The position numbers and the translations under genes are program-made. A stretch of 64,000 bases of DNA from Arenibacter hampyeongensis. GTDB lineage: Bacteria > Bacteroidota > Bacteroidia > Flavobacteriales > Flavobacteriaceae. This document shows, one piece after another, positions 1-64,000 of the stretch (positions are counted from its first letter, which is position 1; every line of letters starts with the position of its first letter). A model generated the notes under the pieces. The model did no database searches. It saw only the letters and a program-made list of their open reading frames with translations, and had not been told where the DNA came from. Location of the stretch: assembly GCF_002909255.1 (NCBI RefSeq), contig NZ_PIOB01000007.1, positions 124,001 to 188,000 of the forward strand. Direction: 5' to 3'.

Positions 1-1116
1 CATACCTTGGGTATATATGGTAATTTTGAACGGATCCTTAAAAAGTTGGATACGGAACATTATCCCAATGGATCTCCGGAGGCGCATAAGGACCAAATAA
101 AAAGGGATACCAATGTAAAAAGTTATGAGAATATTTCCCTCTTCTTAAACTGGAGGGCGTATGATGCCAAAGCTGTTGAAAATAGAATCGGTCATGTAGA
201 TGCACGTCAAACAGCTACAGGGGAGCGCATTCGTTTTGAATCACCGCTATTTGTAGATTCCACTGGCGATGGTTGGATAGGTTTTTGGGCCGGTGCAGAA
301 TTTTCTTATGGACGTGAAAGTGTTGATCAATATGGGGAAGAATGGAAAGAGCATGGGGAATTATGGAGTCCAAAACAACCGGACAATGCTGTAATGGGAT
401 CTTCAGTACTTTGGCGCTCCTATGAAACGGACCAGCGGGAACAATTCCCTGAGGTACCTTGGGCAATGCCAGTGGCCAGGGATTATGCCAAAGTCAAGGG
501 AGAATGGCAGTGGGAGTTTAGCCGTAATGATCTTAATCAAATAGACGATGCCGAGGAAATCCGAGATCATATGCTAAGGGCTATTTATGGTTCTTTCGGA
601 AATGCCAAAAAATTACCTGAAAATGCCAATCGAAAATTGGAATGGGTATCTTATCTAGTAGGTAAACGCGAATCCAGAAGATTGGTGGGAGATTATATTT
701 TTACATTAAACGATGCCAAATCCGGCCGTACTTTCCCTGATGGTGTAGTGGAAGAAACTAGGGAGGTGGACGTACATTATCAGACCGTGTTGGAGGATGA
801 GAAAAATCCTGACTTTATTTCTGAAGCGCTTTTTTATAAGACTCCTAAATATTATATCCCATACAGAAGCTTGTATTCAAAAAATATAAGTAATTTGTTT
901 ATGGCCGGTAGAAATTTCAGTACTTCCCATGTTGGCCTGGGTGGACCAAGGGTAATGAGGACAACCGGACAAATGGGTGCCGCTGTAGGTTTTGCAGCAT
1001 CACTTTGTAAAAAGTACGATGTTAATCCTAGGGATATTTATACGGGGTATTTGGATGAATATATGGCTCTTATAGAAAAACAAAAATATACACCTATTCC
1101 CGAATCCAAGAAATAG
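1..1116 (+). CDS. FAD-dependent oxidoreductase, C-terminal part (5' end outside window)
   Basis: The reading frame is open from the first base, so the start lies to the left of the window; the TTG at 7 is only an internal codon. About 370 residues remain. They fit the FAD_oxidored family (PF12831 type): 'FVDSTGDGWIGFWAGAEF' near residue 82 is the mid-protein conserved block, and 'NLFMAGRNFSTSHVGLGG' near 300, followed by the 'RVMRTTGQMGAAVGFAASL' segment, is the FAD-contacting C-terminus. The N-terminal Rossmann GxGxxG motif would be in the missing part. The substrate cannot be told; family members often sit in polysaccharide or glycan loci. The next gene starts 45 bp downstream on the same strand, so the two are probably co-transcribed. 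Confidence 0.85.
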   Translation, partial: HTLGIYGNFERILKKLDTEHYPNGSPEAHKDQIKRDTNVKSYENISLFLNWRAYDAKAVENRIGHVDARQTATGERIRFESPLFVDSTGDGWIGFWAGAEFSYGRESVDQYGEEWKEHGELWSPKQPDNAVMGSSVLWRSYETDQREQFPEVPWAMPVARDYAKVKGEWQWEFSRNDLNQIDDAEEIRDHMLRAIYGSFGNAKKLPENANRKLEWVSYLVGKRESRRLVGDYIFTLNDAKSGRTFPDGVVEETREVDVHYQTVLEDEKNPDFISEALFYKTPKYYIPYRSLYSKNISNLFMAGRNFSTSHVGLGGPRVMRTTGQMGAAVGFAASLCKKYDVNPRDIYTGYLDEYMALIEKQKYTPIPESKK

Positions 1117-1161
1117 TTTTTGAAGCACATTTTGTTCCATGAAAGAAGTATGTGAATCATC

Positions 1162-2277
1162 ATGAAAATAATAATAGCTACATTACTATTTTGTGGATTG
1201 GGACTTGTATGGACTCAAAAAACAGACGTTAGTCTTACAAGTGTTTCCCAACATAAAACACTGAGCAAAAAGCCGGAGTTCTTTGCATTGGAATGGAAGG
1301 AGGGTATGGTGTTAAAAAATAAACCAACTCCATTTTTTATCGAGGTAGAGACTTTGGGCAATCAGAATGTTGATATCCTTGTTACCACGCAGAACAGGCC
1401 AGTATTATATACGGCTGATATTTGTACTCCGGTCTGTGCAGATGGCGAATGCAGGTTAATGTATCTTACACTTTATTGGAATTTATTGGGAGCGTATGCA
1501 GGTTATGATAAGGTGGAGGGCCAGACGTTGACGAAACATGATCATGAGGAATTCCTGGAACAGGATTATGAAAAATTGCACCACTTATTAATGGATGACA
1601 ATTCAATTCTGAAAAGAAAGAAAATTGATGAGTTGGTGGAAAAGCCCGAGGATTCTGAACTCGACGGTGCAGACGCCAAAGCGGGGGCCACTATAACCGA
1701 GGTAAAGGAATCTGTAGTAGATGGGGCACTTTATTCCTGTTATGTTGCTTGGAATATAGCGCACGGAACCATTAAAGGAGAACTACAGGATTTTACCACA
1801 TATAACTTTGATAAAGAAATGAAGCGCTATATGCTTATGAGCAATGAGCAGGATTATCAAATGTATGCGCTAAAGTCTTTGAATAATGAAGAGTATATTG
1901 ATTACAAGGACCGAATAGTACAAATTTTCAAGGAGGGTATTCCCATGGTTCGTACCTATATTGTACAAAATCTCCCTAAATTGTTCTGGGAAAGCGATAG
2001 CTTACAAATGCCTTTTTGGGAAAGTTTTGCTACAGTAGATATCAACAATAGAAGTTTGTTGTTGAATCATATTCAGCAGGCTCCCGTTGAGGTTTTGGTC
2101 TTATTGGGCAGCAGTTTGGAGCTAATGACAAAAAATCAGCTCAAAGTTTACCTCACTGCAATTGAAAAAAATGTAATGACTAATCCACAAATTAAGGCGC
2201 AACTTTTGCGGTTTTCAAATTCGGGTAAACATACATACGCTTATATTGTATCCGAATTTTTGGAAGAATTGGAATAA
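1162..2277 (+). CDS. Exported protein of unknown function with FMN_bind-like motif
   Basis: The product has 371 residues with a cleavable signal peptide (residues 1-18, ending near 'LVWTQ'). Two features stand out. A Cys cluster C88-x3-C92-x4-C97 follows a short beta-rich region. The motif 'DAKAGATITE' (171-180) looks like the (S/T)GAT signature of FMN_bind domains, where the Thr can carry covalent FMN in RnfG/NqrC. The C-terminal ~170 residues look helical and repeat-like ('MVRTYIVQNLPKLFW'). It follows an FAD oxidoreductase by 45 bp and precedes cstA by 58 bp on the same strand. A periplasmic redox partner is possible but is inference; I do not recognise the whole protein. Confidence 0.7.
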   Translation: MKIIIATLLFCGLGLVWTQKTDVSLTSVSQHKTLSKKPEFFALEWKEGMVLKNKPTPFFIEVETLGNQNVDILVTTQNRPVLYTADICTPVCADGECRLMYLTLYWNLLGAYAGYDKVEGQTLTKHDHEEFLEQDYEKLHHLLMDDNSILKRKKIDELVEKPEDSELDGADAKAGATITEVKESVVDGALYSCYVAWNIAHGTIKGELQDFTTYNFDKEMKRYMLMSNEQDYQMYALKSLNNEEYIDYKDRIVQIFKEGIPMVRTYIVQNLPKLFWESDSLQMPFWESFATVDINNRSLLLNHIQQAPVEVLVLLGSSLELMTKNQLKVYLTAIEKNVMTNPQIKAQLLRFSNSGKHTYAYIVSEFLEELE

Positions 2278-2335
2278 AAGGGTGGGGGGAATAGGCCTAC
2301 AATAAGTTTAAAATAGTAAATAAAACATAATTCAG

Positions 2336-3775
2336 ATGATATCATTCGTATTATCAATAGGAGCTTTAATACTTGGTTATTTTACGTACGGAAAATTTGT
2401 AGAACGTATTTTTGGCGTGGATAAGTTTAGGGAGACCCCAGCCGTTAGGCTAAGGGATGATGTAGATTTTATGACATTGCCCACTTGGAAGGTTTTTTTG
2501 ATCCAATTTTTAAATATAGCGGGATTGGGGCCAATTTTTGGTGCTATCGCAGGTGCCATGTTTGGACCGGCAGCCTTTTTGTGGATTGTACTGGGAAGTA
2601 TTTTTGCAGGGGCAGTACACGACTATTTTTCCGGAATGCTGTCTATAAGGCACGACGGTTTGAGTATAAGTGAAGTAGTGGGAATATATCTTGGTACCAC
2701 CGCTAAACAATTTATGCGCTTTTTCTCTGTAGTACTTTTAATATTCGTAGGGACTGTTTTTTTGGTGGGCCCCGCAAAAATAATCGATGGTATGACGGGG
2801 AATATCTGGAGTGTTTGGATTTGGGTAGCCATTATTTTGGTTTATTATATTCTTTCCACATTGTTGCCCATAGATAAATTAATAAGCAAGCTTTACCCCA
2901 TATTTGGAGTGGCCATGTTACTTATGGCCGTTGGACTATTAATTGCCCTTTTTTTTGGGGATTATAATATTCCTGAATTGGTGCCCGGTAATTTAAAAAA
3001 TATGACCAATGACCCTGAGGCAACTCCATTGTTTCCAATTTTATTTATAACCATTGCCTGTGGTGCCATTTCCGGATTCCATGCTACCCAGTCCCCTTTA
3101 ATGGCACGCTGTATGAATAACGAAACATTAGGGAGAAAGATATTTTATGGAACAATGGTAACGGAGGGAATCGTAGCCTTGATTTGGGCTGCTGCAGCCA
3201 TGACCTTTTTTGGGAATGTAGAAGAGTTAAACGGCGCAATGATGGCCAACAACAATAATGCCGCTTGGGCAGCCAATGAAATATCACTTAATATGTTGGG
3301 TAAAGTGGGTGGCATATTGGCCTTATTGGGAATTGTTGCCGCCCCGATTACCTCGGGCGATACGGCCTTTAGGTCGGCCCGTTTAATATTATCCGATATT
3401 TTCAAGTCCAACCAAAAAAAAATATTGAACAGGCTTCTTATTAGTTTGCCGTTATTTATCATTGCCTTTGCCCTTACACAAATAGATTTTGGAATAATAT
3501 GGCGCTATTTTGCTTGGAGCAACCAAACCTTGGCCATGATCGTGCTTTGGACTATAACGGCTTATTTGATCTATGAAAATAAGGCTTATTGGGTTACCCT
3601 ATTACCGGCAATTTTTATGACAATGGTTTGTAGTACTTATATTTTAATTGCCCCGGAAGGTTTTCAATTGCCAAACGAAATCTCCTATATAGGTGGCACT
3701 CTAATCACATTGGCCATTACAATTGCATTTTGGGTATATACCTCTCAAAGGAAAAAAGTCTTTGTTGGGGTATAG
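2336..3775 (+). CDS. cstA: Carbon starvation protein CstA family transporter
   Basis: This 479-residue polytopic inner-membrane protein belongs to the CstA family, whose members take up peptides or pyruvate. The N-terminal 'GYFTYGKFVERIFGVD' and the central 'NIAGLGPIFGAIAGAMFGP' are typical of the family, as is 'GSIFAGAVHDYFSGMLSIR'. About a dozen hydrophobic segments span the protein. It is shorter than E. coli CstA (about 700 residues) and matches the short forms common in Bacteroidota, lacking the C-terminal extension. The ATG has no strong Shine-Dalgarno sequence. It converges with the minus-strand gene ending at 3823, with only 47 bp between and no clear terminator. Confidence 0.92.
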   Translation: MISFVLSIGALILGYFTYGKFVERIFGVDKFRETPAVRLRDDVDFMTLPTWKVFLIQFLNIAGLGPIFGAIAGAMFGPAAFLWIVLGSIFAGAVHDYFSGMLSIRHDGLSISEVVGIYLGTTAKQFMRFFSVVLLIFVGTVFLVGPAKIIDGMTGNIWSVWIWVAIILVYYILSTLLPIDKLISKLYPIFGVAMLLMAVGLLIALFFGDYNIPELVPGNLKNMTNDPEATPLFPILFITIACGAISGFHATQSPLMARCMNNETLGRKIFYGTMVTEGIVALIWAAAAMTFFGNVEELNGAMMANNNNAAWAANEISLNMLGKVGGILALLGIVAAPITSGDTAFRSARLILSDIFKSNQKKILNRLLISLPLFIIAFALTQIDFGIIWRYFAWSNQTLAMIVLWTITAYLIYENKAYWVTLLPAIFMTMVCSTYILIAPEGFQLPNEISYIGGTLITLAITIAFWVYTSQRKKVFVGV

Positions 3776-3822
3776 TCATTATAACTCATATACTTCTTTT
3801 GAAAACGGTCAATAGATCTTCC

Positions 3823-5004
3823 TTATAAATAGCTCAACCACCATTTATCCCGATTATTTGCCTTATAAATCATGTATTTTTTACACAAAGGATAGAGGGC
3901 AAATATTATCCCGATCCATACCAAATAGACGATCCATAGAGCATAGCCATAGGTAGCCAGTTTTGCGTTCATAAATACATCGGCAGTTAATATCATGTCC
4001 TTCCAATTGCCACCAAAAATTAGAATCCCGGCAATGGCCACAACATGAATCACAAATACATGTAGAAAATAATAGAAGAAGGGAACTCTTCCAAAAACCA
4101 TAAAAAAATTGGAAATAGAGTTTTTTACATTTTCTATGGTATAAAGGAAAAGTAAGGCCGGACCAATGGTAATAAGTACAAAAGCCAGTGAAGGCGGGTA
4201 TTTTGTTACATTAAAAAAAGATATAATGGTTTTAGTATTTGTGTCCTGCATGGTCCAGGGCACCAAATCCCCATAGACATTCAATCCTCTCAATACAAAG
4301 AACAAGAGCAAGGCTCCCAACCCTATGCGCAACAAAAGTGTTCTTCTTAGTTTTGCATCAAAGTCCTTCGCGTAAAGCTCTCCTAAACAATATCCCAATG
4401 CCATTAATCCAATCCACGGAATAACAGGGTAATGGAACATCACCATTTTATTGGGCCCCAGTACTAAGGCCTGATCTTGGTGCAACAGATACCATATTAT
4501 AGATTGCAGACTGGTCCCCTGCATTACAATACTATCCAAAAAATTATGTCCCACAATAATTACCAATCCAATAACAAAGATTATTTTTTTAGGTAAATAA
4601 ATTAGAAATGATAAACAAATCATACTAAAGCCAATGGCCCAAATAACTTGAAGAATGGGAAAACTGTAAGTAATATCAAACGTCCAAATTAAATTGTTAA
4701 CGACTACTTCCATAAAAATCAACCAAATACCCCGGGTTAGCAAGAATTTTGAGAGTTTTGCTCTGGTTTTATTCCTGCAATATAGGAATGCGGAAGTTCC
4801 AGCAAGGAACACAAATACAGGGGCACAATAATGTGTTATAAAGCGTGTAAAAAACAGTATGGGTGTTGTGTTTTCAACATCTGTTGGGTCTATAAAAAAA
4901 GAACCATAATTAAAATAGACCCTTACATGGTCCAAGGCCATAATAACCATGACCAAACCTCTTAATATATCAATGGATTCTATTCGTTTGGTTTTGGATA
5001 GCAT
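3823..5004 (-). CDS. DUF1624 / HGSNAT-like polytopic membrane protein
   Basis: The 393-residue membrane protein starts 'KRIESIDILRGLVMVIMALD', followed by 'HVRVYF'. This is the N-terminal signature of the DUF1624 family, related to the catalytic domain of heparan-alpha-glucosaminide N-acetyltransferase. About ten hydrophobic helices follow. The conserved Asp and His in the first helix ('ALDHVR') are the expected active-site region of the family, which moves acyl groups across a membrane in characterised relatives. The bacterial substrate is unknown. It lies 138 bp downstream of the acyl-CoA synthetase on the same strand, so it could be the last gene of that transcript, but the gap is large enough for its own promoter. 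Confidence 0.82.
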   Translation of the reverse strand: MLSKTKRIESIDILRGLVMVIMALDHVRVYFNYGSFFIDPTDVENTTPILFFTRFITHYCAPVFVFLAGTSAFLYCRNKTRAKLSKFLLTRGIWLIFMEVVVNNLIWTFDITYSFPILQVIWAIGFSMICLSFLIYLPKKIIFVIGLVIIVGHNFLDSIVMQGTSLQSIIWYLLHQDQALVLGPNKMVMFHYPVIPWIGLMALGYCLGELYAKDFDAKLRRTLLLRIGLGALLLFFVLRGLNVYGDLVPWTMQDTNTKTIISFFNVTKYPPSLAFVLITIGPALLFLYTIENVKNSISNFFMVFGRVPFFYYFLHVFVIHVVAIAGILIFGGNWKDMILTADVFMNAKLATYGYALWIVYLVWIGIIFALYPLCKKYMIYKANNRDKWWLSYL

Positions 5005-5142
5005 AAATGTGTAGTTGTTTTTGCTTGGTTATTATTGCCTGTAACAAATTGTGAATAACTGCAGATTTACTTTTTAACCTGCTTAAATACGCCTCGTTCA
5101 TCCATACTCCCTATAGTATTGGGCCATTGGACCGAAATATTA

Positions 5143-6786
5143 TTAGGATTTAAAAATCACGTTTTGGTCAGCTTCGAACCATGTTTGGTACAGGGGTTGG
5201 AATACCCTTTCCAAACTGTTCCTCTTAATTTTTAGGGTGGGAGTGGAAAATCCATTGGCTACATTCCATTCCTCTTGCATGACCACTATTTTTGCTATTT
5301 TTTCATGTTTTTGCAAACTTGGATTAATCTCCAATATAGATTGATGTAAACTTTTTATTAAATCATCTTTAGATTTGGACTTCCCTAAAGAAGAGACTGT
5401 TACCAAAGCTATTGGCTGAGGTATACCAGTACCAACGACGCAGATCTGTTCAATATCCGTATTTTTAGAAATTTGTAGTTCAATGGGGGCAGGTGATATG
5501 TATTTACCTTTATCGGTTTTAAATTGATCTTTCACCCTGCCAGTGATGGTTAAATAACCTTCATGGTCGTATTCTCCAATATCTCCAGTTTTAAAATATC
5601 CTTCTTCATCAAAAACGGTTGCTGTTATTTCTGGAGCTTTGTAATAACCCTTAAAAAGACAGTTGTTTAAAATTAAAATTTCACTTTCTTCAGAGAATTT
5701 AATATTTACCCCTTCAAGTGCTTTGCCTACAGTCCCTATTTTACTTTGCCCGGATAAATTGGAATGCGAAATACAACAATCTTCTGTCATACCATAGGCT
5801 TGATGAATAGTGATGCCAATAGTACTGTACCATTTCACCAAACTACTGGCAATGGGTGCAGCCGCCGAGGCAATGAATGATGCGTTGGACAACCCCAATT
5901 TGGTCTGAATTTTTTTCTTTATTGCTTTGTTTACGAATGGAATGGACAATAGCAAGGATAATTTCCTTTGCGGAAGACTTTCCAGTATTTTTTCTTGAAA
6001 TTTGGTCCAAATTCTGGGAACGGCAAAGAAAATATCCGGTTGAAGTGCCTCTAGGTTACTGGCAAATTTCTCCAAAGAATAGGGAAAGGTTATCTGGCCT
6101 CCATAAAATAGTATTCCGTTGCAAAAGGCGCGTTCTGCAACATGGGCCAATGGCAGATAAGAAAAAAATTTAGGGTTTTTAGGTAAGTTTATGATCTGGG
6201 TAAATATGCTTGAACTTTTGGTGAAATTCCCTGAAGTGTGCATTACTCCTTTTGGTTGCCCTGTGGTTCCAGAGGTATAAATAATAGTGTGTAAATCATC
6301 GCCTTTCGGTATATATAAATCCATCAACTCCACTTCCTGATTCATAATGTCTTCCCAATAAACTCCGGTATTACCACCAAAGGTTTTTACACTAATTATG
6401 GGGATGTTTGGAATGCCCTCTTTTTGGGAGGCAAAATCGTCCAGTTTCCCAATAATAATGGCTTTGGATTCGCTGTGAGTTAAAATCTGATTTATTCCTT
6501 CGGAAGTCAATGTTGGGTAGATGGGAATGGAAATATAACCGGCCATGGATATGGCCAAATCCGCCATAATCCAGTGGGGGCAATTTTTGGAAAGCAAGGC
6601 AATATGACTTTTCTTAGGTAGACCTAATTTTAATAAATAGGAGGCCAATTTTCTCATTTCAATCCCCGCTTCAGAATAAGATAAACTCTGTTGATGGTTC
6701 TCGAAATTCTGAATTAAGTAGGGGTTAAGGGGGGTCTCTTTTTCCCAGAAAAGAAAGGCTTCTATAGAAGAATTGAAGTTATGCAT
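5143..6786 (-). CDS. AMP-forming long-chain acyl-CoA synthetase
   Basis: The 547-residue protein is an adenylate-forming ligase of the FadD/long-chain acyl-CoA synthetase type. It has the P-loop 'TSGTTGQPKG' (171-180), the ATP/acyl motif 'AYGMTED' near 335, and 'YFKTGDIGEYDHEGYLTITGR' without its last residue near 408-427, holding the ribose-binding Asp and hinge Arg. The A10 Lys region is present near the C-terminus. It would activate a carboxylic acid to an acyl-CoA in the cytosol. It starts 17 bp after the hydrolase gene stop and likely shares a transcript with it. In this block it may prime an aromatic or fatty acid for the methyltransferases and SDR nearby (inference); a housekeeping role in fatty acid use is equally possible. 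Confidence 0.93.
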   Translation of the reverse strand: MHNFNSSIEAFLFWEKETPLNPYLIQNFENHQQSLSYSEAGIEMRKLASYLLKLGLPKKSHIALLSKNCPHWIMADLAISMAGYISIPIYPTLTSEGINQILTHSESKAIIIGKLDDFASQKEGIPNIPIISVKTFGGNTGVYWEDIMNQEVELMDLYIPKGDDLHTIIYTSGTTGQPKGVMHTSGNFTKSSSIFTQIINLPKNPKFFSYLPLAHVAERAFCNGILFYGGQITFPYSLEKFASNLEALQPDIFFAVPRIWTKFQEKILESLPQRKLSLLLSIPFVNKAIKKKIQTKLGLSNASFIASAAAPIASSLVKWYSTIGITIHQAYGMTEDCCISHSNLSGQSKIGTVGKALEGVNIKFSEESEILILNNCLFKGYYKAPEITATVFDEEGYFKTGDIGEYDHEGYLTITGRVKDQFKTDKGKYISPAPIELQISKNTDIEQICVVGTGIPQPIALVTVSSLGKSKSKDDLIKSLHQSILEINPSLQKHEKIAKIVVMQEEWNVANGFSTPTLKIKRNSLERVFQPLYQTWFEADQNVIFKS

Positions 6787-6803
6787 GACTATGTTTTATT
6801 GGT

Positions 6804-7853
6804 TCAAAAGGTTTGGTTGTCAACATCTTGAATAAATTTTATCAATCCATTGAAATAGGTTTTTTGGTCATCGTATTGCGATAAATGGCTGCCATTTGGA
6901 CATAATAAAAATCTGGCCTTTGGCAATTCTTGGGACATCCATTCCATGTATTTGGGATCCATGGTATCGTGTGTTGCCCCGATAACCAAAGTAGGGACAT
7001 TTATTGTTTTTAATCTCTCGGATACATCCCAGCCCTTTAAAGAGGCATTTCCTGTTACCCCAAATTCACTATATCCCTGCATGAATACATAAATATTGGG
7101 GTTGAGGTGGCCCATGGCCCTGTGTATGGATTCTGGCCATTTATCCAAAGGCATTCTTAAAAAGTGTTCCGTATAGTAATGCTGGGTTACCAATTCAGAA
7201 TATCTGGGATTTTCAAAATCGTTATTGGCCTCCATATCCTTTATTTCCGTGTAGACCTCGGGAGCCAATTTTGGACCAAGAACTTCCGCAGCATATTTCT
7301 CATATTCCGGGATGCTGGCCATCATATTGGAAATAATTAGTCCTTTTAAATTATCCTGATATTTTAATGCGTACTCCATTCCCAGGATACCGCCCCAAGA
7401 TTGCCCTAGGAGATAAAAATTATCTTTATTTAGGTTTAGGGCTTTTCTAACTTGTTCCACTTCCTCCACAAAATGATCTGTGGTCCAAAGAGTGGAGTCA
7501 TTGGGCTTATCGCTATAATAGGAGTCCAATTGATCGTAATAAATATATTCAATTTCTTCTTTTGGTAAATATCCATCAAAACATTCAAAAAATTCGTGGG
7601 TACCCCCTGGACCACCATGAAGTAACAATACCTTCATTTTGGGATTGTTGCCTACCCGTTTGGTCCATACCTTAAAAGTGCCTTTAGGGGTATTGATATC
7701 AATCATATTAATCCCGCCGGTAAATTGATCTTCGCTGTTGGAGTAATCCAGATAAGTGGATGTAGGCTCCGTTTCCATTTTTGATTGTTGTTTTTCCGCA
7801 CAGGACACTAAAAAAACAAGAAAAATGTTTGTGTAAAGAAATAAGGTTTTCAT
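6804..7853 (-). CDS. Proline iminopeptidase-type alpha/beta hydrolase lipoprotein
   Basis: The 349-residue product starts with a lipoprotein signal ('LVFLVSC', Cys18), so it is predicted to be anchored in the envelope rather than cytosolic like the usual proline iminopeptidases. The oxyanion-hole motif 'HGGPGG' is at 79-84 and the nucleophile elbow 'GQSWGG' at 150-155 (Ser152). The 'GATHDTMDP' Asp and 'GSHLSQYDD' His near the C-terminus complete the triad. The family hydrolyses N-terminal proline peptides or other amides and esters. It lies between methyltransferase 1 (94 bp upstream) and the acyl-CoA synthetase (17 bp downstream). An ester- or amide-releasing role outside the cytoplasm fits this setting but is inference. 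Confidence 0.88.
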   Translation of the reverse strand: MKTLFLYTNIFLVFLVSCAEKQQSKMETEPTSTYLDYSNSEDQFTGGINMIDINTPKGTFKVWTKRVGNNPKMKVLLLHGGPGGTHEFFECFDGYLPKEEIEYIYYDQLDSYYSDKPNDSTLWTTDHFVEEVEQVRKALNLNKDNFYLLGQSWGGILGMEYALKYQDNLKGLIISNMMASIPEYEKYAAEVLGPKLAPEVYTEIKDMEANNDFENPRYSELVTQHYYTEHFLRMPLDKWPESIHRAMGHLNPNIYVFMQGYSEFGVTGNASLKGWDVSERLKTINVPTLVIGATHDTMDPKYMEWMSQELPKARFLLCPNGSHLSQYDDQKTYFNGLIKFIQDVDNQTF

Positions 7854-7947
7854 AGCTGTAGTATGTTTTTATATTGGCAGAGATACATATTGCCCAGCAC
7901 CATAATGGGGCATAGCTTACTAAAGATAATTATTTATTAAAACAAGT

Positions 7948-8958
7948 TCAATTCACTTCTCCCTCGACTATACATATAGCCGGGGTAATGGGTATTATCC
8001 TCGTGAGTTCTAACCCTGACTTCGTAAAAACCTGGGCAAATTGTTCTTTGGTCCGTTCTTTTCCTCCTATCATGAGCATTGTAAGGTCTAACCACTTAAA
8101 AGGGTGAGGGTCATTGCCATTTGGAATCACTGCTTCAACCACCAATATTTTTCCTCCTGGGTTCATGGCCTTTCTGCAATTCGTTAGTATGCGAACTGTA
8201 TCTTCATCACTCCAGTCGTGAATAATGTGCCTCAAGATATAGGCATCCCCACCGCTTGTTACGGATTCGAAAAAATTTCCGGACGCCAGTTTGCATCGCA
8301 CTTTAAGTCCGCTTGCCAATATATTTTCTGTAGACCTTTGAATAACCTCGGGCAAATCGAACAAAACACCTTTAGTTTCCGGATTTTTATTAAGTACTGC
8401 TGAAATTACATCGCCATTGCCTCCACCAATATCTATGACCGTTTTAAAAACGGAAAAATCATAATTTTCGACCATGGGTTGTGTTTCACCTCCGTGAATA
8501 TCTGTCATCATACGATCAAAAATTTTTCCTTCCTCCGGATGGTCACGTAGATATTCAAAAGGAGGAGACCCTAGAGCCTTTACCCATCCACCACCGCCAT
8601 TCTGAACGGCATACAGAAATTCAGTGTAGGTTTTATAAAATAGACTTCCGGCCGAAAGGGCCATGGCTTTTACACTGGTTGGGCTATCTTCCTTAAGGCA
8701 TTCTGCCAATGGAGTAAGTGAAAACTTTCCGTTTTCATTTTCAATGAAGATTCCCGAACTGGCCAGGGCACGTAAAAGTCGGAAAATAGCCTCGGCATTG
8801 GCACCTGTTAGGCGAGCCAACTCGGAGCCGTCCATGGGACCATGGGAGGTGATTAGGTCCGCTATATTTAGTTTAGCCGCGACATGGATGGCCTTGGTGG
8901 TTACGTATCCAAAGATCATTTGGGTAATAGCGATATTGGGTGGTAGATTGTTTTCCAT
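7948..8958 (-). CDS. SAM-dependent O-methyltransferase (class I, family 2)
   Basis: The 336-residue protein has the architecture of plant-type and ASMT-like O-methyltransferases (PF00891 with an N-terminal winged-helix dimerisation domain, residues ~10-100). The SAM loop is 'VIDIGGGNGDVIS', followed by the acidic ribose contact 'LFDLPEVI'. 'RHIIHDWSDED' carries the catalytic-base His conserved in this family, and 'NPGGKILVVEAVIP' follows. Family members methylate hydroxyls of phenolic or polyketide substrates. The stop of the second methyltransferase is 6 bp upstream, so the pair is almost certainly co-transcribed. The two proteins are distant paralogues, not a recent duplication. Substrate unknown. 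Confidence 0.9.
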   Translation of the reverse strand: MENNLPPNIAITQMIFGYVTTKAIHVAAKLNIADLITSHGPMDGSELARLTGANAEAIFRLLRALASSGIFIENENGKFSLTPLAECLKEDSPTSVKAMALSAGSLFYKTYTEFLYAVQNGGGGWVKALGSPPFEYLRDHPEEGKIFDRMMTDIHGGETQPMVENYDFSVFKTVIDIGGGNGDVISAVLNKNPETKGVLFDLPEVIQRSTENILASGLKVRCKLASGNFFESVTSGGDAYILRHIIHDWSDEDTVRILTNCRKAMNPGGKILVVEAVIPNGNDPHPFKWLDLTMLMIGGKERTKEQFAQVFTKSGLELTRIIPITPAICIVEGEVN

Positions 8959-8964
8959 TTGAAA

Positions 8965-10002
8965 TTATTTTATGGCGATGGCTGCACTTGTAGGCCCTTT
9001 CAATGGCATTATTGAAGTTGATTTAAATCCTGCCTCAATTGCCATTTTGCTAAAATCGGAAGCAGAGAAGTCATAACCTTCAGCCGTCTCTATAAGCATG
9101 TTCAAGGACATTAAAAGTCCAAAGGCATTTTTACTCCTGTCGTTGTCTATAATATTTTCTATTACAACAAAAGCGCCTCCTTTAGGTAGGGCGTCGTATG
9201 CCTTTTTGATAAGCATCTTTTTATCCTTGGTGCCCCAGTCATGTAAGATGTTGCCCATTGTGATCACATCCGATTTCGGAAAATCATCGGTAAAGAAATC
9301 CCCTGAAATAATTTTCACCTTATCCTTTAAACCCATATTTAGTACATTTTCCTTTGCAATTGGCTCAACTTGGGGCAGATCCATGGATGAACATTGCATA
9401 TGTTTACTGTTCATGGAAACGTGAGCCGCCAAAAATCCTCCCGCCCCACCAATATCGCACAGGGTTTTGTATTTCGAAAAATCAAATACTTTGGCAAATT
9501 CCATAAAATTCCCCATTTGTACGCCGGCCATAGCTCCAACAAATTCCCGAAGTTTTTTTGGATCTGCATAAACCGCTTCAAAAATAGGTTCCCCACCATT
9601 TTTGGTTTCGTTTTGAGGCAGCCCCGTTTTTAGTCCATCCTCCAAATCGTTCCAAAAAGGGTACAAACGGTTGTTGCACATTTCCAAAATCCCACCTATA
9701 TAGCTAGGTTTGTTCTTGTCCAGAAAGAAATCCGAATCTTCCGCATTGCTGTAAACAGCACTTTCCTTTATTCCTTTTCTTTTTAAAAAGCCCATGGCTA
9801 CCAAAGCATCCAAAAAATCATATAGGCTTCGTGAGTGGAGACTAAGTCTGGTTTGAATTTCATTGCCTGATAATTCCCGTTTGGCCAGAATGGTAAAAAG
9901 TTCCATGTTTACTGCCGTTAGTAAGGTTTTGGTTCCGAAAAATCCGGTACCGACCTGCATAATTTTTGAAGGGTCCAATGTTATTTTTTCTGCTGTTTCC
10001 AT
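8965..10002 (-). CDS. SAM-dependent methyltransferase, second of pair
   Basis: The 345-residue protein has the same two-domain layout as its neighbour: an N-terminal winged helix ('FTILAKRELSGNEIQTRL') and a C-terminal Rossmann domain with 'LCDIGGAGGFLAAHV', 'SMDLPQVEPIA' and 'GNILHDWGTKDKKM'. The HDW motif keeps the catalytic His. The loop reads GGAGG rather than the GGGxG of the neighbour. It sits 12 bp after the thioesterase stop. Two different O-methyltransferases beside an SDR and a hotdog thioesterase suggest tailoring of a small molecule. A role on a polyketide-like or phenolic compound is inferred from family, not shown by sequence. Confidence 0.9.
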   Translation of the reverse strand: METAEKITLDPSKIMQVGTGFFGTKTLLTAVNMELFTILAKRELSGNEIQTRLSLHSRSLYDFLDALVAMGFLKRKGIKESAVYSNAEDSDFFLDKNKPSYIGGILEMCNNRLYPFWNDLEDGLKTGLPQNETKNGGEPIFEAVYADPKKLREFVGAMAGVQMGNFMEFAKVFDFSKYKTLCDIGGAGGFLAAHVSMNSKHMQCSSMDLPQVEPIAKENVLNMGLKDKVKIISGDFFTDDFPKSDVITMGNILHDWGTKDKKMLIKKAYDALPKGGAFVVIENIIDNDRSKNAFGLLMSLNMLIETAEGYDFSASDFSKMAIEAGFKSTSIMPLKGPTSAAIAIK

Positions 10003-10014
10003 GTTACAAAGTAT

Positions 10015-10560
10015 TTAGATTAATATGTCAGTTGTATTTTTTAAAAGTTGGTAATCATTACTAAATATGTCATGTATTTCTGCTGAAATTTTCATTTCAT
10101 TAATTTTAACACCACAATTTTTAAATATCATTTCTAAATCCTGTGCCTTTTTGTCTTTCCAAAATGCGGCTTTTGTATAGCCAATGGCACATACTTGGTT
10201 ATTTTGTTCAAAAACTTGACTGTGATATACCCATTTGTCATCCCATCCTTCCAGGATAAGGGTGATCTTGAAAGTTGACCACATTTTTAAAGGTCTTTTG
10301 TAGATGATTTTTTGAGACCCTAAAACGGCATACATCCCTTTTTTTACGGTATTCTCAAATAGTTTTGACCGAAACATTTTTTCAAAGCGGATGAAGTCCA
10401 TATAATATGCGTATTTGGCATTGGACATATATCTAAAAGTGTCGCAATCCAAAATACTTACCCTTCGTTTTCTAGCTTGATTCGAGGTTAGATCAACTTC
10501 CTTCCAAAATAATTTTGAGCAAATAAAAATATAAAAAAGATGTATCCAATAATAGACCAT
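10015..10560 (-). CDS. THEM6-like hotdog-fold acyl-CoA thioesterase
   Basis: The 181-residue protein resembles animal THEM6 and its bacterial relatives (4HBT-like hotdog fold). It has a hydrophobic N-terminal stretch ('YYWIHLFYIFICSKLFW') followed by 'RRVSILDCDTFRYMSNAKY', which matches the family block holding the conserved Asp and Asn. 'KRPLKMWSTFKITLILEGWD' is the second block. The fold suggests hydrolysis or binding of an acyl thioester. The N-terminal stretch may anchor it to the membrane. It is 18 bp after the SDR and 12 bp before a methyltransferase, all on the same strand. The product of the acyl-CoA synthetase in this block is a plausible substrate (inference). Confidence 0.75.
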   Translation of the reverse strand: MVYYWIHLFYIFICSKLFWKEVDLTSNQARKRRVSILDCDTFRYMSNAKYAYYMDFIRFEKMFRSKLFENTVKKGMYAVLGSQKIIYKRPLKMWSTFKITLILEGWDDKWVYHSQVFEQNNQVCAIGYTKAAFWKDKKAQDLEMIFKNCGVKINEMKISAEIHDIFSNDYQLLKNTTDILI

Positions 10561-10578
10561 AGTTGTGCAACTCGTGGA

Positions 10579-11457
10579 TTAGTGAATTGATTTTGATTTG
10601 TCATGTCGGGCATTCAAACCAAAGGTGTTTTCCACCGCATTGTACCAATCAGAATCGTTGGCGGCATTCCAGTCAATCCATTCCTCATCGGACATTGTTG
10701 TTCGCCACTCCAAAAATGGCTGTGCATCTGGACCTATGGGATGGCGCAATTGCCAGGATCCTCTTTCCGCGATTTCCAGAATTTTATCGGCGACCAATGA
10801 CGGATGTGTAGGATTTTCCAACGATGCTGCAAACAAACCTGCAAAACGTTTGGAATGTGGATAAATAGAAGTGTCACCGATACTGATATTTTTGGCCATT
10901 TGAGTATTGATAATTCCCGGTTCAACAATGGCAACCCTTATATTAAATGGTTTTACTTCGCCTGCCAAGGCTTCACTCAATGCCTCCAGGGCAAATTTGC
11001 TGGCTGCGTAGGCCCCTAATGGGCTATTTGCAATCTTCCCTGCCACCGAAGCAACATTAATAATAGTACCTTTTCTATTTTTTCGCATTTGTGGCAGTAC
11101 AGATTTGACGCATCTAATCACCCCAAAATAATTGGTTTCCATTATGGCTTTAAAATCTTCCATACCCAGTTCTTCGATGGAACCATGTCGCTCAATTCCT
11201 GCATTGTTCACCAGGATATCTATGTTGCTATTCTTATTAAGAATATCCGTAATACATTGTTTAACAGATGCATCGGAATCGACATCCATTTTAGAAATGA
11301 TAATTTCCAATGATTCGTCCTTTATGAATTGTCTTAAGGCTATATCGTTTTCTGGATTTCGCATGGTCGCGAATACTTTATAACCGGCCCGTCCGAACGC
11401 GAGGGCGGTTTCACGGCCAATGCCCTTACTAGTTCCTGTTATTAGTACTGTTTTCAT
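10579..11457 (-). CDS. Short-chain dehydrogenase/reductase (SDR)
   Basis: This is a classical SDR of 292 residues. The start is set at the ATG at 11457 because GGAG lies 9 bp upstream of it and the protein then begins 'MKTVLITGTSKGIGRE', the normal Rossmann start; an in-frame TTG five codons earlier is less likely. Motifs are TGTSKGIG (cofactor), 'LVNNAGIERHG' and the catalytic 'YAASK' after 'NVASVAGKI'. The C-terminus is longer than in 250-residue SDRs. It would oxidise an alcohol or reduce a ketone with NAD(P)(H). It is the first intact gene of the tight run SDR-thioesterase-two methyltransferases, and a gene remnant lies immediately upstream. Confidence 0.92.
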   Translation of the reverse strand: MKTVLITGTSKGIGRETALAFGRAGYKVFATMRNPENDIALRQFIKDESLEIIISKMDVDSDASVKQCITDILNKNSNIDILVNNAGIERHGSIEELGMEDFKAIMETNYFGVIRCVKSVLPQMRKNRKGTIINVASVAGKIANSPLGAYAASKFALEALSEALAGEVKPFNIRVAIVEPGIINTQMAKNISIGDTSIYPHSKRFAGLFAASLENPTHPSLVADKILEIAERGSWQLRHPIGPDAQPFLEWRTTMSDEEWIDWNAANDSDWYNAVENTFGLNARHDKSKSIH

Positions 11458-11474
11458 AATATATCGCTCCAAAT

Positions 11475-11672
11475 TTATAAGATTAGCTGCATTGAAATAA
11501 TAATAGGTTCCAATACGGTATGTTTATTTTTAATGGACTTGTACTTGGGGTCATTGATAATGGCTCCAGGCTTATCCATGTCCGCTTCCTCAAAAACTAA
11601 AACCACGGAATTAGGGTCATTTGTGTCTTGAAAAGTCCTAAAAAGGTATTCGGCTTTTTCAAGGCCATTATT
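11475..11672 (-). pseudogene. C-terminal remnant of a ferredoxin-like/DUF3764-type protein
   Basis: Reading the minus strand, an open frame of about 65 codons without a usable start begins beside the stop codon of the SnoaL gene and ends at a TAA at 11475. The encoded text ('AEYLFRTFQDTNDPNSVVLV' and then 'FEEADMDKPGAIINDPKYKS') has the composition and spacing of the C-terminal half of small dimeric alpha/beta-barrel proteins, where 'DPNEVVVLFE..D' followed by a helix is usual. The N-terminal half is missing: the frame is closed by TGA just upstream. A deletion that joined the SnoaL gene to the tail of a neighbour would explain this. It could instead be expressed by termination-reinitiation, but no ATG fits. 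Confidence 0.5.
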
Positions 11673-12138
11673 TCAAGGATTTTATCGAAGGATCGGCGCT
11701 GGCAAAATCGACTACATTTTTCCAAGTGCCATCCTCATGCTTTTTCCAAATGGTTACCACTTTATTGTAGAAGTGCATTTTGTTTCCCAAGGAATCGTTC
11801 ATACTAACTCTAAGGTTCTCGATCAAATAGCCCAAATCCCCACTTTTGGAAACGAAGGCTTCCTGGGGTTCCCAATCTATCTCAAAACCGGGGAGTTGGG
11901 AATCTCGCTCCAGCATCTTGGAAATTTCCGAGGTTCCTCTTAGAACCGGTTCATTGGGAGCTTTAAAAAGTGCATCCTCTGCCCAATAGCCCAAATATTC
12001 CTCATTGGACTCTGATTTGGCCCATTGACGGCTTAATTCCATAAGTTTTTCACCTTCCGCATTCTGATCTATTAGGGTCTGTTGGTTACAGCCTGATATA
12101 ATAAAAAGCAATACTGCTGTGATACTTAATTTTTTCAT
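11668..12138 (-). CDS. SnoaL/DUF4440-like lipoprotein
   Basis: The start is placed at the ATG at 12138, giving 156 residues and a proper lipoprotein signal ('ITAVLLFIISGCNQQ'). The longer open frame upstream lacks coding character. The rest is an NTF2-like domain of the DUF4440/SnoaL type: an N-terminal helix with 'LMELSRQWAKSESNEEYLGY', then 'WAEDALFKAPNEPVLRG', and a final beta sheet. Family members bind or isomerise small hydrophobic ligands; many have no known reaction. It is one of three exported NTF2-fold genes in this block. Its stop overlaps the remnant described at 11475-11672. Confidence 0.8.
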   Translation of the reverse strand: MKKLSITAVLLFIISGCNQQTLIDQNAEGEKLMELSRQWAKSESNEEYLGYWAEDALFKAPNEPVLRGTSEISKMLERDSQLPGFEIDWEPQEAFVSKSGDLGYLIENLRVSMNDSLGNKMHFYNKVVTIWKKHEDGTWKNVVDFASADPSIKSLK

Positions 12139-12395
12139 GATAAAATTTCTTAAATAATTAATTAAGGACTCATCTTGAGTTCTAATTGCAATTGTTACTT
12201 TATGGGCGAACCCAAGACAGGATTGCATTATAAGAGCCAGGGCTGGGTATTAAAACAAATGCCCTGATACCGGCCAATCTCTGACCCCTAGAAGGTACTA
12301 CCTGCTTAGGGTGTGCCAAAAGCAACATTTTTTTTCTTTGATGAATCTTTGGCTATAGTCCATTTAGGATTCATAATATCCTATGGTACCATGGA
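12139..12395. other. Intergenic gap with no recognised gene
   Basis: This 257-bp stretch separates the SnoaL lipoprotein from the dioxygenase gene, both on the minus strand. I see no convincing coding frame. A near-palindrome around GGTACC at 12384-12389 is followed on the plus strand by eight T. It probably carries the promoter of the SnoaL lipoprotein gene, but no clear element was found. Confidence 0.4.
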
Positions 12396-13292
12396 TTATT
12401 TTTTTTCTTTAGTTAGTACTTGAATCTGTTTTTTTCCATTATGGTTTAATTGGGAAATGGTCAATTTAGTGGTGTTTAAGGATAAAATTTCAAAATGATA
12501 GCTCAATTTAAGTTCAGGGTCAACACCAGGAAGGGTAAAGGTATTGTCCCCTATATAATTAAAATTGACCCCGAAAAGTTCGTTTTTTCTCCAGAGGGAA
12601 TTGTCCTTATTGAAGAAGACCATTTTTGTAATATTATTATTGTCGGTATAAACTCCAGCCAATTTATCAATGGCAGCGGATTCCGGGCTCAAGTTTTGGG
12701 ACATATTTACATCAAACAAAACTTTTTTGCCACCATTGGTCAATTGTTCAACACTCAAGATCCTTTTTTTGGCAGATGGGGATGAAGAAGATTCGTCTTT
12801 GTCTAAATAGTCATCACCAACAAAATAGAGTTGCGTTACCATGGGCTGATAGCCGGCGGCCGATATCATCAAATGAAAATGTGCTGGCCGAATGGTTCCC
12901 TCACCTACGTCATATGGAACCGGTAGAATTGTATTGAAGGAATATTTGCCATTTAAATCCGAATAGGTAGTTCCACGATAACGATAATCTTGGGATGCGT
13001 TATCGTAAACTCCCTGTGCATCGCAATGCCATAGTTCTATTTTGGCTTTGTGGTATGGGGTGGTACAGTCGTTGTGATTTATTTTTCCGACTAGTTCAAT
13101 AGACTCTCCCAATTCACCCATGATAGATAGATTATTGCGCAATGGACTATTGGGTCTATAAAATGGCCCCAATATATCGGTTGTAGTTTCACAATCCCCA
13201 ACATAACTGTAACCATCAAATCGAATGAAACCTGAGGTACTTATTGCAATTGCACACAAAGCCACATTACTAACAAAAGTTCTTCTTTCCAT
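12396..13292 (-). CDS. Exported intradiol ring-cleavage dioxygenase-like protein
   Basis: The 298-residue protein starts 'MERRTFVSNVALCAIAIS', a Tat-like or Sec signal with paired Arg. Residues ~30-180 match the catalytic domain of intradiol dioxygenases (protocatechuate/catechol type): 'TTDILGPFYRPNSPLRN', then 'WHCDAQGVYDNASQDYRYRG' with the two Tyr, and 'GTIRPAHFHLMIS' with the two His that bind non-haem Fe(III). All four ligands are visible. The C-terminal ~110 residues form an extra beta-rich domain of unknown type. Known enzymes open catechol rings using O2; exported relatives are less well studied. Placed among exported SnoaL and ferredoxin-like proteins, it may act on an aromatic outside the cytoplasm (inference). 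Confidence 0.85.
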   Translation of the reverse strand: MERRTFVSNVALCAIAISTSGFIRFDGYSYVGDCETTTDILGPFYRPNSPLRNNLSIMGELGESIELVGKINHNDCTTPYHKAKIELWHCDAQGVYDNASQDYRYRGTTYSDLNGKYSFNTILPVPYDVGEGTIRPAHFHLMISAAGYQPMVTQLYFVGDDYLDKDESSSSPSAKKRILSVEQLTNGGKKVLFDVNMSQNLSPESAAIDKLAGVYTDNNNITKMVFFNKDNSLWRKNELFGVNFNYIGDNTFTLPGVDPELKLSYHFEILSLNTTKLTISQLNHNGKKQIQVLTKEKK

Positions 13293-13365
13293 TTATGTAA
13301 TTGATTTAAAATTATTGTGCTTTTATTTGTTATGATAAATTACAATTAGAATAGGTTAATGTTTC

Positions 13366-14286
13366 TTACTTAAGACTAGGCATTGTGTAGCCCAACTGTT
13401 CATATACAACAAGATTGTCATAAAATGCGTCTTCCCGAACTGCTGTTCCTTTAGCGTCGAACAGCCAGACACTAAATCCGTGGGTTTCAATTTTTTTATT
13501 GGTAGGTGTATTTCCCATAAATTCTCCCTTGTTGGTACCCGTACATGTCCAGTTTAGATAGGCCTTATTGCCATCAATTACCGTTTTGTCCAAGCTTACT
13601 TTAAAGTCAGGAAAAGCCCCGTGATAGACATCCATAAAATCTCCATAATCGGATTGTTTTTTTGCAATAGTAGCTCCGTTGGCTGTCCTTATAATATTTT
13701 TGGCCAAATTGGCATACATCAATTCCTTATCGTTGGTGTTCCAAGCTTTGGTAACATTGCCTATAGTAGCCTGAATAACCTTTTCATCTGCGGACATGCT
13801 ATTTTTCATTTCCATTTCTTGGAGGGCAAGAACCACTTCTGTGGGATCCCACATTCCAACTTCACGAACAATTTTACCATCTGCGAAACGATATGTTAAG
13901 TGTATGGGAATCTTGACCACTTGACCATTTCCGGCAAGTGTACCTTGCCAGTCCAACCAACAATTTACCCATGTTTCTCCATCATCGGTGAGCACCATTT
14001 CCAATTCTTGGTCCTTATCAAGGAAACTTCTATTTGAGTAGGCCAAATCCCTTTCTTTGTGATAGGTAATAACCTCATCAGGTGTTAAAGGGGTATCCTT
14101 GCTATTGTAATATGTCTTGGAGGTATCTGCATAGATACTGGTGTCATAGGTTTTATTATTGTAATTACCGATCAATTTCTTGACGGTATTAATTTCAGGA
14201 GAACTTTGAGTATACCGTTGTGGAGCCTTTTCTTGACAGGCCGTTATAAAAGCCATAGCCAGCCCAATAATTAGTATTTTTCTCAT
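13366..14286 (-). CDS. Lipoprotein with two SnoaL/NTF2-like domains
   Basis: The 306-residue product has a lipobox ('AMAFITACQEK', Cys17) and two NTF2-like domains in tandem (~25-160 and ~175-306). The second half, with 'NKAYLNWTCTGTNKGEF', then 'KKIETHGFSVWLFD' and 'REDAFYDNLVVYEQLGY', aligns by eye with the single domain of the gene at 17554 ('GYVNWVFNGTHTGQF', 'NGFSHLYF', 'QEDIFYNELEFLQQLGY'). Proteins with this pattern are called ester cyclase or SnoaL-like; polyketide cyclases such as SnoaL close a ring by aldol chemistry. Most bacterial exported forms are uncharacterised. A hairpin lies just upstream of its start. Confidence 0.83.
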   Translation of the reverse strand: MRKILIIGLAMAFITACQEKAPQRYTQSSPEINTVKKLIGNYNNKTYDTSIYADTSKTYYNSKDTPLTPDEVITYHKERDLAYSNRSFLDKDQELEMVLTDDGETWVNCWLDWQGTLAGNGQVVKIPIHLTYRFADGKIVREVGMWDPTEVVLALQEMEMKNSMSADEKVIQATIGNVTKAWNTNDKELMYANLAKNIIRTANGATIAKKQSDYGDFMDVYHGAFPDFKVSLDKTVIDGNKAYLNWTCTGTNKGEFMGNTPTNKKIETHGFSVWLFDAKGTAVREDAFYDNLVVYEQLGYTMPSLK

Positions 14287-14310
14287 GATGCTTTTGTTTT
14301 ATTTGATTGT

Positions 14311-14339
14311 ACCTAACGGAATTATATTTCCCGTTAGGT
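14311..14339 (-). terminator. Hairpin between two exported-protein genes
   Basis: A 9-bp perfect stem (14311-14319 with 14331-14339, ACCTAACGG/CCGTTAGGT) with an 11-base loop lies between the stop of the 144-residue gene and the start of the double-SnoaL gene. No T-run follows on the minus strand, so it may be a processing or attenuation hairpin rather than a true terminator. Confidence 0.4.
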
Positions 14340-14345
14340 TTAGTA

Positions 14346-14780
14346 CTATTTTTTGGTTAATTCCGGAATTTCTTGATATATCTCGTCAGAATGGGTTACC
14401 ACGTACTTGTTCCACGATTTCATAAAGGCCATGCGCTCTTCTTCCTTGGGCCACGCAGTTTTCATCAATTCATTCTGCTTATTGGATGCGGCATCTATAT
14501 CGTTCCAATTGGCATACTCACTAATAACAACCAAATCCCGTAAGTCGGCACCCGATATATGGTGGAACACTTTTTCACTGATAACCTTATCGTTTTTGAA
14601 GGTTATTTTTTCAGAAAATTCCTTTAAATGGGCATTGAGCTCTGCCCTGGATCCATTTTCTGGTATACTAAGCGTCCAGGTGGTTACTGTATAATAATGT
14701 CCCTCCTGTGCAGATGCAGAAGTTGGGATAAATAGGGCAATAACGATTAGGGCTCCGATAATTGATTTCATTGTTTTCAT
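14346..14780 (-). CDS. Small exported protein, probable dimeric alpha/beta-barrel fold
   Basis: The product has 144 residues with a clear signal peptide ('IGALIVIALFIPTSASAQEG'). A second Met at codon 4 is an equally good start. The mature part begins 'HYYTVTTWTLSIPENGSRAE', a beta strand followed by a helix ('LNAHLKEFSEK'), and later 'DLVVISEYANWNDIDAA' and a C-terminal helix. This order fits the ferredoxin-like fold of ABM/NIPSNAP-type proteins, which includes cyclases and monooxygenases. I cannot name a family. It is one of a set of exported proteins with the same kind of fold on this strand. Confidence 0.75.
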   Translation of the reverse strand: MKTMKSIIGALIVIALFIPTSASAQEGHYYTVTTWTLSIPENGSRAELNAHLKEFSEKITFKNDKVISEKVFHHISGADLRDLVVISEYANWNDIDAASNKQNELMKTAWPKEEERMAFMKSWNKYVVTHSDEIYQEIPELTKK

Positions 14781-14943
14781 AATTCTAGAGTTTTTGTTGT
14801 TTATTGAATTCTTTTTTTGGTCTAATTGGATACTTATTTTGACGTAGTTAGAAAATTGGAAGTGAATTTTTCGTTGAAATTAAATTGACCTCATTTTAAC
14901 TTTTTACAAGTAAGGCTTACAAGCCTATTTGGGAATGATGCCA

Positions 14944-15747
14944 TTACTCCGGCGGAGCTACTACTTTTACAATCCGGTAGACATAACTGATTCTCTGATC
15001 AATTTCCAGATTCCCAATCTCGGTAAGACCGTCTGTTGGAAATACCGCATTCTGATCCCAGGTGGGATCTAATGCTTCCTTTAAGCTGGAATAAAGGTCA
15101 AAAGAAATTGTATTAGCCTGCATTTTGGGACCGGAGGGGGACAGTATCCTTGCATTTCCCCAGGCCTTCTGTTTCGTTTTACCACTATTCATTGCAGATT
15201 GAATAAAAGGACCCCAATGCTTTTCTTCCAGTGCGATTAAATTCCCTGGGTTAGAGGCATTGTGATAAATTATTTTAACAAAATTATAATCGTTCTCCGG
15301 AATGGCATTACTGGCCTTTACCCATACCGCGGGCTTAACAAATATGGTGTTGATCACTTTACTCATAGAAAAAGTATCCATTTGATCCATCGGAACATTG
15401 GGCCAAACTCCAGATGGATCCCAGATACTCTCCATTGCGTCAATATCCTTATAGGTGTTGATAAATAGGATATTGGGGGAGTTGGGCTCGTCAAAACCAC
15501 CCACTTTCTGCAACAACCCCCAAAAAATTAGATTCCCTTTGGTTAAGGCATTTTCAGCCACTTTGCTCCAATATTTGGTTTCCCTGGAAATGAATTCCTC
15601 CATTTGATCGGGTGCTACCTGTCTATACTGATATATACTTATGCCCTTGTTCCCATCATCTTGGGCATTCAGTTTAAAACTGAAAAGAAAAACAAAGATC
15701 AGCAGTACTTTTACTAATTTAACCATGCAATGAATTGTTGTTTTCAT
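14944..15747 (-). CDS. Exported two-repeat ferredoxin-like protein, homologue of gene at 21183
   Basis: The 267-residue protein has a signal peptide ending at 'FSFKLNAQD'; a Met at codon 8 is an alternative start. It shows two similar halves, each with strand-helix-strand patterns. By eye it aligns with the 264-residue protein at 21183: 'YQYRQVAPDQMEEFI' against 'FEFMQVDNEQEMEYN', and 'WGNARILSPSGPKMQANTIS' against 'WGLVRFISPIGSDTYASHMT'. So this is a real family even though its activity is unknown. The two homologues flank the sensor kinase on opposite strands, which suggests co-regulation. A ligand-binding or cyclase-like role outside the cytoplasm is inference. Confidence 0.8.
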   Translation of the reverse strand: MKTTIHCMVKLVKVLLIFVFLFSFKLNAQDDGNKGISIYQYRQVAPDQMEEFISRETKYWSKVAENALTKGNLIFWGLLQKVGGFDEPNSPNILFINTYKDIDAMESIWDPSGVWPNVPMDQMDTFSMSKVINTIFVKPAVWVKASNAIPENDYNFVKIIYHNASNPGNLIALEEKHWGPFIQSAMNSGKTKQKAWGNARILSPSGPKMQANTISFDLYSSLKEALDPTWDQNAVFPTDGLTEIGNLEIDQRISYVYRIVKVVAPPE

Positions 15748-15914
15748 TATGTTCGATTTAGTTGTTACTTTTTTTTTGTTTAAAAAACAGGCATGAAGGT
15801 TATAGCAATGGTTTGGTATATTTTCTTTTAAAAAGTGCTAATTCAAATTGAAAATTTCAAATTACTTTTTACCCTAAGGGTTCTTTGAAACCTAGTGCAT
15901 ACCTGTTTGTGAAT

Positions 15915-16682
15915 TTAATTTGATGGCGTATATGCAAGGTCAGGATGCATTTCACCAGACTCTGTTTCGTATTTTAGTACATAACCAAAGAGTTCACCGA
16001 AAAGTTTTTTTCCTTCTTCGCCCAATAATGCATCATTTTCTTTGGATTTTTTAGCGTAGTCCTCGGCGTCTACTGCCGAAATTACAGCGAGATAGTAATC
16101 GCCCATACTTCCAAATCCATTGTGATAAATTCGATAATATTCTTTGGATCCTTTTTTTGTGTATAATGCTTTTAGCTCCTTAAGTTTACCCTTTAGATTC
16201 TGAATATTGCTTGGTGTAACGTTTAGAAAATGCCATTTTCTATAGTTTTGACCCTCGGTAGTAGTACTGATGCCTTCGGGCATATATGTAAGTTCTTTAT
16301 TCAGATAAATAATATAATCGCCATGCTTGTCGTAACATTCGTTATACCTTTTAAATAGTTCTTTGAAGGCTTCTTCTCCCATTTTTTCTGCCAATGGTGC
16401 CATTACGTTCTTGTCCAGATCCGCCATATTCTCAATGGGTGAAATATTAAAATACCTACCTGTAGAGGTTGAGGCTACTTGCCAGCTAGCACCTTCAAGC
16501 TTATGTTTTTTACATGCTTCCATAAAATCCTTGGATACCTCGTTGTATTTTTGAATCATGGAAGGTTTAACCTGGTCTTCGTGGATATAATAGGCTTGAT
16601 TTTTCTCCGCTTGGGCCAATGCCAGGCAAGGAGCCAACAGTACCAATAATACAATAACAAATAATTGATTTAAGCTTTTCAT
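15915..16682 (-). CDS. Exported protein, tandem paralogue A (255 aa)
   Basis: The protein has a signal peptide ending 'LAPCLALAQAEK'. It is a clear paralogue of the next gene upstream, of identical length. Shared landmarks are 'AYYIHEDQVKPSM' near residue 30, 'YNECYDKHGDYIIYLNKELT' in the middle, 'YMPEGISTTTEGQNYRKWHF', 'YYRIYHNGFGSMGDYYLAVI' and a C-terminal 'MHPDLAYTP'. The two halves both look like strand-helix-helix-strand units, consistent with a duplicated ferredoxin-like fold. Conserved aromatic residues (Y/W/H-rich 'HEDxVKPSM', 'YRKxH') could line a ligand pocket. Function unknown. The gene lies 41 bp after its paralogue and is probably co-transcribed. Confidence 0.82.
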   Translation of the reverse strand: MKSLNQLFVIVLLVLLAPCLALAQAEKNQAYYIHEDQVKPSMIQKYNEVSKDFMEACKKHKLEGASWQVASTSTGRYFNISPIENMADLDKNVMAPLAEKMGEEAFKELFKRYNECYDKHGDYIIYLNKELTYMPEGISTTTEGQNYRKWHFLNVTPSNIQNLKGKLKELKALYTKKGSKEYYRIYHNGFGSMGDYYLAVISAVDAEDYAKKSKENDALLGEEGKKLFGELFGYVLKYETESGEMHPDLAYTPSN

Positions 16683-16723
16683 AATTTTAAAGTTTTAGTT
16701 TATAATGTTGATTTTAATATTCC

Positions 16724-17491
16724 TTATTTTGGGGAATAGGCCATATCGGGTCTCATCCGTCCTTCAACCAACTCATATTCTATCAAGCTCCCCATAAAAT
16801 TACTAAAGGTGCTTTGCCATTCCGGCCCCATTAACGTATTGTTCTCGGTAATTTTGTTGGCGTAATCTGCAGCGTCTTTGGCAGCAATGGCTACCATATA
16901 GTAGGCGCCTCTGTTTCCAAAGCCACTGTGGTATACCCGATAATGTAGTTTAGACCCCTTGTCCTGAAATAATTTTTTTATGGCCTGGGCATTTTCCTTA
17001 ACAGCTGCAGCGTTTCCCGGTGTATAATAGTAATAATGAAATTTTCGATAATCCTGCCCTTCAGGGGTTTGAGTAATTCCGCTGGGCATGTAGGACAATT
17101 CCTTGTCCATTTGAATTACGTAATCGTGTTCAATATCATAGCACTTGTTCATTTTGTTAAACATGGCCGTCATGTTTTCCGGGCCCATTTTTTCGGATAA
17201 TGTCTGGAATATCGGACGGTCCACATCCGCTATGGAACTAATTGGACTTATCCACATGTAACGGTTATCTACAGTATTCGACACTATTACACTCAGACCC
17301 TTGATATTGTGTTTTTTTAAATTTTCGGTAAGTTCTTTGCAAACTGTTTCATATTGCGTTACCATACTTGGTTTTACTACATCCTCATGCACCCAATAAG
17401 CTTGGGATTGGTCATTGCCCTGGGCAAAACCCATCCCTAGCCAAAACAAACAGAGGGTAGCTGTAATTAAATTATTCCCTAGTGTTCTCAT
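16724..17491 (-). CDS. Exported protein, tandem paralogue B (255 aa)
   Basis: The protein has a signal peptide ('LCLFWLGMGFAQG') and the same landmarks as paralogue A: 'AYWVHEDVVKPSM', 'MNKCYDIEHDYVIQMDKELS', 'YMPSGITQTPEGQDYRKFHY', 'HYRVYHSGFGNRGAYYMVAI' and 'MRPDMAYSP' at the end. Overall identity looks like a third to a half, so the duplication is not recent and both copies have been kept. It lies 62 bp downstream of the SnoaL-like lipoprotein gene and 41 bp before paralogue A. I do not recognise a named family. Retention of two diverged exported copies suggests different ligands or a heterodimer (inference). Confidence 0.82.
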   Translation of the reverse strand: MRTLGNNLITATLCLFWLGMGFAQGNDQSQAYWVHEDVVKPSMVTQYETVCKELTENLKKHNIKGLSVIVSNTVDNRYMWISPISSIADVDRPIFQTLSEKMGPENMTAMFNKMNKCYDIEHDYVIQMDKELSYMPSGITQTPEGQDYRKFHYYYYTPGNAAAVKENAQAIKKLFQDKGSKLHYRVYHSGFGNRGAYYMVAIAAKDAADYANKITENNTLMGPEWQSTFSNFMGSLIEYELVEGRMRPDMAYSPK

Positions 17492-17553
17492 GACATTTAT
17501 TTTTTAATGGTTTATACTTTTTTCTATTGTGGAGGGAGCATTTAACTACTACA

Positions 17554-18093
17554 TTATTCAAGAATTGGTGCCACTAGGGAATATCCCAATTGTTGCAAAA
17601 ACTCCAATTCATTATAAAAGATATCCTCTTGATATATTTGCCCTTCTTCATTAAAATACAGATGTGAAAATCCGTTTATTTTAACTTTTTTCCCTGTAGC
17701 AATAACATCGGCAAATTGTCCTGTGTGGGTTCCATTAAAGACCCAATTTACATAGCCCTGATTTTCGCATATATTACTATTGCTCAACGAAATATTATGG
17801 TCGGGGAATCCGGTAGTATATAGGCTTATTCTGGCTTTTAATTCCGATTTATTGGTAACCACGGGAATTCCGTTCATATTTCTTATAAAATTGTCGGTAA
17901 CCAAGTCATTTATTTCTTCTTCATCCCTAATGTTCAGATAGGCGTCAATAGAGGATTCGAGCTTACTTTTTTTAGTAACCAATTGATTATCATCATTTTC
18001 TAAAATAGCGCCATTGCCCAGAGGTTTTGGGTCGTTTTTGCAAGAAATACAACCTATAAACATAAACGTAAAAAGTATTATTGATGATTTCAT
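17554..18093 (-). CDS. SnoaL/ester-cyclase-like lipoprotein
   Basis: The 179-residue product has a lipoprotein signal ('LFTFMFIGCISCKND') with two possible lipobox Cys residues. One NTF2-like domain follows: the N-terminal helix with 'IDAYLNIRDEEEINDLVTDN', then 'FPDHNISLSNSNI', 'GYVNWVFNGTHTGQF', 'KVKINGFSHLYFNEEGQ' and 'QEDIFYNELEFLQQLGY'. The pattern FPDH, NW..xGTH.G.F, G(F)xx..F and E(D)..Y is that of SnoaL-like ester cyclases, including the His and Asp that act in SnoaL-type ring closure. It is the first gene of the minus-strand set, facing the sensor kinase across a 184-bp gap that must hold both promoters. Confidence 0.83.
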   Translation of the reverse strand: MKSSIILFTFMFIGCISCKNDPKPLGNGAILENDDNQLVTKKSKLESSIDAYLNIRDEEEINDLVTDNFIRNMNGIPVVTNKSELKARISLYTTGFPDHNISLSNSNICENQGYVNWVFNGTHTGQFADVIATGKKVKINGFSHLYFNEEGQIYQEDIFYNELEFLQQLGYSLVAPILE

Positions 18094-18277
18094 GACAATT
18101 AAATAACTCCATACCCTAAACTAATTAATTGGTTTTTAGATTGATAATCAATTCATTTAGGACGGAGGGCTTGATTTTTTGTCCGAACAGGTGGTTTTAA
18201 TTACCCTATGATTTATGCAAATAATATTCGTATATTTAAGAACCCCGGCTTTTTAAAGTATATCATAGTTTTAAAAA

Positions 18278-20230
18278 ATGGGTAAACACCACTACATAGC
18301 AATTTACTTTACTGTTTTCTTTAGTTCATTGTTATCCGGTCAACTCATAAATTTTGATAGGCAGATTCCTTATCAAAAGGTGTTTGTGGATACCGATAAT
18401 TTTGGAGCTTCCTATCTGGAACATTTGGAGAAATTTTATGAAGACGCTCCAACGGATACCTTAAAATTTGAGATCCTAAACGATCTTGCCTATTATTGGC
18501 ATACCCGGAATCTAATAAGGGCCTTAAAATATACCAAGTTGGGATTGGAGCATACCCTTGAAAAGGAAAATAGTTTATGGCATGGCCGATTTCAGATTAC
18601 CCAAGGGGCTATCCTTTTGCGGATGGAGAAATTGGATAGTGCCCAAGCAGTGTTGGAAAATGCCAAAAGTAAGGTGTTGACCACGGACCTTGCCTTTTTA
18701 AATACACAATTGGGGTATGTTTATGAACGCCGGGGGCAATTGGATAGGGCTGCCGATTATGCGATGGAAGCGCTGAGATTGGGGGAGGAGCAAAATGACA
18801 AAAAAGCGATTGCACTTGCTTATAGCGACTTGAGTAATATTTTATGGAAACAGGCCAAATATGATAAAGGATTAAAATATGGTATTAAATCCGTAGTCCT
18901 CTTTGAAGAACGTGGGATTATTGATCTGGATTATGATTTCACCCTTTATGTTGTTGCCAACAACTATCTTAAATTGAATAGGCATGAGGAGGCACTAAAA
19001 TATTTTGAGCATTCCTTGGCCATAGGAGAACGCTACGGATTTTATAATAATTTAAGTGATGTTTATATCTCACTTGTGGATTTATATGCCTATTTAAATA
19101 ATTACAAGAAAGCTGAAAATGCGGGAAATAATGCTGTTAAATATGCCCAATTGTTGGAGAACCAATTTATGCTGATGCGTTCTTTGCTATCTATTGGAAA
19201 AATGCAGAATCTACAGGGGAAATATAAAAATGCCATAGAAAGTCTTGAAAAATCACTTGATGTGGCGACTGATGATTTTGGGGATGAATTTTATTTGAGT
19301 CAGGCATACGAAGCCTTGGGAAAAGCTTACGCTGGGGACCATAACTATATGGAGGCCTACAAAGCGTTTTCAAAATATGACGGGTTAAAAAAGGAAATCT
19401 TCACAGCAGAATCCGATCATCGGATTGCTTTGTTACAAACGGAATTTGAAGTTGCTCAAAAGGAGGATACCATTCTTTTACAGCGAGGAACAATAAAAAA
19501 GCAACAGAGCAACCAAATCTTAACTTCGATTATTACCGGATTGCTTTTTTTTCTTTTGGTCTTGGGAGTTGTAGCCATTAAAAATAATCGAAGAAAGAAT
19601 GTATTACTGCAACATCAAAATAAAGAAAAAGAATTCCTGATAAAGGAGATTCATCACCGGGTAAAGAATAATCTGGAGGTGGTATCCAGTTTGCTATCGC
19701 TACAATCTACGCATATAGACGATAAAAAAATAAAGGAAAACATGCACCAAATCCAAAATCGGATTCAGAGTATGAGTATGATACATCAAAATTTATATCA
19801 GGGAAAAAATTTGGCGAGCATAGAGATGAGGAATTATTTTAAAATATTAGGAGATTATGTGCTACACTCCTATGGTGCCGGACAAAGAATCAACATGGTT
19901 TATGATATGGAGGAAATCGAACTAAATGTTGATATAGCAACGCCAATAGGATTAATAATCAACGAGTTGATTACAAATTCCTTAAAATATGCTTTTCCCA
20001 ATAACATTAAAGGAACTATTACTATTGGACTCATTCAGAAGTCAGATCATTTAGAACTAAAAGTCAACGACAACGGTATTGGTATCAAGAATGGAAATAG
20101 GGCTAAAGGAACGGGGTTTGGCACTCAGTTGATAGCACTTTTAACCAAGCAATTGGATGGTAAAATGGTGCTTCGCCAAAAGAAGGGCACAACAGTTTCA
20201 TTTGAATTTCAACATCACAAAGCAGCCTGA
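18278..20230 (+). CDS. TPR-containing membrane sensor histidine kinase (HisKA_2 type)
   Basis: The 650-residue protein starts with a signal peptide ('AIYFTVFFSSLLSGQLINF'), followed by at least six TPR-like repeats (~60-400) in the periplasm, one transmembrane helix ('IITGLLFFLLVLGVVAI', ~415-431) and the cytoplasmic kinase. The phosphoacceptor box is 'LIKEIHHRVKNNLEVVSSLL' (HisKA_2, His in EIHHR), then N-box 'ELITNSLKYAFP', G1 'DNGIGI' and G2 'GTGFGTQLI'. It would phosphorylate the LytTR regulator whose ATG lies 2 bp after its stop. The gene is divergent from the exported SnoaL/ferredoxin-like set, which makes that set its likely regulon (inference). Confidence 0.92.
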   Translation: MGKHHYIAIYFTVFFSSLLSGQLINFDRQIPYQKVFVDTDNFGASYLEHLEKFYEDAPTDTLKFEILNDLAYYWHTRNLIRALKYTKLGLEHTLEKENSLWHGRFQITQGAILLRMEKLDSAQAVLENAKSKVLTTDLAFLNTQLGYVYERRGQLDRAADYAMEALRLGEEQNDKKAIALAYSDLSNILWKQAKYDKGLKYGIKSVVLFEERGIIDLDYDFTLYVVANNYLKLNRHEEALKYFEHSLAIGERYGFYNNLSDVYISLVDLYAYLNNYKKAENAGNNAVKYAQLLENQFMLMRSLLSIGKMQNLQGKYKNAIESLEKSLDVATDDFGDEFYLSQAYEALGKAYAGDHNYMEAYKAFSKYDGLKKEIFTAESDHRIALLQTEFEVAQKEDTILLQRGTIKKQQSNQILTSIITGLLFFLLVLGVVAIKNNRRKNVLLQHQNKEKEFLIKEIHHRVKNNLEVVSSLLSLQSTHIDDKKIKENMHQIQNRIQSMSMIHQNLYQGKNLASIEMRNYFKILGDYVLHSYGAGQRINMVYDMEEIELNVDIATPIGLIINELITNSLKYAFPNNIKGTITIGLIQKSDHLELKVNDNGIGIKNGNRAKGTGFGTQLIALLTKQLDGKMVLRQKKGTTVSFEFQHHKAA

Positions 20231-20232
20231 TT

Positions 20233-20967
20233 ATGATCCACAAGACTCGTATTTTAATTGTTGAGGATGATATGATTATCGCTGCGAATATATCTGTACA
20301 ACTCTCCAATTTAGGTTATGAAGTCACAGGCATTGAAACTAGGGGAGAGGAGGCCATTTTACACGCTAGGGCAAACACCCCTGATATCATATTATTGGAT
20401 ATTAACCTGAAAGGATCCATTAATGGAATTGAAGCAGCAATTGAGATTCATAAATCCAAAAGGATTCCCATAATATATCTTACGGCAAATAGCGATGAAG
20501 CTACTTTTGCCAAGGCTAAAGCTACACACCCTTATGCCTTTATTTCAAAACCTTTTAATAATTTGGATTTGCAGCGGACAATTGCCTTGGTCGTAGATCA
20601 AATACATGAAAATAATACGAAGAGCAAAGAAATCTCCGAACATTTCGAGCTTATGGCAGACAGAATTTTCGTTAGACATAACGGACGAATGGTAAAACTA
20701 CTGCTAGACGAAATTCTTTATATAGAGGCCGATAGAAATTACAGTAATATCATAACATCAAGCGGGAACTACTTGATCAGCACAACCCTTAAAATTGTAG
20801 AAAAGGAAATTAAAAGCCATATGTTTATTAGGGTGCATAGATCCTATATGGTCAACATTGCCAAATTGGATGTGGTTGCCGATAACCATTTGGAGATTAA
20901 TAGAAAAGTTATTCCTATAAGTAAATCATTTAAAGAACATCTTCTCAAACACTTGCATACTATTTGA
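20233..20967 (+). CDS. LytTR-family response regulator
   Basis: The 244-residue protein has a receiver domain (~1-120) with 'ILIVEDDMIIAANIS' (acidic pair), phospho-acceptor Asp in 'DIILLDINLKGS', the Thr in 'YLTANSD' and Lys in 'FISKPF'. A LytTR DNA-binding domain follows (~145-244) with 'LYIEADRNYSNII' and 'MFIRVHRSYMVNI'. The start lies 2 bp after the kinase stop, so the pair is translationally coupled. LytTR regulators bind paired direct repeats; the 215-bp gap downstream and the 184-bp gap at 18094-18277 are the natural places to look. Confidence 0.94.
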   Translation: MIHKTRILIVEDDMIIAANISVQLSNLGYEVTGIETRGEEAILHARANTPDIILLDINLKGSINGIEAAIEIHKSKRIPIIYLTANSDEATFAKAKATHPYAFISKPFNNLDLQRTIALVVDQIHENNTKSKEISEHFELMADRIFVRHNGRMVKLLLDEILYIEADRNYSNIITSSGNYLISTTLKIVEKEIKSHMFIRVHRSYMVNIAKLDVVADNHLEINRKVIPISKSFKEHLLKHLHTI

Positions 20968-21182
20968 TATAATTAGTTTAATGCTTTGGTAATTTTAAAC
21001 CTGCCTACGGACAAAAATAACTTCCATTCGTCCTAACTACTTGATTATTATGAAATTATTTGGTTAAAATAACACCCAATTGGGTTTAAGATAACCAATT
21101 ATTAGATTCTAATTTGGGTTGTGATTTTGTATAATAATTCATGATCCTAATAATCAGTACTAACCAATAACACTTTATGATC
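20968..21182. promoter_or_regulatory. Intergenic region with inverted repeat ahead of exported-protein gene
   Basis: The 215-bp gap contains ACCCAATTGGGT (within 21070-21090), a perfect 12-base palindrome, and a related AATTTGGGTT near 21112. It lies between the LytTR regulator and an exported protein of the cluster. A regulator binding site is likely, but LytTR proteins normally prefer direct repeats, so the bound protein is open. Confidence 0.35.
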
Positions 21183-21971
21183 ATGAAAAAAAAATTGATT
21201 CTATTCGCATTGTTATTAATGGGCAATTTAACTATTGCTCAAGAAAAACTGTTTCTGGTATTTGAATTTATGCAAGTGGACAATGAACAGGAAATGGAAT
21301 ATAACGCCACGGAAGAGTTTTGGGAAAAAATTCAACTGCAACGCGTAAAAGCAGGTGATATTATCGGCTGGGACCTATGGGCGCTTAGCCCAGGGGGAGA
21401 GCAACAGGGCTTTCAGTACTTGACCGTTTCCCTTTATAACGATCCGGTTAAGATGATGGACGGTAGCAGTTGGGCAAATCTAATGGACAGGGCCAAAGCG
21501 GCCTATCCTGGGATGACTGAAGCCGATCTAAATAAAAAATTAAACCATTCCTCGGCTACAAGGGATTTGGCGGTAAGAATATTTGCAGAAGAAATTGCCA
21601 CTACCAAAGGGGAGTTCAACATGTCTTTGGGTACCGTGGCCCAAATGGATTTAATGAAGGTAGACTTAATGAATTACGATTCATATGAAAAGGCAGAGAT
21701 GAAAATCTTTCAACCCATTCACCAAAAAGTTGTAGATGCTGGTGGAAAGGCAAATTGGGGTTTAGTACGCTTTATTAGCCCAATAGGTAGTGATACCTAT
21801 GCTTCCCACATGACTGTAAGTATGTTCAAGGATTATAAGCAGGCGCTGAACCAAAATATTAATTGGGCAGAGGGCGCAACCCCTGCATCAACCAAAGCTA
21901 TGGAAGAAGGTATTGGGTTAAGGGACATGAAATATGTTTATATGGCCAAATTGATCAGAAAAGCACGTTAA
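21183..21971 (+). CDS. Exported two-repeat ferredoxin-like protein, homologue of gene at 14944
   Basis: The start is set at the ATG at 21183, which gives 262 residues and a standard signal peptide ('LFALLLMGNLTIAQEK'); another ATG lies two codons upstream. The mature protein has two halves with strand-helix-strand patterns and aligns by eye with the minus-strand protein at 14944 in both halves. Its landmarks are 'EEFWEKIQLQRVKAGDIIGW' and 'WGLVRFISPIGSDTYA'. It is separated from the regulator by 215 bp holding an inverted repeat and is followed by a strong hairpin, so it is probably a single-gene transcript. Function unknown. Confidence 0.8.
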   Translation: MKKKLILFALLLMGNLTIAQEKLFLVFEFMQVDNEQEMEYNATEEFWEKIQLQRVKAGDIIGWDLWALSPGGEQQGFQYLTVSLYNDPVKMMDGSSWANLMDRAKAAYPGMTEADLNKKLNHSSATRDLAVRIFAEEIATTKGEFNMSLGTVAQMDLMKVDLMNYDSYEKAEMKIFQPIHQKVVDAGGKANWGLVRFISPIGSDTYASHMTVSMFKDYKQALNQNINWAEGATPASTKAMEEGIGLRDMKYVYMAKLIRKAR

Positions 21972-21995
21972 CAATCTTCCTTTTTATTCTTTATA

Positions 21996-22038
21996 AAATG
22001 GAAGAACCTGTAAGGCAACCTTACAGGTTCTTCCATTT
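21996..22038. terminator. Bidirectional hairpin terminator
   Basis: A perfect 20-bp stem (21996-22015 with 22019-22038; core GGAAGAACCTGTAAGG) with a 3-base loop sits between the plus-strand exported gene and the minus-strand rpiA, whose stops face each other. Its outer pairs are A/T, giving short T-runs on both strands. It should end both transcripts. Confidence 0.8.
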
Positions 22039-22065
22039 ATGGTGGTCAAGAAAGTCTAGTCGTCC

Positions 22066-22773
22066 TCAATGGCGTTTCATCAAATAGTTTAAACCTTTTT
22101 TTTTTTTTATTGTTATGACGGTTTGTCCTTGACCCACAATAATAATATCGGCCATATCCAAGAATAGGCCCGTTTCTACAATACCTGGAATTTGCTTAAG
22201 GTTGCTTTCCAACGAGGGAATATTCGTTATATGCGCAATGTTAAGGTCAAGAATATAATTACCTTCATCCGTGATAAAATTTTTACCATCTTTTAGTCTT
22301 AAATTAGGTTGAAGTCCCATTTTTTTTAGCAACTGCTCTATTTTTTGGGTGGCCAACGGAATGGTTTCTACGGGAAGTTTAAAAGCGCCCAACCTTTTTA
22401 CCTCCTTTTGTGAATCGGCAATGATTATGACCAAATCGGAATTATAGGTCAATATTTTCTCCCTTAACAAAGCACCTCCACCACCTTTTATAAGTTGCAT
22501 ATAGGGGTCAAATTCATCGGCTCCATCAATATAGACGTCAATTGCATTGGCATTTTCCAAGGTGATAAGTGGTATTCCCTTTTCCGATGCCAATTTTTTA
22601 GTACTTTCCGAGGAGGGCACTCCAACTATTTTAAGTCCGTTTAAAACAAGTTTTCCCAATTCATTAACCATATGGGCTGCAGTAGAACCTGTTCCCAATC
22701 CCACAGTCATGCCACTTTTAATATATTTCACCGCTTCCTTGGCAGCTATTTGTTTTTCTTGATCTAGGCTCAT
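22066..22773 (-). CDS. rpiA: Ribose-5-phosphate isomerase A
   Basis: The 235-residue protein interconverts ribose 5-phosphate and ribulose 5-phosphate in the non-oxidative pentose phosphate pathway. Family motifs are 'KSGMTVGLGTGSTAAHMVNE', 'IDGADEFDP' with the catalytic Asp region, 'LIKGGGGALLREKI' with the general-base Glu, and 'GNYILDLNIAHI'. Length is normal. It lies 43 bp downstream of the PaiB-like gene on the same strand. The other oxidative pentose phosphate genes of the window (gnd, zwf, pgl) are about 20 kb away. Confidence 0.97.
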   Translation of the reverse strand: MSLDQEKQIAAKEAVKYIKSGMTVGLGTGSTAAHMVNELGKLVLNGLKIVGVPSSESTKKLASEKGIPLITLENANAIDVYIDGADEFDPYMQLIKGGGGALLREKILTYNSDLVIIIADSQKEVKRLGAFKLPVETIPLATQKIEQLLKKMGLQPNLRLKDGKNFITDEGNYILDLNIAHITNIPSLESNLKQIPGIVETGLFLDMADIIIVGQGQTVITIKKKKGLNYLMKRH

Positions 22774-22816
22774 GTATCACTATTTTTGAATGCGAAGAAT
22801 AAAAATACCTTAGGGT

Positions 22817-23428
22817 TTACCTTTTTAAATGTTTCATGCAACTGGCAATAGCCAAGGAACCAGGATTATTGGTTTTCTGTAGTTCCTCCATTATTTTTGG
22901 ATGGTCCTGTGGCCTTGTTTGAGACAATTTATAGGTAGCTTGAATATCAGTAATACTGATTTGGAACCCTACAATACCCTTTATCTGCTTCATGGTATTC
23001 TTGGATAAATCATTTATGGAAATGGGATTGGTAGAGCCTTTTTCGTATTTGTCCACTAATTTATGAAGGGAGGCAAGGACGGCAGCTTCCTCCATTATTT
23101 TTATTTTTCCGTACACATGAACAGCAATATAGTTCCAGGTGGGTACTTCCTCTTCCTTATACCAAGATGAGGAGACATAGCTATGTGGGCCATTAAAGAT
23201 GGTTAGGACCTCTTCATTATTCCTAAAGGCCTTCCATTGAGGATTTGCTTTTGAGATATGCCCCACCAAAATGTCCTTTCCTTCCCCATCCAAATCCAAC
23301 TCCAGGGGAATGTGTGTGGCCCATGGCCGCCCATTGATTTGGTTCACCAATATTCCAAAACTATTATGTTTTATGAATTCCTTTACTTCTTTAAAGTCTT
23401 CATTTTTATAATGTGAAGGGGTGTACAT
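22817..23428 (-). CDS. PaiB-like FMN-binding protein
   Basis: The 203-residue protein matches the FMN-binding 'negative transcriptional regulator' family (PaiB). It starts 'MYTPSHYKNEDFKEVKEFI', followed by 'WATHIPLELD' and 'VGHISKANPQWKAF', then 'GPHSYVSSSWYKEEEVPTWN', with the split-barrel flavin fold. In Bacillus PaiB affects sporulation and protease genes, but the family is more likely an FMN/haem-binding enzyme, so the regulator label is weak. It ends 43 bp before rpiA and begins 8 bp after the EEP hydrolase stop, so these three may form an operon. Confidence 0.9.
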   Translation of the reverse strand: MYTPSHYKNEDFKEVKEFIKHNSFGILVNQINGRPWATHIPLELDLDGEGKDILVGHISKANPQWKAFRNNEEVLTIFNGPHSYVSSSWYKEEEVPTWNYIAVHVYGKIKIMEEAAVLASLHKLVDKYEKGSTNPISINDLSKNTMKQIKGIVGFQISITDIQATYKLSQTRPQDHPKIMEELQKTNNPGSLAIASCMKHLKR

Positions 23429-23436
23429 ATTATCAA

Positions 23437-24279
23437 TTAATTGGCAATGGTCATTAAAATCGGCAAATGATCAGAAATATGCTTGTTATTGGGCATTCTG
23501 TCATCAATATGGCTATAGGACAGGACGTCAACATTTTTCACAAAGAAGTAGTCTATTCTATTTTGCATAATTCGGTCCTGATCAAATCCATTGAAGGTGC
23601 CGATAGGACCGTAGAAAGGTTTTTTTGATATTTCCATGGCATCCGTCAGATTCTTTTTTAAGTATTGAATGGGCTCGGTGTCAGGGGTTAAATTTAAATC
23701 GCCCATAAGGATTACAGGTAATTTGGAGGTGTTAATTTCATTTATTTTTTTATAAATGAGTTGAGCGGAGTTGACCCTAGCCTGCATTCCTCGATGATCG
23801 AAATGGGTGTTGAAGACCCAGAATTGTTTTTTGGACTTTACATTTTGAAATAGGGCATAGGAGCAGATTCGCTCCATGGAGGCATCCCATCCTACCGATA
23901 CTTTTTCCGGCGTTTCGGATAGCCAAAAGGTATTCGTTTTCAATACATTAAATTTCTTGGAATTATAGAAAATTGCCGAGTATTCCCCTTTTTGTTGACC
24001 GTCGTCCCTACCAACGCCCACATAGGCATATCCGGCCAAGGCCGTATTTAAGAAGTCCACCTGATTGTGCAACCCCTCCTGAATACCTATAATATCGGCC
24101 TTATAATGCTGAATTAGTTTCGCCAGGGACGCTTTACGGTCGTTCCAATTGTTGATCGTATCACCAGTATTGTCATATTTAATGTTATAACTGATGATGT
24201 TCGTAGTTTGGGACGATGAGGAAATTGGGATAATAAAAAGGACCAAACCTATTACTGTTGCAGTAACTAAATTTTTCAT
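23437..24279 (-). CDS. Exported endonuclease/exonuclease/phosphatase-family hydrolase
   Basis: The 280-residue protein has a signal peptide ('VIGLVLFIIPISSSSQTT'). EEP-fold motifs are all present: 'IISYNIKYDN' (Asn), 'DIIGIQEGLHNQ' (Glu metal ligand), 'NTHFDHRG' (His), 'LMGDLNLTPD' (Asp/Asn) and 'SDHLPILM' (Asp-His pair). Such proteins cleave phosphodiesters; exported flavobacterial members may act on nucleic acids, phospholipid heads or inositol phosphates. The sequence does not choose between these. The start is 8 bp upstream of the PaiB-like gene's start region, giving a compact transcript. Confidence 0.9.
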   Translation of the reverse strand: MKNLVTATVIGLVLFIIPISSSSQTTNIISYNIKYDNTGDTINNWNDRKASLAKLIQHYKADIIGIQEGLHNQVDFLNTALAGYAYVGVGRDDGQQKGEYSAIFYNSKKFNVLKTNTFWLSETPEKVSVGWDASMERICSYALFQNVKSKKQFWVFNTHFDHRGMQARVNSAQLIYKKINEINTSKLPVILMGDLNLTPDTEPIQYLKKNLTDAMEISKKPFYGPIGTFNGFDQDRIMQNRIDYFFVKNVDVLSYSHIDDRMPNNKHISDHLPILMTIAN

Positions 24280-24408
24280 GTGATATTTATTCTTTTAAAA
24301 ATGGATTGATTTAAAAGAATAAATATCTTGAATTTTTTAAATACCTGCTAATTATCGGAGATTTATATCACCAAATCATATTGCAAAAAGCGGGCTAATC
24401 TATAAATA

Positions 24409-25683
24409 TCAATCTCTCTTTGGCCTGTTGTTCCTGCTCCTATTGTGGTTGTTGGTTCTGCCTCCTCTGGAATTGGAATGCCCCGTTCTTGGTTTTTGCC
24501 TGTTATTGTGATGTTTTTTTTCTTCCAACGGCACCTCTTCAGATCCGTCATCCACGAATGGATGGTCCTTTATTACGGGAACCTGCTGGTTTATAAGTTT
24601 TTGTATATCTTTTAGATAAGGCCTTTCTTCAGCATCACAGAAGGATAATGCAACCCCACTGGCACTGGCCCTACCTGTTCTACCTATACGATGTACATAA
24701 GTCTCAGGAACATTGGGCAAGTCGTAATTGATAACCAAGGAAAGTTCCTCAACATCTATTCCCCTGGCGGCAATATCCGTTGCAATAAGCACCTTTAATT
24801 CCCCATCCTTAAAATCACCCAATGCCTTTTGTCTTGCATTCTGTGACTTATTGCCGTGAATGGCATCGGCTTTTATATCGGCCTTGGCCAATTGTTTTAC
24901 AATTTTATTGGCGCCATGCTTGGTCCGTGAAAAAACAAGGGCCGAATCATTTGGATCTTTTTCCAAAAGATGGATCAATAAGTTTGGCTTATTTTTTTTG
25001 GAGACAAAATAGACACCTTGTTCTACTTTTTCGGCAGTGGCCTGTTGCGGTTTTATGGTGACACGGTCAAAATCGCCCAAGATTTTTTTGGATAGTTCCA
25101 CTATAGCCGGTGGCATGGTGGCCGAAAAGAATAGCGATTGCCTATTTGTTGGTAGTTTGGCAATTATCTTTTTAATATCGTGGATAAAGCCCATGTCCAA
25201 CATCTGGTCGGCCTCATCCAATACGGCGTACTTCACATCCCTTAAGGAAATAAACCCCTGGTTCATTAAATCCAACAACCTTCCTGGGGTGGCTATAACC
25301 ACATCCACTCCCTTTCTAAGGGCATCTGTTTGCCTTCCCTGCTTAATGCCTCCGAAAATTACGGTGTTTCTTATTCCTGTAAATCTAGAGTATGAGGTAA
25401 AACTTTCCCCGATCTGGATGGCCAATTCCCTTGTTGGGGTAACGACCAAGGTCCTAATTTTTCGTTGTTGTTGATTGGTTTCCCGATCCATCACCATTTG
25501 CTGAATGATGGGGATGGAAAATGCCGCTGTTTTACCGGTTCCGGTTTGAGCGCAACCCAATAGGTCCTTGCCCTTAAGTAATATGGGGATGGACTGTTCT
25601 TGTATTGGAGTTGGAATTGAGTAGCCTTCTGCCGTTAGGGCTTTTAGGATAGGCTCTATAATACCTAAGTCTTTGAATGTCAT
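24409..25683 (-). CDS. DEAD-box ATP-dependent RNA helicase (RhlE-like)
   Basis: The 424-residue cytosolic protein unwinds RNA. Motifs in order: Q motif with 'PTPIQEQSIP', I 'CAQTGTGKTAAF', Ia 'VVTPTRELAIQ', II 'VLDEADQMLDMGF', III 'FFSATMP', then 'VFSRTKHGANKIV', 'ATDIAARGID' and VI 'HRIGRTGRA'. The C-terminal ~45 residues are rich in Lys, Arg, Asn and His, the usual low-complexity RNA-binding tail. These helicases are often cold-induced and help ribosome assembly or mRNA decay. A canonical flavobacterial -7 element lies 21 bp upstream. Confidence 0.95.
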   Translation of the reverse strand: MTFKDLGIIEPILKALTAEGYSIPTPIQEQSIPILLKGKDLLGCAQTGTGKTAAFSIPIIQQMVMDRETNQQQRKIRTLVVTPTRELAIQIGESFTSYSRFTGIRNTVIFGGIKQGRQTDALRKGVDVVIATPGRLLDLMNQGFISLRDVKYAVLDEADQMLDMGFIHDIKKIIAKLPTNRQSLFFSATMPPAIVELSKKILGDFDRVTIKPQQATAEKVEQGVYFVSKKNKPNLLIHLLEKDPNDSALVFSRTKHGANKIVKQLAKADIKADAIHGNKSQNARQKALGDFKDGELKVLIATDIAARGIDVEELSLVINYDLPNVPETYVHRIGRTGRASASGVALSFCDAEERPYLKDIQKLINQQVPVIKDHPFVDDGSEEVPLEEKKHHNNRQKPRTGHSNSRGGRTNNHNRSRNNRPKRD

Positions 25684-25703
25684 GTAGTATGTAAAATAAG
25701 CGG

Positions 25704-25711
25704 CAAAGGTA
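25704..25711 (-). promoter_or_regulatory. -7 promoter element for DEAD-box helicase
   Basis: On the minus strand TACCTTTG matches the Bacteroidota TAnnTTTG element, 21 bp before the ATG at 25683. I see no good TTTG -33 partner at 17-23 bp. Confidence 0.45.
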
Positions 25712-25752
25712 GGGGATTAGTTTGGATAAACCGTTTAAATCAATAAATAGAC

Positions 25753-27309
25753 CTAGAGACCGGCAGCCGCGGCTTCAGCACAGCGTTCACCGTCCATGGC
25801 GGCCGATACTATACCGCCAGCGTAGCCACCACCCTCACCACAGGGAAATAGTCCCTGGATTTCAGGATGTTCCAAATTTTCTTTTCTTGGGATGTTTACG
25901 GGCGAAGAGGTTCTGGATTCCACTCCCACAATATTGGCCTCTGAAGTGTAATAACCTTTCATTTTTTCTCCAAAGGCAGTGAAACCTGAACGCAGTCTAC
26001 TACCGATCATTTTGGGTAAAAGTGAATGTAAGGGTGCTGATTTAAGGCCAGGTTGATAGGAAGTCGGATTTAGATCGTTGGACAGTTTTCCTTCCACGAA
26101 ATCTGTAAGTCGTTGTGCAGGAGCGGTTTGGTTTCGTCCACCCGAGGTAAAAGCCAATCGCTCCAAATCCTTTTGGTATTCCAACCCTTTCAATGCCCCA
26201 TAGTGTTCATATTTATGAATATCCATATCCACATTTATCTCAACTACAATGCCCGAATTAGCAAATAAGTTATTGCGCTTGGAGGGCGACATGCCGTTGA
26301 CGACTACTTCTCCTGGAGCTGTTGCTGCGGGAACTATAAACCCTCCAGGGCACATGCAAAACGAATATACCCCTCTATCCTTTACCTGTTCAACAAGACT
26401 ATAGGAAGCAGCCGGAAGCAACTCGTTGCGTTCTCCTGAACAGTGGTATTGAATACTATCTATAATATGTTGAGGATGTTCTACACGGACACCCATAGCG
26501 AATGATTTGGCCTGAATGGCAATTTTTTTGTTGTTCAACAAATAGTATATATCCCTTGCCGAATGGCCCGTGGCCAAAATAACCCTGTCCGTGGGCATTT
26601 CGCTGCCATCCTCCAAAACAATTCCTTTGATGGTGTTATTAAGAATCTTAAAATCGACAACCTTGGTTTGAAAGTGTATTTCCCCTCCATGTTTAATTAT
26701 GGTCTCCCTAATATTCTGCACCAATTTGGGTAATTTGTTGGTGCCTATATGTGGGTGTGCATCTATTAGGATCTGTTCAGTAGCGCCGTGAAAGACCAAA
26801 TTTTCGAATATTCTTCGAACATCGCCTCTTTTAAGGCTTCGGGTGTAAAGTTTACCATCGGAATAGGTGCCAGCACCTCCTTCACCAAAGCAGTAATTGG
26901 AGTCTTCGTTTACAATATGATCCCTGTTAATGGCCTTTAGGTCGCGCCTACGATCCTTAACATTTTTCCCCCTTTCCAAGACGATGGGTCTATACCCCAA
27001 TTCTATGCAGCGCAAAGCGGCATACATGCCTGCAGGTCCAAAACCTATAATGTGTATTTTTTTGGCTTTGGAAACATCTTTGTACTCAAAGCTGTACTCA
27101 TTATTTTTTGGTGCAGTTTGATTGATATAAACTGAAACCTTGTAATTGAAATATATGGTAGATTTCCGGGCATCGATAGATTTTCGAAGCACTTTTATCG
27201 TTGAAATTTCCTGTACGGAAGTTCCCAAATATTTTGCAGCTTTCTTTTTTAGGATATCTTCTACGGATTCTTCCAATAAGGTGGTCCTAAGCTGAATGTT
27301 TCTTACCAT
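25753..27309 (-). CDS. FAD-dependent dehydrogenase, COG2509 family
   Basis: The 518-residue flavoprotein has an N-terminal ~90-residue domain ('VRNIQLRTTLLEESVEDILK'), a dinucleotide-binding motif 'IIGFGPAGMYAALRCIELGY' near 92-111, 'EGGAGTYSDGKLYTRS' and the C-terminal FAD segment 'FPCGEGGGYAGGIVSAAMDG'. This is the conserved COG2509 family, found in many bacteria and lacking an agreed substrate. Its -7 element ends only 4 bp before the ATG, so the mRNA may be leaderless. An 18-bp palindrome overlaps that promoter (see the site at 27314-27336). Confidence 0.9.
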   Translation of the reverse strand: MVRNIQLRTTLLEESVEDILKKKAAKYLGTSVQEISTIKVLRKSIDARKSTIYFNYKVSVYINQTAPKNNEYSFEYKDVSKAKKIHIIGFGPAGMYAALRCIELGYRPIVLERGKNVKDRRRDLKAINRDHIVNEDSNYCFGEGGAGTYSDGKLYTRSLKRGDVRRIFENLVFHGATEQILIDAHPHIGTNKLPKLVQNIRETIIKHGGEIHFQTKVVDFKILNNTIKGIVLEDGSEMPTDRVILATGHSARDIYYLLNNKKIAIQAKSFAMGVRVEHPQHIIDSIQYHCSGERNELLPAASYSLVEQVKDRGVYSFCMCPGGFIVPAATAPGEVVVNGMSPSKRNNLFANSGIVVEINVDMDIHKYEHYGALKGLEYQKDLERLAFTSGGRNQTAPAQRLTDFVEGKLSNDLNPTSYQPGLKSAPLHSLLPKMIGSRLRSGFTAFGEKMKGYYTSEANIVGVESRTSSPVNIPRKENLEHPEIQGLFPCGEGGGYAGGIVSAAMDGERCAEAAAAGL

Positions 27310-27313
27310 AGCG

Positions 27314-27336
27314 CAAAATTACTTTAATTAAAGTAA
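27314..27336 (-). promoter_or_regulatory. -7 element overlapped by perfect 18-bp palindrome
   Basis: On the minus strand TAATTTTG (27314-27321) fits the TAnnTTTG consensus and ends 4 bp before the start codon. TTACTTTAATTAAAGTAA (27319-27336) is a perfect inverted repeat covering the upstream edge of this element, followed by a (TTTA)n run. A repressor or activator bound here would control transcription directly. Confidence 0.5.
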
Positions 27337-27395
27337 TTATTTATTTATTTATTTATTCGAAAAATTATAGGGCAGGCTCCTGGATTCATGTTTGG

Positions 27396-28262
27396 TTAAA
27401 CTTTGTATTCTTTTTTATAGGACATGGGGGTTCTTTTGGTAATCGCCTTAAACTGTTTGTTGAAATTGGATAAGGTTTGAAAGCCACTTTCATAACAGGC
27501 CTGACCGATATTCATTTTTTCTTCGATCAAGAGTTTACAGGCATAGCCAATCCTGATCTCACTTATAAATTCGGAAAAGGTCTTATTGGCATGGATTTTA
27601 AAATATCGGCTGAACGAGGTAGGGGTCATATTGGCCAAGGAAGCCACAGTGTCCAACTCTATTTTTCCTCTGAAATTCTTCATTACGTAGGCGTGTACAT
27701 TATTCATTCTTTCCGTATCCCCTTCTTTTAATGAGTTGGTATAGCCGGGACTGGCCAATATGTTAGTTTCCGTTGTGTTGGAAAGGCAGTTTAGTATTTT
27801 GAACAATTCCAAAACACTGTCCATGCCTTCAAGATGTAAAAGATTGCTCAACATAGTGCCAATGGAATTGGCTGTTTTGCCGTTAATATCCAGCCCTCTC
27901 AGGCTCTTTTGAAACAATTGCCTAAGTTTAATCATTTCTTCTTTTTGCAATAGACTGTTACCAATAAAATCCTCGTGAAAGTATACCACGATTCCCTCTG
28001 ACCATAAATTCTGCTCTACTGTCATACCTTCATTGTCACTGCGCCACATATGCGGTAAATTGGGACCGGTAAAAGTGATGTCCCCCTCTTTAAAATGCTT
28101 TACATGATCGCCAATAAAACGCGTGCCACTGCCTTTCAAGACCATAAATAGTTGATATTCGGGGTGAAAATGCCAAATAGGATCAAAGTTGGGTTGTCGC
28201 AATATTTTGGCTACAAAGGCGTGGGAGTTTGGAATGGGCGATTTTTGTAAGGCTGATTTCAC
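27396..28262 (-). CDS. AraC-family regulator with N-terminal cupin domain
   Basis: The protein has an N-terminal cupin sensor ('WHFHPEYQLFMVLKGSGTRF', 'ITFTGPNLPHMWRSD') and a C-terminal double helix-turn-helix ('LASLANMTPTSFSRYFKIH' lacks only the first Asp-Thr; second 'IGQACYESGFQTLSNFNKQF'). Neither candidate start is ATG. The GTG at 28262 gives 288 residues beginning 'KSALQKSPIPNSHAFVAK', where relatives start; the TTG at 28298 adds 12 residues. It is divergent from the giant ThuA lipoprotein gene and most likely controls it and the sugar-type enzymes downstream, sensing a sugar or sugar acid through the cupin (inference). Confidence 0.88.
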   Translation of the reverse strand: MKSALQKSPIPNSHAFVAKILRQPNFDPIWHFHPEYQLFMVLKGSGTRFIGDHVKHFKEGDITFTGPNLPHMWRSDNEGMTVEQNLWSEGIVVYFHEDFIGNSLLQKEEMIKLRQLFQKSLRGLDINGKTANSIGTMLSNLLHLEGMDSVLELFKILNCLSNTTETNILASPGYTNSLKEGDTERMNNVHAYVMKNFRGKIELDTVASLANMTPTSFSRYFKIHANKTFSEFISEIRIGYACKLLIEEKMNIGQACYESGFQTLSNFNKQFKAITKRTPMSYKKEYKV

Positions 28263-28456
28263 TTTGGAATAAAGATTGAATTGATTAAAAACGAACAACA
28301 GGTTTTTAGTATGAAGTCAATATATTGTAGTTTTTTATCTGTAAATATATGTATAAATCCAATCTTATGATATAATGTAGTCAACTTTGGATAACATATA
28401 GTATTCTTTGTGCCTGTTTAATAGTTATCATTGTTGTACACAAATATAATTTTATC

Positions 28457-31400
28457 ATGAAAACCATAATGGCACGTTTATTCTGTTGGCTAATAGTCAT
28501 TGTAACCCTAGCGGCTTGTAATTCTTCCCAAAAGAAAAAGAAGGACGATCAACCCAGACGTATAGAAATGTTGTTCCTAGGCCATGCCCTAGAGCACCAT
28601 AATTCCAGGGTCTACATGCCTATATTAGCCTCAGCCCTGACGCAAAGTGGTATAAATATTACCTATACGGAGGATGTAGAAGACCTAAATCCGGAAAATT
28701 TGGATCTTTACGACGGGCTAATAATTTATGCCAATCATGAAAGTAGGTTTCCAGAACAGGAGAGGGCATTGTTGGACTATGTTGCCGAAGGTCATGCATT
28801 TATCCCTATTCATTGTGCGAGCTTCTGTTTTCACGAGTCTGAAGAATATGTGAATTTGGTAGGAGGGCAATTCAAATCACATGGTACGGATACCTTTACG
28901 GCCAAAATTATTGATAAGTCGCACCCTATAATGCAGGCCGCGGAAGAGTTCTCGACTTGGGATGAAACCTATATCCATGATAAGTTTGCCGATGATATTA
29001 CCGTGTTGATGGAGAGGGAGGATGGAGAACATCATGAACCATGGACTTGGGTAAAGCAATTTGGCAAAGGGAAGGTATTCTATACAGCTTACGGACATGA
29101 TGAAAGAACTTGGAGCAAACCCGGATTTCAAAATCTTATTAAAGAAGGTATTCTTTGGGCGGTAAGTGATCAAGTTAAAAAGAACTGGGAGGAATTTTCT
29201 AAAGACATACCAAGTCTGAGTTATAAAGAAATGGCCAACATTCCCAATTATGAGAAAAGAGATCCTGCGCCCAAATATCAGTTGCCTTTGTCCCCGCAAG
29301 AATCTGCTAAATTAATCCAGGTCCCAACTGGGTTTAAGTTGGAGCTATTTGCTTCCGAGCCAAACATTATTAACCCGATAGCAATGAACTGGGATGAGAA
29401 AGGTAGACTTTGGGTTATAGAGACCGTTGACTATCCCAATACAGTACGCGACGACAAAGGCTCTGGAGATGACAGAATAAAAATTTGCGAAGACACGGAC
29501 GGGGATGGAAAAGCCGATAAGTTTACAGTCTTCGCCGATAAATTAAATATACCTACCAGTTTTACCTTTGTGAATGGGGGAATTTTGGTTTCCCAAGCGC
29601 CATATTTCTTGTTTTTGAAGGATACTGATGGTGATGACAAAGCGGATGTAAAGGAAATAGCCATTAATGGTTGGGGTGTTTTTGATACCCACGCCGGACC
29701 ATCGAACCTTCAGAGGGGAATTGACAATGATATCTACGGGGTTGTTGGGTATTCAGGTTTTAAAGGGACTATTTCCAATGAAAATTTCGAATTTGGTCAA
29801 GGCATATATCGTTTCAACAGCGACTTTGGCAATTTTGAATTTCTGACCAATACGAGTAACAATACATGGGGATTGGGGATTACCGAGGATAATTCCATTT
29901 TTGCATCCACCGCCAACAATACCCATAGTGTTTTTATGGGGATACCCAATAAGAATTTGAAAGATGTGGTGGGGGTTTCACTTAAGGGAAGTACAAAAAT
30001 AGATGGTCATTACGCCATGTTGCCCATTACACAAAACATAAGACAGGTTGATGTTTTTGGGGGCTTTACAGCTGCCGCAGGACACCATTTTTACACCGCC
30101 CGAAACTTTCCAAAACAATATTGGAATACCTATGCCTTTGTTTGCGAACCAACGGGCGGGGTAGTTCATATTGCCAAAATTGAAAAGGACGGAGCCGGAT
30201 ATATAGAAAAGGATGGGGGCAATTTAATGGCCAGTTCGGATGAATGGGTTTCCCCGGTAGAGGCCAAAGTAGGGCCCGACGGTGCAGTTTGGGTATTGGA
30301 CTGGTATAATTTTATAATTCAGCACAACCCGACCCCAAACGCAGATAGAGGAGGATATGATGCCGTCAACGGACTGGGGAATGCTTACGAAAACCCGTTA
30401 CGCGATAAGTCTAAGGGGCGTATTTGGCGCATTTTGCCCAAAGATGCCGTAGACAAAATATCCGTTACCTTGAATAAGGATGATTCAAAAGGTTTGGTAA
30501 AGGCCCTAACCAATGATAATATGTTTTGGCGAATGACCGCCCAGCGTTTATTGGTTGAAAACGGAAATACTGAGGTCGTGCCAGATCTTATCAAATTGGT
30601 CGGGAATACCCAAGTGGACGCATTGGGACTTAATCCCGGAGCATTGCATGGTTTATGGACTTTGGATGGACTTGGTGTTGTTTCTTCCAATGCCGAGGCA
30701 ATGGAAGTGGTCAAGACCGCCTTAAAGCATCCATCAGGAGCGGTTAGAAAAGCCGCCATTCAGATCTTGCCGAAAAACGAAACAATAGATGCCTTGCTGT
30801 TAAAATCCAACATATTGAAGGACAAAGACCCTGAGGTACAATTGGCAGCACTTTTATATTTTTCCGAAAGGGAATCCAATGTAGAAATTGGAAGGCAATT
30901 GTTTGAGTTGAGTAAAAACGAAGAGGTTGTTGCCGATGATTGGTTGGCAAAGGCACTTTATGTGGCGGGGAGCAGACACCATCAAGGATTTATCACTGCA
31001 TTCATGGCCTCCAATCCTAATTTTGAAATTGGATCATCAGATAGAAAACATAGACAAGTAATGGATCTCGACGATTCCAAGTGGGAAACAATGCTCCTTC
31101 CACAGCTTATAGAAGATGCTGGATTGCAGATGGATGGTATTATTTGGTTCCGTAAAAGTGTTGATGTTCCTGCCAATGTTGCTGCAAAGTCTGGCACTAT
31201 TTCTTTAGGCCCTATAGACGATTCCGATAAGGTTTATATTAATGGTAAGTTGGTTGGAGGAACAGAGAAAGATTATCAGGCCAATAGAGTATATCAGATT
31301 CCATCAGGAGTATTGAAAGCTGGTAGTAATTCCATTGCCGTCCGGGTAGAGGATACTGGTGGCGGAGGTGGAATTTGGGGCAAAAAAGAGCAAATGTTTT

Positions 31401-31963
31401 TAAAGTATGGCCAAAACAATATCGCCTTGGCAGGGGATTGGAAATATGAAGTTGAGTTGGATATTGCCAAATCTGTTAAGAACCTATTTGCCGATAAGTC
31501 GCTAGCGGAACTCTTGGTAGAAACCTATATCAACGATGTTGAATTTGGTGAGGATAATAGTTTGGATAGTGGTTCGAATGCCATTGTTGTTAATATCAAG
31601 ACTATTAAAAACGAAATGAAGTACGACATAACCGAATTTGTGGTAGAAGCGGGAAAGGCTGTTGAGCTGGTTTTTGAGAATACGGATTTTATGCAGCACA
31701 ACCTTATTATAACCAAACCTGGTGAAAAGGAAAAAGTAGGCATGGCCGCAGATAAATTGGCAATGGACCCCAATGGTGCAGAGAAAAATTATGTTCCAGA
31801 CATGCCTGAGGTGCTTTTTGCCACTGCCATCATAAACCCTGAAGAAAAGGTTGTGTTAAAATTCATAGCTCCCCAAGAACCAGGTGATTATCCCTTTATC
31901 TGCACCTTTCCCGGACATTGGCGAATAATGCAGGGTGTTATGAAGGTGGTAAAGGCCAAATAG
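28457..31963 (+). CDS. Giant multi-domain lipoprotein: ThuA, beta-propeller, HEAT, galactose-binding-like and cupredoxin domains
   Basis: The 1168-residue product has a lipobox ('VIVTLAACNSS'). Domains in order: ThuA-like glutamine-amidotransferase fold (~35-240; 'DLYDGLIIYANHE', 'FIPIHCASFCFH', 'GKVFYTAYGHDERTW'); a PVC-type 'membrane-bound dehydrogenase' beta-propeller (~285-660; 'VPTGFKLELFASEPNI', Ca-like 'DTDGDGKAD'); HEAT-like helices (~670-860); a beta-sandwich like that of sialate O-acetylesterases (~890-1010; 'DDSDKVYINGKLVGG'); and a type-1 copper domain at the end (~1045-1168) with ligands H in 'MQHNLII' and C, H, M in 'CTFPGHWRIMQG'. No CxxCH haem motif is seen, unlike many relatives. 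It heads the AraC-controlled locus and may oxidise a sugar at the cell surface (inference). Confidence 0.88.
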   Translation: MKTIMARLFCWLIVIVTLAACNSSQKKKKDDQPRRIEMLFLGHALEHHNSRVYMPILASALTQSGINITYTEDVEDLNPENLDLYDGLIIYANHESRFPEQERALLDYVAEGHAFIPIHCASFCFHESEEYVNLVGGQFKSHGTDTFTAKIIDKSHPIMQAAEEFSTWDETYIHDKFADDITVLMEREDGEHHEPWTWVKQFGKGKVFYTAYGHDERTWSKPGFQNLIKEGILWAVSDQVKKNWEEFSKDIPSLSYKEMANIPNYEKRDPAPKYQLPLSPQESAKLIQVPTGFKLELFASEPNIINPIAMNWDEKGRLWVIETVDYPNTVRDDKGSGDDRIKICEDTDGDGKADKFTVFADKLNIPTSFTFVNGGILVSQAPYFLFLKDTDGDDKADVKEIAINGWGVFDTHAGPSNLQRGIDNDIYGVVGYSGFKGTISNENFEFGQGIYRFNSDFGNFEFLTNTSNNTWGLGITEDNSIFASTANNTHSVFMGIPNKNLKDVVGVSLKGSTKIDGHYAMLPITQNIRQVDVFGGFTAAAGHHFYTARNFPKQYWNTYAFVCEPTGGVVHIAKIEKDGAGYIEKDGGNLMASSDEWVSPVEAKVGPDGAVWVLDWYNFIIQHNPTPNADRGGYDAVNGLGNAYENPLRDKSKGRIWRILPKDAVDKISVTLNKDDSKGLVKALTNDNMFWRMTAQRLLVENGNTEVVPDLIKLVGNTQVDALGLNPGALHGLWTLDGLGVVSSNAEAMEVVKTALKHPSGAVRKAAIQILPKNETIDALLLKSNILKDKDPEVQLAALLYFSERESNVEIGRQLFELSKNEEVVADDWLAKALYVAGSRHHQGFITAFMASNPNFEIGSSDRKHRQVMDLDDSKWETMLLPQLIEDAGLQMDGIIWFRKSVDVPANVAAKSGTISLGPIDDSDKVYINGKLVGGTEKDYQANRVYQIPSGVLKAGSNSIAVRVEDTGGGGGIWGKKEQMFLKYGQNNIALAGDWKYEVELDIAKSVKNLFADKSLAELLVETYINDVEFGEDNSLDSGSNAIVVNIKTIKNEMKYDITEFVVEAGKAVELVFENTDFMQHNLIITKPGEKEKVGMAADKLAMDPNGAEKNYVPDMPEVLFATAIINPEEKVVLKFIAPQEPGDYPFICTFPGHWRIMQGVMKVVKAK

Positions 31964-32046
31964 ACGGTACAATGACCACTGTATTTATAATGTATACAAT
32001 TGTAAAGTAAGCAATTAAGGAACTTATTTAAAGTAATTATTCTATA

Positions 32047-32904
32047 ATGACAAATGATATTAAATATGGTGTAAGCACCTGGCTTTGGGAATCACCATTT
32101 AATTCCCAATCTATTGCCCTGTTCCCTAAAATTAAAAAGATGGGGTATGATTTGGTAGAAATCCCGGTAGAAGAGCCGGAATTGATCAATGGGGAAGTCA
32201 TAAAAAGTGCTTTGAAAGACACTGGGCTACAAGCGGTTGTTTGCGGTGCATTTGGGCCAACAAAAGATTTGACCCATAAGGATGTCTCAGTGCATCAAAA
32301 TTGCTTCGACTACATTGAAAAATGTTTTCGATTATGTAATCTGTGGGAAGTAGATTTTTTGGCAGGTCCCATGTATGCGGCGGTAGGCAAGGCAAGAATG
32401 CTCTCCAAGGAAGATCGGAAACGGGAATGGGACTTAGCGGTACGCAATATTGCCAAAGTTTGTACAATGGCACAGAATCATGGGGTGTCCATTGCATTGG
32501 AGCCCCTAAATCGTTTTGAATCCGACATGGTCAATACCGCCGAGGATGTCATGCGTTTTATTGCAGATGTCAATCACAATAGAGCCAAGGTGTTATTGGA
32601 TGGATTTCATATGACTATTGAGGAAGGGGATATTGCAGAAGCCATAAAAACGGTAGGAGACAAATTGATTCACGTTCAGGTTTCGGAGAACCACAGGGGA
32701 ATTCCTGGTACCGGATTAACGCCTTGGTCCGATTTTTCAGATGGATTAAAGGCGATTGATTATAAGGGGGCAATTGTGATAGAAAGCTTTACCCCGGAAA
32801 TTAAGGAATTGGCCGGAGCCGTGTGTATTTGGAAGAATTTGGCCAAGAGTCAGGACGAATTCGCTTCAGAAGGAATCGATTTTTTAAAAAGGACATTTAA
32901 TTAA
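32047..32904 (+). CDS. Sugar phosphate isomerase/epimerase (AP endonuclease-2-like TIM barrel)
   Basis: The 285-residue cytosolic TIM barrel resembles D-psicose/tagatose 3-epimerases. It has 'KKMGYDLVEIPVEEPE', metal-ligand region 'IALEPLNRFESDMVNTAEDV' (Glu), 'VLLDGFHMTIEEGDI' (Asp, His), 'LIHVQVSENHRGIPGTG' (His) and 'IVIESFTPE' (final Glu). All four metal ligands of the family appear. It lies 12 bp before a Gfo/Idh/MocA oxidoreductase and 83 bp after the giant lipoprotein gene. The pair probably oxidises and epimerises a keto-sugar derivative, but the exact sugar cannot be read from sequence. Confidence 0.9.
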   Translation: MTNDIKYGVSTWLWESPFNSQSIALFPKIKKMGYDLVEIPVEEPELINGEVIKSALKDTGLQAVVCGAFGPTKDLTHKDVSVHQNCFDYIEKCFRLCNLWEVDFLAGPMYAAVGKARMLSKEDRKREWDLAVRNIAKVCTMAQNHGVSIALEPLNRFESDMVNTAEDVMRFIADVNHNRAKVLLDGFHMTIEEGDIAEAIKTVGDKLIHVQVSENHRGIPGTGLTPWSDFSDGLKAIDYKGAIVIESFTPEIKELAGAVCIWKNLAKSQDEFASEGIDFLKRTFN

Positions 32905-32916
32905 AATTAAGATAAG

Positions 32917-34050
32917 ATGAGCATTAAGAAAGTAAACATTGCTATCGTGGGTTTGGGATTTGGAGCAGAATTTATTCCCATCTACCAGAAGCATCCAAAC
33001 GCCAATCTTGTGGCTATTTCACAGCGAAACGAAGCCAAGTTAAATGAGTTGGCAGATACGTTCAAAATTGATAAAAGATATACTTCCTATGACGAACTCC
33101 TGAAGGATCCGGAAATAGACGCCGTGCACATTAATACACCCATTCCAGATCATGGCATCCAGTCTATAAAGGCCTTAAAAGCAGGTAAGCATGTTGCTTG
33201 TACCGTACCTATGGCAACCAGCGTGGAAGAATGTGAGGAAATAGTGCGCTTGACGGAGGAAACAGGGCTCACTTATATGATGATGGAAACCGTGGTTTAT
33301 GCCAGGGAATTTTTATACATGAAGGAGTTGTATGAAAATGGTGAATTGGGGAAAGTACAGTTTTTAAAAGCCAGTCACCAACAGGATATGGATGGTTGGC
33401 CCAATTACTGGCCTGGCCTGCCCCCAATGCATTATGCAACGCATTGTGTAGGACCAGTTCTAGCCCTTACAAGAGGTGAAGCTGAGTACGTTTCCTGTTT
33501 TGGGTCCGGAACTATACGGGAAGAGCTGATACCTCATTACAACTCGCCATTTGCAGTGGAAACCACTCATATTAAATTTCGGAATTCGGATTTAAGCGCC
33601 CAGGTGTATAGATCCCTTTTTGATGTGGCAAGACAATATCGCGAAAGTTTTGAGGTATATGGGTCAAAGAAATCAGTGGAATGGCCTTTGATCGAAGGGA
33701 AACCGCTGGTGGTGCACACGGCCAAAAAGCCGGAACCGGAAATTCCTGAGGAAATGGAAAGTCCGGATTTCGCAAAATTATTGCCAAAAGAAATACAACA
33801 TTTCACCACACAAGGGGTGTACGACTCCGACGAGCACCAACATCTCTCATTCACCCAGGGAGCCGGTCATGGGGGGTCGCATCCACATCTGGTACATGAA
33901 TTTGTAAATGCCCTTGTGCTGAACAAATCGCCTTATCCGAATGCCAAGCAATCGGCCAATATTACCTGTGTAGGTATTCTGGCCCATGAGTCCGCACTGA
34001 AGGGCGGGGAGATTATTAGGTTGCCCGAGTTTACTTTTTCCGGTAAATAG
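32917..34050 (+). CDS. Gfo/Idh/MocA-family oxidoreductase
   Basis: The 377-residue protein has an N-terminal Rossmann domain with 'NIAIVGLGFGAEFIPIYQKH' and 'AVHINTPIPDHGIQSIKALK', then 'AGKHVACTVPMATSVEECEE'. The family's usual EKP at the active site reads 'TVP' here, replacing the conserved Lys, which suggests altered chemistry or a different base. The C-terminal domain includes 'MHYATHCVGPVLALTRGEAE' with the usual His. NAD(P)-dependent oxidation of a sugar or cyclitol is the family role. It is the last gene of the locus; the duplicated hairpin units begin 95 bp downstream. Confidence 0.88.
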   Translation: MSIKKVNIAIVGLGFGAEFIPIYQKHPNANLVAISQRNEAKLNELADTFKIDKRYTSYDELLKDPEIDAVHINTPIPDHGIQSIKALKAGKHVACTVPMATSVEECEEIVRLTEETGLTYMMMETVVYAREFLYMKELYENGELGKVQFLKASHQQDMDGWPNYWPGLPPMHYATHCVGPVLALTRGEAEYVSCFGSGTIREELIPHYNSPFAVETTHIKFRNSDLSAQVYRSLFDVARQYRESFEVYGSKKSVEWPLIEGKPLVVHTAKKPEPEIPEEMESPDFAKLLPKEIQHFTTQGVYDSDEHQHLSFTQGAGHGGSHPHLVHEFVNALVLNKSPYPNAKQSANITCVGILAHESALKGGEIIRLPEFTFSGK

Positions 34051-34144
34051 TTTGTTTTTAGTATTTTATAAACATTAGTATAAAGTGACAAATTATGTAA
34101 GAAACAGAGTGTAGCAGGAATTTATCCTGAATTAAAATCACGGA

Positions 34145-34298
34145 TTGAGTTATTTTTTTTGCAAATAAAGCACCTTCCGTATTGAAAAATTCGCTAAATT
34201 TAACATTCATAAGTAAGACTTAAAAAATGGTTTTTTGCTAAAGACACTATTTTTTAACTTTTAAAAGAGGACGTAGGGGTGCGTCCTCTTTTCTATTT
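34145..34298 (+). repeat. Intergenic duplicated unit, copy 1
   Basis: About 150 bp that recur at 34474-34626 with a ~328-bp offset. Shared blocks are TTGAGTT followed by a T-run, a 26-bp identical block at 34195-34220 (containing AACATTCATAAGTAAGACT), CTATTTTTT, and the closing hairpin. The spacing between blocks is kept while the sequence between drifts. No protein is encoded. A small RNA gene with its own terminator is the simplest reading. Confidence 0.7.
34263..34298 (+). terminator. Hairpin terminator of copy 1
   Basis: An 11-bp perfect stem (AAAAGAGGACG at 34263-34273 with its complement at 34282-34292) and loop TAGGGGTG are followed by a T-rich tail. It looks like an intrinsic terminator reading rightwards and could also serve the Gfo/Idh/MocA transcript. 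Confidence 0.75.
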
Positions 34299-34473
34299 TA
34301 AGTATGGCCCTACCCTTTGTTATATTAATTCCAAGACCTGTATTGGATTGCAATTTCACGTTCACGTCGGCTATTTCAGTTGTTGGTTAATTCAAAGTAT
34401 GTCCTATTCTGGGAGAATAACGATTATGGGATTAGGTACCAATCCGCTTAGAGGATATATTCAGTTTTACGGC

Positions 34474-34626
34474 TTGAGTTAATTTTTTTTCGAAAAAGAA
34501 CCTTTCGTAGGAGAATAAATGTTAAATTTAACATTCATAAGTAAGACTAGAAAAATAAGTTTTTAAAAAGAAACTATTTTTTGCATTTTAAAAGAGGACG
34601 TAGGGGTGCGTCCTCTTTTCTATTTA
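34474..34626 (+). repeat. Intergenic duplicated unit, copy 2
   Basis: Second copy of the unit at 34145-34298, with the 26-bp block at 34523-34548 and the same hairpin. Preservation of only three blocks, each at the same spacing, suggests selection on a promoter-like box and a terminator rather than on the middle. Confidence 0.7.
34590..34626 (+). terminator. Hairpin terminator of copy 2
   Basis: The stem at 34590-34600 pairs with 34609-34619, with loop TAGGGGTG identical to copy 1 and a T-rich tail after it. Confidence 0.75.
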
Positions 34627-34741
34627 TAACACTTCCCTTTCCCAGCCCATCCCCGGAATACAACAACTGGGTAAAATCAATTTCCCTATAATTTTAGATT
34701 AATTCACATTTGCATGGTTGAAAATAAAATAAAACCTGGTT

Positions 34742-34996
34742 ATGCAAAAAATCATATTAATCATTATTGCTACAATCGTTAATCAAATAGCGTCAGGACA
34801 AGATCAAAGTAAATTACAAAATGATGTCGTCTCAGCGCCTGTGTTTCAATATTGTAATGGAGAGGTGTCAATACTAAGAATTACTATGGAAGCAACTTTG
34901 TTTTGTGGGAAGGATGTCTATTCCAATGAAGTAAAAATAGCCTTGCCGTGCGATCTTTTTGTTAACTTTAATCCAAGATTTTCAGTAATTCAGTAA
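34742..34996 (+). CDS. Small exported protein of unknown function ending in a tandem repeat
   Basis: The 84-residue open frame has a good signal peptide ('KIILIIIATIVNQIASGQDQ') and two Cys pairs spread through the mature part ('FQYCNGEV', 'ATLFCGKDVY', 'IALPCDLF'). The stop codon lies inside a run of four CAGTAATT units at 34983-35014. Because the unit is 8 bp, the run passes through all three frames and always supplies a TAA, so the C-terminus is fixed by the repeat. It may be an intact small protein or a longer gene cut short by repeat growth. No family is recognised. The kinase operon follows 76 bp later. Confidence 0.5.
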   Translation: MQKIILIIIATIVNQIASGQDQSKLQNDVVSAPVFQYCNGEVSILRITMEATLFCGKDVYSNEVKIALPCDLFVNFNPRFSVIQ

Positions 34997-35014
34997 TTCA
35001 GTAATTCAGTAATT
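34983..35014 (+). repeat. Four tandem CAGTAATT units
   Basis: Perfect 8-bp tandem repeat, four copies, containing the stop codon of the small exported protein gene. Slipped-strand change in copy number is possible, but any count of three or more still ends the frame. Confidence 0.9.
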
Positions 35015-35072
35015 CCGAAAGCCGAATAGAAATGTTGGTGAGTTATTATGGCCGGTCAGTAAATTATAATCA

Positions 35073-36410
35073 ATGATGCGATTTATTAAACATTTAGGCA
35101 ATGCAGTGTTCATTGGGACATTGATTTATTTCGTATTTCTTGCCGTTTTCTTTTTTATGGGAAAATTTGATGGGGGTTTCTCATACCAGCGTGCATTGGA
35201 GGAATACTATGGCAATATGATTTTTGCTGTAATTCTATATATGGTAAACGCCTACTGGATCCAATTTCTTTTGGATAAATATAAAAATCAGTTTTATAGA
35301 GGAAAACTCTTTTTAATGGGTATTTCCGGAAATATACTGCTCTCCTTGGCCGGAATATTTATTTCCCGTTTAATTCTACGGGTGGGACTCGAAAAAATGC
35401 CGATTTCTGATTTTTTGAATGGTGAGAAACCGGAATATTATAAAGTTTCACTGTTTCTTGCGGTATTAATTTCATTGGTATTCTATTTGGCTTGGTATTT
35501 TAAGTATCGCCAGGAAAATAAGGTAAAGGAGCAGAAAATAATTGCAGGTACCGCTTCTGCCAAGTTTGATGCTCTTAAAAATCAATTGGACCCCCATTTT
35601 CTTTTTAATAGTCTAAACGTGCTTACGAGTTTAATTGTGGAGGACCCGGAGCAGGCACAAAAATTCACTACTTCCCTTTCAAAGGTATATCGTTATGTCT
35701 TGGAACAAAAGAACAAAGATTTGGTGACAGTGGATGAGGAGCTTGCTTTTGCCAAGACTTATGTACGATTATTAAAAATGAGGTTTGAGGACAGTATAGT
35801 TTTTGATATCCCAGAGCAGGGCAGTGGGGCCGAAACAAAAATTGTGCCCCTGTCCCTTCAGCTTTTGTTGGAAAATGCAGTAAAGCACAACGTGGTTACT
35901 TCAACCAAGCCTTTACGCATACGCGTATATGTGGAAGACGGAATGCTTTGTGTGTCCAATAATTTGCAGGAAAAGCAGGTTGTAAAAAAAAGTAGTGGGG
36001 TTGGACTACGGAATATACAGGAGCGCTACCACATTCTTTCCAAAAGGGAAGTTCAGATTCAAAGAACGAATGTAGATTTCACTGTTAAGCTTCCCATACT
36101 AACTCAAAAAATTGGGGTTGTGGAAACGCACAAGACATTTTTGGAGGATAAGCGTTATCAAAAAGCAAAAGAGAAGGTGGAGGCTATCAAGGGATTTTAT
36201 GTGAATCTTATTTCGTATTGTGTAGTGCTACCTATCTTGGCCATTGTTAATTACAATACCACCAGTTTTCCTTGGATCCTTTTTCCTGCCGTTGGCTGGG
36301 GATTTGGTATTGCCGTTCACGGCATGGAGGTTTTTGGCTATAATCCTTTACTTGGTAAAAACTGGGAAGAGAAAAAAATTCGAAAATACATGGATAATGA
36401 AAATTTTTAG
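35073..36410 (+). CDS. LytS-type histidine kinase with C-terminal 2TM domain
   Basis: The 445-residue membrane protein has four N-terminal transmembrane helices (~10-150), then a His_kinase domain with phosphoacceptor 'LKNQLDPHFLFNSLNVLTSL', an HATPase core ('LLLENAVKHNVV', 'GVGLRNIQERYHI'), and an added C-terminal 2TM domain (~350-445: 'RYQKAKEKVEAIKGFYVNLI', 'GWGFGIAVHGMEVFGYNPLL', 'NWEEKKIRKYM'). That last domain is the same as the three free proteins that follow, so kinase and 2TM proteins may assemble through it. Two adjacent ATGs (35073, 35076) could start it. It should phosphorylate the LytTR regulator at 37492. Confidence 0.93.
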   Translation: MMRFIKHLGNAVFIGTLIYFVFLAVFFFMGKFDGGFSYQRALEEYYGNMIFAVILYMVNAYWIQFLLDKYKNQFYRGKLFLMGISGNILLSLAGIFISRLILRVGLEKMPISDFLNGEKPEYYKVSLFLAVLISLVFYLAWYFKYRQENKVKEQKIIAGTASAKFDALKNQLDPHFLFNSLNVLTSLIVEDPEQAQKFTTSLSKVYRYVLEQKNKDLVTVDEELAFAKTYVRLLKMRFEDSIVFDIPEQGSGAETKIVPLSLQLLLENAVKHNVVTSTKPLRIRVYVEDGMLCVSNNLQEKQVVKKSSGVGLRNIQERYHILSKREVQIQRTNVDFTVKLPILTQKIGVVETHKTFLEDKRYQKAKEKVEAIKGFYVNLISYCVVLPILAIVNYNTTSFPWILFPAVGWGFGIAVHGMEVFGYNPLLGKNWEEKKIRKYMDNENF

Positions 36411-36499
36411 GGCACAATCCATCCCTTGAATTCAACAGTTCATAAATATTCTTTTGAAAAAGTGGAAATGTGTACCGAATTTTGAAATAAAAATAAAAC

Positions 36500-36802
36500 A
36501 TGGAAAATTTAGATAAGGAAAGTAAATACTACAGGGCTAAGGAGAGGGTGGAAACCATTAAGAAATTCTATTTAAATCTAGCGTCCTACCTTATGTTTAT
36601 AATGTTCCTAGCGGCTATAAATTACTATACCAACAAATGGCAGTACGCTTGGTTTTTGTGGGCGGCTTTTGGTTGGGGAATAGGGCTGGTGTTTCAGGCA
36701 GTAAAAGTTTTTGGTCTCAATCCTTTCTTCGGGAAGAATTGGGAGGAAAGAAAAATAAAAGAGTATATGCGGGAGGATGAACCACAAAACAGATGGAAAT
36801 AA
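36500..36802 (+). CDS. 2TM-domain protein 1
   Basis: The 100-residue protein is a single 2TM domain (PF13239 type): amphipathic start 'YYRAKERVETIKKFYLNLAS', helix 1 'YLMFIMFLAAINYY', helix 2 'GWGIGLVFQAVKVFGLNPFF', and the closing 'NWEERKIKEYM'. Both ends are cytoplasmic by charge. It begins 89 bp after the kinase gene and its TAA overlaps the next ATG as TAATG. Function unknown; a partner of the kinase is inferred from the shared domain. Confidence 0.9.
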   Translation: MENLDKESKYYRAKERVETIKKFYLNLASYLMFIMFLAAINYYTNKWQYAWFLWAAFGWGIGLVFQAVKVFGLNPFFGKNWEERKIKEYMREDEPQNRWK

Positions 36803-37131
36803 TGGACTACAACAAGAAGAAAAAAATGCTACTTGCCAAAAAACGGGTAGAGGAATTAAAGGGATTTTATATTCATTTGGCAGTTTATCTTGCGGTAAAT
36901 TTAATGATCACTACAGTTAAAATTATTGGCAGCATGGGTAATGGGCAATCATTTTTGGAGGCATTCTGGGATTTTGGAACAATTGCTGTATGGTTATTTT
37001 GGGGTATTGGCCTAGTGTTTCACGGTTTAAAGGTCTTTTCTTACAATCCGTTTTTTAATAAGGATTGGGAAGATAGACAGATTCGTAAGTATATGGAGAA
37101 AGAAAAAAAGGAATCCGAAAGATATAGATAA
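36802..37131 (+). CDS. 2TM-domain protein 2
   Basis: A 109-residue 2TM protein: 'LLAKKRVEELKGFYIHLAVY', a longer loop with 'GSMGNGQSFLEAFWDFG', then 'GIGLVFHGLKVFSYNPFF' and 'DWEDRQIRKYM'. The ATG at 36802 overlaps the previous stop (TAATG) and is preferred to the ATG three codons upstream. Its own stop overlaps the next start in the same way, so the three free 2TM genes are translationally coupled. Confidence 0.88.
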   Translation: MDYNKKKKMLLAKKRVEELKGFYIHLAVYLAVNLMITTVKIIGSMGNGQSFLEAFWDFGTIAVWLFWGIGLVFHGLKVFSYNPFFNKDWEDRQIRKYMEKEKKESERYR

Positions 37132-37454
37132 TGGAAATGGACAATTACGATTCCGAAAAGTACATACAAGCGAAAAAATGGGTTGATAATCTAAAAAATT
37201 TTTATGCCCATGTAGCAATTTACCTCCTAATGAACGTCCTTCTTTTTACATTTAAAGAAAATATCATGAACTTTTTTAAAGACCAAGGAGTTAAGGACCA
37301 AGAATTTTTAGGGTGGATGGAATGGAATATCATTTTTATTCCAATCATATGGGGGGTGGTTTTGTTGGTAATTGGAATTTATTACTTCAAATTGAAACCC
37401 GCGTTTTTTAGAAATTGGGAAGAAAGGCAAATTCGAAAATACATGGAGGAATAG
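37131..37454 (+). CDS. 2TM-domain protein 3
   Basis: A 107-residue 2TM protein: 'YIQAKKWVDNLKNFYAHVAI', helix 1 'YLLMNVLLFTF', a loop with 'KDQGVKDQEFLGW', helix 2 'IFIPIIWGVVLLVIGIYYFK', and 'NWEERQIRKYM'. It starts by TAATG overlap with protein 2. The second helix lacks the 'GxGLVFH' pattern of its neighbours, so it is the most divergent copy. The LytTR regulator starts 37 bp later. Confidence 0.88.
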   Translation: MEMDNYDSEKYIQAKKWVDNLKNFYAHVAIYLLMNVLLFTFKENIMNFFKDQGVKDQEFLGWMEWNIIFIPIIWGVVLLVIGIYYFKLKPAFFRNWEERQIRKYMEE

Positions 37455-37491
37455 GGAATTTATAACTTAACCAAACAATTAACCCGCACAA

Positions 37492-38247
37492 ATGAACGCA
37501 ATCATTATTGAAGATGAAAAACCAGCCGCAAGAAGATTGGGGCGATTATTGGCTAATTTGAAGGTAGAGGTATCCACTATGCTTTATTCCGTTGAGGAGG
37601 CTATTGTTTGGTTTCGGGAAAATAAACATCCGGAACTTATTTTTCTGGATATTCAACTTTCGGATGGACTCTCGTTTGAGATTTTTGAAGCTGTTGATAT
37701 CCAAAGTTCAGTAATTTTTACCACGGCCTATGATGAATATGCATTGCAGGCATTTAAGCTAAACAGCATTGATTATTTGTTAAAACCTATCGATGATGAG
37801 GAATTGGAAATTGCCGTAAAAAAGTACCTTTCATTTAAGCCTGAAAAGCAGAAAATGTCGCTCGATTTTGAGGATATAAAAAAGCTGTTGGTCAACCCTT
37901 TGGAACGGGAGTATAAAAAGAGGTTTACAGTGAGTGTGGGACAGCATTTAAAAATTATCAATGCGGAAGAAATAGAATGTTTTTACAGTGAGAACAAAGG
38001 CACCTATGCGGCCACTATCGATGGCAGAAATTATCTTTTGGACCTTACGTTGGAAAATTTGGAATACGAACTTCACCCTAAATCATTTTTCAGGGTGAGT
38101 AGAAAATTCTATATCAATATTAGTCATATAAAAGATATTGTTTCATACACCAATTCCAGATTGGAAATTAAACTGAATCACTTAAAAGGGCATGAAATAA
38201 TAGTGAGTAGGGAAAGAGTAAAGGACTTTAAGTTATGGTTAGAGTAA
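37492..38247 (+). CDS. LytTR-family response regulator
   Basis: The 251-residue protein has a receiver domain ('NAIIIEDEKPAARRLGRLLA', phospho-acceptor Asp in 'LIFLDIQLSDG', 'IFTTAYDEYALQAF', Lys in 'YLLKPID') and a LytTR DNA-binding domain (~145-251; 'FTVSVGQHLKIINAEEIECF', 'FRVSRKFYINISHI'). It is the last gene of the kinase-2TM operon and the expected target of the LytS-type kinase. It converges with the LETM1-related gene across a 92-bp gap with no obvious terminator. Confidence 0.95.
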   Translation: MNAIIIEDEKPAARRLGRLLANLKVEVSTMLYSVEEAIVWFRENKHPELIFLDIQLSDGLSFEIFEAVDIQSSVIFTTAYDEYALQAFKLNSIDYLLKPIDDEELEIAVKKYLSFKPEKQKMSLDFEDIKKLLVNPLEREYKKRFTVSVGQHLKIINAEEIECFYSENKGTYAATIDGRNYLLDLTLENLEYELHPKSFFRVSRKFYINISHIKDIVSYTNSRLEIKLNHLKGHEIIVSRERVKDFKLWLE

Positions 38248-38339
38248 AAGTATCTAATTAATTGATTTTAATGTAGTTAATATTAAAAATAATTCACCAT
38301 AGGTTTTTCTTATAGTAGTGTTTTTGGGTCATTTTACTG

Positions 38340-39527
38340 CTATTCATCAACTCTATTGTCGTCGAAGGAGGAAGGTAGTAATTTAGGAATTAATTTGATG
38401 AATATTGGTAACAAAACTGCTCCTCCTGGTAGAATAAATATCGCCAACGAAGGAATACTTTTAAAAATATCCAGTAGTTGATTTTGTACTTTTCTCTTCT
38501 CTTCCGGGCTAAGATCCTTAACGGTGGATTTGGAAAGTAGTGTGACCAATTCCTTACTTTCCGATAATTCTTTTTGCAACCTTTTACTGTTTCTTAAGAT
38601 CAATTTATTTACAATTTTAGACATACTATCGTAAAATTGTACGGCCAAATTATGGTCTTTTAAATGAGGTATTTTGTCCGCATTCAAATTAAAAAATCCA
38701 GTAACATCCCGAAGTGAATTTGCAATCTCATTGGGGTCAAAACCTAGGTCACTTCCAATGCCAAAAATAAACTCGGATTCGGTATAATCCAAGGACTGAT
38801 CTTCCCAAACCGTTAGACAGGCAACATCAAGAAAATACCTATTTTCCGAGGTGGAATATTTACGGACCAATTCATTCCTATAGGAGCCATCAAAATTTTG
38901 TTTCGCACTCTCAATAAAAGTTAGGGAGGAGGCAAAAAGTTGCGCAAGTTTTTCGTCATTCCTGTTTTTCTCTTTCGAGTTTAAAGTGTGATATGTGATA
39001 TTTATGGTGATATGCTCCAAGCGTTGTGCATACTCCTTTATTGAAGTTTCACCTTCAAGATATCGTTTAAAACTTAGAACATCTATAAAAAGAAGGGAAT
39101 TGGTAATGATGTTATTGAATGTCTTGCTAATTACATTGTCCTCTAAATAGATTCTTGAGTTTAAAAGGTTTTCAAGCTTCGCAGATGTTTTCTTTCCAGT
39201 AAGAAATTTGTTCAAAAAAGAAATCCTGTTAATCCCCAAATCTTTATAGAACATAAAGATATATCCCAAGAAAGCTTCGAAATTGGGTTCCGTGTTTTTG
39301 AGCTTATAAGTATAATAAAGTGCAGTTATTAAATTAATCTTGGCCTTTTCGTCTTCCGATAATGGAACATCCTTAATAATAAAAGGGGGTATGTCCAAAT
39401 TTATCCCATAGACAAATCCAGTGCTTTTTAATAGGGCATATAATTCTTCAAAGGAGCTAAAATAATCATTATTGTCCTTTACGAGATACCCAAACTTATC
39501 TATCCAACCAGAGGCCGAAGGATTCAT
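38340..39527 (-). CDS. LETM1-related protein
   Basis: The 395-residue protein resembles the flavobacterial 'LETM1-related biofilm-associated' group. The first ~300 residues are mostly helical, starting 'PSASGWIDKFGYLVKDNND'. The C-terminal ~90 residues carry the LETM1-like block: 'STVKDLSPEEKRKVQNQLLD', then 'IFKSIPSLAIFILPGGAVLL' and 'PIFIKLIPKLLPSSF', a Pro-rich membrane segment as in mitochondrial LETM1, where it takes part in K+/H+ or Ca2+ exchange. The bacterial role is unclear. No signal peptide is seen. The gene is alone on this strand, between a regulator and the DUF4331 genes. Confidence 0.85.
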   Translation of the reverse strand: MNPSASGWIDKFGYLVKDNNDYFSSFEELYALLKSTGFVYGINLDIPPFIIKDVPLSEDEKAKINLITALYYTYKLKNTEPNFEAFLGYIFMFYKDLGINRISFLNKFLTGKKTSAKLENLLNSRIYLEDNVISKTFNNIITNSLLFIDVLSFKRYLEGETSIKEYAQRLEHITINITYHTLNSKEKNRNDEKLAQLFASSLTFIESAKQNFDGSYRNELVRKYSTSENRYFLDVACLTVWEDQSLDYTESEFIFGIGSDLGFDPNEIANSLRDVTGFFNLNADKIPHLKDHNLAVQFYDSMSKIVNKLILRNSKRLQKELSESKELVTLLSKSTVKDLSPEEKRKVQNQLLDIFKSIPSLAIFILPGGAVLLPIFIKLIPKLLPSSFDDNRVDE

Positions 39528-39705
39528 AGATCCAAATTTTAGAGGGTAAAATTAAATTAAAATATGGGACTTCATTCTTATTGCAACCGTTTTTTCGGCA
39601 AAAGGGCATATTTAAGCATTAACATAATATTAACATTTAAAACCAAACCCTCACAATTTAAGTTCCGTAGGTAAGGGTGATTTTAATCTAAAAAATATCG
39701 AAATT

Positions 39706-40386
39706 ATGAAAAAGACAAAATTATTATTAGGGCTTGGCTTCCTTGCAGCGGCAGGAGTTATTTTGATTGCAGCGGATCACATAGATGCTCCTTCCTCTAT
39801 GGGCACTACGGCGGATATCGCTGATTTTTATGGGTTTGAGCCTTCCGAAGGGTCGGACAACACGGTTTTTGTGGTGGATCTTCAAACTAATGTGGTGCCG
39901 GACTTGGCCTATGGAAGCTTTGATGAGACAGTCCTGACGGAAATCAACATTGATACGAATGGTGATTTGGTAGAGGATTTGGTTATTCAGGCCATACCAA
40001 GAGAGGGTAGGATGTATTTCTTTGGACCGGTAGCACCTTTAAAAACGGGATTGGACAGTGAGGTCTTGGTCGACTCTCCCTTGGGGAGTGTTGAAATTTC
40101 CGGAACTACTGCCATTAAGGCCACAACAGCGAATGGGGCTACATTATTTGCAGGGCCAAGACAGGATACGTTCTTTTTCGATTTCTTTCAATTCAATGCT
40201 GTAATCGGGGGGATGGCCCCAGGTGGATTTAAAACAGCCGAGGAGGCCGTGGATACCTTCGAAGGTAAAAACACCATGTCTATCGTTGTAGAGCTTCCCA
40301 ACTCCTTGTTGGGTGCCACTACAGGCCAGAATGCATTGGGGTTGAACGTGTATAAGACTTGGGTTACTACGAACAAAAAACAATAA
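39706..40386 (+). CDS. DUF4331 protein, N-terminal half type
   Basis: The 226-residue exported protein has a signal peptide ('LLGLGFLAAAGVILIAA') and then 'DHIDAPSSMGTTADIADFYG', the diagnostic start of DUF4331 ('sHrdaP..d.taDitDfYaF'). It ends near the middle of the usual DUF4331 domain. The next gene, 25 bp on, carries the rest of the domain pattern, so the pair looks like a split DUF4331. The family is secreted and its role is unknown. The 178-bp gap upstream is AT-rich with repeated TTAACA words that may be promoter elements. Confidence 0.85.
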   Translation: MKKTKLLLGLGFLAAAGVILIAADHIDAPSSMGTTADIADFYGFEPSEGSDNTVFVVDLQTNVVPDLAYGSFDETVLTEINIDTNGDLVEDLVIQAIPREGRMYFFGPVAPLKTGLDSEVLVDSPLGSVEISGTTAIKATTANGATLFAGPRQDTFFFDFFQFNAVIGGMAPGGFKTAEEAVDTFEGKNTMSIVVELPNSLLGATTGQNALGLNVYKTWVTTNKKQ

Positions 40387-40411
40387 CATTTAACTATTTA
40401 AAACTATAATT

Positions 40412-41179
40412 ATGAAACTAAATACAATAAAATATGCGCTTTTGCCAATATTAGGTTTGGCGTTATTGACTGCCTGTAATAACGATGATGACATGATGGA
40501 TCCAATAGCTATGTCCACTTGTGATGATGGAATTATGAATGGAAGTGAAACCGGTATCGATTGTGGTGGTTCTTGCGAACCCTGTATGACCGTAACCGAT
40601 TTCTCTGGAAGCTTTACGCAAGTGGATCACATGGGAAGACCAGGAATAAATACGGTTTTAGGTTTTGATATGGAAGGTCAACCAAGTGTTAAGGATGCAC
40701 AAAACAGAACTATACCTTCAGAAATGGGAACAACTTTCCAGGCTGGATACGAAGCTAGATTGGAACAATACTATGACGTGTATGCCGGCTTGTTGGGTAT
40801 TGATCCGGCTGACCTGAATTATGAAAATAATATTTTGGGATTGGATGCAGCAACCTTGACCGGTTACCTGGCAGCAGATGTTTTGGAGATTTCACCAAGT
40901 TTGCCCACTACTTATTTTAATCCAGGTACGGATTTCGACAACGACGGAAGAATTTTGGTTCCGGACGGGGACGAAGTAGCACTTACCGGAAGAAACTTGA
41001 CAGATGATGTCATAGATGTTAGTTTGATATTATTATTTGGAGGGGCGGAAGGAGATCGATTTGACGGTTCCGATAAGGATATGGACGGTAACCCTGATAC
41101 ACCACGATTAACTTCGGACGGAGTGGCCCTAACAGCAACGGTCTCCGCCAGTTTTCCATACGTGGGAAATCCGGAGTAG
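40412..41179 (+). CDS. DUF4331-like lipoprotein with Cys-rich linker
   Basis: The 255-residue product has a lipobox ('ILGLALLTACNNDDD') followed by acidic residues that, in this phylum, often direct lipoproteins to the cell surface. A Cys-rich module follows: 'CDDGIMNGSETGIDCGGSCE' and 'PC' (~40-62), common in marine Bacteroidota surface proteins. The remainder ('FTQVDHMGRPGINTVLGFD', 'ALTGRNLTDDVIDVSLILLF', 'DGSDKDMDGNPDTPRLTSDG') matches the second half of DUF4331. With the preceding gene it may form one functional unit in two chains. Confidence 0.82.
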   Translation: MKLNTIKYALLPILGLALLTACNNDDDMMDPIAMSTCDDGIMNGSETGIDCGGSCEPCMTVTDFSGSFTQVDHMGRPGINTVLGFDMEGQPSVKDAQNRTIPSEMGTTFQAGYEARLEQYYDVYAGLLGIDPADLNYENNILGLDAATLTGYLAADVLEISPSLPTTYFNPGTDFDNDGRILVPDGDEVALTGRNLTDDVIDVSLILLFGGAEGDRFDGSDKDMDGNPDTPRLTSDGVALTATVSASFPYVGNPE

Positions 41180-41270
41180 GTATTTATCTATGAAGAGGAG
41201 GATAGGGGAGAATGGAAATAGTTCTCCCTTATTTTAAAAATTATCACCTAAAACAATAAAACCTTCTACA

Positions 41271-42548
41271 ATGAAATATTCACTTATAATAATAGTCCTG
41301 TTTATTGCGGTTTCCTGTACACAGGAATCGTCCAAGCGAATTACACAAGCCGAAGATTACAATGTTTTTCTAGGCTTCGGGGAATCTCAGAAAACGTCAA
41401 AATATTTTGAGCTTTGGAATTCCAAGATTCAACCAGATAGCATGCAGTTGATGAGTTTTGGTATAGTTGCAGGTGAGTACAACAGGTATTTTCAAGAAAC
41501 GGGAGATATAAAACAACTTAAAATGGCTGAAAGGGCCCTTGATAAGGCTGTTGAAATTGCAGCTGTAGGTAAATCTGGGTATTACAGGGCATTGGCCCGA
41601 AATTATATTTCGCAACACAGATTTAAAGAAGCTTTGGAATTGGCAAATTCCTCTAGAGCCATGGGTAGCGGGGTTGGGGAATCGCAAAAATTACTTTTTG
41701 ATATACATATGGAATTGGGTAATTATGGCAAGGCCCGGCATTATTTGGATAGTATTAAAAATATGTCCGATTTTGATTATTTGATAAGATTGGCCAAGTG
41801 GAATGATCATAAAGGGGATTTGGAAACGGCCATCCGTTTTATGGAAAAGGCCAAGGAAAGGGCAGAGTCTTCCAAGAATTCCTCTATAATACTGTGGTCC
41901 TACACTAATTTGGCGGATTATTATGGTCATGCTGGAAGAATTCAGGATTCTTATGAGCATTATTTAAAATCCCTGAGATTGGATCCGCAAAATGCATATG
42001 CCAAGAAAGGAATTGCATGGATCGTATTTTCATACGAAAAAAATCCAAAGGAAGCATTGCGAATATTGGATTCTGTAACCAAGAATTACCTATCACCTGA
42101 TTATTACCTTTTAAAGGCAGAGATAGCAGAGTACATGGGCGATAGGACGGAGATGGCAAATAATTTGGATAGTTATGCCATAGCCGTAGCAAACCCGGAC
42201 TACGGAGCTATGTACAATGTCTATAATGTTGGTATGTATTTGGAGCAGACAGAGCAATACACAAGGGCTTTAAAGGTAGCGGAAGTGGAGGTGAATAACA
42301 GATCAACACCTGGGTCATATGATCTTTTGGCCTACAGTTATTATAAACTTGGGCAAAAGGATAAGGCTTTGGAGATTGTAAAACAACATATTGAAGGAAA
42401 AACATTTGAGCCGGGAATACTTTATAGATCAGCAGTGATCTACAAGGCAACAGGAGAATATTCAAAGGTGGAGGAATTAAAGACAGAATTATTGGGGGCA
42501 ATCTATGAGCTTGGACCGTCTATGGAGAGCAAAATAATGAACCTTTAG
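41271..42548 (+). CDS. TPR-repeat lipoprotein
   Basis: The 425-residue product has a lipobox ('IVLFIAVSCTQES') and TPR-like helical repeats throughout (e.g. 'LKMAERALDKAVEIAAVGKS', 'ALARNYISQHRFKEALELAN', 'AYSYYKLGQKDKALEIVKQH'). It is the third gene of the DUF4331 operon, 91 bp after the second. TPR lipoproteins usually act as scaffolds in the envelope. A strong terminator follows at 42635, closing the operon. Confidence 0.85.
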   Translation: MKYSLIIIVLFIAVSCTQESSKRITQAEDYNVFLGFGESQKTSKYFELWNSKIQPDSMQLMSFGIVAGEYNRYFQETGDIKQLKMAERALDKAVEIAAVGKSGYYRALARNYISQHRFKEALELANSSRAMGSGVGESQKLLFDIHMELGNYGKARHYLDSIKNMSDFDYLIRLAKWNDHKGDLETAIRFMEKAKERAESSKNSSIILWSYTNLADYYGHAGRIQDSYEHYLKSLRLDPQNAYAKKGIAWIVFSYEKNPKEALRILDSVTKNYLSPDYYLLKAEIAEYMGDRTEMANNLDSYAIAVANPDYGAMYNVYNVGMYLEQTEQYTRALKVAEVEVNNRSTPGSYDLLAYSYYKLGQKDKALEIVKQHIEGKTFEPGILYRSAVIYKATGEYSKVEELKTELLGAIYELGPSMESKIMNL

Positions 42549-42634
42549 AGCAAATTGACATTGGAGGTAAGGACCTGTTATTTACGATTTGGTGTTAATG
42601 AACAGTAAGGTGTGTTTAGTTGTTTTTTAGGTGG

Positions 42635-42673
42635 GAACACCATGGCATTCAATGTCATGGTGTTCTTTTTTTT
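42635..42673 (+). terminator. Strong intrinsic terminator after DUF4331 operon
   Basis: A 15-bp stem (42635-42649 with 42651-42665, one G-T pair; core GAACACCATG) is followed directly by eight T. It reads rightwards and ends the transcript of the DUF4331-TPR genes. Confidence 0.9.
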
Positions 42674-42814
42674 ATTTTTTGAAAATACGATGTATAACCA
42701 AAATAAGTGGTTCAATCGTAAAACCTGGTTCAGGTTTATTGCGTAAGTATTTTAAAATAAAAACATTAAGCATTGTATTTAATGCCTTTGTTACTAATCT
42801 AAAATTAAACAATT

Positions 42815-42958
42815 ATGGAATATTATCTTTTCGCAGCTTGGATGTTTATAATGGTATTTTCTTATGTCAAGATTATAAAGGCACATCTTGTAACTTTGGA
42901 AATAAGTAAAGATTTAAAAAAGACCAATTATAAATTTCAGAAGAAATATAGCGCTTAA
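42815..42958 (+). CDS. Small membrane protein (47 aa)
   Basis: ATG at 42815 to TAA at 42958. The protein starts 'MEYYLFAAWMFIMVFSYVKI', one transmembrane helix, then 'IKAHLVTLEISKDLKKTNYK' and 'FQKKYSA', a basic tail. The N-out or N-in orientation with a Lys-rich cytoplasmic tail is typical of small flavobacterial membrane proteins. The preceding AT-rich 140 bp after a terminator can hold a promoter. The competing longer frame at 42631-42909 in another phase starts inside the terminator and lacks protein-like composition. Confidence 0.6.
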   Translation: MEYYLFAAWMFIMVFSYVKIIKAHLVTLEISKDLKKTNYKFQKKYSA

Positions 42959-43144
42959 GGCCCCTTACTTTTGGTTGGCGTTGTTTATCCATGACTGAAC
43001 TCCAGTTCCTATTGGATATTTTATAGAATTCGGTTCGAAATTAATTAGGGAAGGCAGCGGATATTTAGATCTAGCAACTATTTTGTTATGTTTATTAGTG
43101 AAACTCAATTTTGAGAAGTCAGTAAGACGCACTGAAAATTGAAA

Positions 43145-43236
43145 GTTGAACTAATCCCGCCTTTTTCGGCGGGATCTAGGTTCAATACCTCGACCGTTGG
43201 GTCGTTTCCTATTATTGGGTTCAGGGCTTGCCCTGA
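43145..43236. other. Three consecutive hairpins in intergenic region
   Basis: 43145-43186 forms an 8-bp stem ATCCCGCC/GGCGGGAT with an outer GTTGAAC/GTTCAAT extension. 43191-43204 forms CGACC/GGTCG with a 4-base loop. 43221-43236 forms TCAGGGC/GCCCTGA with a 2-base loop. The stretch is GC-richer than its surroundings and encodes no protein. It may be a structured RNA, a repeat of the REP kind, or the end of converging transcripts. The rest of the 347-bp gap (42959-43305) shows nothing. Confidence 0.5.
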
Positions 43237-43305
43237 GGTTTAATACCTTTTATTGGACTAATTGGAAGCGGAAAGTAGGGATAATTGGTATATGGCAATA
43301 GTTGT

Positions 43306-43587
43306 TTATTTAAAGAGAATTAAAAGAGTTGCCACGAGCGTTAATACGATGACAAGAAATATATACATTTCTCTTTTCCTATCTTTTAAAGCCTTACTAT
43401 TGATTTTGTCCTTTATTTTATTTAATTCAATTTCGGAGACTTGCTTAAAGGTAAGTTTTGTTGTGGAAGCCTCGGAATCAGAATAAATATTGTCCCGATT
43501 ACTTTCCTTAAACCGTGCCCTATTGGACGGTTTTAAAGAGCGATTCTGATTCACTCTATTGTTCATATCCTGAATGCTTCCGCTCAT
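43306..43587 (-). CDS. Small tail-anchored membrane protein (93 aa)
   Basis: The protein starts 'MSGSIQDMNNRVNQNRSLKP', a polar, Arg/Asn-rich N-terminal half, then a charged helix ('TFKQVSEIELNKIKDKIN'), and ends with a single hydrophobic helix 'MYIFLVIVLTLVATLLILFK' at the very C-terminus. This layout suggests a tail-anchored protein with a cytoplasmic N-terminus. Homologues of this kind appear in flavobacteria as hypothetical proteins. It lies 81 bp upstream of the gnd stop region and shares its strand only in part; function unknown. Confidence 0.65.
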   Translation of the reverse strand: MSGSIQDMNNRVNQNRSLKPSNRARFKESNRDNIYSDSEASTTKLTFKQVSEIELNKIKDKINSKALKDRKREMYIFLVIVLTLVATLLILFK

Positions 43588-43668
43588 CTTATTTTTTTTG
43601 GCTACTTCTAATTCATATTAAAAATAGCCAAAATAAACTAGTATTCAAAACCGATATAAAACTGGTGA

Positions 43669-45078
43669 TTATTTTTCCCATTCCGTATGGAATATTCCCT
43701 CCATATCGGTTCTCTCATAGGTGTGGGACCCAAAATGATCACGCTGTGCCTGGATAAGGTTCAGTGGCAATCTGCCTGAGGTGTAGGCATCAAAATAGGT
43801 CAATGAATTGGAAAGGCCTGGCAAAGGAATACCATTTTTGGCACCATAAGCCACTAAGTTTCTTGCCGCCGCTACCGTAGATTGTACCTTGGGTACAAAT
43901 TGTGGGGACAATAGGAGGTTGGGCAATTGTTTGTCTTTGGTAAATGCCATAGAAATATCTTCCAACAATCCGGCACGGATAATACAACCTGCCCTCCAAA
44001 TTTTAGCGATTACCGAAAGGTCTAGGTCATAGCCGTATTCTTCAGAGGCAACTGCCAATTGGTGAAGACCTTGCGCATAAGTATTGATAAAGGAAAAGTA
44101 AAGTGCTTCTTCTGCCCATTTTGCCATTTCCTTTTTGTCCATTATTGCTGGCTCTGGCCTATTGTATAGCTTATCTGCTAAAATCCTTTCTTCCTTCAAG
44201 GCAGAAATTTCCCTCATACTTACTGCTATATCTATGCTGGGAATTGGAATACCTAAGTCCATAGCATTTTGGGAAGTCCATTTTCCAGTGCCCTTTTGTT
44301 TGGCCTTGTCCAATATTTTGTCTACCAATCTGCCATCACCCTTGTCATCTTCTTGCTTAAAAATCTCAGCGGATATTTCTATTAAAAACGATTGTAGTCG
44401 GCCATTATTCCATGAAGCGAATGTGGCATGCAGTTCATCATTATTGTATTTTCCTGCTTTTTTTAAAAGATCATATATTTCGGAGGTAAGTTGCATTAGG
44501 CCATACTCAATTCCGTTATGTACCATTTTTACATAGTTACCGGCAGATTTAGGTCCCAAATAGGCCACACAGGGCTCTCCCTTAAATTTAGCGGAAACTG
44601 CTTCAAAAATAGGTTGAACTTCTTTGTAGGCTTCCTTGTTTCCGCCTGGCATGATACTGGGGCCACGTCTAGCGCCTTTTGCTCCCCCGGAAACCCCGGA
44701 ACCAAAGAAGTGGATTCCCTTGGTTTGTAGATAAGTTTCCCTACGATCGGTATCCGTGAAAAAGGAATTTCCACCATCTATAATAAGGTCGTTCTTGTCC
44801 AAATGTGGCAATAAGCTCTCGATTACGGAATCCACAATTTTACCGGCAGGTACCAAAAGCATAATCTTTCTAGGCTTTGCCAGGGACTTTACAAAATATT
44901 GGATATCTGTTGAGGCGTTTACTCTTTTGGTATCTTGTCCTTCTTCAATTAATGCATTTACCTTTTCATCATCAAGATCGTATCCCATGGCCGAAAAGTT
45001 GTTGTCCGCAACGTTCAATATAAAATTACGTCCCATGACACCTAGGCCAATCAATCCAAAATCGTATGTGTTTTCCAT
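43669..45078 (-). CDS. gnd: 6-phosphogluconate dehydrogenase, decarboxylating
   Basis: The 469-residue cytosolic enzyme oxidises 6-phosphogluconate to ribulose 5-phosphate and CO2 with NADP+. Motifs: 'GLIGLGVMGRNFILNVADN' (cofactor), 'GNSFFTDTDRRE', 'GVSGGAKGARRGPSIMPGG' (substrate loop), catalytic Lys in 'YVKMVHNGIEYGLMQ', 'GTGKWTSQNAMDLGIPIPSI' and the C-terminal 'RDHFGSHTYERTD'. Length is that of the long (E. coli) type. It is divergent from zwf-pgl across a 189-bp gap, so the whole oxidative branch is controlled from one region. Confidence 0.98.
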   Translation of the reverse strand: MENTYDFGLIGLGVMGRNFILNVADNNFSAMGYDLDDEKVNALIEEGQDTKRVNASTDIQYFVKSLAKPRKIMLLVPAGKIVDSVIESLLPHLDKNDLIIDGGNSFFTDTDRRETYLQTKGIHFFGSGVSGGAKGARRGPSIMPGGNKEAYKEVQPIFEAVSAKFKGEPCVAYLGPKSAGNYVKMVHNGIEYGLMQLTSEIYDLLKKAGKYNNDELHATFASWNNGRLQSFLIEISAEIFKQEDDKGDGRLVDKILDKAKQKGTGKWTSQNAMDLGIPIPSIDIAVSMREISALKEERILADKLYNRPEPAIMDKKEMAKWAEEALYFSFINTYAQGLHQLAVASEEYGYDLDLSVIAKIWRAGCIIRAGLLEDISMAFTKDKQLPNLLLSPQFVPKVQSTVAAARNLVAYGAKNGIPLPGLSNSLTYFDAYTSGRLPLNLIQAQRDHFGSHTYERTDMEGIFHTEWEK

Positions 45079-45267
45079 GTTTTTATCTTAAAGTTATTTA
45101 ACAAAATAAAGGGGCTTTTGTTAAGTGTCCTTGTTTATAAATGAATAAGCTAAATTAGTTTTATCTTCGCACGATAATTCAAAAATCAAAAATAATCAAT
45201 TAAACGGTTTTTAGTACCAAAGTTTTAAAAACCCAACAAATTGAACAAAACTTCCAATAAATATATT

Positions 45268-46800
45268 ATGAACAAAACAGCAAATCAAATGCTTGTTATT
45301 TTCGGGGCATCAGGAGATTTAACTGCTAGAAAGCTGGTACCGGCTTTATTTAATTTATACAAGGCAAAACAGCTTCCTGAGAATTTTGTGGTATTGGGGG
45401 TAAGTAGAAGTAACATGACCGATGGTGAGTTTAGGCGAAAGGTAGTTTTGGAAAGTACATACCTTAAGAACAAGGTAAAGGATGCTTCTTCGGATTTTAT
45501 AAACACCCTGGCGGACAAGTTTTTTTATGAGGATTTGGGCGAAGATTATAATAAGGAATACAGTAAGTTGGCCACCAGAATATCCGATCTAAACAATAAA
45601 TTCAATACTGAGGAAAACTATATCTTTTATCTTTCAACACCACCCAGTCTATACGAGGTAATTGCAAAAAACCTCTCCCAACAACGCCTAAATAACGAGA
45701 CCAACGGTTGGAAGAGAATCATTGTTGAAAAGCCGTTTGGTTATAGTTTGGAAACGGCCAAAAAACTTAATATTGGTTTACAAACCTATTTTGATGAATC
45801 CCAGATTTACAGAATTGATCATTATCTAGGTAAGGAAACGGTTCAGAATTTACTGGTCACTCGCTTTTCCAATAGTATTTTTGAGCCTCTTTGGAATAGG
45901 AATTACATACACCATATAGAAATTACCAACGCCGAAAGTGTTGGAGTGGAAAAAAGGGGTGGCTATTATGACAAATCCGGAGCTCTGAGAGATATGTTTC
46001 AGAACCATTTGTTACAGATAGTGTCATTAATTGTAATGGAACCACCTATAGATGCAAGCGCACTGGAAATTAGAAACGAAAAAGTTAAGGCATTAAAATC
46101 ATTGCGAATTATGCGCGATGAGAAAACTTTATACAGCAATACGGTAAGGGGGCAATATCTTTCGTCTGTTATAGACGGAAAAAAAGTGAAAGGCTATAGG
46201 GAAGAAGATGGCGTTGATCCCAATTCAAAAACAGAGACTTATGCGGCAATAAAATTCTTTGTAGATAATTGGAGGTGGAAAGATGTTCCCTTCTATGTGC
46301 GAACTGCCAAAAGAATGCCTACCAAAGTAACCGAAGTGGTCATACATTTTAAATCGCCACATCACCAAGTGTTTAAAAATTCTGACATGAACAACAAGGA
46401 TAATCAGTTGATTATCAGGATTCAGCCAGATGAAGGCATTCTTATCAAATTTGGGGTAAAAGTTCCTGGTCAGGGCTTCACTGTGGAACGAGCCAATCTG
46501 GACTTTTACTATTCCAATTTGGTGGATAACAATGTGATGGATGCCTACGAACGATTATTATTGGATGCTATGCAGGGAGATGCCACGCTTTATGCAAGGG
46601 CGGATGAAGTGGAAGCGGCCTGGGAATTTGTTGATCCCATATTGGATTATTGGAAGAACGGATCGGATGTAAATATATATGGATATTCCTCAGGGGTCTG
46701 GGGTCCAACAAATTCCGACCACCTGTTGGAAGGCGACCTGAAATGGCGGAATCCCGGTGAAAACTTGGCCGATGACCCCGGTTTCTGTGTTATTAAGTAA
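45268..46800 (+). CDS. zwf: Glucose-6-phosphate 1-dehydrogenase
   Basis: The enzyme oxidises glucose 6-phosphate to 6-phosphogluconolactone with NADP+. The start is set at the ATG at 45268 (510 residues); an in-frame TTG nine codons earlier is less likely. Motifs: 'VIFGASGDLTARKLVPAL' (the first V may vary), 'IIVEKPFGYSLE', substrate block 'YRIDHYLGKETVQNLLVTRF', and 'RGGYYDKSGALRDMFQNHLL'. pgl starts 19 bp after its stop, so the two are co-transcribed. Confidence 0.97.
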   Translation: MNKTANQMLVIFGASGDLTARKLVPALFNLYKAKQLPENFVVLGVSRSNMTDGEFRRKVVLESTYLKNKVKDASSDFINTLADKFFYEDLGEDYNKEYSKLATRISDLNNKFNTEENYIFYLSTPPSLYEVIAKNLSQQRLNNETNGWKRIIVEKPFGYSLETAKKLNIGLQTYFDESQIYRIDHYLGKETVQNLLVTRFSNSIFEPLWNRNYIHHIEITNAESVGVEKRGGYYDKSGALRDMFQNHLLQIVSLIVMEPPIDASALEIRNEKVKALKSLRIMRDEKTLYSNTVRGQYLSSVIDGKKVKGYREEDGVDPNSKTETYAAIKFFVDNWRWKDVPFYVRTAKRMPTKVTEVVIHFKSPHHQVFKNSDMNNKDNQLIIRIQPDEGILIKFGVKVPGQGFTVERANLDFYYSNLVDNNVMDAYERLLLDAMQGDATLYARADEVEAAWEFVDPILDYWKNGSDVNIYGYSSGVWGPTNSDHLLEGDLKWRNPGENLADDPGFCVIK

Positions 46801-46819
46801 TTATCAATAAATATAATAG

Positions 46820-47530
46820 ATGCAAATAAACATATCCCCTACCAAATTGGAAGTTGCCCAAATCTTTTCCAATTATTTGGAAGAACAGATAAAAACAAAC
46901 AAAACAACCCATATTGCTTTGTCCGGTGGCAGTACGCCCAAAGTAGTCTTTGATTATATGGCAGAGCATTACAAGGATGTGGATTGGTCCACGGTTCATT
47001 TGTATTGGGGAGATGAGCGTTGTGTTCCACCTACCGATTCTGAAAGTAATTACAAAATGACGGTGGAGCATTTATTATCCAAAATCAATATTCCAAAGGA
47101 TAATATCCACCGTGTTCACGGGGAAGACTTACCGGAGTTGGAGGCCGAAAGATATAGCAAGGTCTTGGAAGAAGAATTGCCCATAGTGAACAACATACCT
47201 CAATTTGATTTTGTTATCCTTGGTATGGGTGATGACGGACATACGGCATCTATATTCCCCCATGAAATAGATCTTTGGGGTTCCAAAAATACTTGTGAAG
47301 TGGCCGTACATCCAGATTCGGGACAAAGAAGAATTACCATAACCGGAAAACTGATCAATAATGCCAGGACGGTAGCGTTTTTGGTGACCGGGAGTAGTAA
47401 GGCTGAAAAGGTGAGAGCCATAATTACGAAGGAAGAAGGCCATGACAGCTATCCAGCTTCCTTGGTAGTGCCTACCTCAGGGGATTTAATTTGGTTTTTG
47501 GACGAGGAGGCCGCTGCTCAGATCAACTAG
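46820..47530 (+). CDS. pgl: 6-phosphogluconolactonase
   Basis: The 236-residue enzyme hydrolyses 6-phosphogluconolactone, the second step of the oxidative branch. Motifs: 'HIALSGGSTPKVVFDYM', 'VHLYWGDERCVPPTDSESNY' and 'FVILGMGDDGHTASIFP'. Length is normal for the SOL/DevB type. It follows zwf by 19 bp. Its stop overlaps the stop of the convergent thioesterase gene in the palindrome CTAG. Confidence 0.96.
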   Translation: MQINISPTKLEVAQIFSNYLEEQIKTNKTTHIALSGGSTPKVVFDYMAEHYKDVDWSTVHLYWGDERCVPPTDSESNYKMTVEHLLSKINIPKDNIHRVHGEDLPELEAERYSKVLEEELPIVNNIPQFDFVILGMGDDGHTASIFPHEIDLWGSKNTCEVAVHPDSGQRRITITGKLINNARTVAFLVTGSSKAEKVRAIITKEEGHDSYPASLVVPTSGDLIWFLDEEAAAQIN

Positions 47531-48078
47531 GCAGGATTCAGATTGATCAGGACATTTTCGTTGTCCAAATCCTTTAAATGGTCATTAATTTTAAATTGGG
47601 ATGATTCAAAAAGACTGCTTCGTGACATTGCCTGTTTTTTTCTTTGAATGCTACGGGTAAACCTGCGTACACCTTGCTCATCCTCAATTATTAGGCCGGG
47701 CACAGGCGTACTATTTCCTTCGGCGTCTTTGGCGACCATAGTGAAGTAGGAGGAATTACAATGTTTCTTTTTTCCTGTGGTCACATTTTCAGATTCGACC
47801 CGGACACCAATGACCATGGATGTTCTCCCTGTATAATTCACGGAAGCCTTTAAGGTTATCAGTTCCCCAACCTCAATTGGATTTAAAAAATCGACCTTGT
47901 TTACGGAAGCCGTTACACAATATTTTCTGGAATGTTTTGAAGCGCAGGCGAAGGCTATTTGATCCATTAAATTTAATATGTGGCCGCCATGTACCTTACC
48001 ACCAAAATTGGAATGGGAGGGTAACATTAATTCGGTTATGGATAATCTGGATTGTTTGGCTGTTTTAAATTTGTCCAT
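47527..48078 (-). CDS. Acyl-CoA thioesterase (YciA/BFIT hotdog type)
   Basis: The 183-residue hotdog protein has 'MLPSHSNFGGKVHGGHILNL' with the Asn/Gly/His pattern, 'MDQIAFACASKHSRKYCVTA' with the catalytic Asp, and 'VDFLNPIEVGELITLKASVN', then 'GRTSMVIGVRVESEN'. It hydrolyses acyl-CoA in the cytosol. The last ~40 residues are a charged extension beyond the fold. Its TAG lies in the same CTAG as the pgl stop. It lies 5 bp after the next gene upstream, so the two are one transcript with rmuC possibly included. Confidence 0.93.
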   Translation of the reverse strand: MDKFKTAKQSRLSITELMLPSHSNFGGKVHGGHILNLMDQIAFACASKHSRKYCVTASVNKVDFLNPIEVGELITLKASVNYTGRTSMVIGVRVESENVTTGKKKHCNSSYFTMVAKDAEGNSTPVPGLIIEDEQGVRRFTRSIQRKKQAMSRSSLFESSQFKINDHLKDLDNENVLINLNPA

Positions 48079-48083
48079 CGTTT

Positions 48084-48440
48084 TTAATTTAAGTGGGGCG
48101 ATTTTTCCTTTTCAACTGCAGTGATAAAATATTTGGAATCACCTAACCAAAAGAAAGTGCGGTAACGCTCTATATAGGTCACCTTTACGTAGTCTCCTTG
48201 GTATTCTTTTAATTTGGCAATTACATCGTCCTTTAATACGGAAAAAGAGAATATCTGTGCACCGGATATTCCTTGACTTATCTCGCCTTCCCATGTCTTA
48301 ATAAGTACTCCTTTATGACTTATTTTTATAAGTTCTCCAGAGCGGATACCTTCACTATAGGGAACAAAATATACAAATAAAAAATAGGCAGTTATAATTA
48401 GGACCAGGCCAAGAAGGGTTAATCCAAGTATTTTTTTCAT
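48084..48440 (-). CDS. Small membrane-anchored protein (often mislabelled 6-phosphogluconate dehydrogenase)
   Basis: The 118-residue product has one N-terminal membrane helix ('ILGLTLLGLVLIITAYFLFV') and a beta-rich domain ('SEGIRSGELIKISHKGVLIK', 'TWEGEISQGISG', 'YVKVTYIERYRTFFWLGDSK'). The 'SEGxRxGxLxKxSxKGxxxKTWEGEL' pattern is widespread in Bacteroidota. Public names for such proteins sometimes say 6-phosphogluconate dehydrogenase, but nothing of that enzyme is present here. Function unknown. The thioesterase starts 5 bp downstream and rmuC ends 18 bp upstream. Confidence 0.82.
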   Translation of the reverse strand: MKKILGLTLLGLVLIITAYFLFVYFVPYSEGIRSGELIKISHKGVLIKTWEGEISQGISGAQIFSFSVLKDDVIAKLKEYQGDYVKVTYIERYRTFFWLGDSKYFITAVEKEKSPHLN

Positions 48441-48458
48441 GTTGATCGTTTAGTTTGT

Positions 48459-49811
48459 TTATAGTAAGGTCAATGGTTCTTCATTCTCGTCATCTTCATC
48501 ATCATGGGCTCTTTTAAGCAAGGTTTCGGGGATTGACTTTTTTGCCTTGGCACCCATTTTCTTTAATTTCTCAATGCTGGTAATTATATTTCCCCTGCCA
48601 TCTACCAATTTGTTCATGGCTCCTTTGTATTCGGACTTTGCCTCATCCATCCTTTTGCCCACTTTCATTAAATCCCCAACAAAGCCCTCAAATTTATCGT
48701 ATAATGCACCAGCCTGCCTTGCAATTTCAATCGCATTTCGTTGCTGTTTTTCATTGTTCCACATCGTGTCTATGGTACGTAGGGTAGCCAGTAGGGTGGA
48801 TGGGGTTACGATAATTATATTCTGTTCAAATGCCTTGTTGTACAGGGAGTTGTCATTGTTTATGGCAATCGCAAATGCAGGTTCTATTGGTACGAACATG
48901 AGTACAAAGTCCGGACTCTCCATTTCATAAAGGTCCTCATATTTCTTAGCGGAAAGCTGGTCCACATGCCTTCTTAAGGAATTAATATGATCTTTAAGAA
49001 ATTTTTCCTTCAACTCATCCTCGGAATTCACATAACGTTCGTAATCGGTAAGGGAGACTTTGGAATCCACGATCATCTTTTTTCCATCCGGCAAATGGAT
49101 GATTACATCCGGTAAAACACGGCTGCCATCCTCTAAGGTAAAACTTTGCTGCACCGTATATTCCCGATCTTTTTCCAAGCCCGACTTTTCAAGGACACGT
49201 TCCAAGACCAGTTCCCCCCAGTTCCCTTGCATTTTACTATCGCCTTTAAGGGCTTTGGTGAGGTTTTCGGCTTCCTGGGTTATTTTTAGATTTTGCGTTT
49301 GCAAATTGGCCAATTGTTCCTTGAGGGCCGAATGCATGCCCACACTTTCTTTCTGACTGTCATCTACCTTTTTTTCAAAAAGAATTATTTTCTCTTGTAA
49401 TGGGGTCAATATATTTTTAATGTTCTCCCTGTTCTGTTCTGTAAATTTGGTGCTTTTTTCATCCAAAATTTTATTGGCCAAATTCTCGAACTCCTTGGTG
49501 AATTTTTCTTGCAGTTTTTCTACTTCCCCTTTTTGTTCCCGGTTTTTTAGATCCAAATTTTCCATTTCTGCCTGATATCGGACTATTCTATTGCCCAATT
49601 GTTCTTTTTCAGATTGCAACAGGGTTTTGTACTCCTCGGCATCATTAAGCCTCTGTTCCAAAGCACTAAGGTTGGTTCTCAATTGCTGTTCGCGCTCCAA
49701 AAGCGCACTTTGACTGGATTTTGTTTTTAGATTTTGGATGTAATTCCCCAAGAAATAGCCGATCGCCAAACCAACTAGGACAAGGATTACATATAGGAGC
49801 AATTCATTCAT
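48459..49811 (-). CDS. rmuC: DNA recombination protein RmuC
   Basis: The 450-residue protein has an N-terminal membrane helix ('LLLYVILVLVGLAIGYFLGN'), a long coiled coil (~30-190), and the RmuC domain with 'MQGNWGELVLERVLEKSGLE', 'PDVIIHLPDGKKMIVDSKVS', 'DFVLMFVPIEPAFAIAI' and 'TPSTLLATLRTIDTMW'. The PD-(D/E)xK-like core ('PDVII..VDSKV') suggests nuclease ancestry. It limits inversions at short inverted repeats and restricts foreign DNA in E. coli. The tail is acidic ('HDDEDDENEE'). Confidence 0.95.
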   Translation of the reverse strand: MNELLLYVILVLVGLAIGYFLGNYIQNLKTKSSQSALLEREQQLRTNLSALEQRLNDAEEYKTLLQSEKEQLGNRIVRYQAEMENLDLKNREQKGEVEKLQEKFTKEFENLANKILDEKSTKFTEQNRENIKNILTPLQEKIILFEKKVDDSQKESVGMHSALKEQLANLQTQNLKITQEAENLTKALKGDSKMQGNWGELVLERVLEKSGLEKDREYTVQQSFTLEDGSRVLPDVIIHLPDGKKMIVDSKVSLTDYERYVNSEDELKEKFLKDHINSLRRHVDQLSAKKYEDLYEMESPDFVLMFVPIEPAFAIAINNDNSLYNKAFEQNIIIVTPSTLLATLRTIDTMWNNEKQQRNAIEIARQAGALYDKFEGFVGDLMKVGKRMDEAKSEYKGAMNKLVDGRGNIITSIEKLKKMGAKAKKSIPETLLKRAHDDEDDENEEPLTLL

Positions 49812-49831
49812 GTAATTAAGGTTCTATGCAG

Positions 49832-49839
49832 TAAAGATA
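49832..49839 (-). promoter_or_regulatory. -7-like element upstream of rmuC
   Basis: TATCTTTA on the minus strand differs from TAnnTTTG at the last base and lies 20 bp before the rmuC ATG. No clear -33 partner is seen. Confidence 0.35.
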
Positions 49840-49875
49840 GTGGATTGTGTTAAAAAAAAGTGGGATTGATTTACA

Positions 49876-50670
49876 TTACTTATTAACTCTGAAAGAACCC
49901 GTTTGGGAATCGAAAGTAATGGTGTCCGAAGGGAACAAATTTTCAAAACTCTTCTTTTGTATCAATTCACATGGCGATCCAAATGTGCTCTGCCTGCTTT
50001 CCAATATTAGCATTTTATCGCATAGCTGAATCGCAATTTCAATTTCGTGGGTTGTAAAAAGAATAGTCTTGTTTGTTTTATGGGCAATGGATTTTAGTAA
50101 TTTCAAAATCTTCACCTTATGGTACAGATCCAAATGTGTAGTTGGTTCGTCCAGTAATATTAGTTGGGTGTCCTGTGCCAAAGCCCTGGCGATCATAACG
50201 CGCTGTAATTGGCCGTCACTCAATTCATAACATTTTTTAGACTTTAACTCCTCAATCTGAAGCATTTCAACTGCTAGAGAAATCTTTTCCCTATCTTCCT
50301 CAGTAAGGGTTCCAATCCAATTGGTATATGGCTGCCGCCCCAGACTGATCAGTTCCAGTACCGTTAAATTTTTGGTGGCGATGGGTTCTGTTAATACCAC
50401 ACTAATTTCCGATGCCAACTCCTGGATGGAATAATTTTCCAAAGGAATTTTGTTGAGGGTTATATTGCCAGATAATTTTGGCTGAACGTTACCAAGTGTA
50501 CGTAATAACGTAGATTTTCCAATACCATTAATACCTACGATAGCAGCTACTTCCCCTTCAGACAAAGAAAAATAAATATCCTGGGCAATGTAGGTTTGTT
50601 GCTTTTTAGTAGTATAACCTATGCTTAGGTTTTCTACTTTAAGGGCGATATGTGGCGTGCTATTTTCTAT
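49876..50670 (-). CDS. btuD: ABC transporter ATPase, BtuD/FecE-like; no standard start codon
   Basis: The ATPase of the B12-type importer. Walker A 'GINGIGKST', signature 'YELSDGQLQRVMIARALA', Walker B 'LILLDEPTTHLD' and the switch His in 'ILFTTHEIEIA' are intact. The expected N-terminus ('IALKVENLSIGYTT', with A-loop Tyr, and 'YIAQDIYFSLSEGE') is encoded in frame, but between the upstream TAG at 50692-50694 and the TTG at 50565 there is no ATG, GTG or TTG. The TTG would remove the first ~35 residues including the A-loop. ATA at 50670, ATC or ATT could be a rare start, or the ATG was lost. The permease ends 100 bp upstream. Confidence 0.8.
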   Translation of the reverse strand: MENSTPHIALKVENLSIGYTTKKQQTYIAQDIYFSLSEGEVAAIVGINGIGKSTLLRTLGNVQPKLSGNITLNKIPLENYSIQELASEISVVLTEPIATKNLTVLELISLGRQPYTNWIGTLTEEDREKISLAVEMLQIEELKSKKCYELSDGQLQRVMIARALAQDTQLILLDEPTTHLDLYHKVKILKLLKSIAHKTNKTILFTTHEIEIAIQLCDKMLILESRQSTFGSPCELIQKKSFENLFPSDTITFDSQTGSFRVNK

Positions 50671-50769
50671 TTTAGGTAGATTTAATCTTTGCTAAGTTAT
50701 TGGTTTTTGAGGTTTGTTATTGGTTTTAACATGGTAATTGATTGTTGCTGTTTTAGTTTTTGGTTTAAA

Positions 50770-51801
50770 TCAGAAAATCATTTTTCTTTTCCTTATTAGC
50801 AACCAAATTACAACCGGTGCCCCAATGATGGAGGTTATGGCGTTGATTGGAAGAACATTGGCCGAATTGGGCATTTGGGCAATAGTATCGCAGATCAACA
50901 TTAAAATGGCACCGTAAATCAAAACTGCGGGAACCAAAATTTTATGATCGGTGGTATTGAAAATTTGTCGTGTTAAATGGGGTACGGCCAAGCCTATAAA
51001 GGCAATGGGACCTGCGAAAGCGGTTACCCCGCCAGCCAGTAATCCGGTGGCAATTATTATGAAATATCGGGATTGCTTCATGTTTACGCCCAAACTCTTG
51101 GCGTAACTTTCCCCCAATAGCAATGCGTTCAACGATTTTATAGAAAAAATACTCATTAAGATTCCAATCGCTATAATTGTAAATAACAGCAATAATTGGT
51201 TCCACGATAAATTACCAATACTACCAAAAGACCAATAGACATATTGCTGTAGTTTTTCGGCGGTTGAGAAATAGGACAGCACACTTACCACTGCTGTGGT
51301 TATGCTACCGAACATTAGACCAATGATAAGTAGGGCCATAGTATCCTTTACCTTGGATGCAACTACCATTACGGCCAATAGTACAAGAAAACTACCTACA
51401 CTTGCAGCCAACGCCAAGGAAATATCATTTACCATGGTAAAGGCAAAAAATCCAGTGAAAAGGGAAGACCCCAAAATTAAAAGGGCGGCCCCTAAGCTTG
51501 CGCCAGCGCTAATGCCGAGTACAAAAGGCCCTGCCAATGGATTTCTGAACAAGGTCTGCATCAATAAGCCGCTCAATGCCAATCCACTACCAACAAGTAT
51601 GGCGGTAAAAGCCTTGGGAATTCTGTAGTTCCATATGATGTAGCTCCATGAATCCACTTCTGTAGATTTGCCCAGTACAGCATTCAATGTTTCCTGTAAG
51701 GGAATGGAGACGGAGCCTAAGCTGATATTCACCAGAAAGCACACAATTAATACCAGTAAAAGAAGTATAAAATATGCCCTATATGATATTGATTTCTGCA
51801 C
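50770..51801 (-). CDS. btuC: ABC transporter permease, BtuC/FecCD family
   Basis: The 343-residue polytopic protein has about ten membrane helices. Typical FecCD blocks: 'NYRIPKAFTAILVGSGLALS', 'LMQTLFRNPLAGPFVLGISA', 'AGGVTAFAGPIAFIGLAVPH' with the ATPase-coupling region, and 'NVLPINAITSIIGAPVVIWL'. The start is GTG at 51801, placed directly after the TAA of the binding-protein gene (TAAGTG), so it depends on translational coupling. The B12 setting (riboswitch, BtuB, BtuG nearby) favours cobalamin over iron-siderophore as substrate. Confidence 0.92.
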   Translation of the reverse strand: MQKSISYRAYFILLLLVLIVCFLVNISLGSVSIPLQETLNAVLGKSTEVDSWSYIIWNYRIPKAFTAILVGSGLALSGLLMQTLFRNPLAGPFVLGISAGASLGAALLILGSSLFTGFFAFTMVNDISLALAASVGSFLVLLAVMVVASKVKDTMALLIIGLMFGSITTAVVSVLSYFSTAEKLQQYVYWSFGSIGNLSWNQLLLLFTIIAIGILMSIFSIKSLNALLLGESYAKSLGVNMKQSRYFIIIATGLLAGGVTAFAGPIAFIGLAVPHLTRQIFNTTDHKILVPAVLIYGAILMLICDTIAQMPNSANVLPINAITSIIGAPVVIWLLIRKRKMIF

Positions 51802-52947
51802 TTAGTCCAAAGGTTTAAAAAAGGTGGGCTTATAATCAGTTAAAAGTCCTGGGTGAAAGATTTTTATAAGGTCTTTAAGGACCAAATCCGGTCTGTTGGG
51901 AGCCAACTCAAAATAAAGCAATCCTCCAGTTTCTCCTTTGGAATTAGCATAAGTATACACCTTATTATTTCTAAAAGCAGCAAATTGGGAATAATGTCGG
52001 TTGGCCTCTTTTAATTCCAAATAATTGCCAAATTGTGATGGTGAGACCCAAAAATCTGCATCCTTTGCACGTTCAATAACACTCTCCAAACTAAGGGAAA
52101 TACTTCCATTGGTGGCATCGTTGTTCCACAGATAATCTGCATTGGCATCTTCTATAAACCTGGATGCCCAGCTCTTACCGCCTGGCAAGTACCAGATATC
52201 TTTATAAAGAGCTCCACTTAGTACCGTAGGCCTGTTGTTTGCCTGTTTAGCCAGGACCTTTGCACTATTATAGCTATCTTCAATGGCGCGGAATATGCTA
52301 TCTGCCTTTTTTTCCTTTTGAAAAAATGGTGCAAAAAATTTAATCCATTCAGCTTTGCCCAAAGGTGTCTCTTCCGTCCAATCTCCATTATAAACAACTG
52401 GAATATTGGACCTTGTTATGGTCTCATAGGCCTTATTTTTATTGTTTATGCTAAATCCAACCACAACTTCGGGATTTATTGCAATGACCATTTCTGAATT
52501 TAAAGCCTCGTTATTGCCCAAATCCTTTACCAATCCTTCATTTATCCTTTTTCTTGTCAGGGGAGACGAAACGTATTCCGTATCTGGAAATCCTATCAAT
52601 TTATCAGCTTCTCCCAAAGCCTCCAGAGCAGGAATATGGGTAGTGGAGGTAACTACCATTTTTTCAACCGGAACACCTATTATGGCGGTATAGGCATCCT
52701 TGTCCAAGGTAATGATGGCCAATTTTTCTTTGGGTACCAAGGCGTAGGTAAATGTAGCTTCCGATCCCGGCCAAGGAGAAGATACTTTGATCAACGTTAT
52801 ATCTGTGGAGGTGTGCTCGATAGTAAAACCTTGGGCATGATCTATGCTGATACTTTGCGACAAGTCGGAAGGGGGAATAGTAGTTTTCTTAGGCTGTTTG
52901 CAGGACCAAATGGAAAGAAATATTAAAAAAAGGAATGTTTTGTTCAA
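51802..52947 (-). CDS. btuF: ABC transporter substrate-binding lipoprotein, BtuF/FecB-like
   Basis: The 381-residue product has a lipobox ('FLIFLSIWSCKQP', Cys16) and two lobes of the class III binding-protein fold joined by a helix. Landmarks are 'VVTSTTHIPALEALGEADKL', 'IAINPEVVVGFSI', 'IPVVYNGDWTEETPLGKAEW' and 'DADFWVSPSQFGNY'. The start codon is TTG at 52947, 26 bp downstream of a good -33/-7 promoter. Family members bind B12 or ferric chelates in the periplasm; the opposite-strand btuB-btuG locus points to B12. It is the first gene of the three-gene transporter transcript. Confidence 0.9.
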   Translation of the reverse strand: MNKTFLFLIFLSIWSCKQPKKTTIPPSDLSQSISIDHAQGFTIEHTSTDITLIKVSSPWPGSEATFTYALVPKEKLAIITLDKDAYTAIIGVPVEKMVVTSTTHIPALEALGEADKLIGFPDTEYVSSPLTRKRINEGLVKDLGNNEALNSEMVIAINPEVVVGFSINNKNKAYETITRSNIPVVYNGDWTEETPLGKAEWIKFFAPFFQKEKKADSIFRAIEDSYNSAKVLAKQANNRPTVLSGALYKDIWYLPGGKSWASRFIEDANADYLWNNDATNGSISLSLESVIERAKDADFWVSPSQFGNYLELKEANRHYSQFAAFRNNKVYTYANSKGETGGLLYFELAPNRPDLVLKDLIKIFHPGLLTDYKPTFFKPLD

Positions 52948-52972
52948 GAGCTTAAGGGTTTATTAGAGAGTT

Positions 52973-53001
52973 CAAAAGTAGTATTAATTTCTTGAATCAA
53001 A
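52973..53001 (-). promoter_or_regulatory. Flavobacterial promoter for btuFCD-like operon
   Basis: On the minus strand TTTG (52998-53001), a 17-bp spacer and TACTTTTG (52973-52980) match the TTTG/TAnnTTTG consensus. The TTG start of the binding protein lies 25 bp further on, leaving no room for a riboswitch on this transcript. Confidence 0.65.
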
Positions 53002-53072
53002 ATTTATCCAAGCCTAACAAAGGTCATAATTTATTGTAGGGATAGTATTTATTTTTGGACAAATCCAAACCT

Positions 53073-53204
53073 ATGAGAGGAGATTCCAATACATTAATTT
53101 ATATAGTTGCCGCTGTAATTGTCTTACATTTTATTGTTGGTTTTCTTTGGCTGGCCTATAAACTAAATAGAAAAAAGTACAGTGATAATTCCAAAAAAAA
53201 GTAG
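53073..53204 (+). CDS. Small membrane protein (43 aa) beside B12 riboswitch
   Basis: ATG at 53073 to TAG at 53204. The protein runs 'MRGDSNTLIYIVAAVIVLHF', 'IVGFLWLAYKLNRKKYSDNS', 'KKK': one transmembrane helix with an acidic/polar N-terminus and a Lys-rich cytoplasmic tail. The composition and positive-inside layout argue for a real gene. It sits in the 508-bp divergent region between the two B12 uptake operons, upstream of the riboswitch and so outside its control. TATTTTTG just upstream could be its -7 element. Confidence 0.6.
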   Translation: MRGDSNTLIYIVAAVIVLHFIVGFLWLAYKLNRKKYSDNSKKK

Positions 53205-53249
53205 TAGTTTCGCTGCGAATTTTGGTTTTTATTCTCTTAATATAGGAGG

Positions 53250-53411
53250 ATAGGATTAAAAGGGAATTCGGTGAGATTCCGAAACTGTTCCCGCAACTGT
53301 GAGCTCAGTCCGTGTAAAATGGATGGCTATCATTTCTTCTAATACCACTGCCCTATGTTTGAGGGTGGGAAGGTAAATGATAGTACGCAAGTCAGGAGAC
53401 CTGCCATATTC
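53250..53411 (+). ncRNA. Cobalamin (vitamin B12) riboswitch
   Basis: Core elements in order: AAAAGGGAATTCGGTGA near 53258 (the GGGAA..GGTG block), CCCGCAACTGTGAG near 53290, CCACTGCCC at 53345 with GGGTGGGAAGG near 53372, a long stem CTATCATTT/AAATGATAG, and the B12 box GCAAGTCAGGAGACCTGCC at 53387-53405. The B12 box ends 50 bp before the btuB ATG. In this class, B12 binding usually hides the ribosome site or start, shutting down the receptor when the vitamin is plentiful. TAGTTTCG near 53204-53211 is a possible -7 element for the leader. Confidence 0.96.
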
Positions 53412-53455
53412 ATCACTAAATAGAATAGATCTTCGGGCAAAGGGTCTTCTTGAAT

Positions 53456-55300
53456 ATGGAAAAAAAACAAATATTTTTATTTTTATTGGGACTTTTGACC
53501 TTGGCGCAGGTTTTTGGGCAAAGGGACAGTATTATTGTTTTGGACGAGGTGGTTTTGAGTGATGCCAAACTTCTTCATTTCTCCAAGGGTGCCAAAATAG
53601 GGGTTTTTAAGGATTCCATCCAACAAAAAAGTGGTGCTTCCCTAACCGATTTATTGCGGTATAACTCCAATATCTATTTTAAGGAAAATGGTTATGGAAT
53701 GGTGTCCTCTGCTTCTTTTCGAGGAACCAACGCCCAACAGACCGCGGTAGTTTGGAACGGGATAAATATAAATTCACAACTTACAGGCCAGACAGATTTT
53801 AACACTTTGATTCCTGGAAATTACGACAATGTAGTAGTCAGGAGTGGGGGAGGTAGTGTGCAATACGGAAGTGGGGCCGTGGGCGGAACCATTTTGTTGA
53901 ACGATGATTTCAAGTTCAATGAAGGCTGGAAAAATAATTTACTAACAAGTTACGGAAGTTTTAATACCAGTAAATTGGCCTTTAACACTTCACTTGGAAA
54001 AGAAAAAATATCGTTTCATTTTGGTATTAATCACCTTGCTTCGGAAAACGATTATAAATATTTGGGAACGAATAGGAAAAATGAGAATGGAGCCTATGAC
54101 CACATTAATTTAAATGCCAACTTTGGCTTTATTTTGTCCGAAACCCAAATATTAAAAGTATACCATAACACATTTTTTGGAGACAGGGATTTTTCCGGGA
54201 CATTGACGGCCCCTGCTGATGAAAATTATAAGGATGTAAATCACAGGTCGCTTTTGGAGCTGGGCAGTTTCAATGAACGGAAGGTAGCCAGATTAAAGGT
54301 TGGGCATTTGTACGAACGTTATCGTTATTTTCCCAATAAGCAAAGAGAGGAGTTTAGTTTTGGGCAGGCCAATACCTTTCTTGCCAACTACGACTATAAA
54401 TATCAATTAAACAAGATTGCCTTAAATGGAATAATCGATTTTTCTTCGATTAGGGCCAAAGGGACCTCTATTGAAAACGCGGATAGAAATTTTATGGCAG
54501 GTACTTTTATGTTTTTACATGCCGTTTCCGACAGATTTGATTATGGAGTAAACTTTAGAAAGGAAGTTGTCAGTGATTTTGATAGTCCATTTCTTTTTTC
54601 GTTGAACAGTAGTTATGAGGTAGCCAAAAACTACACTTTAGCTATTAATGCTTCCAAAAACCATAGGATTCCGACCTTCAATGACCTTTATTGGACAGGC
54701 GCCGGGGCTAGCGGTAATTTGGAGGTCATGCCCGAAAGCTCATGGCAGCTGGAAATGGGTCAATCCCTAAAAGGTAAAAGGTATGCCCTTTCGGCAAATG
54801 TGTATGCCATTGCAACCGATAATTTAATCCAGTGGCGACCCAATAATCAGGGCACTTGGATGGCGATGAATGTTCAGGATGTTTCCCAATACGGATTTGA
54901 ATTCGGTTTTGATTGGAAAAAGAAATGGGGAAACCACAACGTAGCTTGGGAAAGTGAATATAGCTTTACCAAATCTACCGATAACACCACCAATAATCAA
55001 TTGCTTTATGTCCCTGAGCATTTGATAAGGTCAAACATGGCCTATCAATACAAGAAGCTGGTAGTCTTTTATCAACTCCTGTACAACGGTTCGGTCTATA
55101 CTACTACAGATAACAGTGAAAGTTTGGCAGGTTATATAGTGGCCAATATGGGGTTGGATTATCATTTGCCGAAAATAGCCAAAATCAACTTTGTTTTTGG
55201 TCTAAAAGTGAACAACATATTTAATAAAAATTATCAGAATGTGGCATATAGGCCTATGCCCAATAGAAATTTTCAACTACAATTATTTACTAAATTTTAA
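53456..55300 (+). CDS. btuB: TonB-dependent vitamin B12 receptor, BtuB-like
   Basis: The 614-residue outer-membrane protein starts at the ATG at 53456, two codons after a TTG. A signal peptide ('IFLFLLGLLTLAQVFGQ') is followed by the plug domain ('ASLTDLLRYNSNIYFKENGY', 'SSASFRGTNAQQTAVVWNGI', 'VVRSGGGSVQYGSGAVGGTI') and a beta barrel ending in 'RPMPNRNFQLQLFTKF' with a terminal aromatic. No carboxypeptidase-like N-terminal extension is seen, so it is a short BtuB-type receptor rather than SusC. The cobalamin riboswitch immediately upstream sets the substrate. The BtuG-like gene follows by 14 bp. Confidence 0.94.
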   Translation: MEKKQIFLFLLGLLTLAQVFGQRDSIIVLDEVVLSDAKLLHFSKGAKIGVFKDSIQQKSGASLTDLLRYNSNIYFKENGYGMVSSASFRGTNAQQTAVVWNGININSQLTGQTDFNTLIPGNYDNVVVRSGGGSVQYGSGAVGGTILLNDDFKFNEGWKNNLLTSYGSFNTSKLAFNTSLGKEKISFHFGINHLASENDYKYLGTNRKNENGAYDHINLNANFGFILSETQILKVYHNTFFGDRDFSGTLTAPADENYKDVNHRSLLELGSFNERKVARLKVGHLYERYRYFPNKQREEFSFGQANTFLANYDYKYQLNKIALNGIIDFSSIRAKGTSIENADRNFMAGTFMFLHAVSDRFDYGVNFRKEVVSDFDSPFLFSLNSSYEVAKNYTLAINASKNHRIPTFNDLYWTGAGASGNLEVMPESSWQLEMGQSLKGKRYALSANVYAIATDNLIQWRPNNQGTWMAMNVQDVSQYGFEFGFDWKKKWGNHNVAWESEYSFTKSTDNTTNNQLLYVPEHLIRSNMAYQYKKLVVFYQLLYNGSVYTTTDNSESLAGYIVANMGLDYHLPKIAKINFVFGLKVNNIFNKNYQNVAYRPMPNRNFQLQLFTKF

Positions 55301-55314
55301 ATCAGCTTAAACAA

Positions 55315-56370
55315 ATGAAGATTAGAAATGTATTTTTATCCCTATTGATTATCGGCCTTTCATGGTCATGTACCAATGATGATGACGAGGTTCAAGAACC
55401 TTTGGGTGATTACGAAAATGGAATATTGGTTTCCAACGAAGGTCCCTTTAGCAACGGCTCGGGAACTGTCTCTTTTATTTCGGACGATCTATCGCTGGTA
55501 GAGAATAGTATTTTTAAAAAGACGAATGATGAAGACCTAGGCAATATTGTACAGTCCATCGGCTTTACAGACGATGAAGCCTTTATTATAGCAAATGTAT
55601 CCAACAAGATAAATGTTGTAAACAGATATACATTTGAAAAAATAGCAAGTATTACCGAAGGCTTAAACAATCCGAGGTATTTCATAGCGGTAAACGGAAA
55701 GGGCTATGTCACCAATTGGGGAGACACGGCAGATGATTCCGATGATTTTGTTGCCATTATAAATCTGCAAAATTATACTGTTGAAGGAACCATATCTGTA
55801 GTATTGGGACCTGAAGCCATTTTGGCGAAGGACAATACGGTTTATGTAGCCCATCAGGGAGCTTGGGGACAAAATAATAAGGTTTCCGTAATAAATACCA
55901 CTTCCAATGAGGTAGTAAAAACGCTTACGGTCGGCGATGTGCCCAATTCTATGCAATTGGATGGTTCTGGAAACCTTTGGGTATTGGCATCAGGTAAGCC
56001 GTCGTACACTGACGATGAAACGGCTGGAGTACTATCTAGGATCAATACGGCCACAAATGTAGTAGATTCCAATTTCCAATTTGAAACTACCCAGCATCCT
56101 GGGGGATTAAATTTAGATGGAGGGGATTTGTATTATAAATTAGGTGATAAGGTATATGAACAAAATTTGTCCGCCACTAGCTTGAGTCTGGATGTAGCAT
56201 TGGAAGGCGTCAGTTTTTATACTATGGTAGTAAAGGAGGGAAGGTTATACGGTACCGATGCTGGCGATTACGCAAGCAATGGAACACTTACGGTCTATGA
56301 TTTAAATACCAAATTGGCCATAGAAACCCTAACATTGGGAGTTATTCCTGGAGGAATTTACTTCAATTAG
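55315..56370 (+). CDS. btuG: BtuG-like surface beta-propeller lipoprotein (DUF5074/YncE type)
   Basis: The 351-residue product has a lipobox ('LLIIGLSWSCTNDDDEV') with acidic residues after Cys, a likely surface-export signal. The rest is a YncE-like seven-bladed propeller with repeats such as 'VNRYTFEKIASITEGLNNPR', 'LQNYTVEGTISVVLGPEAIL' and 'TTSNEVVKTLTVGDVPNSMQ'. In gut Bacteroides, BtuG is a surface propeller that binds B12 tightly and sits on BtuB. Its place 14 bp after a riboswitch-controlled btuB makes this the marine equivalent (inference from context and fold). A bidirectional terminator follows. Confidence 0.82.
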   Translation: MKIRNVFLSLLIIGLSWSCTNDDDEVQEPLGDYENGILVSNEGPFSNGSGTVSFISDDLSLVENSIFKKTNDEDLGNIVQSIGFTDDEAFIIANVSNKINVVNRYTFEKIASITEGLNNPRYFIAVNGKGYVTNWGDTADDSDDFVAIINLQNYTVEGTISVVLGPEAILAKDNTVYVAHQGAWGQNNKVSVINTTSNEVVKTLTVGDVPNSMQLDGSGNLWVLASGKPSYTDDETAGVLSRINTATNVVDSNFQFETTQHPGGLNLDGGDLYYKLGDKVYEQNLSATSLSLDVALEGVSFYTMVVKEGRLYGTDAGDYASNGTLTVYDLNTKLAIETLTLGVIPGGIYFN

Positions 56371-56398
56371 GGATATAGAGCTGTAATCTACAGAAATT

Positions 56399-56450
56399 GA
56401 AACCCCACTTTTACTAGGTAGAGAACTAGTAAAAGTGGGGTTTCTTTATT
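56399..56450. terminator. Bidirectional terminator between btuG-like and S41 genes
   Basis: A perfect 19-bp stem (56399-56417 with 56426-56444; core CCCCACTTTTACTAG) with an 8-base loop and T-rich flank separates two convergent genes. Confidence 0.9.
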
Positions 56451-56500
56451 GGAATTGAACTAAATATCTGATCATTAGTATTTTTCGGAATTTGGAAACC

Positions 56501-57973
56501 CTATTGAAATGGAATATCAATAGGTTTATCCAAATACATATTGTCTTTTAGGATGGTAAACATTTTAGAGTTGGACGCTTCGTTTATGGGCATCTTTACA
56601 GTAAAGTCCCTCTTTGCACTTACCCCGGTAATTTCTTGAATGGCCCTTGCCAAAAGTGGTTCATTGATGTCTCCCAGAATGCCAAGGTTGGAAAGATCTT
56701 CCTTCAAAACTACATCAGGTGCGAGACCGGAGGTGTAGTCTGAAAAACCATCGGAATTCTCATTTCTACCCATTAACGGCTGCATTGCCCACAAATTGCC
56801 AGGATTTATTTTGTTCTCCCTACCTGCCCTATAAATGTAGTCGTTGTCTATATCATCTACCATAGTTACGGAAAATTCATTCTTTCCCCTTGTGGTCTCA
56901 CCAATATGAACAACATCTAAATATGGAGCCAATCCGTTCATGACCAATTCACTGGCCGAGGCGGAGCTACCTGTAGCAAGAACATATACGGTATTCAGGT
57001 TTAGGCTGTTCAAGTCTGTTCCTTTGTCTGTTTTGTTGGCGAAATAATCTTCGAGTTGTTCCTTTTTAAGGAGCCCCTGTATTTTATCGTTCCATCGTTG
57101 CCTTACATATAATTCATCAGTATTGGTACCATAGATCATACTGGCCAATAATCTGGAACTGTTTACGGAGCCACCAGGGTTATAACGTAGGTCAACTACC
57201 AATTCCGTAGCCCCTTCCGTTTTAAATTGTCCGAAAGCCGTATTCAATTGTTCATTATACCCACTTGTAAAGCCATTGTACATTAGGTAGCCAATTTTCG
57301 TCCCGTTGACCTCTACGGTCTTGGCCACCAATATGGGATTTTCTTGCAATCCCTCTTCCTTGGTCAATGTTACTTCCTTATCATTATCCGTAACAACCGT
57401 GCCGGAAATATCTGCCATTCCAAGGGTATAGGTATCTGAATTTCCAAAAAGTAGATCAACATAATTGGAATCGGTAAGTTGAGTGCCGTTTACACGTGTA
57501 AATATTTCCCCTCTTTCAATATCTTTGGTAGAAGCGTCGGAATTTGGAATTATGTATCGCACGTACCCAAAAAGATTGGTGCTGCCCTCATTGCGCGCCA
57601 ACCCATATTCCAATCCATTGCTTTTTGTAACACCTTCCAAGGCATTTACCAAGGTTTTGTAATCGTCTTCTACAAAGCTAAACCTATCAATAGCCGTACT
57701 GCTCCCAACAATATTTGAGTGCTTGTAACAGGTTTGGTAGAAGAACTCTTCGGGATCGGGATATTTTTCGAGATAGGCAACATAATCCTCATTGGTGTTA
57801 AATCTATTGTCACCTAGATTGGGCGCATCTGCCTGCCAAAAATACCATTGGTTTAGACCTTGCCACATAAAGTTCTGTACAGTTGTCTCCTTTGGATAGG
57901 TGAATGCATCATCATCCTTGTCCGAACAGGAAAGAATTACGGCAATTAAAAGAAAACCTAGAATTTTTTTCAT
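56501..57973 (-). CDS. S41-family peptidase lipoprotein, paralogue 1
   Basis: The 490-residue product has a lipobox ('LLIAVILSCSDKDDD') with a surface-type acidic stretch. After an N-terminal helical region ('TTVQNFMWQGLNQWYFWQAD') comes a PDZ-like segment ('ASTKDIERGEIFTRVNGTQL') and the C-terminal-processing peptidase domain: 'ELVVDLRYNPGGSVNSSRLL', nucleophile Ser in 'ATGSSASASELVMNGL' and Lys in 'ETTRGKNEFSVTMVD', the Ser/Lys dyad. It cleaves proteins near hydrophobic C-termini in relatives. It is a clear paralogue of the next gene, which lies 96 bp upstream. Confidence 0.9.
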   Translation of the reverse strand: MKKILGFLLIAVILSCSDKDDDAFTYPKETTVQNFMWQGLNQWYFWQADAPNLGDNRFNTNEDYVAYLEKYPDPEEFFYQTCYKHSNIVGSSTAIDRFSFVEDDYKTLVNALEGVTKSNGLEYGLARNEGSTNLFGYVRYIIPNSDASTKDIERGEIFTRVNGTQLTDSNYVDLLFGNSDTYTLGMADISGTVVTDNDKEVTLTKEEGLQENPILVAKTVEVNGTKIGYLMYNGFTSGYNEQLNTAFGQFKTEGATELVVDLRYNPGGSVNSSRLLASMIYGTNTDELYVRQRWNDKIQGLLKKEQLEDYFANKTDKGTDLNSLNLNTVYVLATGSSASASELVMNGLAPYLDVVHIGETTRGKNEFSVTMVDDIDNDYIYRAGRENKINPGNLWAMQPLMGRNENSDGFSDYTSGLAPDVVLKEDLSNLGILGDINEPLLARAIQEITGVSAKRDFTVKMPINEASNSKMFTILKDNMYLDKPIDIPFQ

Positions 57974-58069
57974 GATGGTATTGTAATGTTAATTGCTTTG
58001 CACACTATTTTAACTTGTCTGGTTGGACAGTTTTATGCTGTACAGACACCAATTGTTGTGTTTTAGCTA

Positions 58070-59554
58070 TTATTTTTTTGTCAAGTTTAATGGATTTTTA
58101 ATATCCATAAACATATTATCCCTGATTTTTGTGAACATTTTGGAACTACTGATCAAATTAACTGGAATATCAACCGTAAAATCCATTTTGGCGGAAGTTC
58201 CTGTAATCTCTCCAATAGCCTTGGCTAAAAGAGGTTCATTGATATTCCCCAATACACCTAAATTGGATAAATCCTCCTTCAAAGTAATATTTGGCATTAG
58301 TCCGTTCGTGTATTCGGAAAAGCCATCGGCATTTTCGTTTCTTCCAATTAAGGGTTGTATGGCCCACTGATTCTCCGGATTGATCTTATCTTCCCTGTTT
58401 GGGCTGTATACATTTCCATTCTCGAAATCGTCAACAAAGGTAACCGAAAATTCATTTTTGCCTGTTGTTGTGGTTCCTATATGGATAACATCAATATACG
58501 GTTCCAGGCCATTCATTACCAATTCACTTGCCGATGCAGTACTCCCGGTAGCCAATATATAAACCTTGTTTAGTCCCAAGGTATTTAGAGGGGTATTGTT
58601 GCCCGTCTTATCTGCAAAATACTCAATAAGGTCGGTATCCTTAAATTCCAATTGCAGCTTTTGGTTATATCGTGCCTTAAGAAAAACACTATTGGTAAAT
58701 GTACCATAAATCATACTGGACAATAATCTGGCCGAATTAACCGATCCACCTGGATTGTACCTTAAATCCAACACCAAATCTGTTACGGCAGCAGACTTGA
58801 ACTCTCCAAAGGCATCATTCAACTGTTCATCAAATTCGTTGGTAAAGCCATTGTACATTAGATAGCCTATTTTCTTACCTCCAGTTTCCAATACATTGCT
58901 GATAAATATCGGGTTCTCGGTTAAATTGGCCTCTTTGGTTAAAGTAACTTCCCTGTCTGTGTTTGTAATGGTATTATTGGAGATATCCGCCATATTTAAA
59001 GTATAGGTATCACTTTCACCAAACAAAAGATCTACATAATTATTCAAGTTAAGGGTAGTGCCATTAACACCGGTGAAAATATCCCCCCTTTTAATATCCT
59101 TTGCAGAGGCATTGGAATTAGGGACGATGTAACGCACATAACCATAAACATCATCACTATCGGCAAATAAACTCAAACCAAATTCCACACCGTTGCTCTT
59201 GGAAATTCCAGCAAAGGATTGGGTCAATTCCTTATAATCATCCGCGTAAAAACTAAAGCGGTCTTCACTGAAAAGTAATTTGTCATCGAAAAATTTTCCC
59301 GGTTCTTGCTCAGATTCCAAAAAGGACACATACTCCTTATTGGTTCCAAAGCGGTCATCGCCCAAATCCGTGACATCACTTTGCCAAAAATAATAGGCAT
59401 TCATAGTCTGCCACATAAAATCCTGGACCGTTATATCTATTTCTGGCGCAGGAATTATTTCTTCAATTTCCTCGTTAACCAGTGCGTCATCATTCTTACT
59501 ACAACTGTTGAGAAACAAACTCAATCCCAAAAATGCAAATAAATACTTCTTCAT
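58070..59554 (-). CDS. S41-family peptidase lipoprotein, paralogue 2
   Basis: The start is placed at the ATG at 59554 (494 residues), giving a normal lipobox ('LGLSLFLNSCSKNDD'). Domain order and motifs match paralogue 1: 'TVQDFMWQTMNAYYFWQSD', PDZ-like 'ASAKDIKRGDIFTGVNGTTL', 'DLVLDLRYNPGGSVNSARLL', Ser in 'ATGSTASASELVMNGL' and Lys in 'TTTGKNEFSVTFVDD'. Identity looks above one half. It is divergent from an ECF sigma operon across 241 bp; that spacing allows shared control. Confidence 0.9.
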   Translation of the reverse strand: MKKYLFAFLGLSLFLNSCSKNDDALVNEEIEEIIPAPEIDITVQDFMWQTMNAYYFWQSDVTDLGDDRFGTNKEYVSFLESEQEPGKFFDDKLLFSEDRFSFYADDYKELTQSFAGISKSNGVEFGLSLFADSDDVYGYVRYIVPNSNASAKDIKRGDIFTGVNGTTLNLNNYVDLLFGESDTYTLNMADISNNTITNTDREVTLTKEANLTENPIFISNVLETGGKKIGYLMYNGFTNEFDEQLNDAFGEFKSAAVTDLVLDLRYNPGGSVNSARLLSSMIYGTFTNSVFLKARYNQKLQLEFKDTDLIEYFADKTGNNTPLNTLGLNKVYILATGSTASASELVMNGLEPYIDVIHIGTTTTGKNEFSVTFVDDFENGNVYSPNREDKINPENQWAIQPLIGRNENADGFSEYTNGLMPNITLKEDLSNLGVLGNINEPLLAKAIGEITGTSAKMDFTVDIPVNLISSSKMFTKIRDNMFMDIKNPLNLTKK

Positions 59555-59721
59555 AATTTTATAATAATTGCCAAAATAGATTATGGTTTGGCGTGCAAAT
59601 ATCATTCCATTAAAAAAGCATTTATCAGTTTTGGGGAACGATTTTATTTATATACGGATATATTACCTATTTGGTTTCCATAGGGCTAAATTACTTACAT
59701 TGTAAGGAAATAGAAACTAAT

Positions 59722-59747
59722 TGTAACAAAATTCGATGTATGTCGTC
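59722..59747 (+). promoter_or_regulatory. ECF-type promoter upstream of sigma factor gene
   Basis: TGTAAC (59722-59727), 16 bp, then CGTC (59744-59747) resembles ECF sigma promoters (AAC -35 and CGTC -10). It lies 48 bp before the sigma gene start and suggests self-activation. Confidence 0.5.
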
Positions 59748-59795
59748 TTCCCTATGTAAGCCTGTTATGGAGGATTATAAAACAACTAAACCAAA

Positions 59796-60305
59796 ATGCA
59801 ACAAACTGAGTTTTTAAATGTGGTTTTACCATTTAAGGATAAACTTTATAGGCTGGCCAAGCGCTTATTGGTCTCTAAAGAAGAAGCTGAGGATGCCACA
59901 CAAGAAATCTTAATGAAGCTTTGGTCCAAGAAAAAAATGATCACTGGCTATAATAATGTGGAGGCTTATGCCATGATGATGACCAAGAATTTTTGCTTGG
60001 ACCGACTTAAATCCAAACAGGCCGGTAACTTAAAATTGGTTCATAGCAATTATAAGGACGAAAATGTTTCATTGCAGAACCAATTAGAGGTCAGTGATAG
60101 CCTAAGTTGGATAGAAAAAATTATGGAAGAATTGCCCCAGCAGCAAAAAATGGTACTTCAATTGCGGGATGTGGAGCAATATGAATTTGAAGAAATAGCA
60201 GAATTATTGGGTATGAGTGCCACTGCGGTAAGAGTAGCCTTATCCAGAGCAAGAAAAACTGTGAGGGAAAAATTAGTACAAAAGCACAATTATGGAATTC
60301 AATAA
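59796..60305 (+). CDS. ECF-type RNA polymerase sigma factor
   Basis: The 169-residue sigma-70 family protein has region 2 ('YRLAKRLLVSKEEAEDATQE', 'ILMKLWSKKKMITGYNNVEA', 'YAMMMTKNFCLDRLKSKQ') and region 4 ('LPQQQKMVLQLRDVEQYEFE', 'EIAELLGMSATAVRVALSRA'). It directs polymerase to envelope or stress genes. Its stop overlaps the start of the next gene by 14 bp, so the two are coupled. An ECF-like promoter upstream suggests autoregulation. Confidence 0.95.
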   Translation: MQQTEFLNVVLPFKDKLYRLAKRLLVSKEEAEDATQEILMKLWSKKKMITGYNNVEAYAMMMTKNFCLDRLKSKQAGNLKLVHSNYKDENVSLQNQLEVSDSLSWIEKIMEELPQQQKMVLQLRDVEQYEFEEIAELLGMSATAVRVALSRARKTVREKLVQKHNYGIQ

Positions 60306-60714
60306 CATAGAGAAATTATTGGAAAGGTATTTTGAGGCGACTACTACGGTTGCTGAGGAAGAAATGTTGAGGGAGTATTTTTTAAGGGAGGATATTCCTC
60401 TGCACTTAAAAAGGCACGCTCCAATGTTTCAGTATTTTTCCGTTGCCAAAGAAGAACGGTTTACCAAGCAGGTTCCATTAAAACCTAGAAAAAAAAGTTA
60501 TATAAAGTGGATTTCCATTGCAGCCGTAAGCGTATTGGTATTTGGTATATATTTTGGAAGAAACTATCAAGAACAGAGAGAAGCGGAATATGCCTATCAG
60601 GAAACCAGGAAGGCATTGAGCCTTTTGGCGACCAATCTTGGCAGGGGAACCGAAAAAGTAGCTTATTTAAGGGAATTTGAAGAAACAAAACAAAAAATTT
60701 ACAACAGAAATTAA
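60292..60714 (+). CDS. Probable anti-sigma factor, single-pass membrane protein
   Basis: The 140-residue protein starts inside the sigma gene (14-bp overlap). A cytoplasmic N-terminal ~70 residues ('NNIEKLLERYFEATTTVAEE', 'EMLREYFLREDIPLHLK') resembles the helical sigma-binding part of small anti-sigma factors. One membrane helix follows ('WISIAAVSVLVFGIYFG'), then a ~45-residue coiled periplasmic tail. The tight coupling to an ECF sigma gene is the main support. No zinc-binding HxxxCxxC motif is present. Confidence 0.75.
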   Translation: MEFNNIEKLLERYFEATTTVAEEEMLREYFLREDIPLHLKRHAPMFQYFSVAKEERFTKQVPLKPRKKSYIKWISIAAVSVLVFGIYFGRNYQEQREAEYAYQETRKALSLLATNLGRGTEKVAYLREFEETKQKIYNRN

Positions 60715-60724
60715 ATTTAAAAAG

Positions 60725-61273
60725 ATGAAAAAGAATATTATAATAGCCTTGGTAGCAGTATTGCCATTAATGGGTTTTTCGCAATCCATGTTCGATAAGT
60801 ACGAGGATTTGGACAATGTAAGTGCCGTAGTGGTCAATGAAAGCATGTTTAAGTTATTGAGTAAGATAAACGTGGAAGTCGATGACAAAGAGGCACAGGA
60901 TTTTATGGATATAGCCCAAAACCTAAAAAATCTAAAGGTTTTTATAACCGAGGACAAAAAGGTTTCCGCGGATATGCAAACAACTATGGATAAGTATTTG
61001 AAATCCTCATCGTTGCAAGAATTGATGCGGGTCAAGGATAAGGATGCGAATGTAAAATTTTATATCAAGAGTGGGAAGGATGAAGACCATGTGAGCGAAC
61101 TATTAATGTTTGTGACAGGGGTTAAGAATGTGAATGTAGAAATCAATGACAGAAAAATAGAAACGGTACTTCTTTCGCTTACTGGTGATATAGATTTAAA
61201 CAAGATCGGGTCGCTCACCCAGAAGATGAATTTACCTTCGGAACTCAGTAAGGCGGGTAAAAATAAAAAGTAA
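60725..61273 (+). CDS. DUF4252 exported protein
   Basis: The start is set at the ATG at 60725, giving 182 residues and a signal peptide ('IIALVAVLPLMGFSQSM'); a longer in-frame start overlaps the previous gene without need. The mature part ('MFDKYEDLDNVSAVVVNESM', 'FKLLSKINVEVDDKEAQDFM', 'LKNLKVFITEDKKVSADMQT') is the DUF4252 pattern. The role is unknown. It follows the putative anti-sigma by 10 bp and precedes a second DUF4252 gene by 73 bp, an arrangement repeated in many flavobacteria. Confidence 0.88.
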   Translation: MKKNIIIALVAVLPLMGFSQSMFDKYEDLDNVSAVVVNESMFKLLSKINVEVDDKEAQDFMDIAQNLKNLKVFITEDKKVSADMQTTMDKYLKSSSLQELMRVKDKDANVKFYIKSGKDEDHVSELLMFVTGVKNVNVEINDRKIETVLLSLTGDIDLNKIGSLTQKMNLPSELSKAGKNKK

Positions 61274-61346
61274 TAGGATAAAGGGAGTTGGGTTGATTGG
61301 CAATCCACTTCCCATTATTCTGGTTAAAAACTTAAAACTACGTGAA

Positions 61347-61892
61347 ATGAAAAAAATAGTTGGAAAATTGGGTTTGTTAATGTTGTCGGTCATTCTTATG
61401 ACGGCATGTTCGTCTACGCAAACCTTGCAAGAATACTATGTGGAAAATGAGGGTAATCCTAATTTTTTATCCGTTGATCTTCCGGTAAGCTTATTAAATG
61501 TGGATAAGGCGGATCTTACGGAGGAACAAAGGGAGGCACTGGGGTCATTGAAAAAACTTAATATTTTGGCGTTTAAGATTACTGCAGATAACCTTGCGGA
61601 GTTTCAAAAAGAAAAATCGAATATCAAGGCCATTTTAAAAAATAGCAAATTTACGGAGTTGATGAAAATGAACACCAGTTTCGGCAAAGCTTCGGTAAGA
61701 TATTTAGGGGATGATGAAGCCATCGATGAAGTCATTATCTATGGCGATAGTGATGATAAGGGTTTTATGTTGGTGCGGGTTTTGGGCAAAAATATGAACC
61801 CTGCCAAATTGGTCCAATTTATGAAAGCTGTGGAAAAATCCGATTACAAGGGAGAAGGATTGGGAGAGATTGGAAATTTACTAAAAGGATAG
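61347..61892 (+). CDS. DUF4252 lipoprotein
   Basis: The start is placed at the ATG at 61347 (181 residues), which gives a lipobox ('LLMLSVILMTACSSTQT'). The domain has the same plan as its neighbour: 'NFLSVDLPVSLLNVDKADLT', 'LGSLKKLNILAFKITADNLA', 'SDDKGFMLVRVLGKNMNPAK'. It is the last gene of the sigma operon. A hairpin terminator follows. Function unknown. Confidence 0.87.
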   Translation: MKKIVGKLGLLMLSVILMTACSSTQTLQEYYVENEGNPNFLSVDLPVSLLNVDKADLTEEQREALGSLKKLNILAFKITADNLAEFQKEKSNIKAILKNSKFTELMKMNTSFGKASVRYLGDDEAIDEVIIYGDSDDKGFMLVRVLGKNMNPAKLVQFMKAVEKSDYKGEGLGEIGNLLKG

Positions 61893-61926
61893 AAAATAAT
61901 AGATCTAATACAACTTCATTTAAATA

Positions 61927-61970
61927 AACATATCCTGATTTGATCATGCATCAAATCAGGATATGTTATT
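61927..61970. terminator. Bidirectional hairpin terminator
   Basis: An 18-bp perfect stem (61927-61944 with 61950-61967; core ATCCTGATTTGAT) with a 5-base loop separates the DUF4252 operon from convergent purB. Confidence 0.85.
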
Positions 61971-62043
61971 TCGGCCCTATTATAAAAAGGAAATGCCATA
62001 TTCAACAAAGTGTTTGTTGTGCTATTTTGGGCTTTGAATTATA

Positions 62044-63387
62044 CTAAATACCCGTATAGTTACTAGGTGTAATTTGTTTCAATTCTGTTTTTATGGCATC
62101 GCTTGTTTCCAAGGTATCTATAAAATTGGAAATTGACTGTTGTGTAATCTTTTCATTGGTCCTGGTCAATCCTTTCAATGCTTCATACGGATTGGGGTAG
62201 GCCTCACGTCTTAGAATGGTTTGAATGGCTTCTGCAACTACAGCCCAGTTATTTTCCAGGTCTTGCTCAAATTTTTCCTTGTTAAGGAGCAATTTATTTA
62301 ATCCTTTTAAGGTAGATTGAAACGCTATTAAGGTATGTCCAAATGGCACTCCAACATTTCTTAATACCGTGCTATCTGTTAAATCCCTTTGCAGTCTTGA
62401 AATAGGCAGTTTGGCGGACAAATGCTCAAAAATGGCATTGGCTATGCCTAAATTTCCTTCAGAGTTTTCAAAATCGATGGGGTTTACCTTATGTGGCATT
62501 GCTGAAGACCCCACTTCCCCAGCTTTTATTTTCTGTTTAAAATAGTCCATGGAAACATAGGTCCAAAAGTCCCTGTCCAAATCTATTACAATGGTATTGA
62601 TCCGCTTTAGGCAATCGAATAATGCAGCCATATGATCGTAATGCTCTATCTGCGTAGTAGGAAAGGAGTGGTGTAGGCCAAGTTTTTCCTGAACAAATTT
62701 TTGACCAAATTCTCTCCAATCAATTTGTGGATAGGCTACTTTATGGGCATTATAATTCCCTGTGGCACCACCAAATTTGGCAGCGCTTGGAATGTCGTTA
62801 AGTAAATTGAACTGTTCTTCCAATCGCACGGTAAATACCTCAATTTCCTTTCCCAAGCGAGTAGGGGAGGCAGGCTGACCATGTGTCCTCGCCAACATAG
62901 GTATAGCTTCCCATTCCTTTACTAAAGCCGTTAATTTGTTCAATACCTCCAAATATTGGGGTACGTAAACCTCGTTCATTGCGTCTTTAATGGAAAGTGG
63001 AATAGCTGTATTGTTGATATCTTGGGAAGTAAGCCCAAAATGGATAAACTCCTTATGGGCCTCCAAACCTAATTTGTCGAACTCCTTCTTAATAAAATAC
63101 TCAACCGCCTTGACATCATGGTTGGTTACCTTTTCAATTTCCTTAATGGCAATGGCATCCTCGGAGTCAAAATCAATATAGATTTTTCTTAAAACGTTAA
63201 ATTTTGAATTATCGAAATTTGAAAGTTGAGGTAGTGGAACTTCACAAAGTGCAATAAAATATTCAATTTCTACCCGCACCCTATATTTTATAAGCGCCTC
63301 CTCAGAAAAATATGAAGCTAGGGAATCTACTTTATTTCTGTATCTACCATCAATGGGAGATATGGCGTTTAATTTGTTTAATGACAT
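62044..63387 (-). CDS. purB: Adenylosuccinate lyase
   Basis: The 447-residue cytosolic enzyme splits adenylosuccinate and SAICAR in purine synthesis. Motifs: 'AISPIDGRYRNKVDSLASYF', 'FIHFGLTSQDINNTAIPLSI', catalytic His in 'PMLARTHGQPASPTRLGKEI', and the flexible signature loop 'GEVGSSAMPHKVNPIDFENS' with catalytic Ser. Length matches the E. coli-type family. A TATCTTTG element lies 32 bp upstream. Confidence 0.98.
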   Translation of the reverse strand: MSLNKLNAISPIDGRYRNKVDSLASYFSEEALIKYRVRVEIEYFIALCEVPLPQLSNFDNSKFNVLRKIYIDFDSEDAIAIKEIEKVTNHDVKAVEYFIKKEFDKLGLEAHKEFIHFGLTSQDINNTAIPLSIKDAMNEVYVPQYLEVLNKLTALVKEWEAIPMLARTHGQPASPTRLGKEIEVFTVRLEEQFNLLNDIPSAAKFGGATGNYNAHKVAYPQIDWREFGQKFVQEKLGLHHSFPTTQIEHYDHMAALFDCLKRINTIVIDLDRDFWTYVSMDYFKQKIKAGEVGSSAMPHKVNPIDFENSEGNLGIANAIFEHLSAKLPISRLQRDLTDSTVLRNVGVPFGHTLIAFQSTLKGLNKLLLNKEKFEQDLENNWAVVAEAIQTILRREAYPNPYEALKGLTRTNEKITQQSISNFIDTLETSDAIKTELKQITPSNYTGI

Positions 63388-63418
63388 TTTGTAATGATAT
63401 ATTGATTTTGGAAAAGGG

Positions 63419-63426
63419 CAAAGATA
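63419..63426 (-). promoter_or_regulatory. -7 element for purB
   Basis: TATCTTTG on the minus strand matches TAnnTTTG, 32 bp before the purB ATG. It lies between purB and the cut gene upstream on the same strand, so purB can be transcribed on its own. Confidence 0.55.
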
Positions 63427-63474
63427 GCTATAAGTTAAAGAGTTTAAAAGTTAAGCGATAGATTGTTCCTTTAT

Positions 63475-64000
63475 TTATTTAGGAGTTGTATCGCACTTTA
63501 TTTTAGCAAGGGTCATCCTGGCCCTTGCCTTGTATGCGGCACTGCCATTTTGGTACTTCTGTTCCAAAATCATACGCAATTCAGGATGGATCCAGTCGAA
63601 TGTTCTTCCCAATAATAAAAGGCTAGTCATGGAATATGCTTGGGCAGCTACCTTATGATCACCTATGAGCCAATCGAAACAAACGGATGTAATACCTTCC
63701 AAATGTTGGTCTGTAAGGGTCTCGCAAGTCTTTTTGTCCTTGGATTGAAAGTAGGATTTCATTAAACACTCGCATATTTTTGCGATTGGTCTCACCGCAG
63801 GATCCAGGTGCACCTTACCAATGTTTTTGACAAAATGATCCATATGCGGAAAAAGATGGGACAAATGTTCCTTGGCAGTATATTCCAAAACCCAACACGC
63901 CTTGCAGGAAACAGGGTCATCTACCTGAAAGGCTATTTCCATAATGGTAGAAATGTTTGAGGGATTATTCAGGATGACGCGGGACATTTCCTTCCTTTTA
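63475..64000 (-). CDS. Helical repeat-like protein beside purB (5' end outside window)
   Basis: The frame is open to the right edge of the window, so the start is missing; the Met at 63987 is probably internal, since the codons before it ('KRKE') continue the protein. About 175 residues are visible: 'NNPSNISTIMEIAFQVDDPV', 'SCKACWVLEYTAKEHLSHLF', then helical units to 'RARMTLAKIKCDTTPK'. The alpha-alpha repeat texture suggests a HEAT-like fold. Similar proteins sit next to purB in flavobacteria and are sometimes labelled adenylosuccinate lyase, but no lyase motif is present. Function unknown. Confidence 0.75.
   Translation of the reverse strand, partial: KRKEMSRVILNNPSNISTIMEIAFQVDDPVSCKACWVLEYTAKEHLSHLFPHMDHFVKNIGKVHLDPAVRPIAKICECLMKSYFQSKDKKTCETLTDQHLEGITSVCFDWLIGDHKVAAQAYSMTSLLLLGRTFDWIHPELRMILEQKYQNGSAAYKARARMTLAKIKCDTTPK

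Follow-up and report, generated by a model that had tools for sequence, protein, structure and literature searches.

The gene run at positions 5143–21971 of the window (the whole 64,000-nucleotide stretch of DNA analysed, from an Arenibacter-like genome) probably constitutes a dedicated two-component regulon that handles a small molecule outside the cytoplasm. In this reading of the sequence, LytTR-type boxes are the predicted regulator sites. The run encodes ten exported proteins, five cytosolic enzymes and a divergent pair consisting of a TPR-HisKA_2 kinase and a LytTR regulator. All of the genes named in the original prediction lie where it had placed them, and the gene set goes beyond chance. 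The listed genes are thus real, but the inventory had overlooked an exported α/β-hydrolase lipoprotein (abh, 6804–7853, minus strand; Pfam Abhydrolase_1, 84.2 bits; lipobox-like start by eye) and the presence of two SnoaL-type stretches in snoB (13366–14286, minus strand).

The plus strand carries the TPR sensor histidine kinase gene hk (18278–20230; HisKA_2/HATPase, with HisKA_2 at 88.0 bits, and TPR), the response regulator gene rr (20233–20967; Response_reg 71.8 bits, LytTR 62.1 bits) and e264 (21177–21971). All other genes of the run are on the minus strand. The exported proteins, called from N-termini judged by eye, comprise abh, three SnoaL/NTF2-type lipoproteins (snoA, snoB and snoC), a Tat-type intradiol dioxygenase (diox, 12396–13292; Dioxygenase_C, 87.8 bits; N-terminal RR motif by eye) and five ferredoxin-like candidates. 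The cytosolic arm consists of an acyl-CoA synthetase (acs, 5143–6786; AMP-binding, 219.8 bits), two O-methyltransferases (omt1, 7948–8958, and omt2, 8965–10002; Methyltransf_2, 158.1 and 139.6 bits), a thioesterase-like protein (thio, 10015–10560; 4HBT_2, 47.8 bits) and a short-chain dehydrogenase (sdr, 10579–11472; adh_short, 191.6 bits). Pfam matches for the named enzymes are above the curated cut-offs.

The gap at 11473–11667 holds the 3' remnant (11478–11642, minus strand) of a gene for an 89-residue cytosolic ferredoxin-like protein. The gene is intact in nine relatives, with which the remnant shares 60–85% identity within residues 35–89 (tblastn). Intergenic gaps of 163–195 nt occur within the minus-strand run and weigh against taking co-transcription of the cytosolic arm for granted. 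Scans for σ70 promoters and terminators gave results at chance level, and a scan with a Bacteroidetes-type promoter pattern gave a single site, on the wrong strand.

The five ferredoxin-like candidates, for which at least four had been predicted, are nips (14346–14780), e267 (14944–15747), e255a (15915–16682), e255b (16724–17491) and e264; the set exists, but the count is five, and none has a convincing Pfam match. AlphaFold models of e255b (pLDDT 92.5) and e267 (pLDDT 91.1) both have a predicted tandem ferredoxin-like/ABM-type fold, that of an ABM-like dimeric α/β-barrel, with matches in the PDB. The fold foreseen by the original prediction was upheld for both of these modelled proteins. We assign the same fold to e255a because of its 44% identity to its modelled paralogue e255b, and to e264 because of its homology to modelled e267 (21% identity, 268 residues, E 9e-6). 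The protein nips remains a candidate, from the NIPSNAP name carried by some of its relatives (51, counting nips itself). NIPSNAP or ABM Pfam matches at E 0.1 were found in 0 of 18 members of the nips family (A3) and 0 of 74 members of the e255 family (A4), and neither e267 nor e264 has one. NCBIfam, queried with nips, e267 and e255b, returned nothing useful, and neither did the PDB when queried with the e255b sequence. Profile-profile comparison of e255 gave a probability of 8 with e267 and 38 with nips; these low values indicate that the set is linked by fold only, with common descent supported just for e255a/e255b and e267/e264.

The best solved structural matches include the anthrone oxidase-like 5f9p and the monooxygenase PenE (9kdp). 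Identity to these ABM-type enzymes and to NIPSNAP proteins is about 10%, and the proteins of the locus differ from them in being exported (by eye) and in having no Pfam ABM or NIPSNAP match. Like SnoaL-like polyketide cyclases (PF07366, cut-off 28.4 bits), snoB (71.0 bits) and snoC (17554–18093, minus strand; 59.3 bits) pass the SnoaL cut-off; snoA (11668–12228, minus strand) passes DUF4440 only (27.1 bits, cut-off 25.2). Unlike those cyclases, the proteins here look by eye like lipoproteins, one of them contains two SnoaL stretches, and no polyketide synthase is among the 20 proteins scanned at 5143–24279.

These likenesses suggest a biosynthetic role, in which the set would finish a secreted aromatic metabolite or signal of polyketide or fatty-acid origin, its ABM and SnoaL proteins acting as they do in polyketide pathways. 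LytTR pairs often run signalling loops, which would suit such a product. We consider this role improbable: no ketosynthase or carrier protein was found among the same 20 proteins, and export of tailoring enzymes to the periplasm would be unusual.

The regulon reading draws on a box, TTCGGACA-N13-TTCGTCCT (TTCGGACA-N13-TTCGTCC type), in the divergent promoter between snoC, the first gene past it, and hk (18160–18187, minus strand). Of the 47 homologous intergenic regions on the kinase side, 41 contain the box, and no other stretch of these regions is as well conserved. This site scores highest (38.5) among those scored in the host genome; kinase-side scores are not independent, because the position weight matrix (PWM) was trained on kinase-side promoters. 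The host genome has 28 places with 0–1 mismatches, three of which score 30.6–38.5. The strong sites, among the matches listed, are in the snoC/hk promoter, upstream of e264 (21006–21033, plus strand; 30.6) and upstream of an unlinked exported double-NTF2 gene. The next score is 21.2, and this fourth-ranked site (G000:C22) was dropped as it falls inside a coding frame. Between 5143 and 17553 there is no further box (top other score 11.4). The site upstream of e264 exceeds 18 in 12 of 15 e264-holding loci, six of the 12 scoring just 18.6–20.3.

The regulator combines a receiver with a LytTR DNA-binding domain, as in the LytTR systems AgrA and YpdB, with which the locus also has the two half-sites in common. 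It differs from these in its TPR/HisKA_2 kinase and in its targets, exported SnoaL/NTF2 and ABM-type proteins. In a published account, LytTR sites consist of two direct or inverse repeats of 9–11 nt, 11–13 nt apart (PMC4847170). The 13-nt spacer of the box, upstream of its targets, falls within that range, whereas the half-sites TTCGGACA and TTCGTCCT are 8 nt as drawn. LytTR domains are among the traits enriched in Flavobacteriaceae (PMC7440613); the available text of that source does not contain the words SnoaL or monooxygenase.

Across a family sample of 299 genomes spanning 236 genera, the exact box occurs at 63 places in 39 genomes, and a reversed control gave 23 single matches. We examined 62 of the exact boxes. 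Five lie inside frames of at least 90 residues (L137, L146, L161, L168, L184) and were excluded; the other 57 are intergenic, and in every case a gene on the same strand follows within 350 nt. For 39 of the 57, this downstream gene encodes a member of the exported SnoaL, NTF2 or ferredoxin-like families. A crude signal-peptide rule flags 55 of the 57, yet it also flags 290 of 602 background frames and one O-methyltransferase, and we treat its result as supportive only. The box also lies 91 nt upstream of an abh homologue (L180) and 148 nt upstream of an omt2 homologue (L155). In a sample of the phylum, the exact box was found in 20 of 296 genomes (28 places), about equal to the 27 matches of the reversed control, so outside the family we rely only on G418 and G483, with two exact sites each.

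In other species the box precedes genes for exported lectin-like (F5/8C, ricin-B), SMP-30-like and crystallin/aerolysin-like proteins, which fits poorly with a single aromatic pathway. Such targets raise the question of a non-catalytic role, in which the exported proteins of NTF2 and ABM fold would bind ligands or act at the surface, under a regulator that controls a general envelope or interaction response. That no cofactor site was identified in the tandem folds would agree with such a role. Redox and transfer enzymes nevertheless co-occur with the set in several genera, and the dioxygenase retains its Tyr/His positions; we regard a purely binding function as a minority possibility.

The regulon reading also draws on recurrence of the set in relatives. 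In a genome-wide sample, 88 e255 loci have a SnoaL gene within two genes in 68 cases, and the kinase and regulator within five genes in 28. The original prediction had given the exported set its own sensor kinase, a point that is supported, and the pair coincides with the box at 26 of the 88 loci; two have the pair only, two the box only and 58 neither (p 9e-18), and e255 is present in 27 of 39 box genomes compared with 64 of 260 others (p 9e-8), both p values being inflated by relatedness of the genomes. In a comparison of 65 loci, the kinase family is found at 48 and a relative of the regulator (at least 45% identity) at 47. A core of kinase, regulator, box, SnoaL and tandem ABM genes recurs, and the arm of dioxygenase, methyltransferase, reductase and CoA ligase varies. 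The predicted co-occurrence in relatives thus holds in part, but 60 of the 88 loci have no kinase/regulator pair, and the core stays together in only part of the relatives. At 40 of these 60, the stretch around e255 also contains rsmD or dnaX (40 of 88 loci overall, 0 of 40 with the pair). This observation, with the rarity of several members, would be expected if the genes were unlinked neighbours in a gene-rich variable region forming no system. The association of box with kinase and the regulon seen across genomes argue against this, and we consider it very improbable.

The dioxygenase raises the possibility of aromatic chemistry. Like the solved intradiol dioxygenase 4ilv, presumably a secreted enzyme, diox has a Dioxygenase_C domain (PF00775), and its Y96, Y127, H138 and H140, which we take to be the iron ligands, align with the Tyr/Tyr/His/His of solved relatives. 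It differs in carrying about 100 residues C-terminal to the domain and in being embedded in this operon, and the 20 proteins scanned include no partners from a catechol pathway. The exported set might capture phenols from algae or catechols derived from PAHs; the dioxygenase would open rings, and O-methylation and reduction would detoxify the rest. The four aligned positions are consistent with such detoxification or catabolism, as is the use of PAHs as sole carbon source reported for Arenibacter algicola TG409 (PMC4974315).

The gene is found within such an operon at four loci (the window, L043, L066 and L285). At L066 it is in one run with SDR and OMT2 genes. L285, from another genus and without an e255 match, has in one run a kinase, a box scoring 33.4, SnoaL genes (one weak), double-NTF2, CL7, e267-like, dioxygenase, OMT2 and SDR genes; the stretch ends inside the kinase, so that no regulator falls within it. 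Both arrangements favour an aromatic function, but the dioxygenase is present in just 10 of 299 genomes, and no muconate cycloisomerase or lactone enzyme is among the 20 proteins scanned at 5143–24279. Six other dioxygenase neighbourhoods (L286–L289, L302, L303; 38–52% identity), in an inspection that left out genomes G210, G113 and G123, are without such an operon: e255 is absent, no box in them scores above 18 and no kinase exceeds 300 bits. Of twelve dioxygenase or omt2 neighbourhoods, these six included (L286–L291, L299–L304), none has e255 or a box above 18, which counts against the regulon reading as well. With lectin-like proteins also among box targets elsewhere, we judge phenol detoxification or catabolism unlikely, and aromatic chemistry of the system plausible but unproven.

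In the two-component regulon that we favour, the kinase, with its N-terminal TPR part placed in the periplasm, would sense a ligand or a loaded exported protein and, judging from its domains, phosphorylate the LytTR regulator. The regulator would then bind TTCGGACA-N13-TTCGTCCT and activate e264, the operon that begins with snoC and one or more unlinked genes for exported double-NTF2 proteins, a step for which the comparative evidence is strong. Judging from their folds, the tandem ABM-type and SnoaL/NTF2-type exported proteins may bind a hydrophobic substrate and convert it, the reaction probably being an oxidation, isomerisation or cyclisation that needs no cofactor. Here and in a few other genomes, the operon appears to have gained the Tat-type intradiol dioxygenase, O-methyltransferase, reductase, thioesterase and CoA ligase, an arm that would open and then further convert a catechol-type product.

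More broadly, and at somewhat less than even likelihood, this may be an undescribed family-wide regulon of marine Flavobacteriaceae (probably also of some other families of the class), in which modular exported tandem ABM-type and SnoaL/NTF2-type proteins carry out oxidative or cyclising periplasmic small-molecule chemistry, with lineage-specific tailoring enzymes added to a common sensor-box core. No prior description was found in titles and abstract openings of the open-licence PMC literature. ABM- and SnoaL-type folds are familiar from cytosolic polyketide tailoring; if the proposed chemistry is true, it would represent extracytoplasmic use of these folds across many marine bacterial genera. 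What was a list of uncharacterised exported proteins becomes a regulon with a defined sensor, DNA box and target set, several targets belonging to families with no convincing Pfam match. The box offers a handle for finding further members and, via induction, the substrate.

The enzymes accompanying the core differ in how widely they recur. A recurrent partner is omt2, found at 17 of the 65 loci and in 27 of 299 genomes, in 11 of which it shares a contig with e255 within about 10 kb. Relatives of thio were found at 10 of the 65 loci, nips at nine, diox at two and e267 at one; omt1 and snoA are the best match of no ORF across these loci. The acs, abh and sdr families each occur at six, none of the sdr loci being from Arenibacter, and the acs copy at L027 sits on the other side of the kinase.

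The genes at 5143–21971 appear to belong to a two-component regulon whose main output is exported SnoaL/NTF2-type and tandem ABM-type proteins, a reading well supported by comparison of sequences. The window corresponds to bases 124001–188000 of contig C26, one of the 28 contigs into which the 5.43 Mb genome is divided, and its nearest named loci (L002 and L003, both Arenibacter) share ~90% protein identity with it. A minus-strand run extends from 18093 to 5143 and comprises, in order, snoC (SnoaL/NTF2-type), e255b, e255a and e267 (tandem ABM-type), nips (NIPSNAP-like), snoB (SnoaL/NTF2-type), diox (intradiol dioxygenase), snoA (SnoaL/NTF2-type), sdr (short-chain dehydrogenase), thio (thioesterase-like), omt2 and omt1 (O-methyltransferases), abh (α/β-hydrolase) and acs (acyl-CoA synthetase). 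The sensor kinase hk, the LytTR response regulator rr and e264 (tandem ABM-type) lie in that order on the opposite strand. Ten products are predicted to be exported, with N-termini judged by eye: four as lipoproteins (snoC, snoB, snoA and abh), five through ordinary signal peptides (e255a, e255b, e267, nips and e264) and diox through a start of the twin-arginine type. Five members of the set are cytosolic enzymes. At 11478–11642 on the minus strand lies a 3′ remnant (residues 35–89) of an 89-residue cytosolic ferredoxin-like gene, of which nine related loci keep an intact copy.

A search of genome contigs with an e255 alignment gave 65 loci, several truncated by contig ends. By clustering, in which paralogues were merged within clusters, these contained e255 (65), SnoaL-type proteins (56), the kinase (48), omt2 (17), e264 (15), thio (10), nips (9) and sdr, abh and acs (6 each). 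A regulator at least 45% identical to rr was present in 47 of the 65 loci, diox in two (L043 and L066) and e267 in one (L043); omt1 and snoA were found in none of them, nor was the full set of the window. The counts thus describe the window set as a core plus additions. An extra exported protein of 254 residues (CL7), ferredoxin-like by eye, occurs in 27/65 loci. A RidA-like lipoprotein (cluster 26) occurs in nine, e.g. L008:13913–14422; the 20 proteins of the window that were scanned do not include it.

The region between the kinase gene and the first exported gene was cut out for 47 sequences, window included. Its most conserved stretch is a box, TTCGGACA-N13-TTCGTCCT or close variants, present in 41 of the 47 regions. 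Five of the six regions without a match measure just 24–118 nt; the sixth (L054, 162 nt) holds a related site that escapes the search pattern. LytTR sites are described, in the excerpted text of PMC4847170, as two direct or inverse repeats of 9–11 nt, 11–13 nt apart, and the N13 spacing of the box agrees with that range.

The search pattern, allowing one mismatch at most, has 28 matches in the genome that contains the window, and places with two mismatches were covered in part. Three of the 28 stand out by the score of a weight matrix built on the kinase-side promoters: the divergent promoter (18160–18187; 38.5), a site upstream of e264 (30.6) and a site on contig C23 (33.7). The C23 box (L185, G000:C23:311435–327462) lies 100–101 nt upstream of an unlinked exported 309-residue double-NTF2 gene, whose product gives an NTF2-like match in each half, a weak one in the first. 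This gene is followed by a LemA-like gene and a second exported gene (named by eye), and this arrangement recurs in a same-genus genome (L129, G212). Sites scoring >18 were found upstream of e264 in 12 of the 15 loci that hold it, six strong (26.6–34.8) and six marginal (18.6–20.3).

A sample of 299 genomes from the family has 63 places with the exact box, spread over 39 genomes, 13 of which have at least two (hand count); a reversed-pattern control gave 23 single hits in 23 genomes (hand count). All places bar the window's own were fetched, and the fetched loci hold 62 sites, 57 of them intergenic. Every intergenic site has a same-strand gene ≤350 nt downstream in the orientation of the box, 51 of them at 61–180 nt. 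The downstream genes belong in 39 cases to the families SNO (16), CL7 (10), E255 (4), NTFd (double-NTF2; 4), E267 (2), E264 (2) and NIPS (1), and in the other 18 to OMT2, SDR and ABH (one each) and others (15). Because the matrix was built on kinase-side promoters, the CL7, E267, E264, NTFd and NIPS promoters constitute largely independent support. The regulator would bind the box, a ligand would presumably be sensed and phosphorylation would take place within the system; any reaction carried out by its proteins is likewise putative. An aromatic role is one of three live options. The 15 other genes behind the same box include some for proteins with F5/8C domains and for SMP-30-like, ricin-B and crystallin/aerolysin-like proteins, which counts against a narrow aromatic role. 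Such genes for exported proteins follow the box in other genomes at L126, L166, L169, L160 and L175; the F5/8C type was assigned by Pfam in L166 and from similarity in L126 and L169, and the products also include crystallin/aerolysin-like and ricin-B-like ones. In genomes of other families of the class (L293, G418; L294, G483), two or three box-like sites lie close together upstream of CL7-like, weakly SnoaL-like and other genes, those of L294 beside a kinase/regulator pair.

e255 is present in 91 of the 299 genomes, in 27/39 box genomes versus 64/260 others (p = 9e-8). For 88 of the 91 (all but G000, G212 and G226) the best e255 place was taken together with its flanks, 7 kb each if the contig reached that far. 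In 68 of the 88 loci SnoaL is at most two genes from e255, and 28 have kinase and regulator no more than five genes away. A box scoring >18 is also present in 28, and box and pair coincide in 26 (p = 9e-18). By these cut-offs L211 (regulator alone) and L232 (both proteins, kinase at the cut-off) have a box without the pair, and L194 and L224 the pair without a box. Forty of the 88 stretches (L186–L273) contain rsmD and/or dnaX (38 both; e.g. L245), and none of these 40 holds the kinase/regulator pair, which indicates that e255, mostly with SnoaL, exists also as a separate unit outside this regulation. The stretch with rsmD/dnaX is a fixed position of e255 across many genera.

The top solved relative of diox by sequence is a chlorocatechol 1,2-dioxygenase (E = 1.2e-18), with which Y96, Y127, H138 and H140 align to matching Tyr, Tyr, His and His residues; we take these positions to be the iron ligands. 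Relatives of diox occur in 10/299 genomes and of omt2 in 27, in 11 of which omt2 lies, by our own reading, ~10 kb or less from e255. L285 (G289, another genus, no e255 match) gives the strongest indication that the dioxygenase and tailoring enzymes can be members of the same regulated unit: here the kinase, inside which the stretch ends, a box (33.4) and three SnoaL-type matches (one weak) occur in one run with double-NTF2, CL7, e267-like, diox, omt2 and sdr genes. Against such membership count twelve further diox/omt2 neighbourhoods (L286–L291 and L299–L304), which contain neither a box scoring >18 nor e255. In L292 (G211) a kinase and a regulator are accompanied by a thio-like gene, omt2, a weak match to SnoaL and a site of marginal score (18.1). 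In L193 (G037) two consecutive OMT2-like genes stand in the operon, like omt1 and omt2 of the window.
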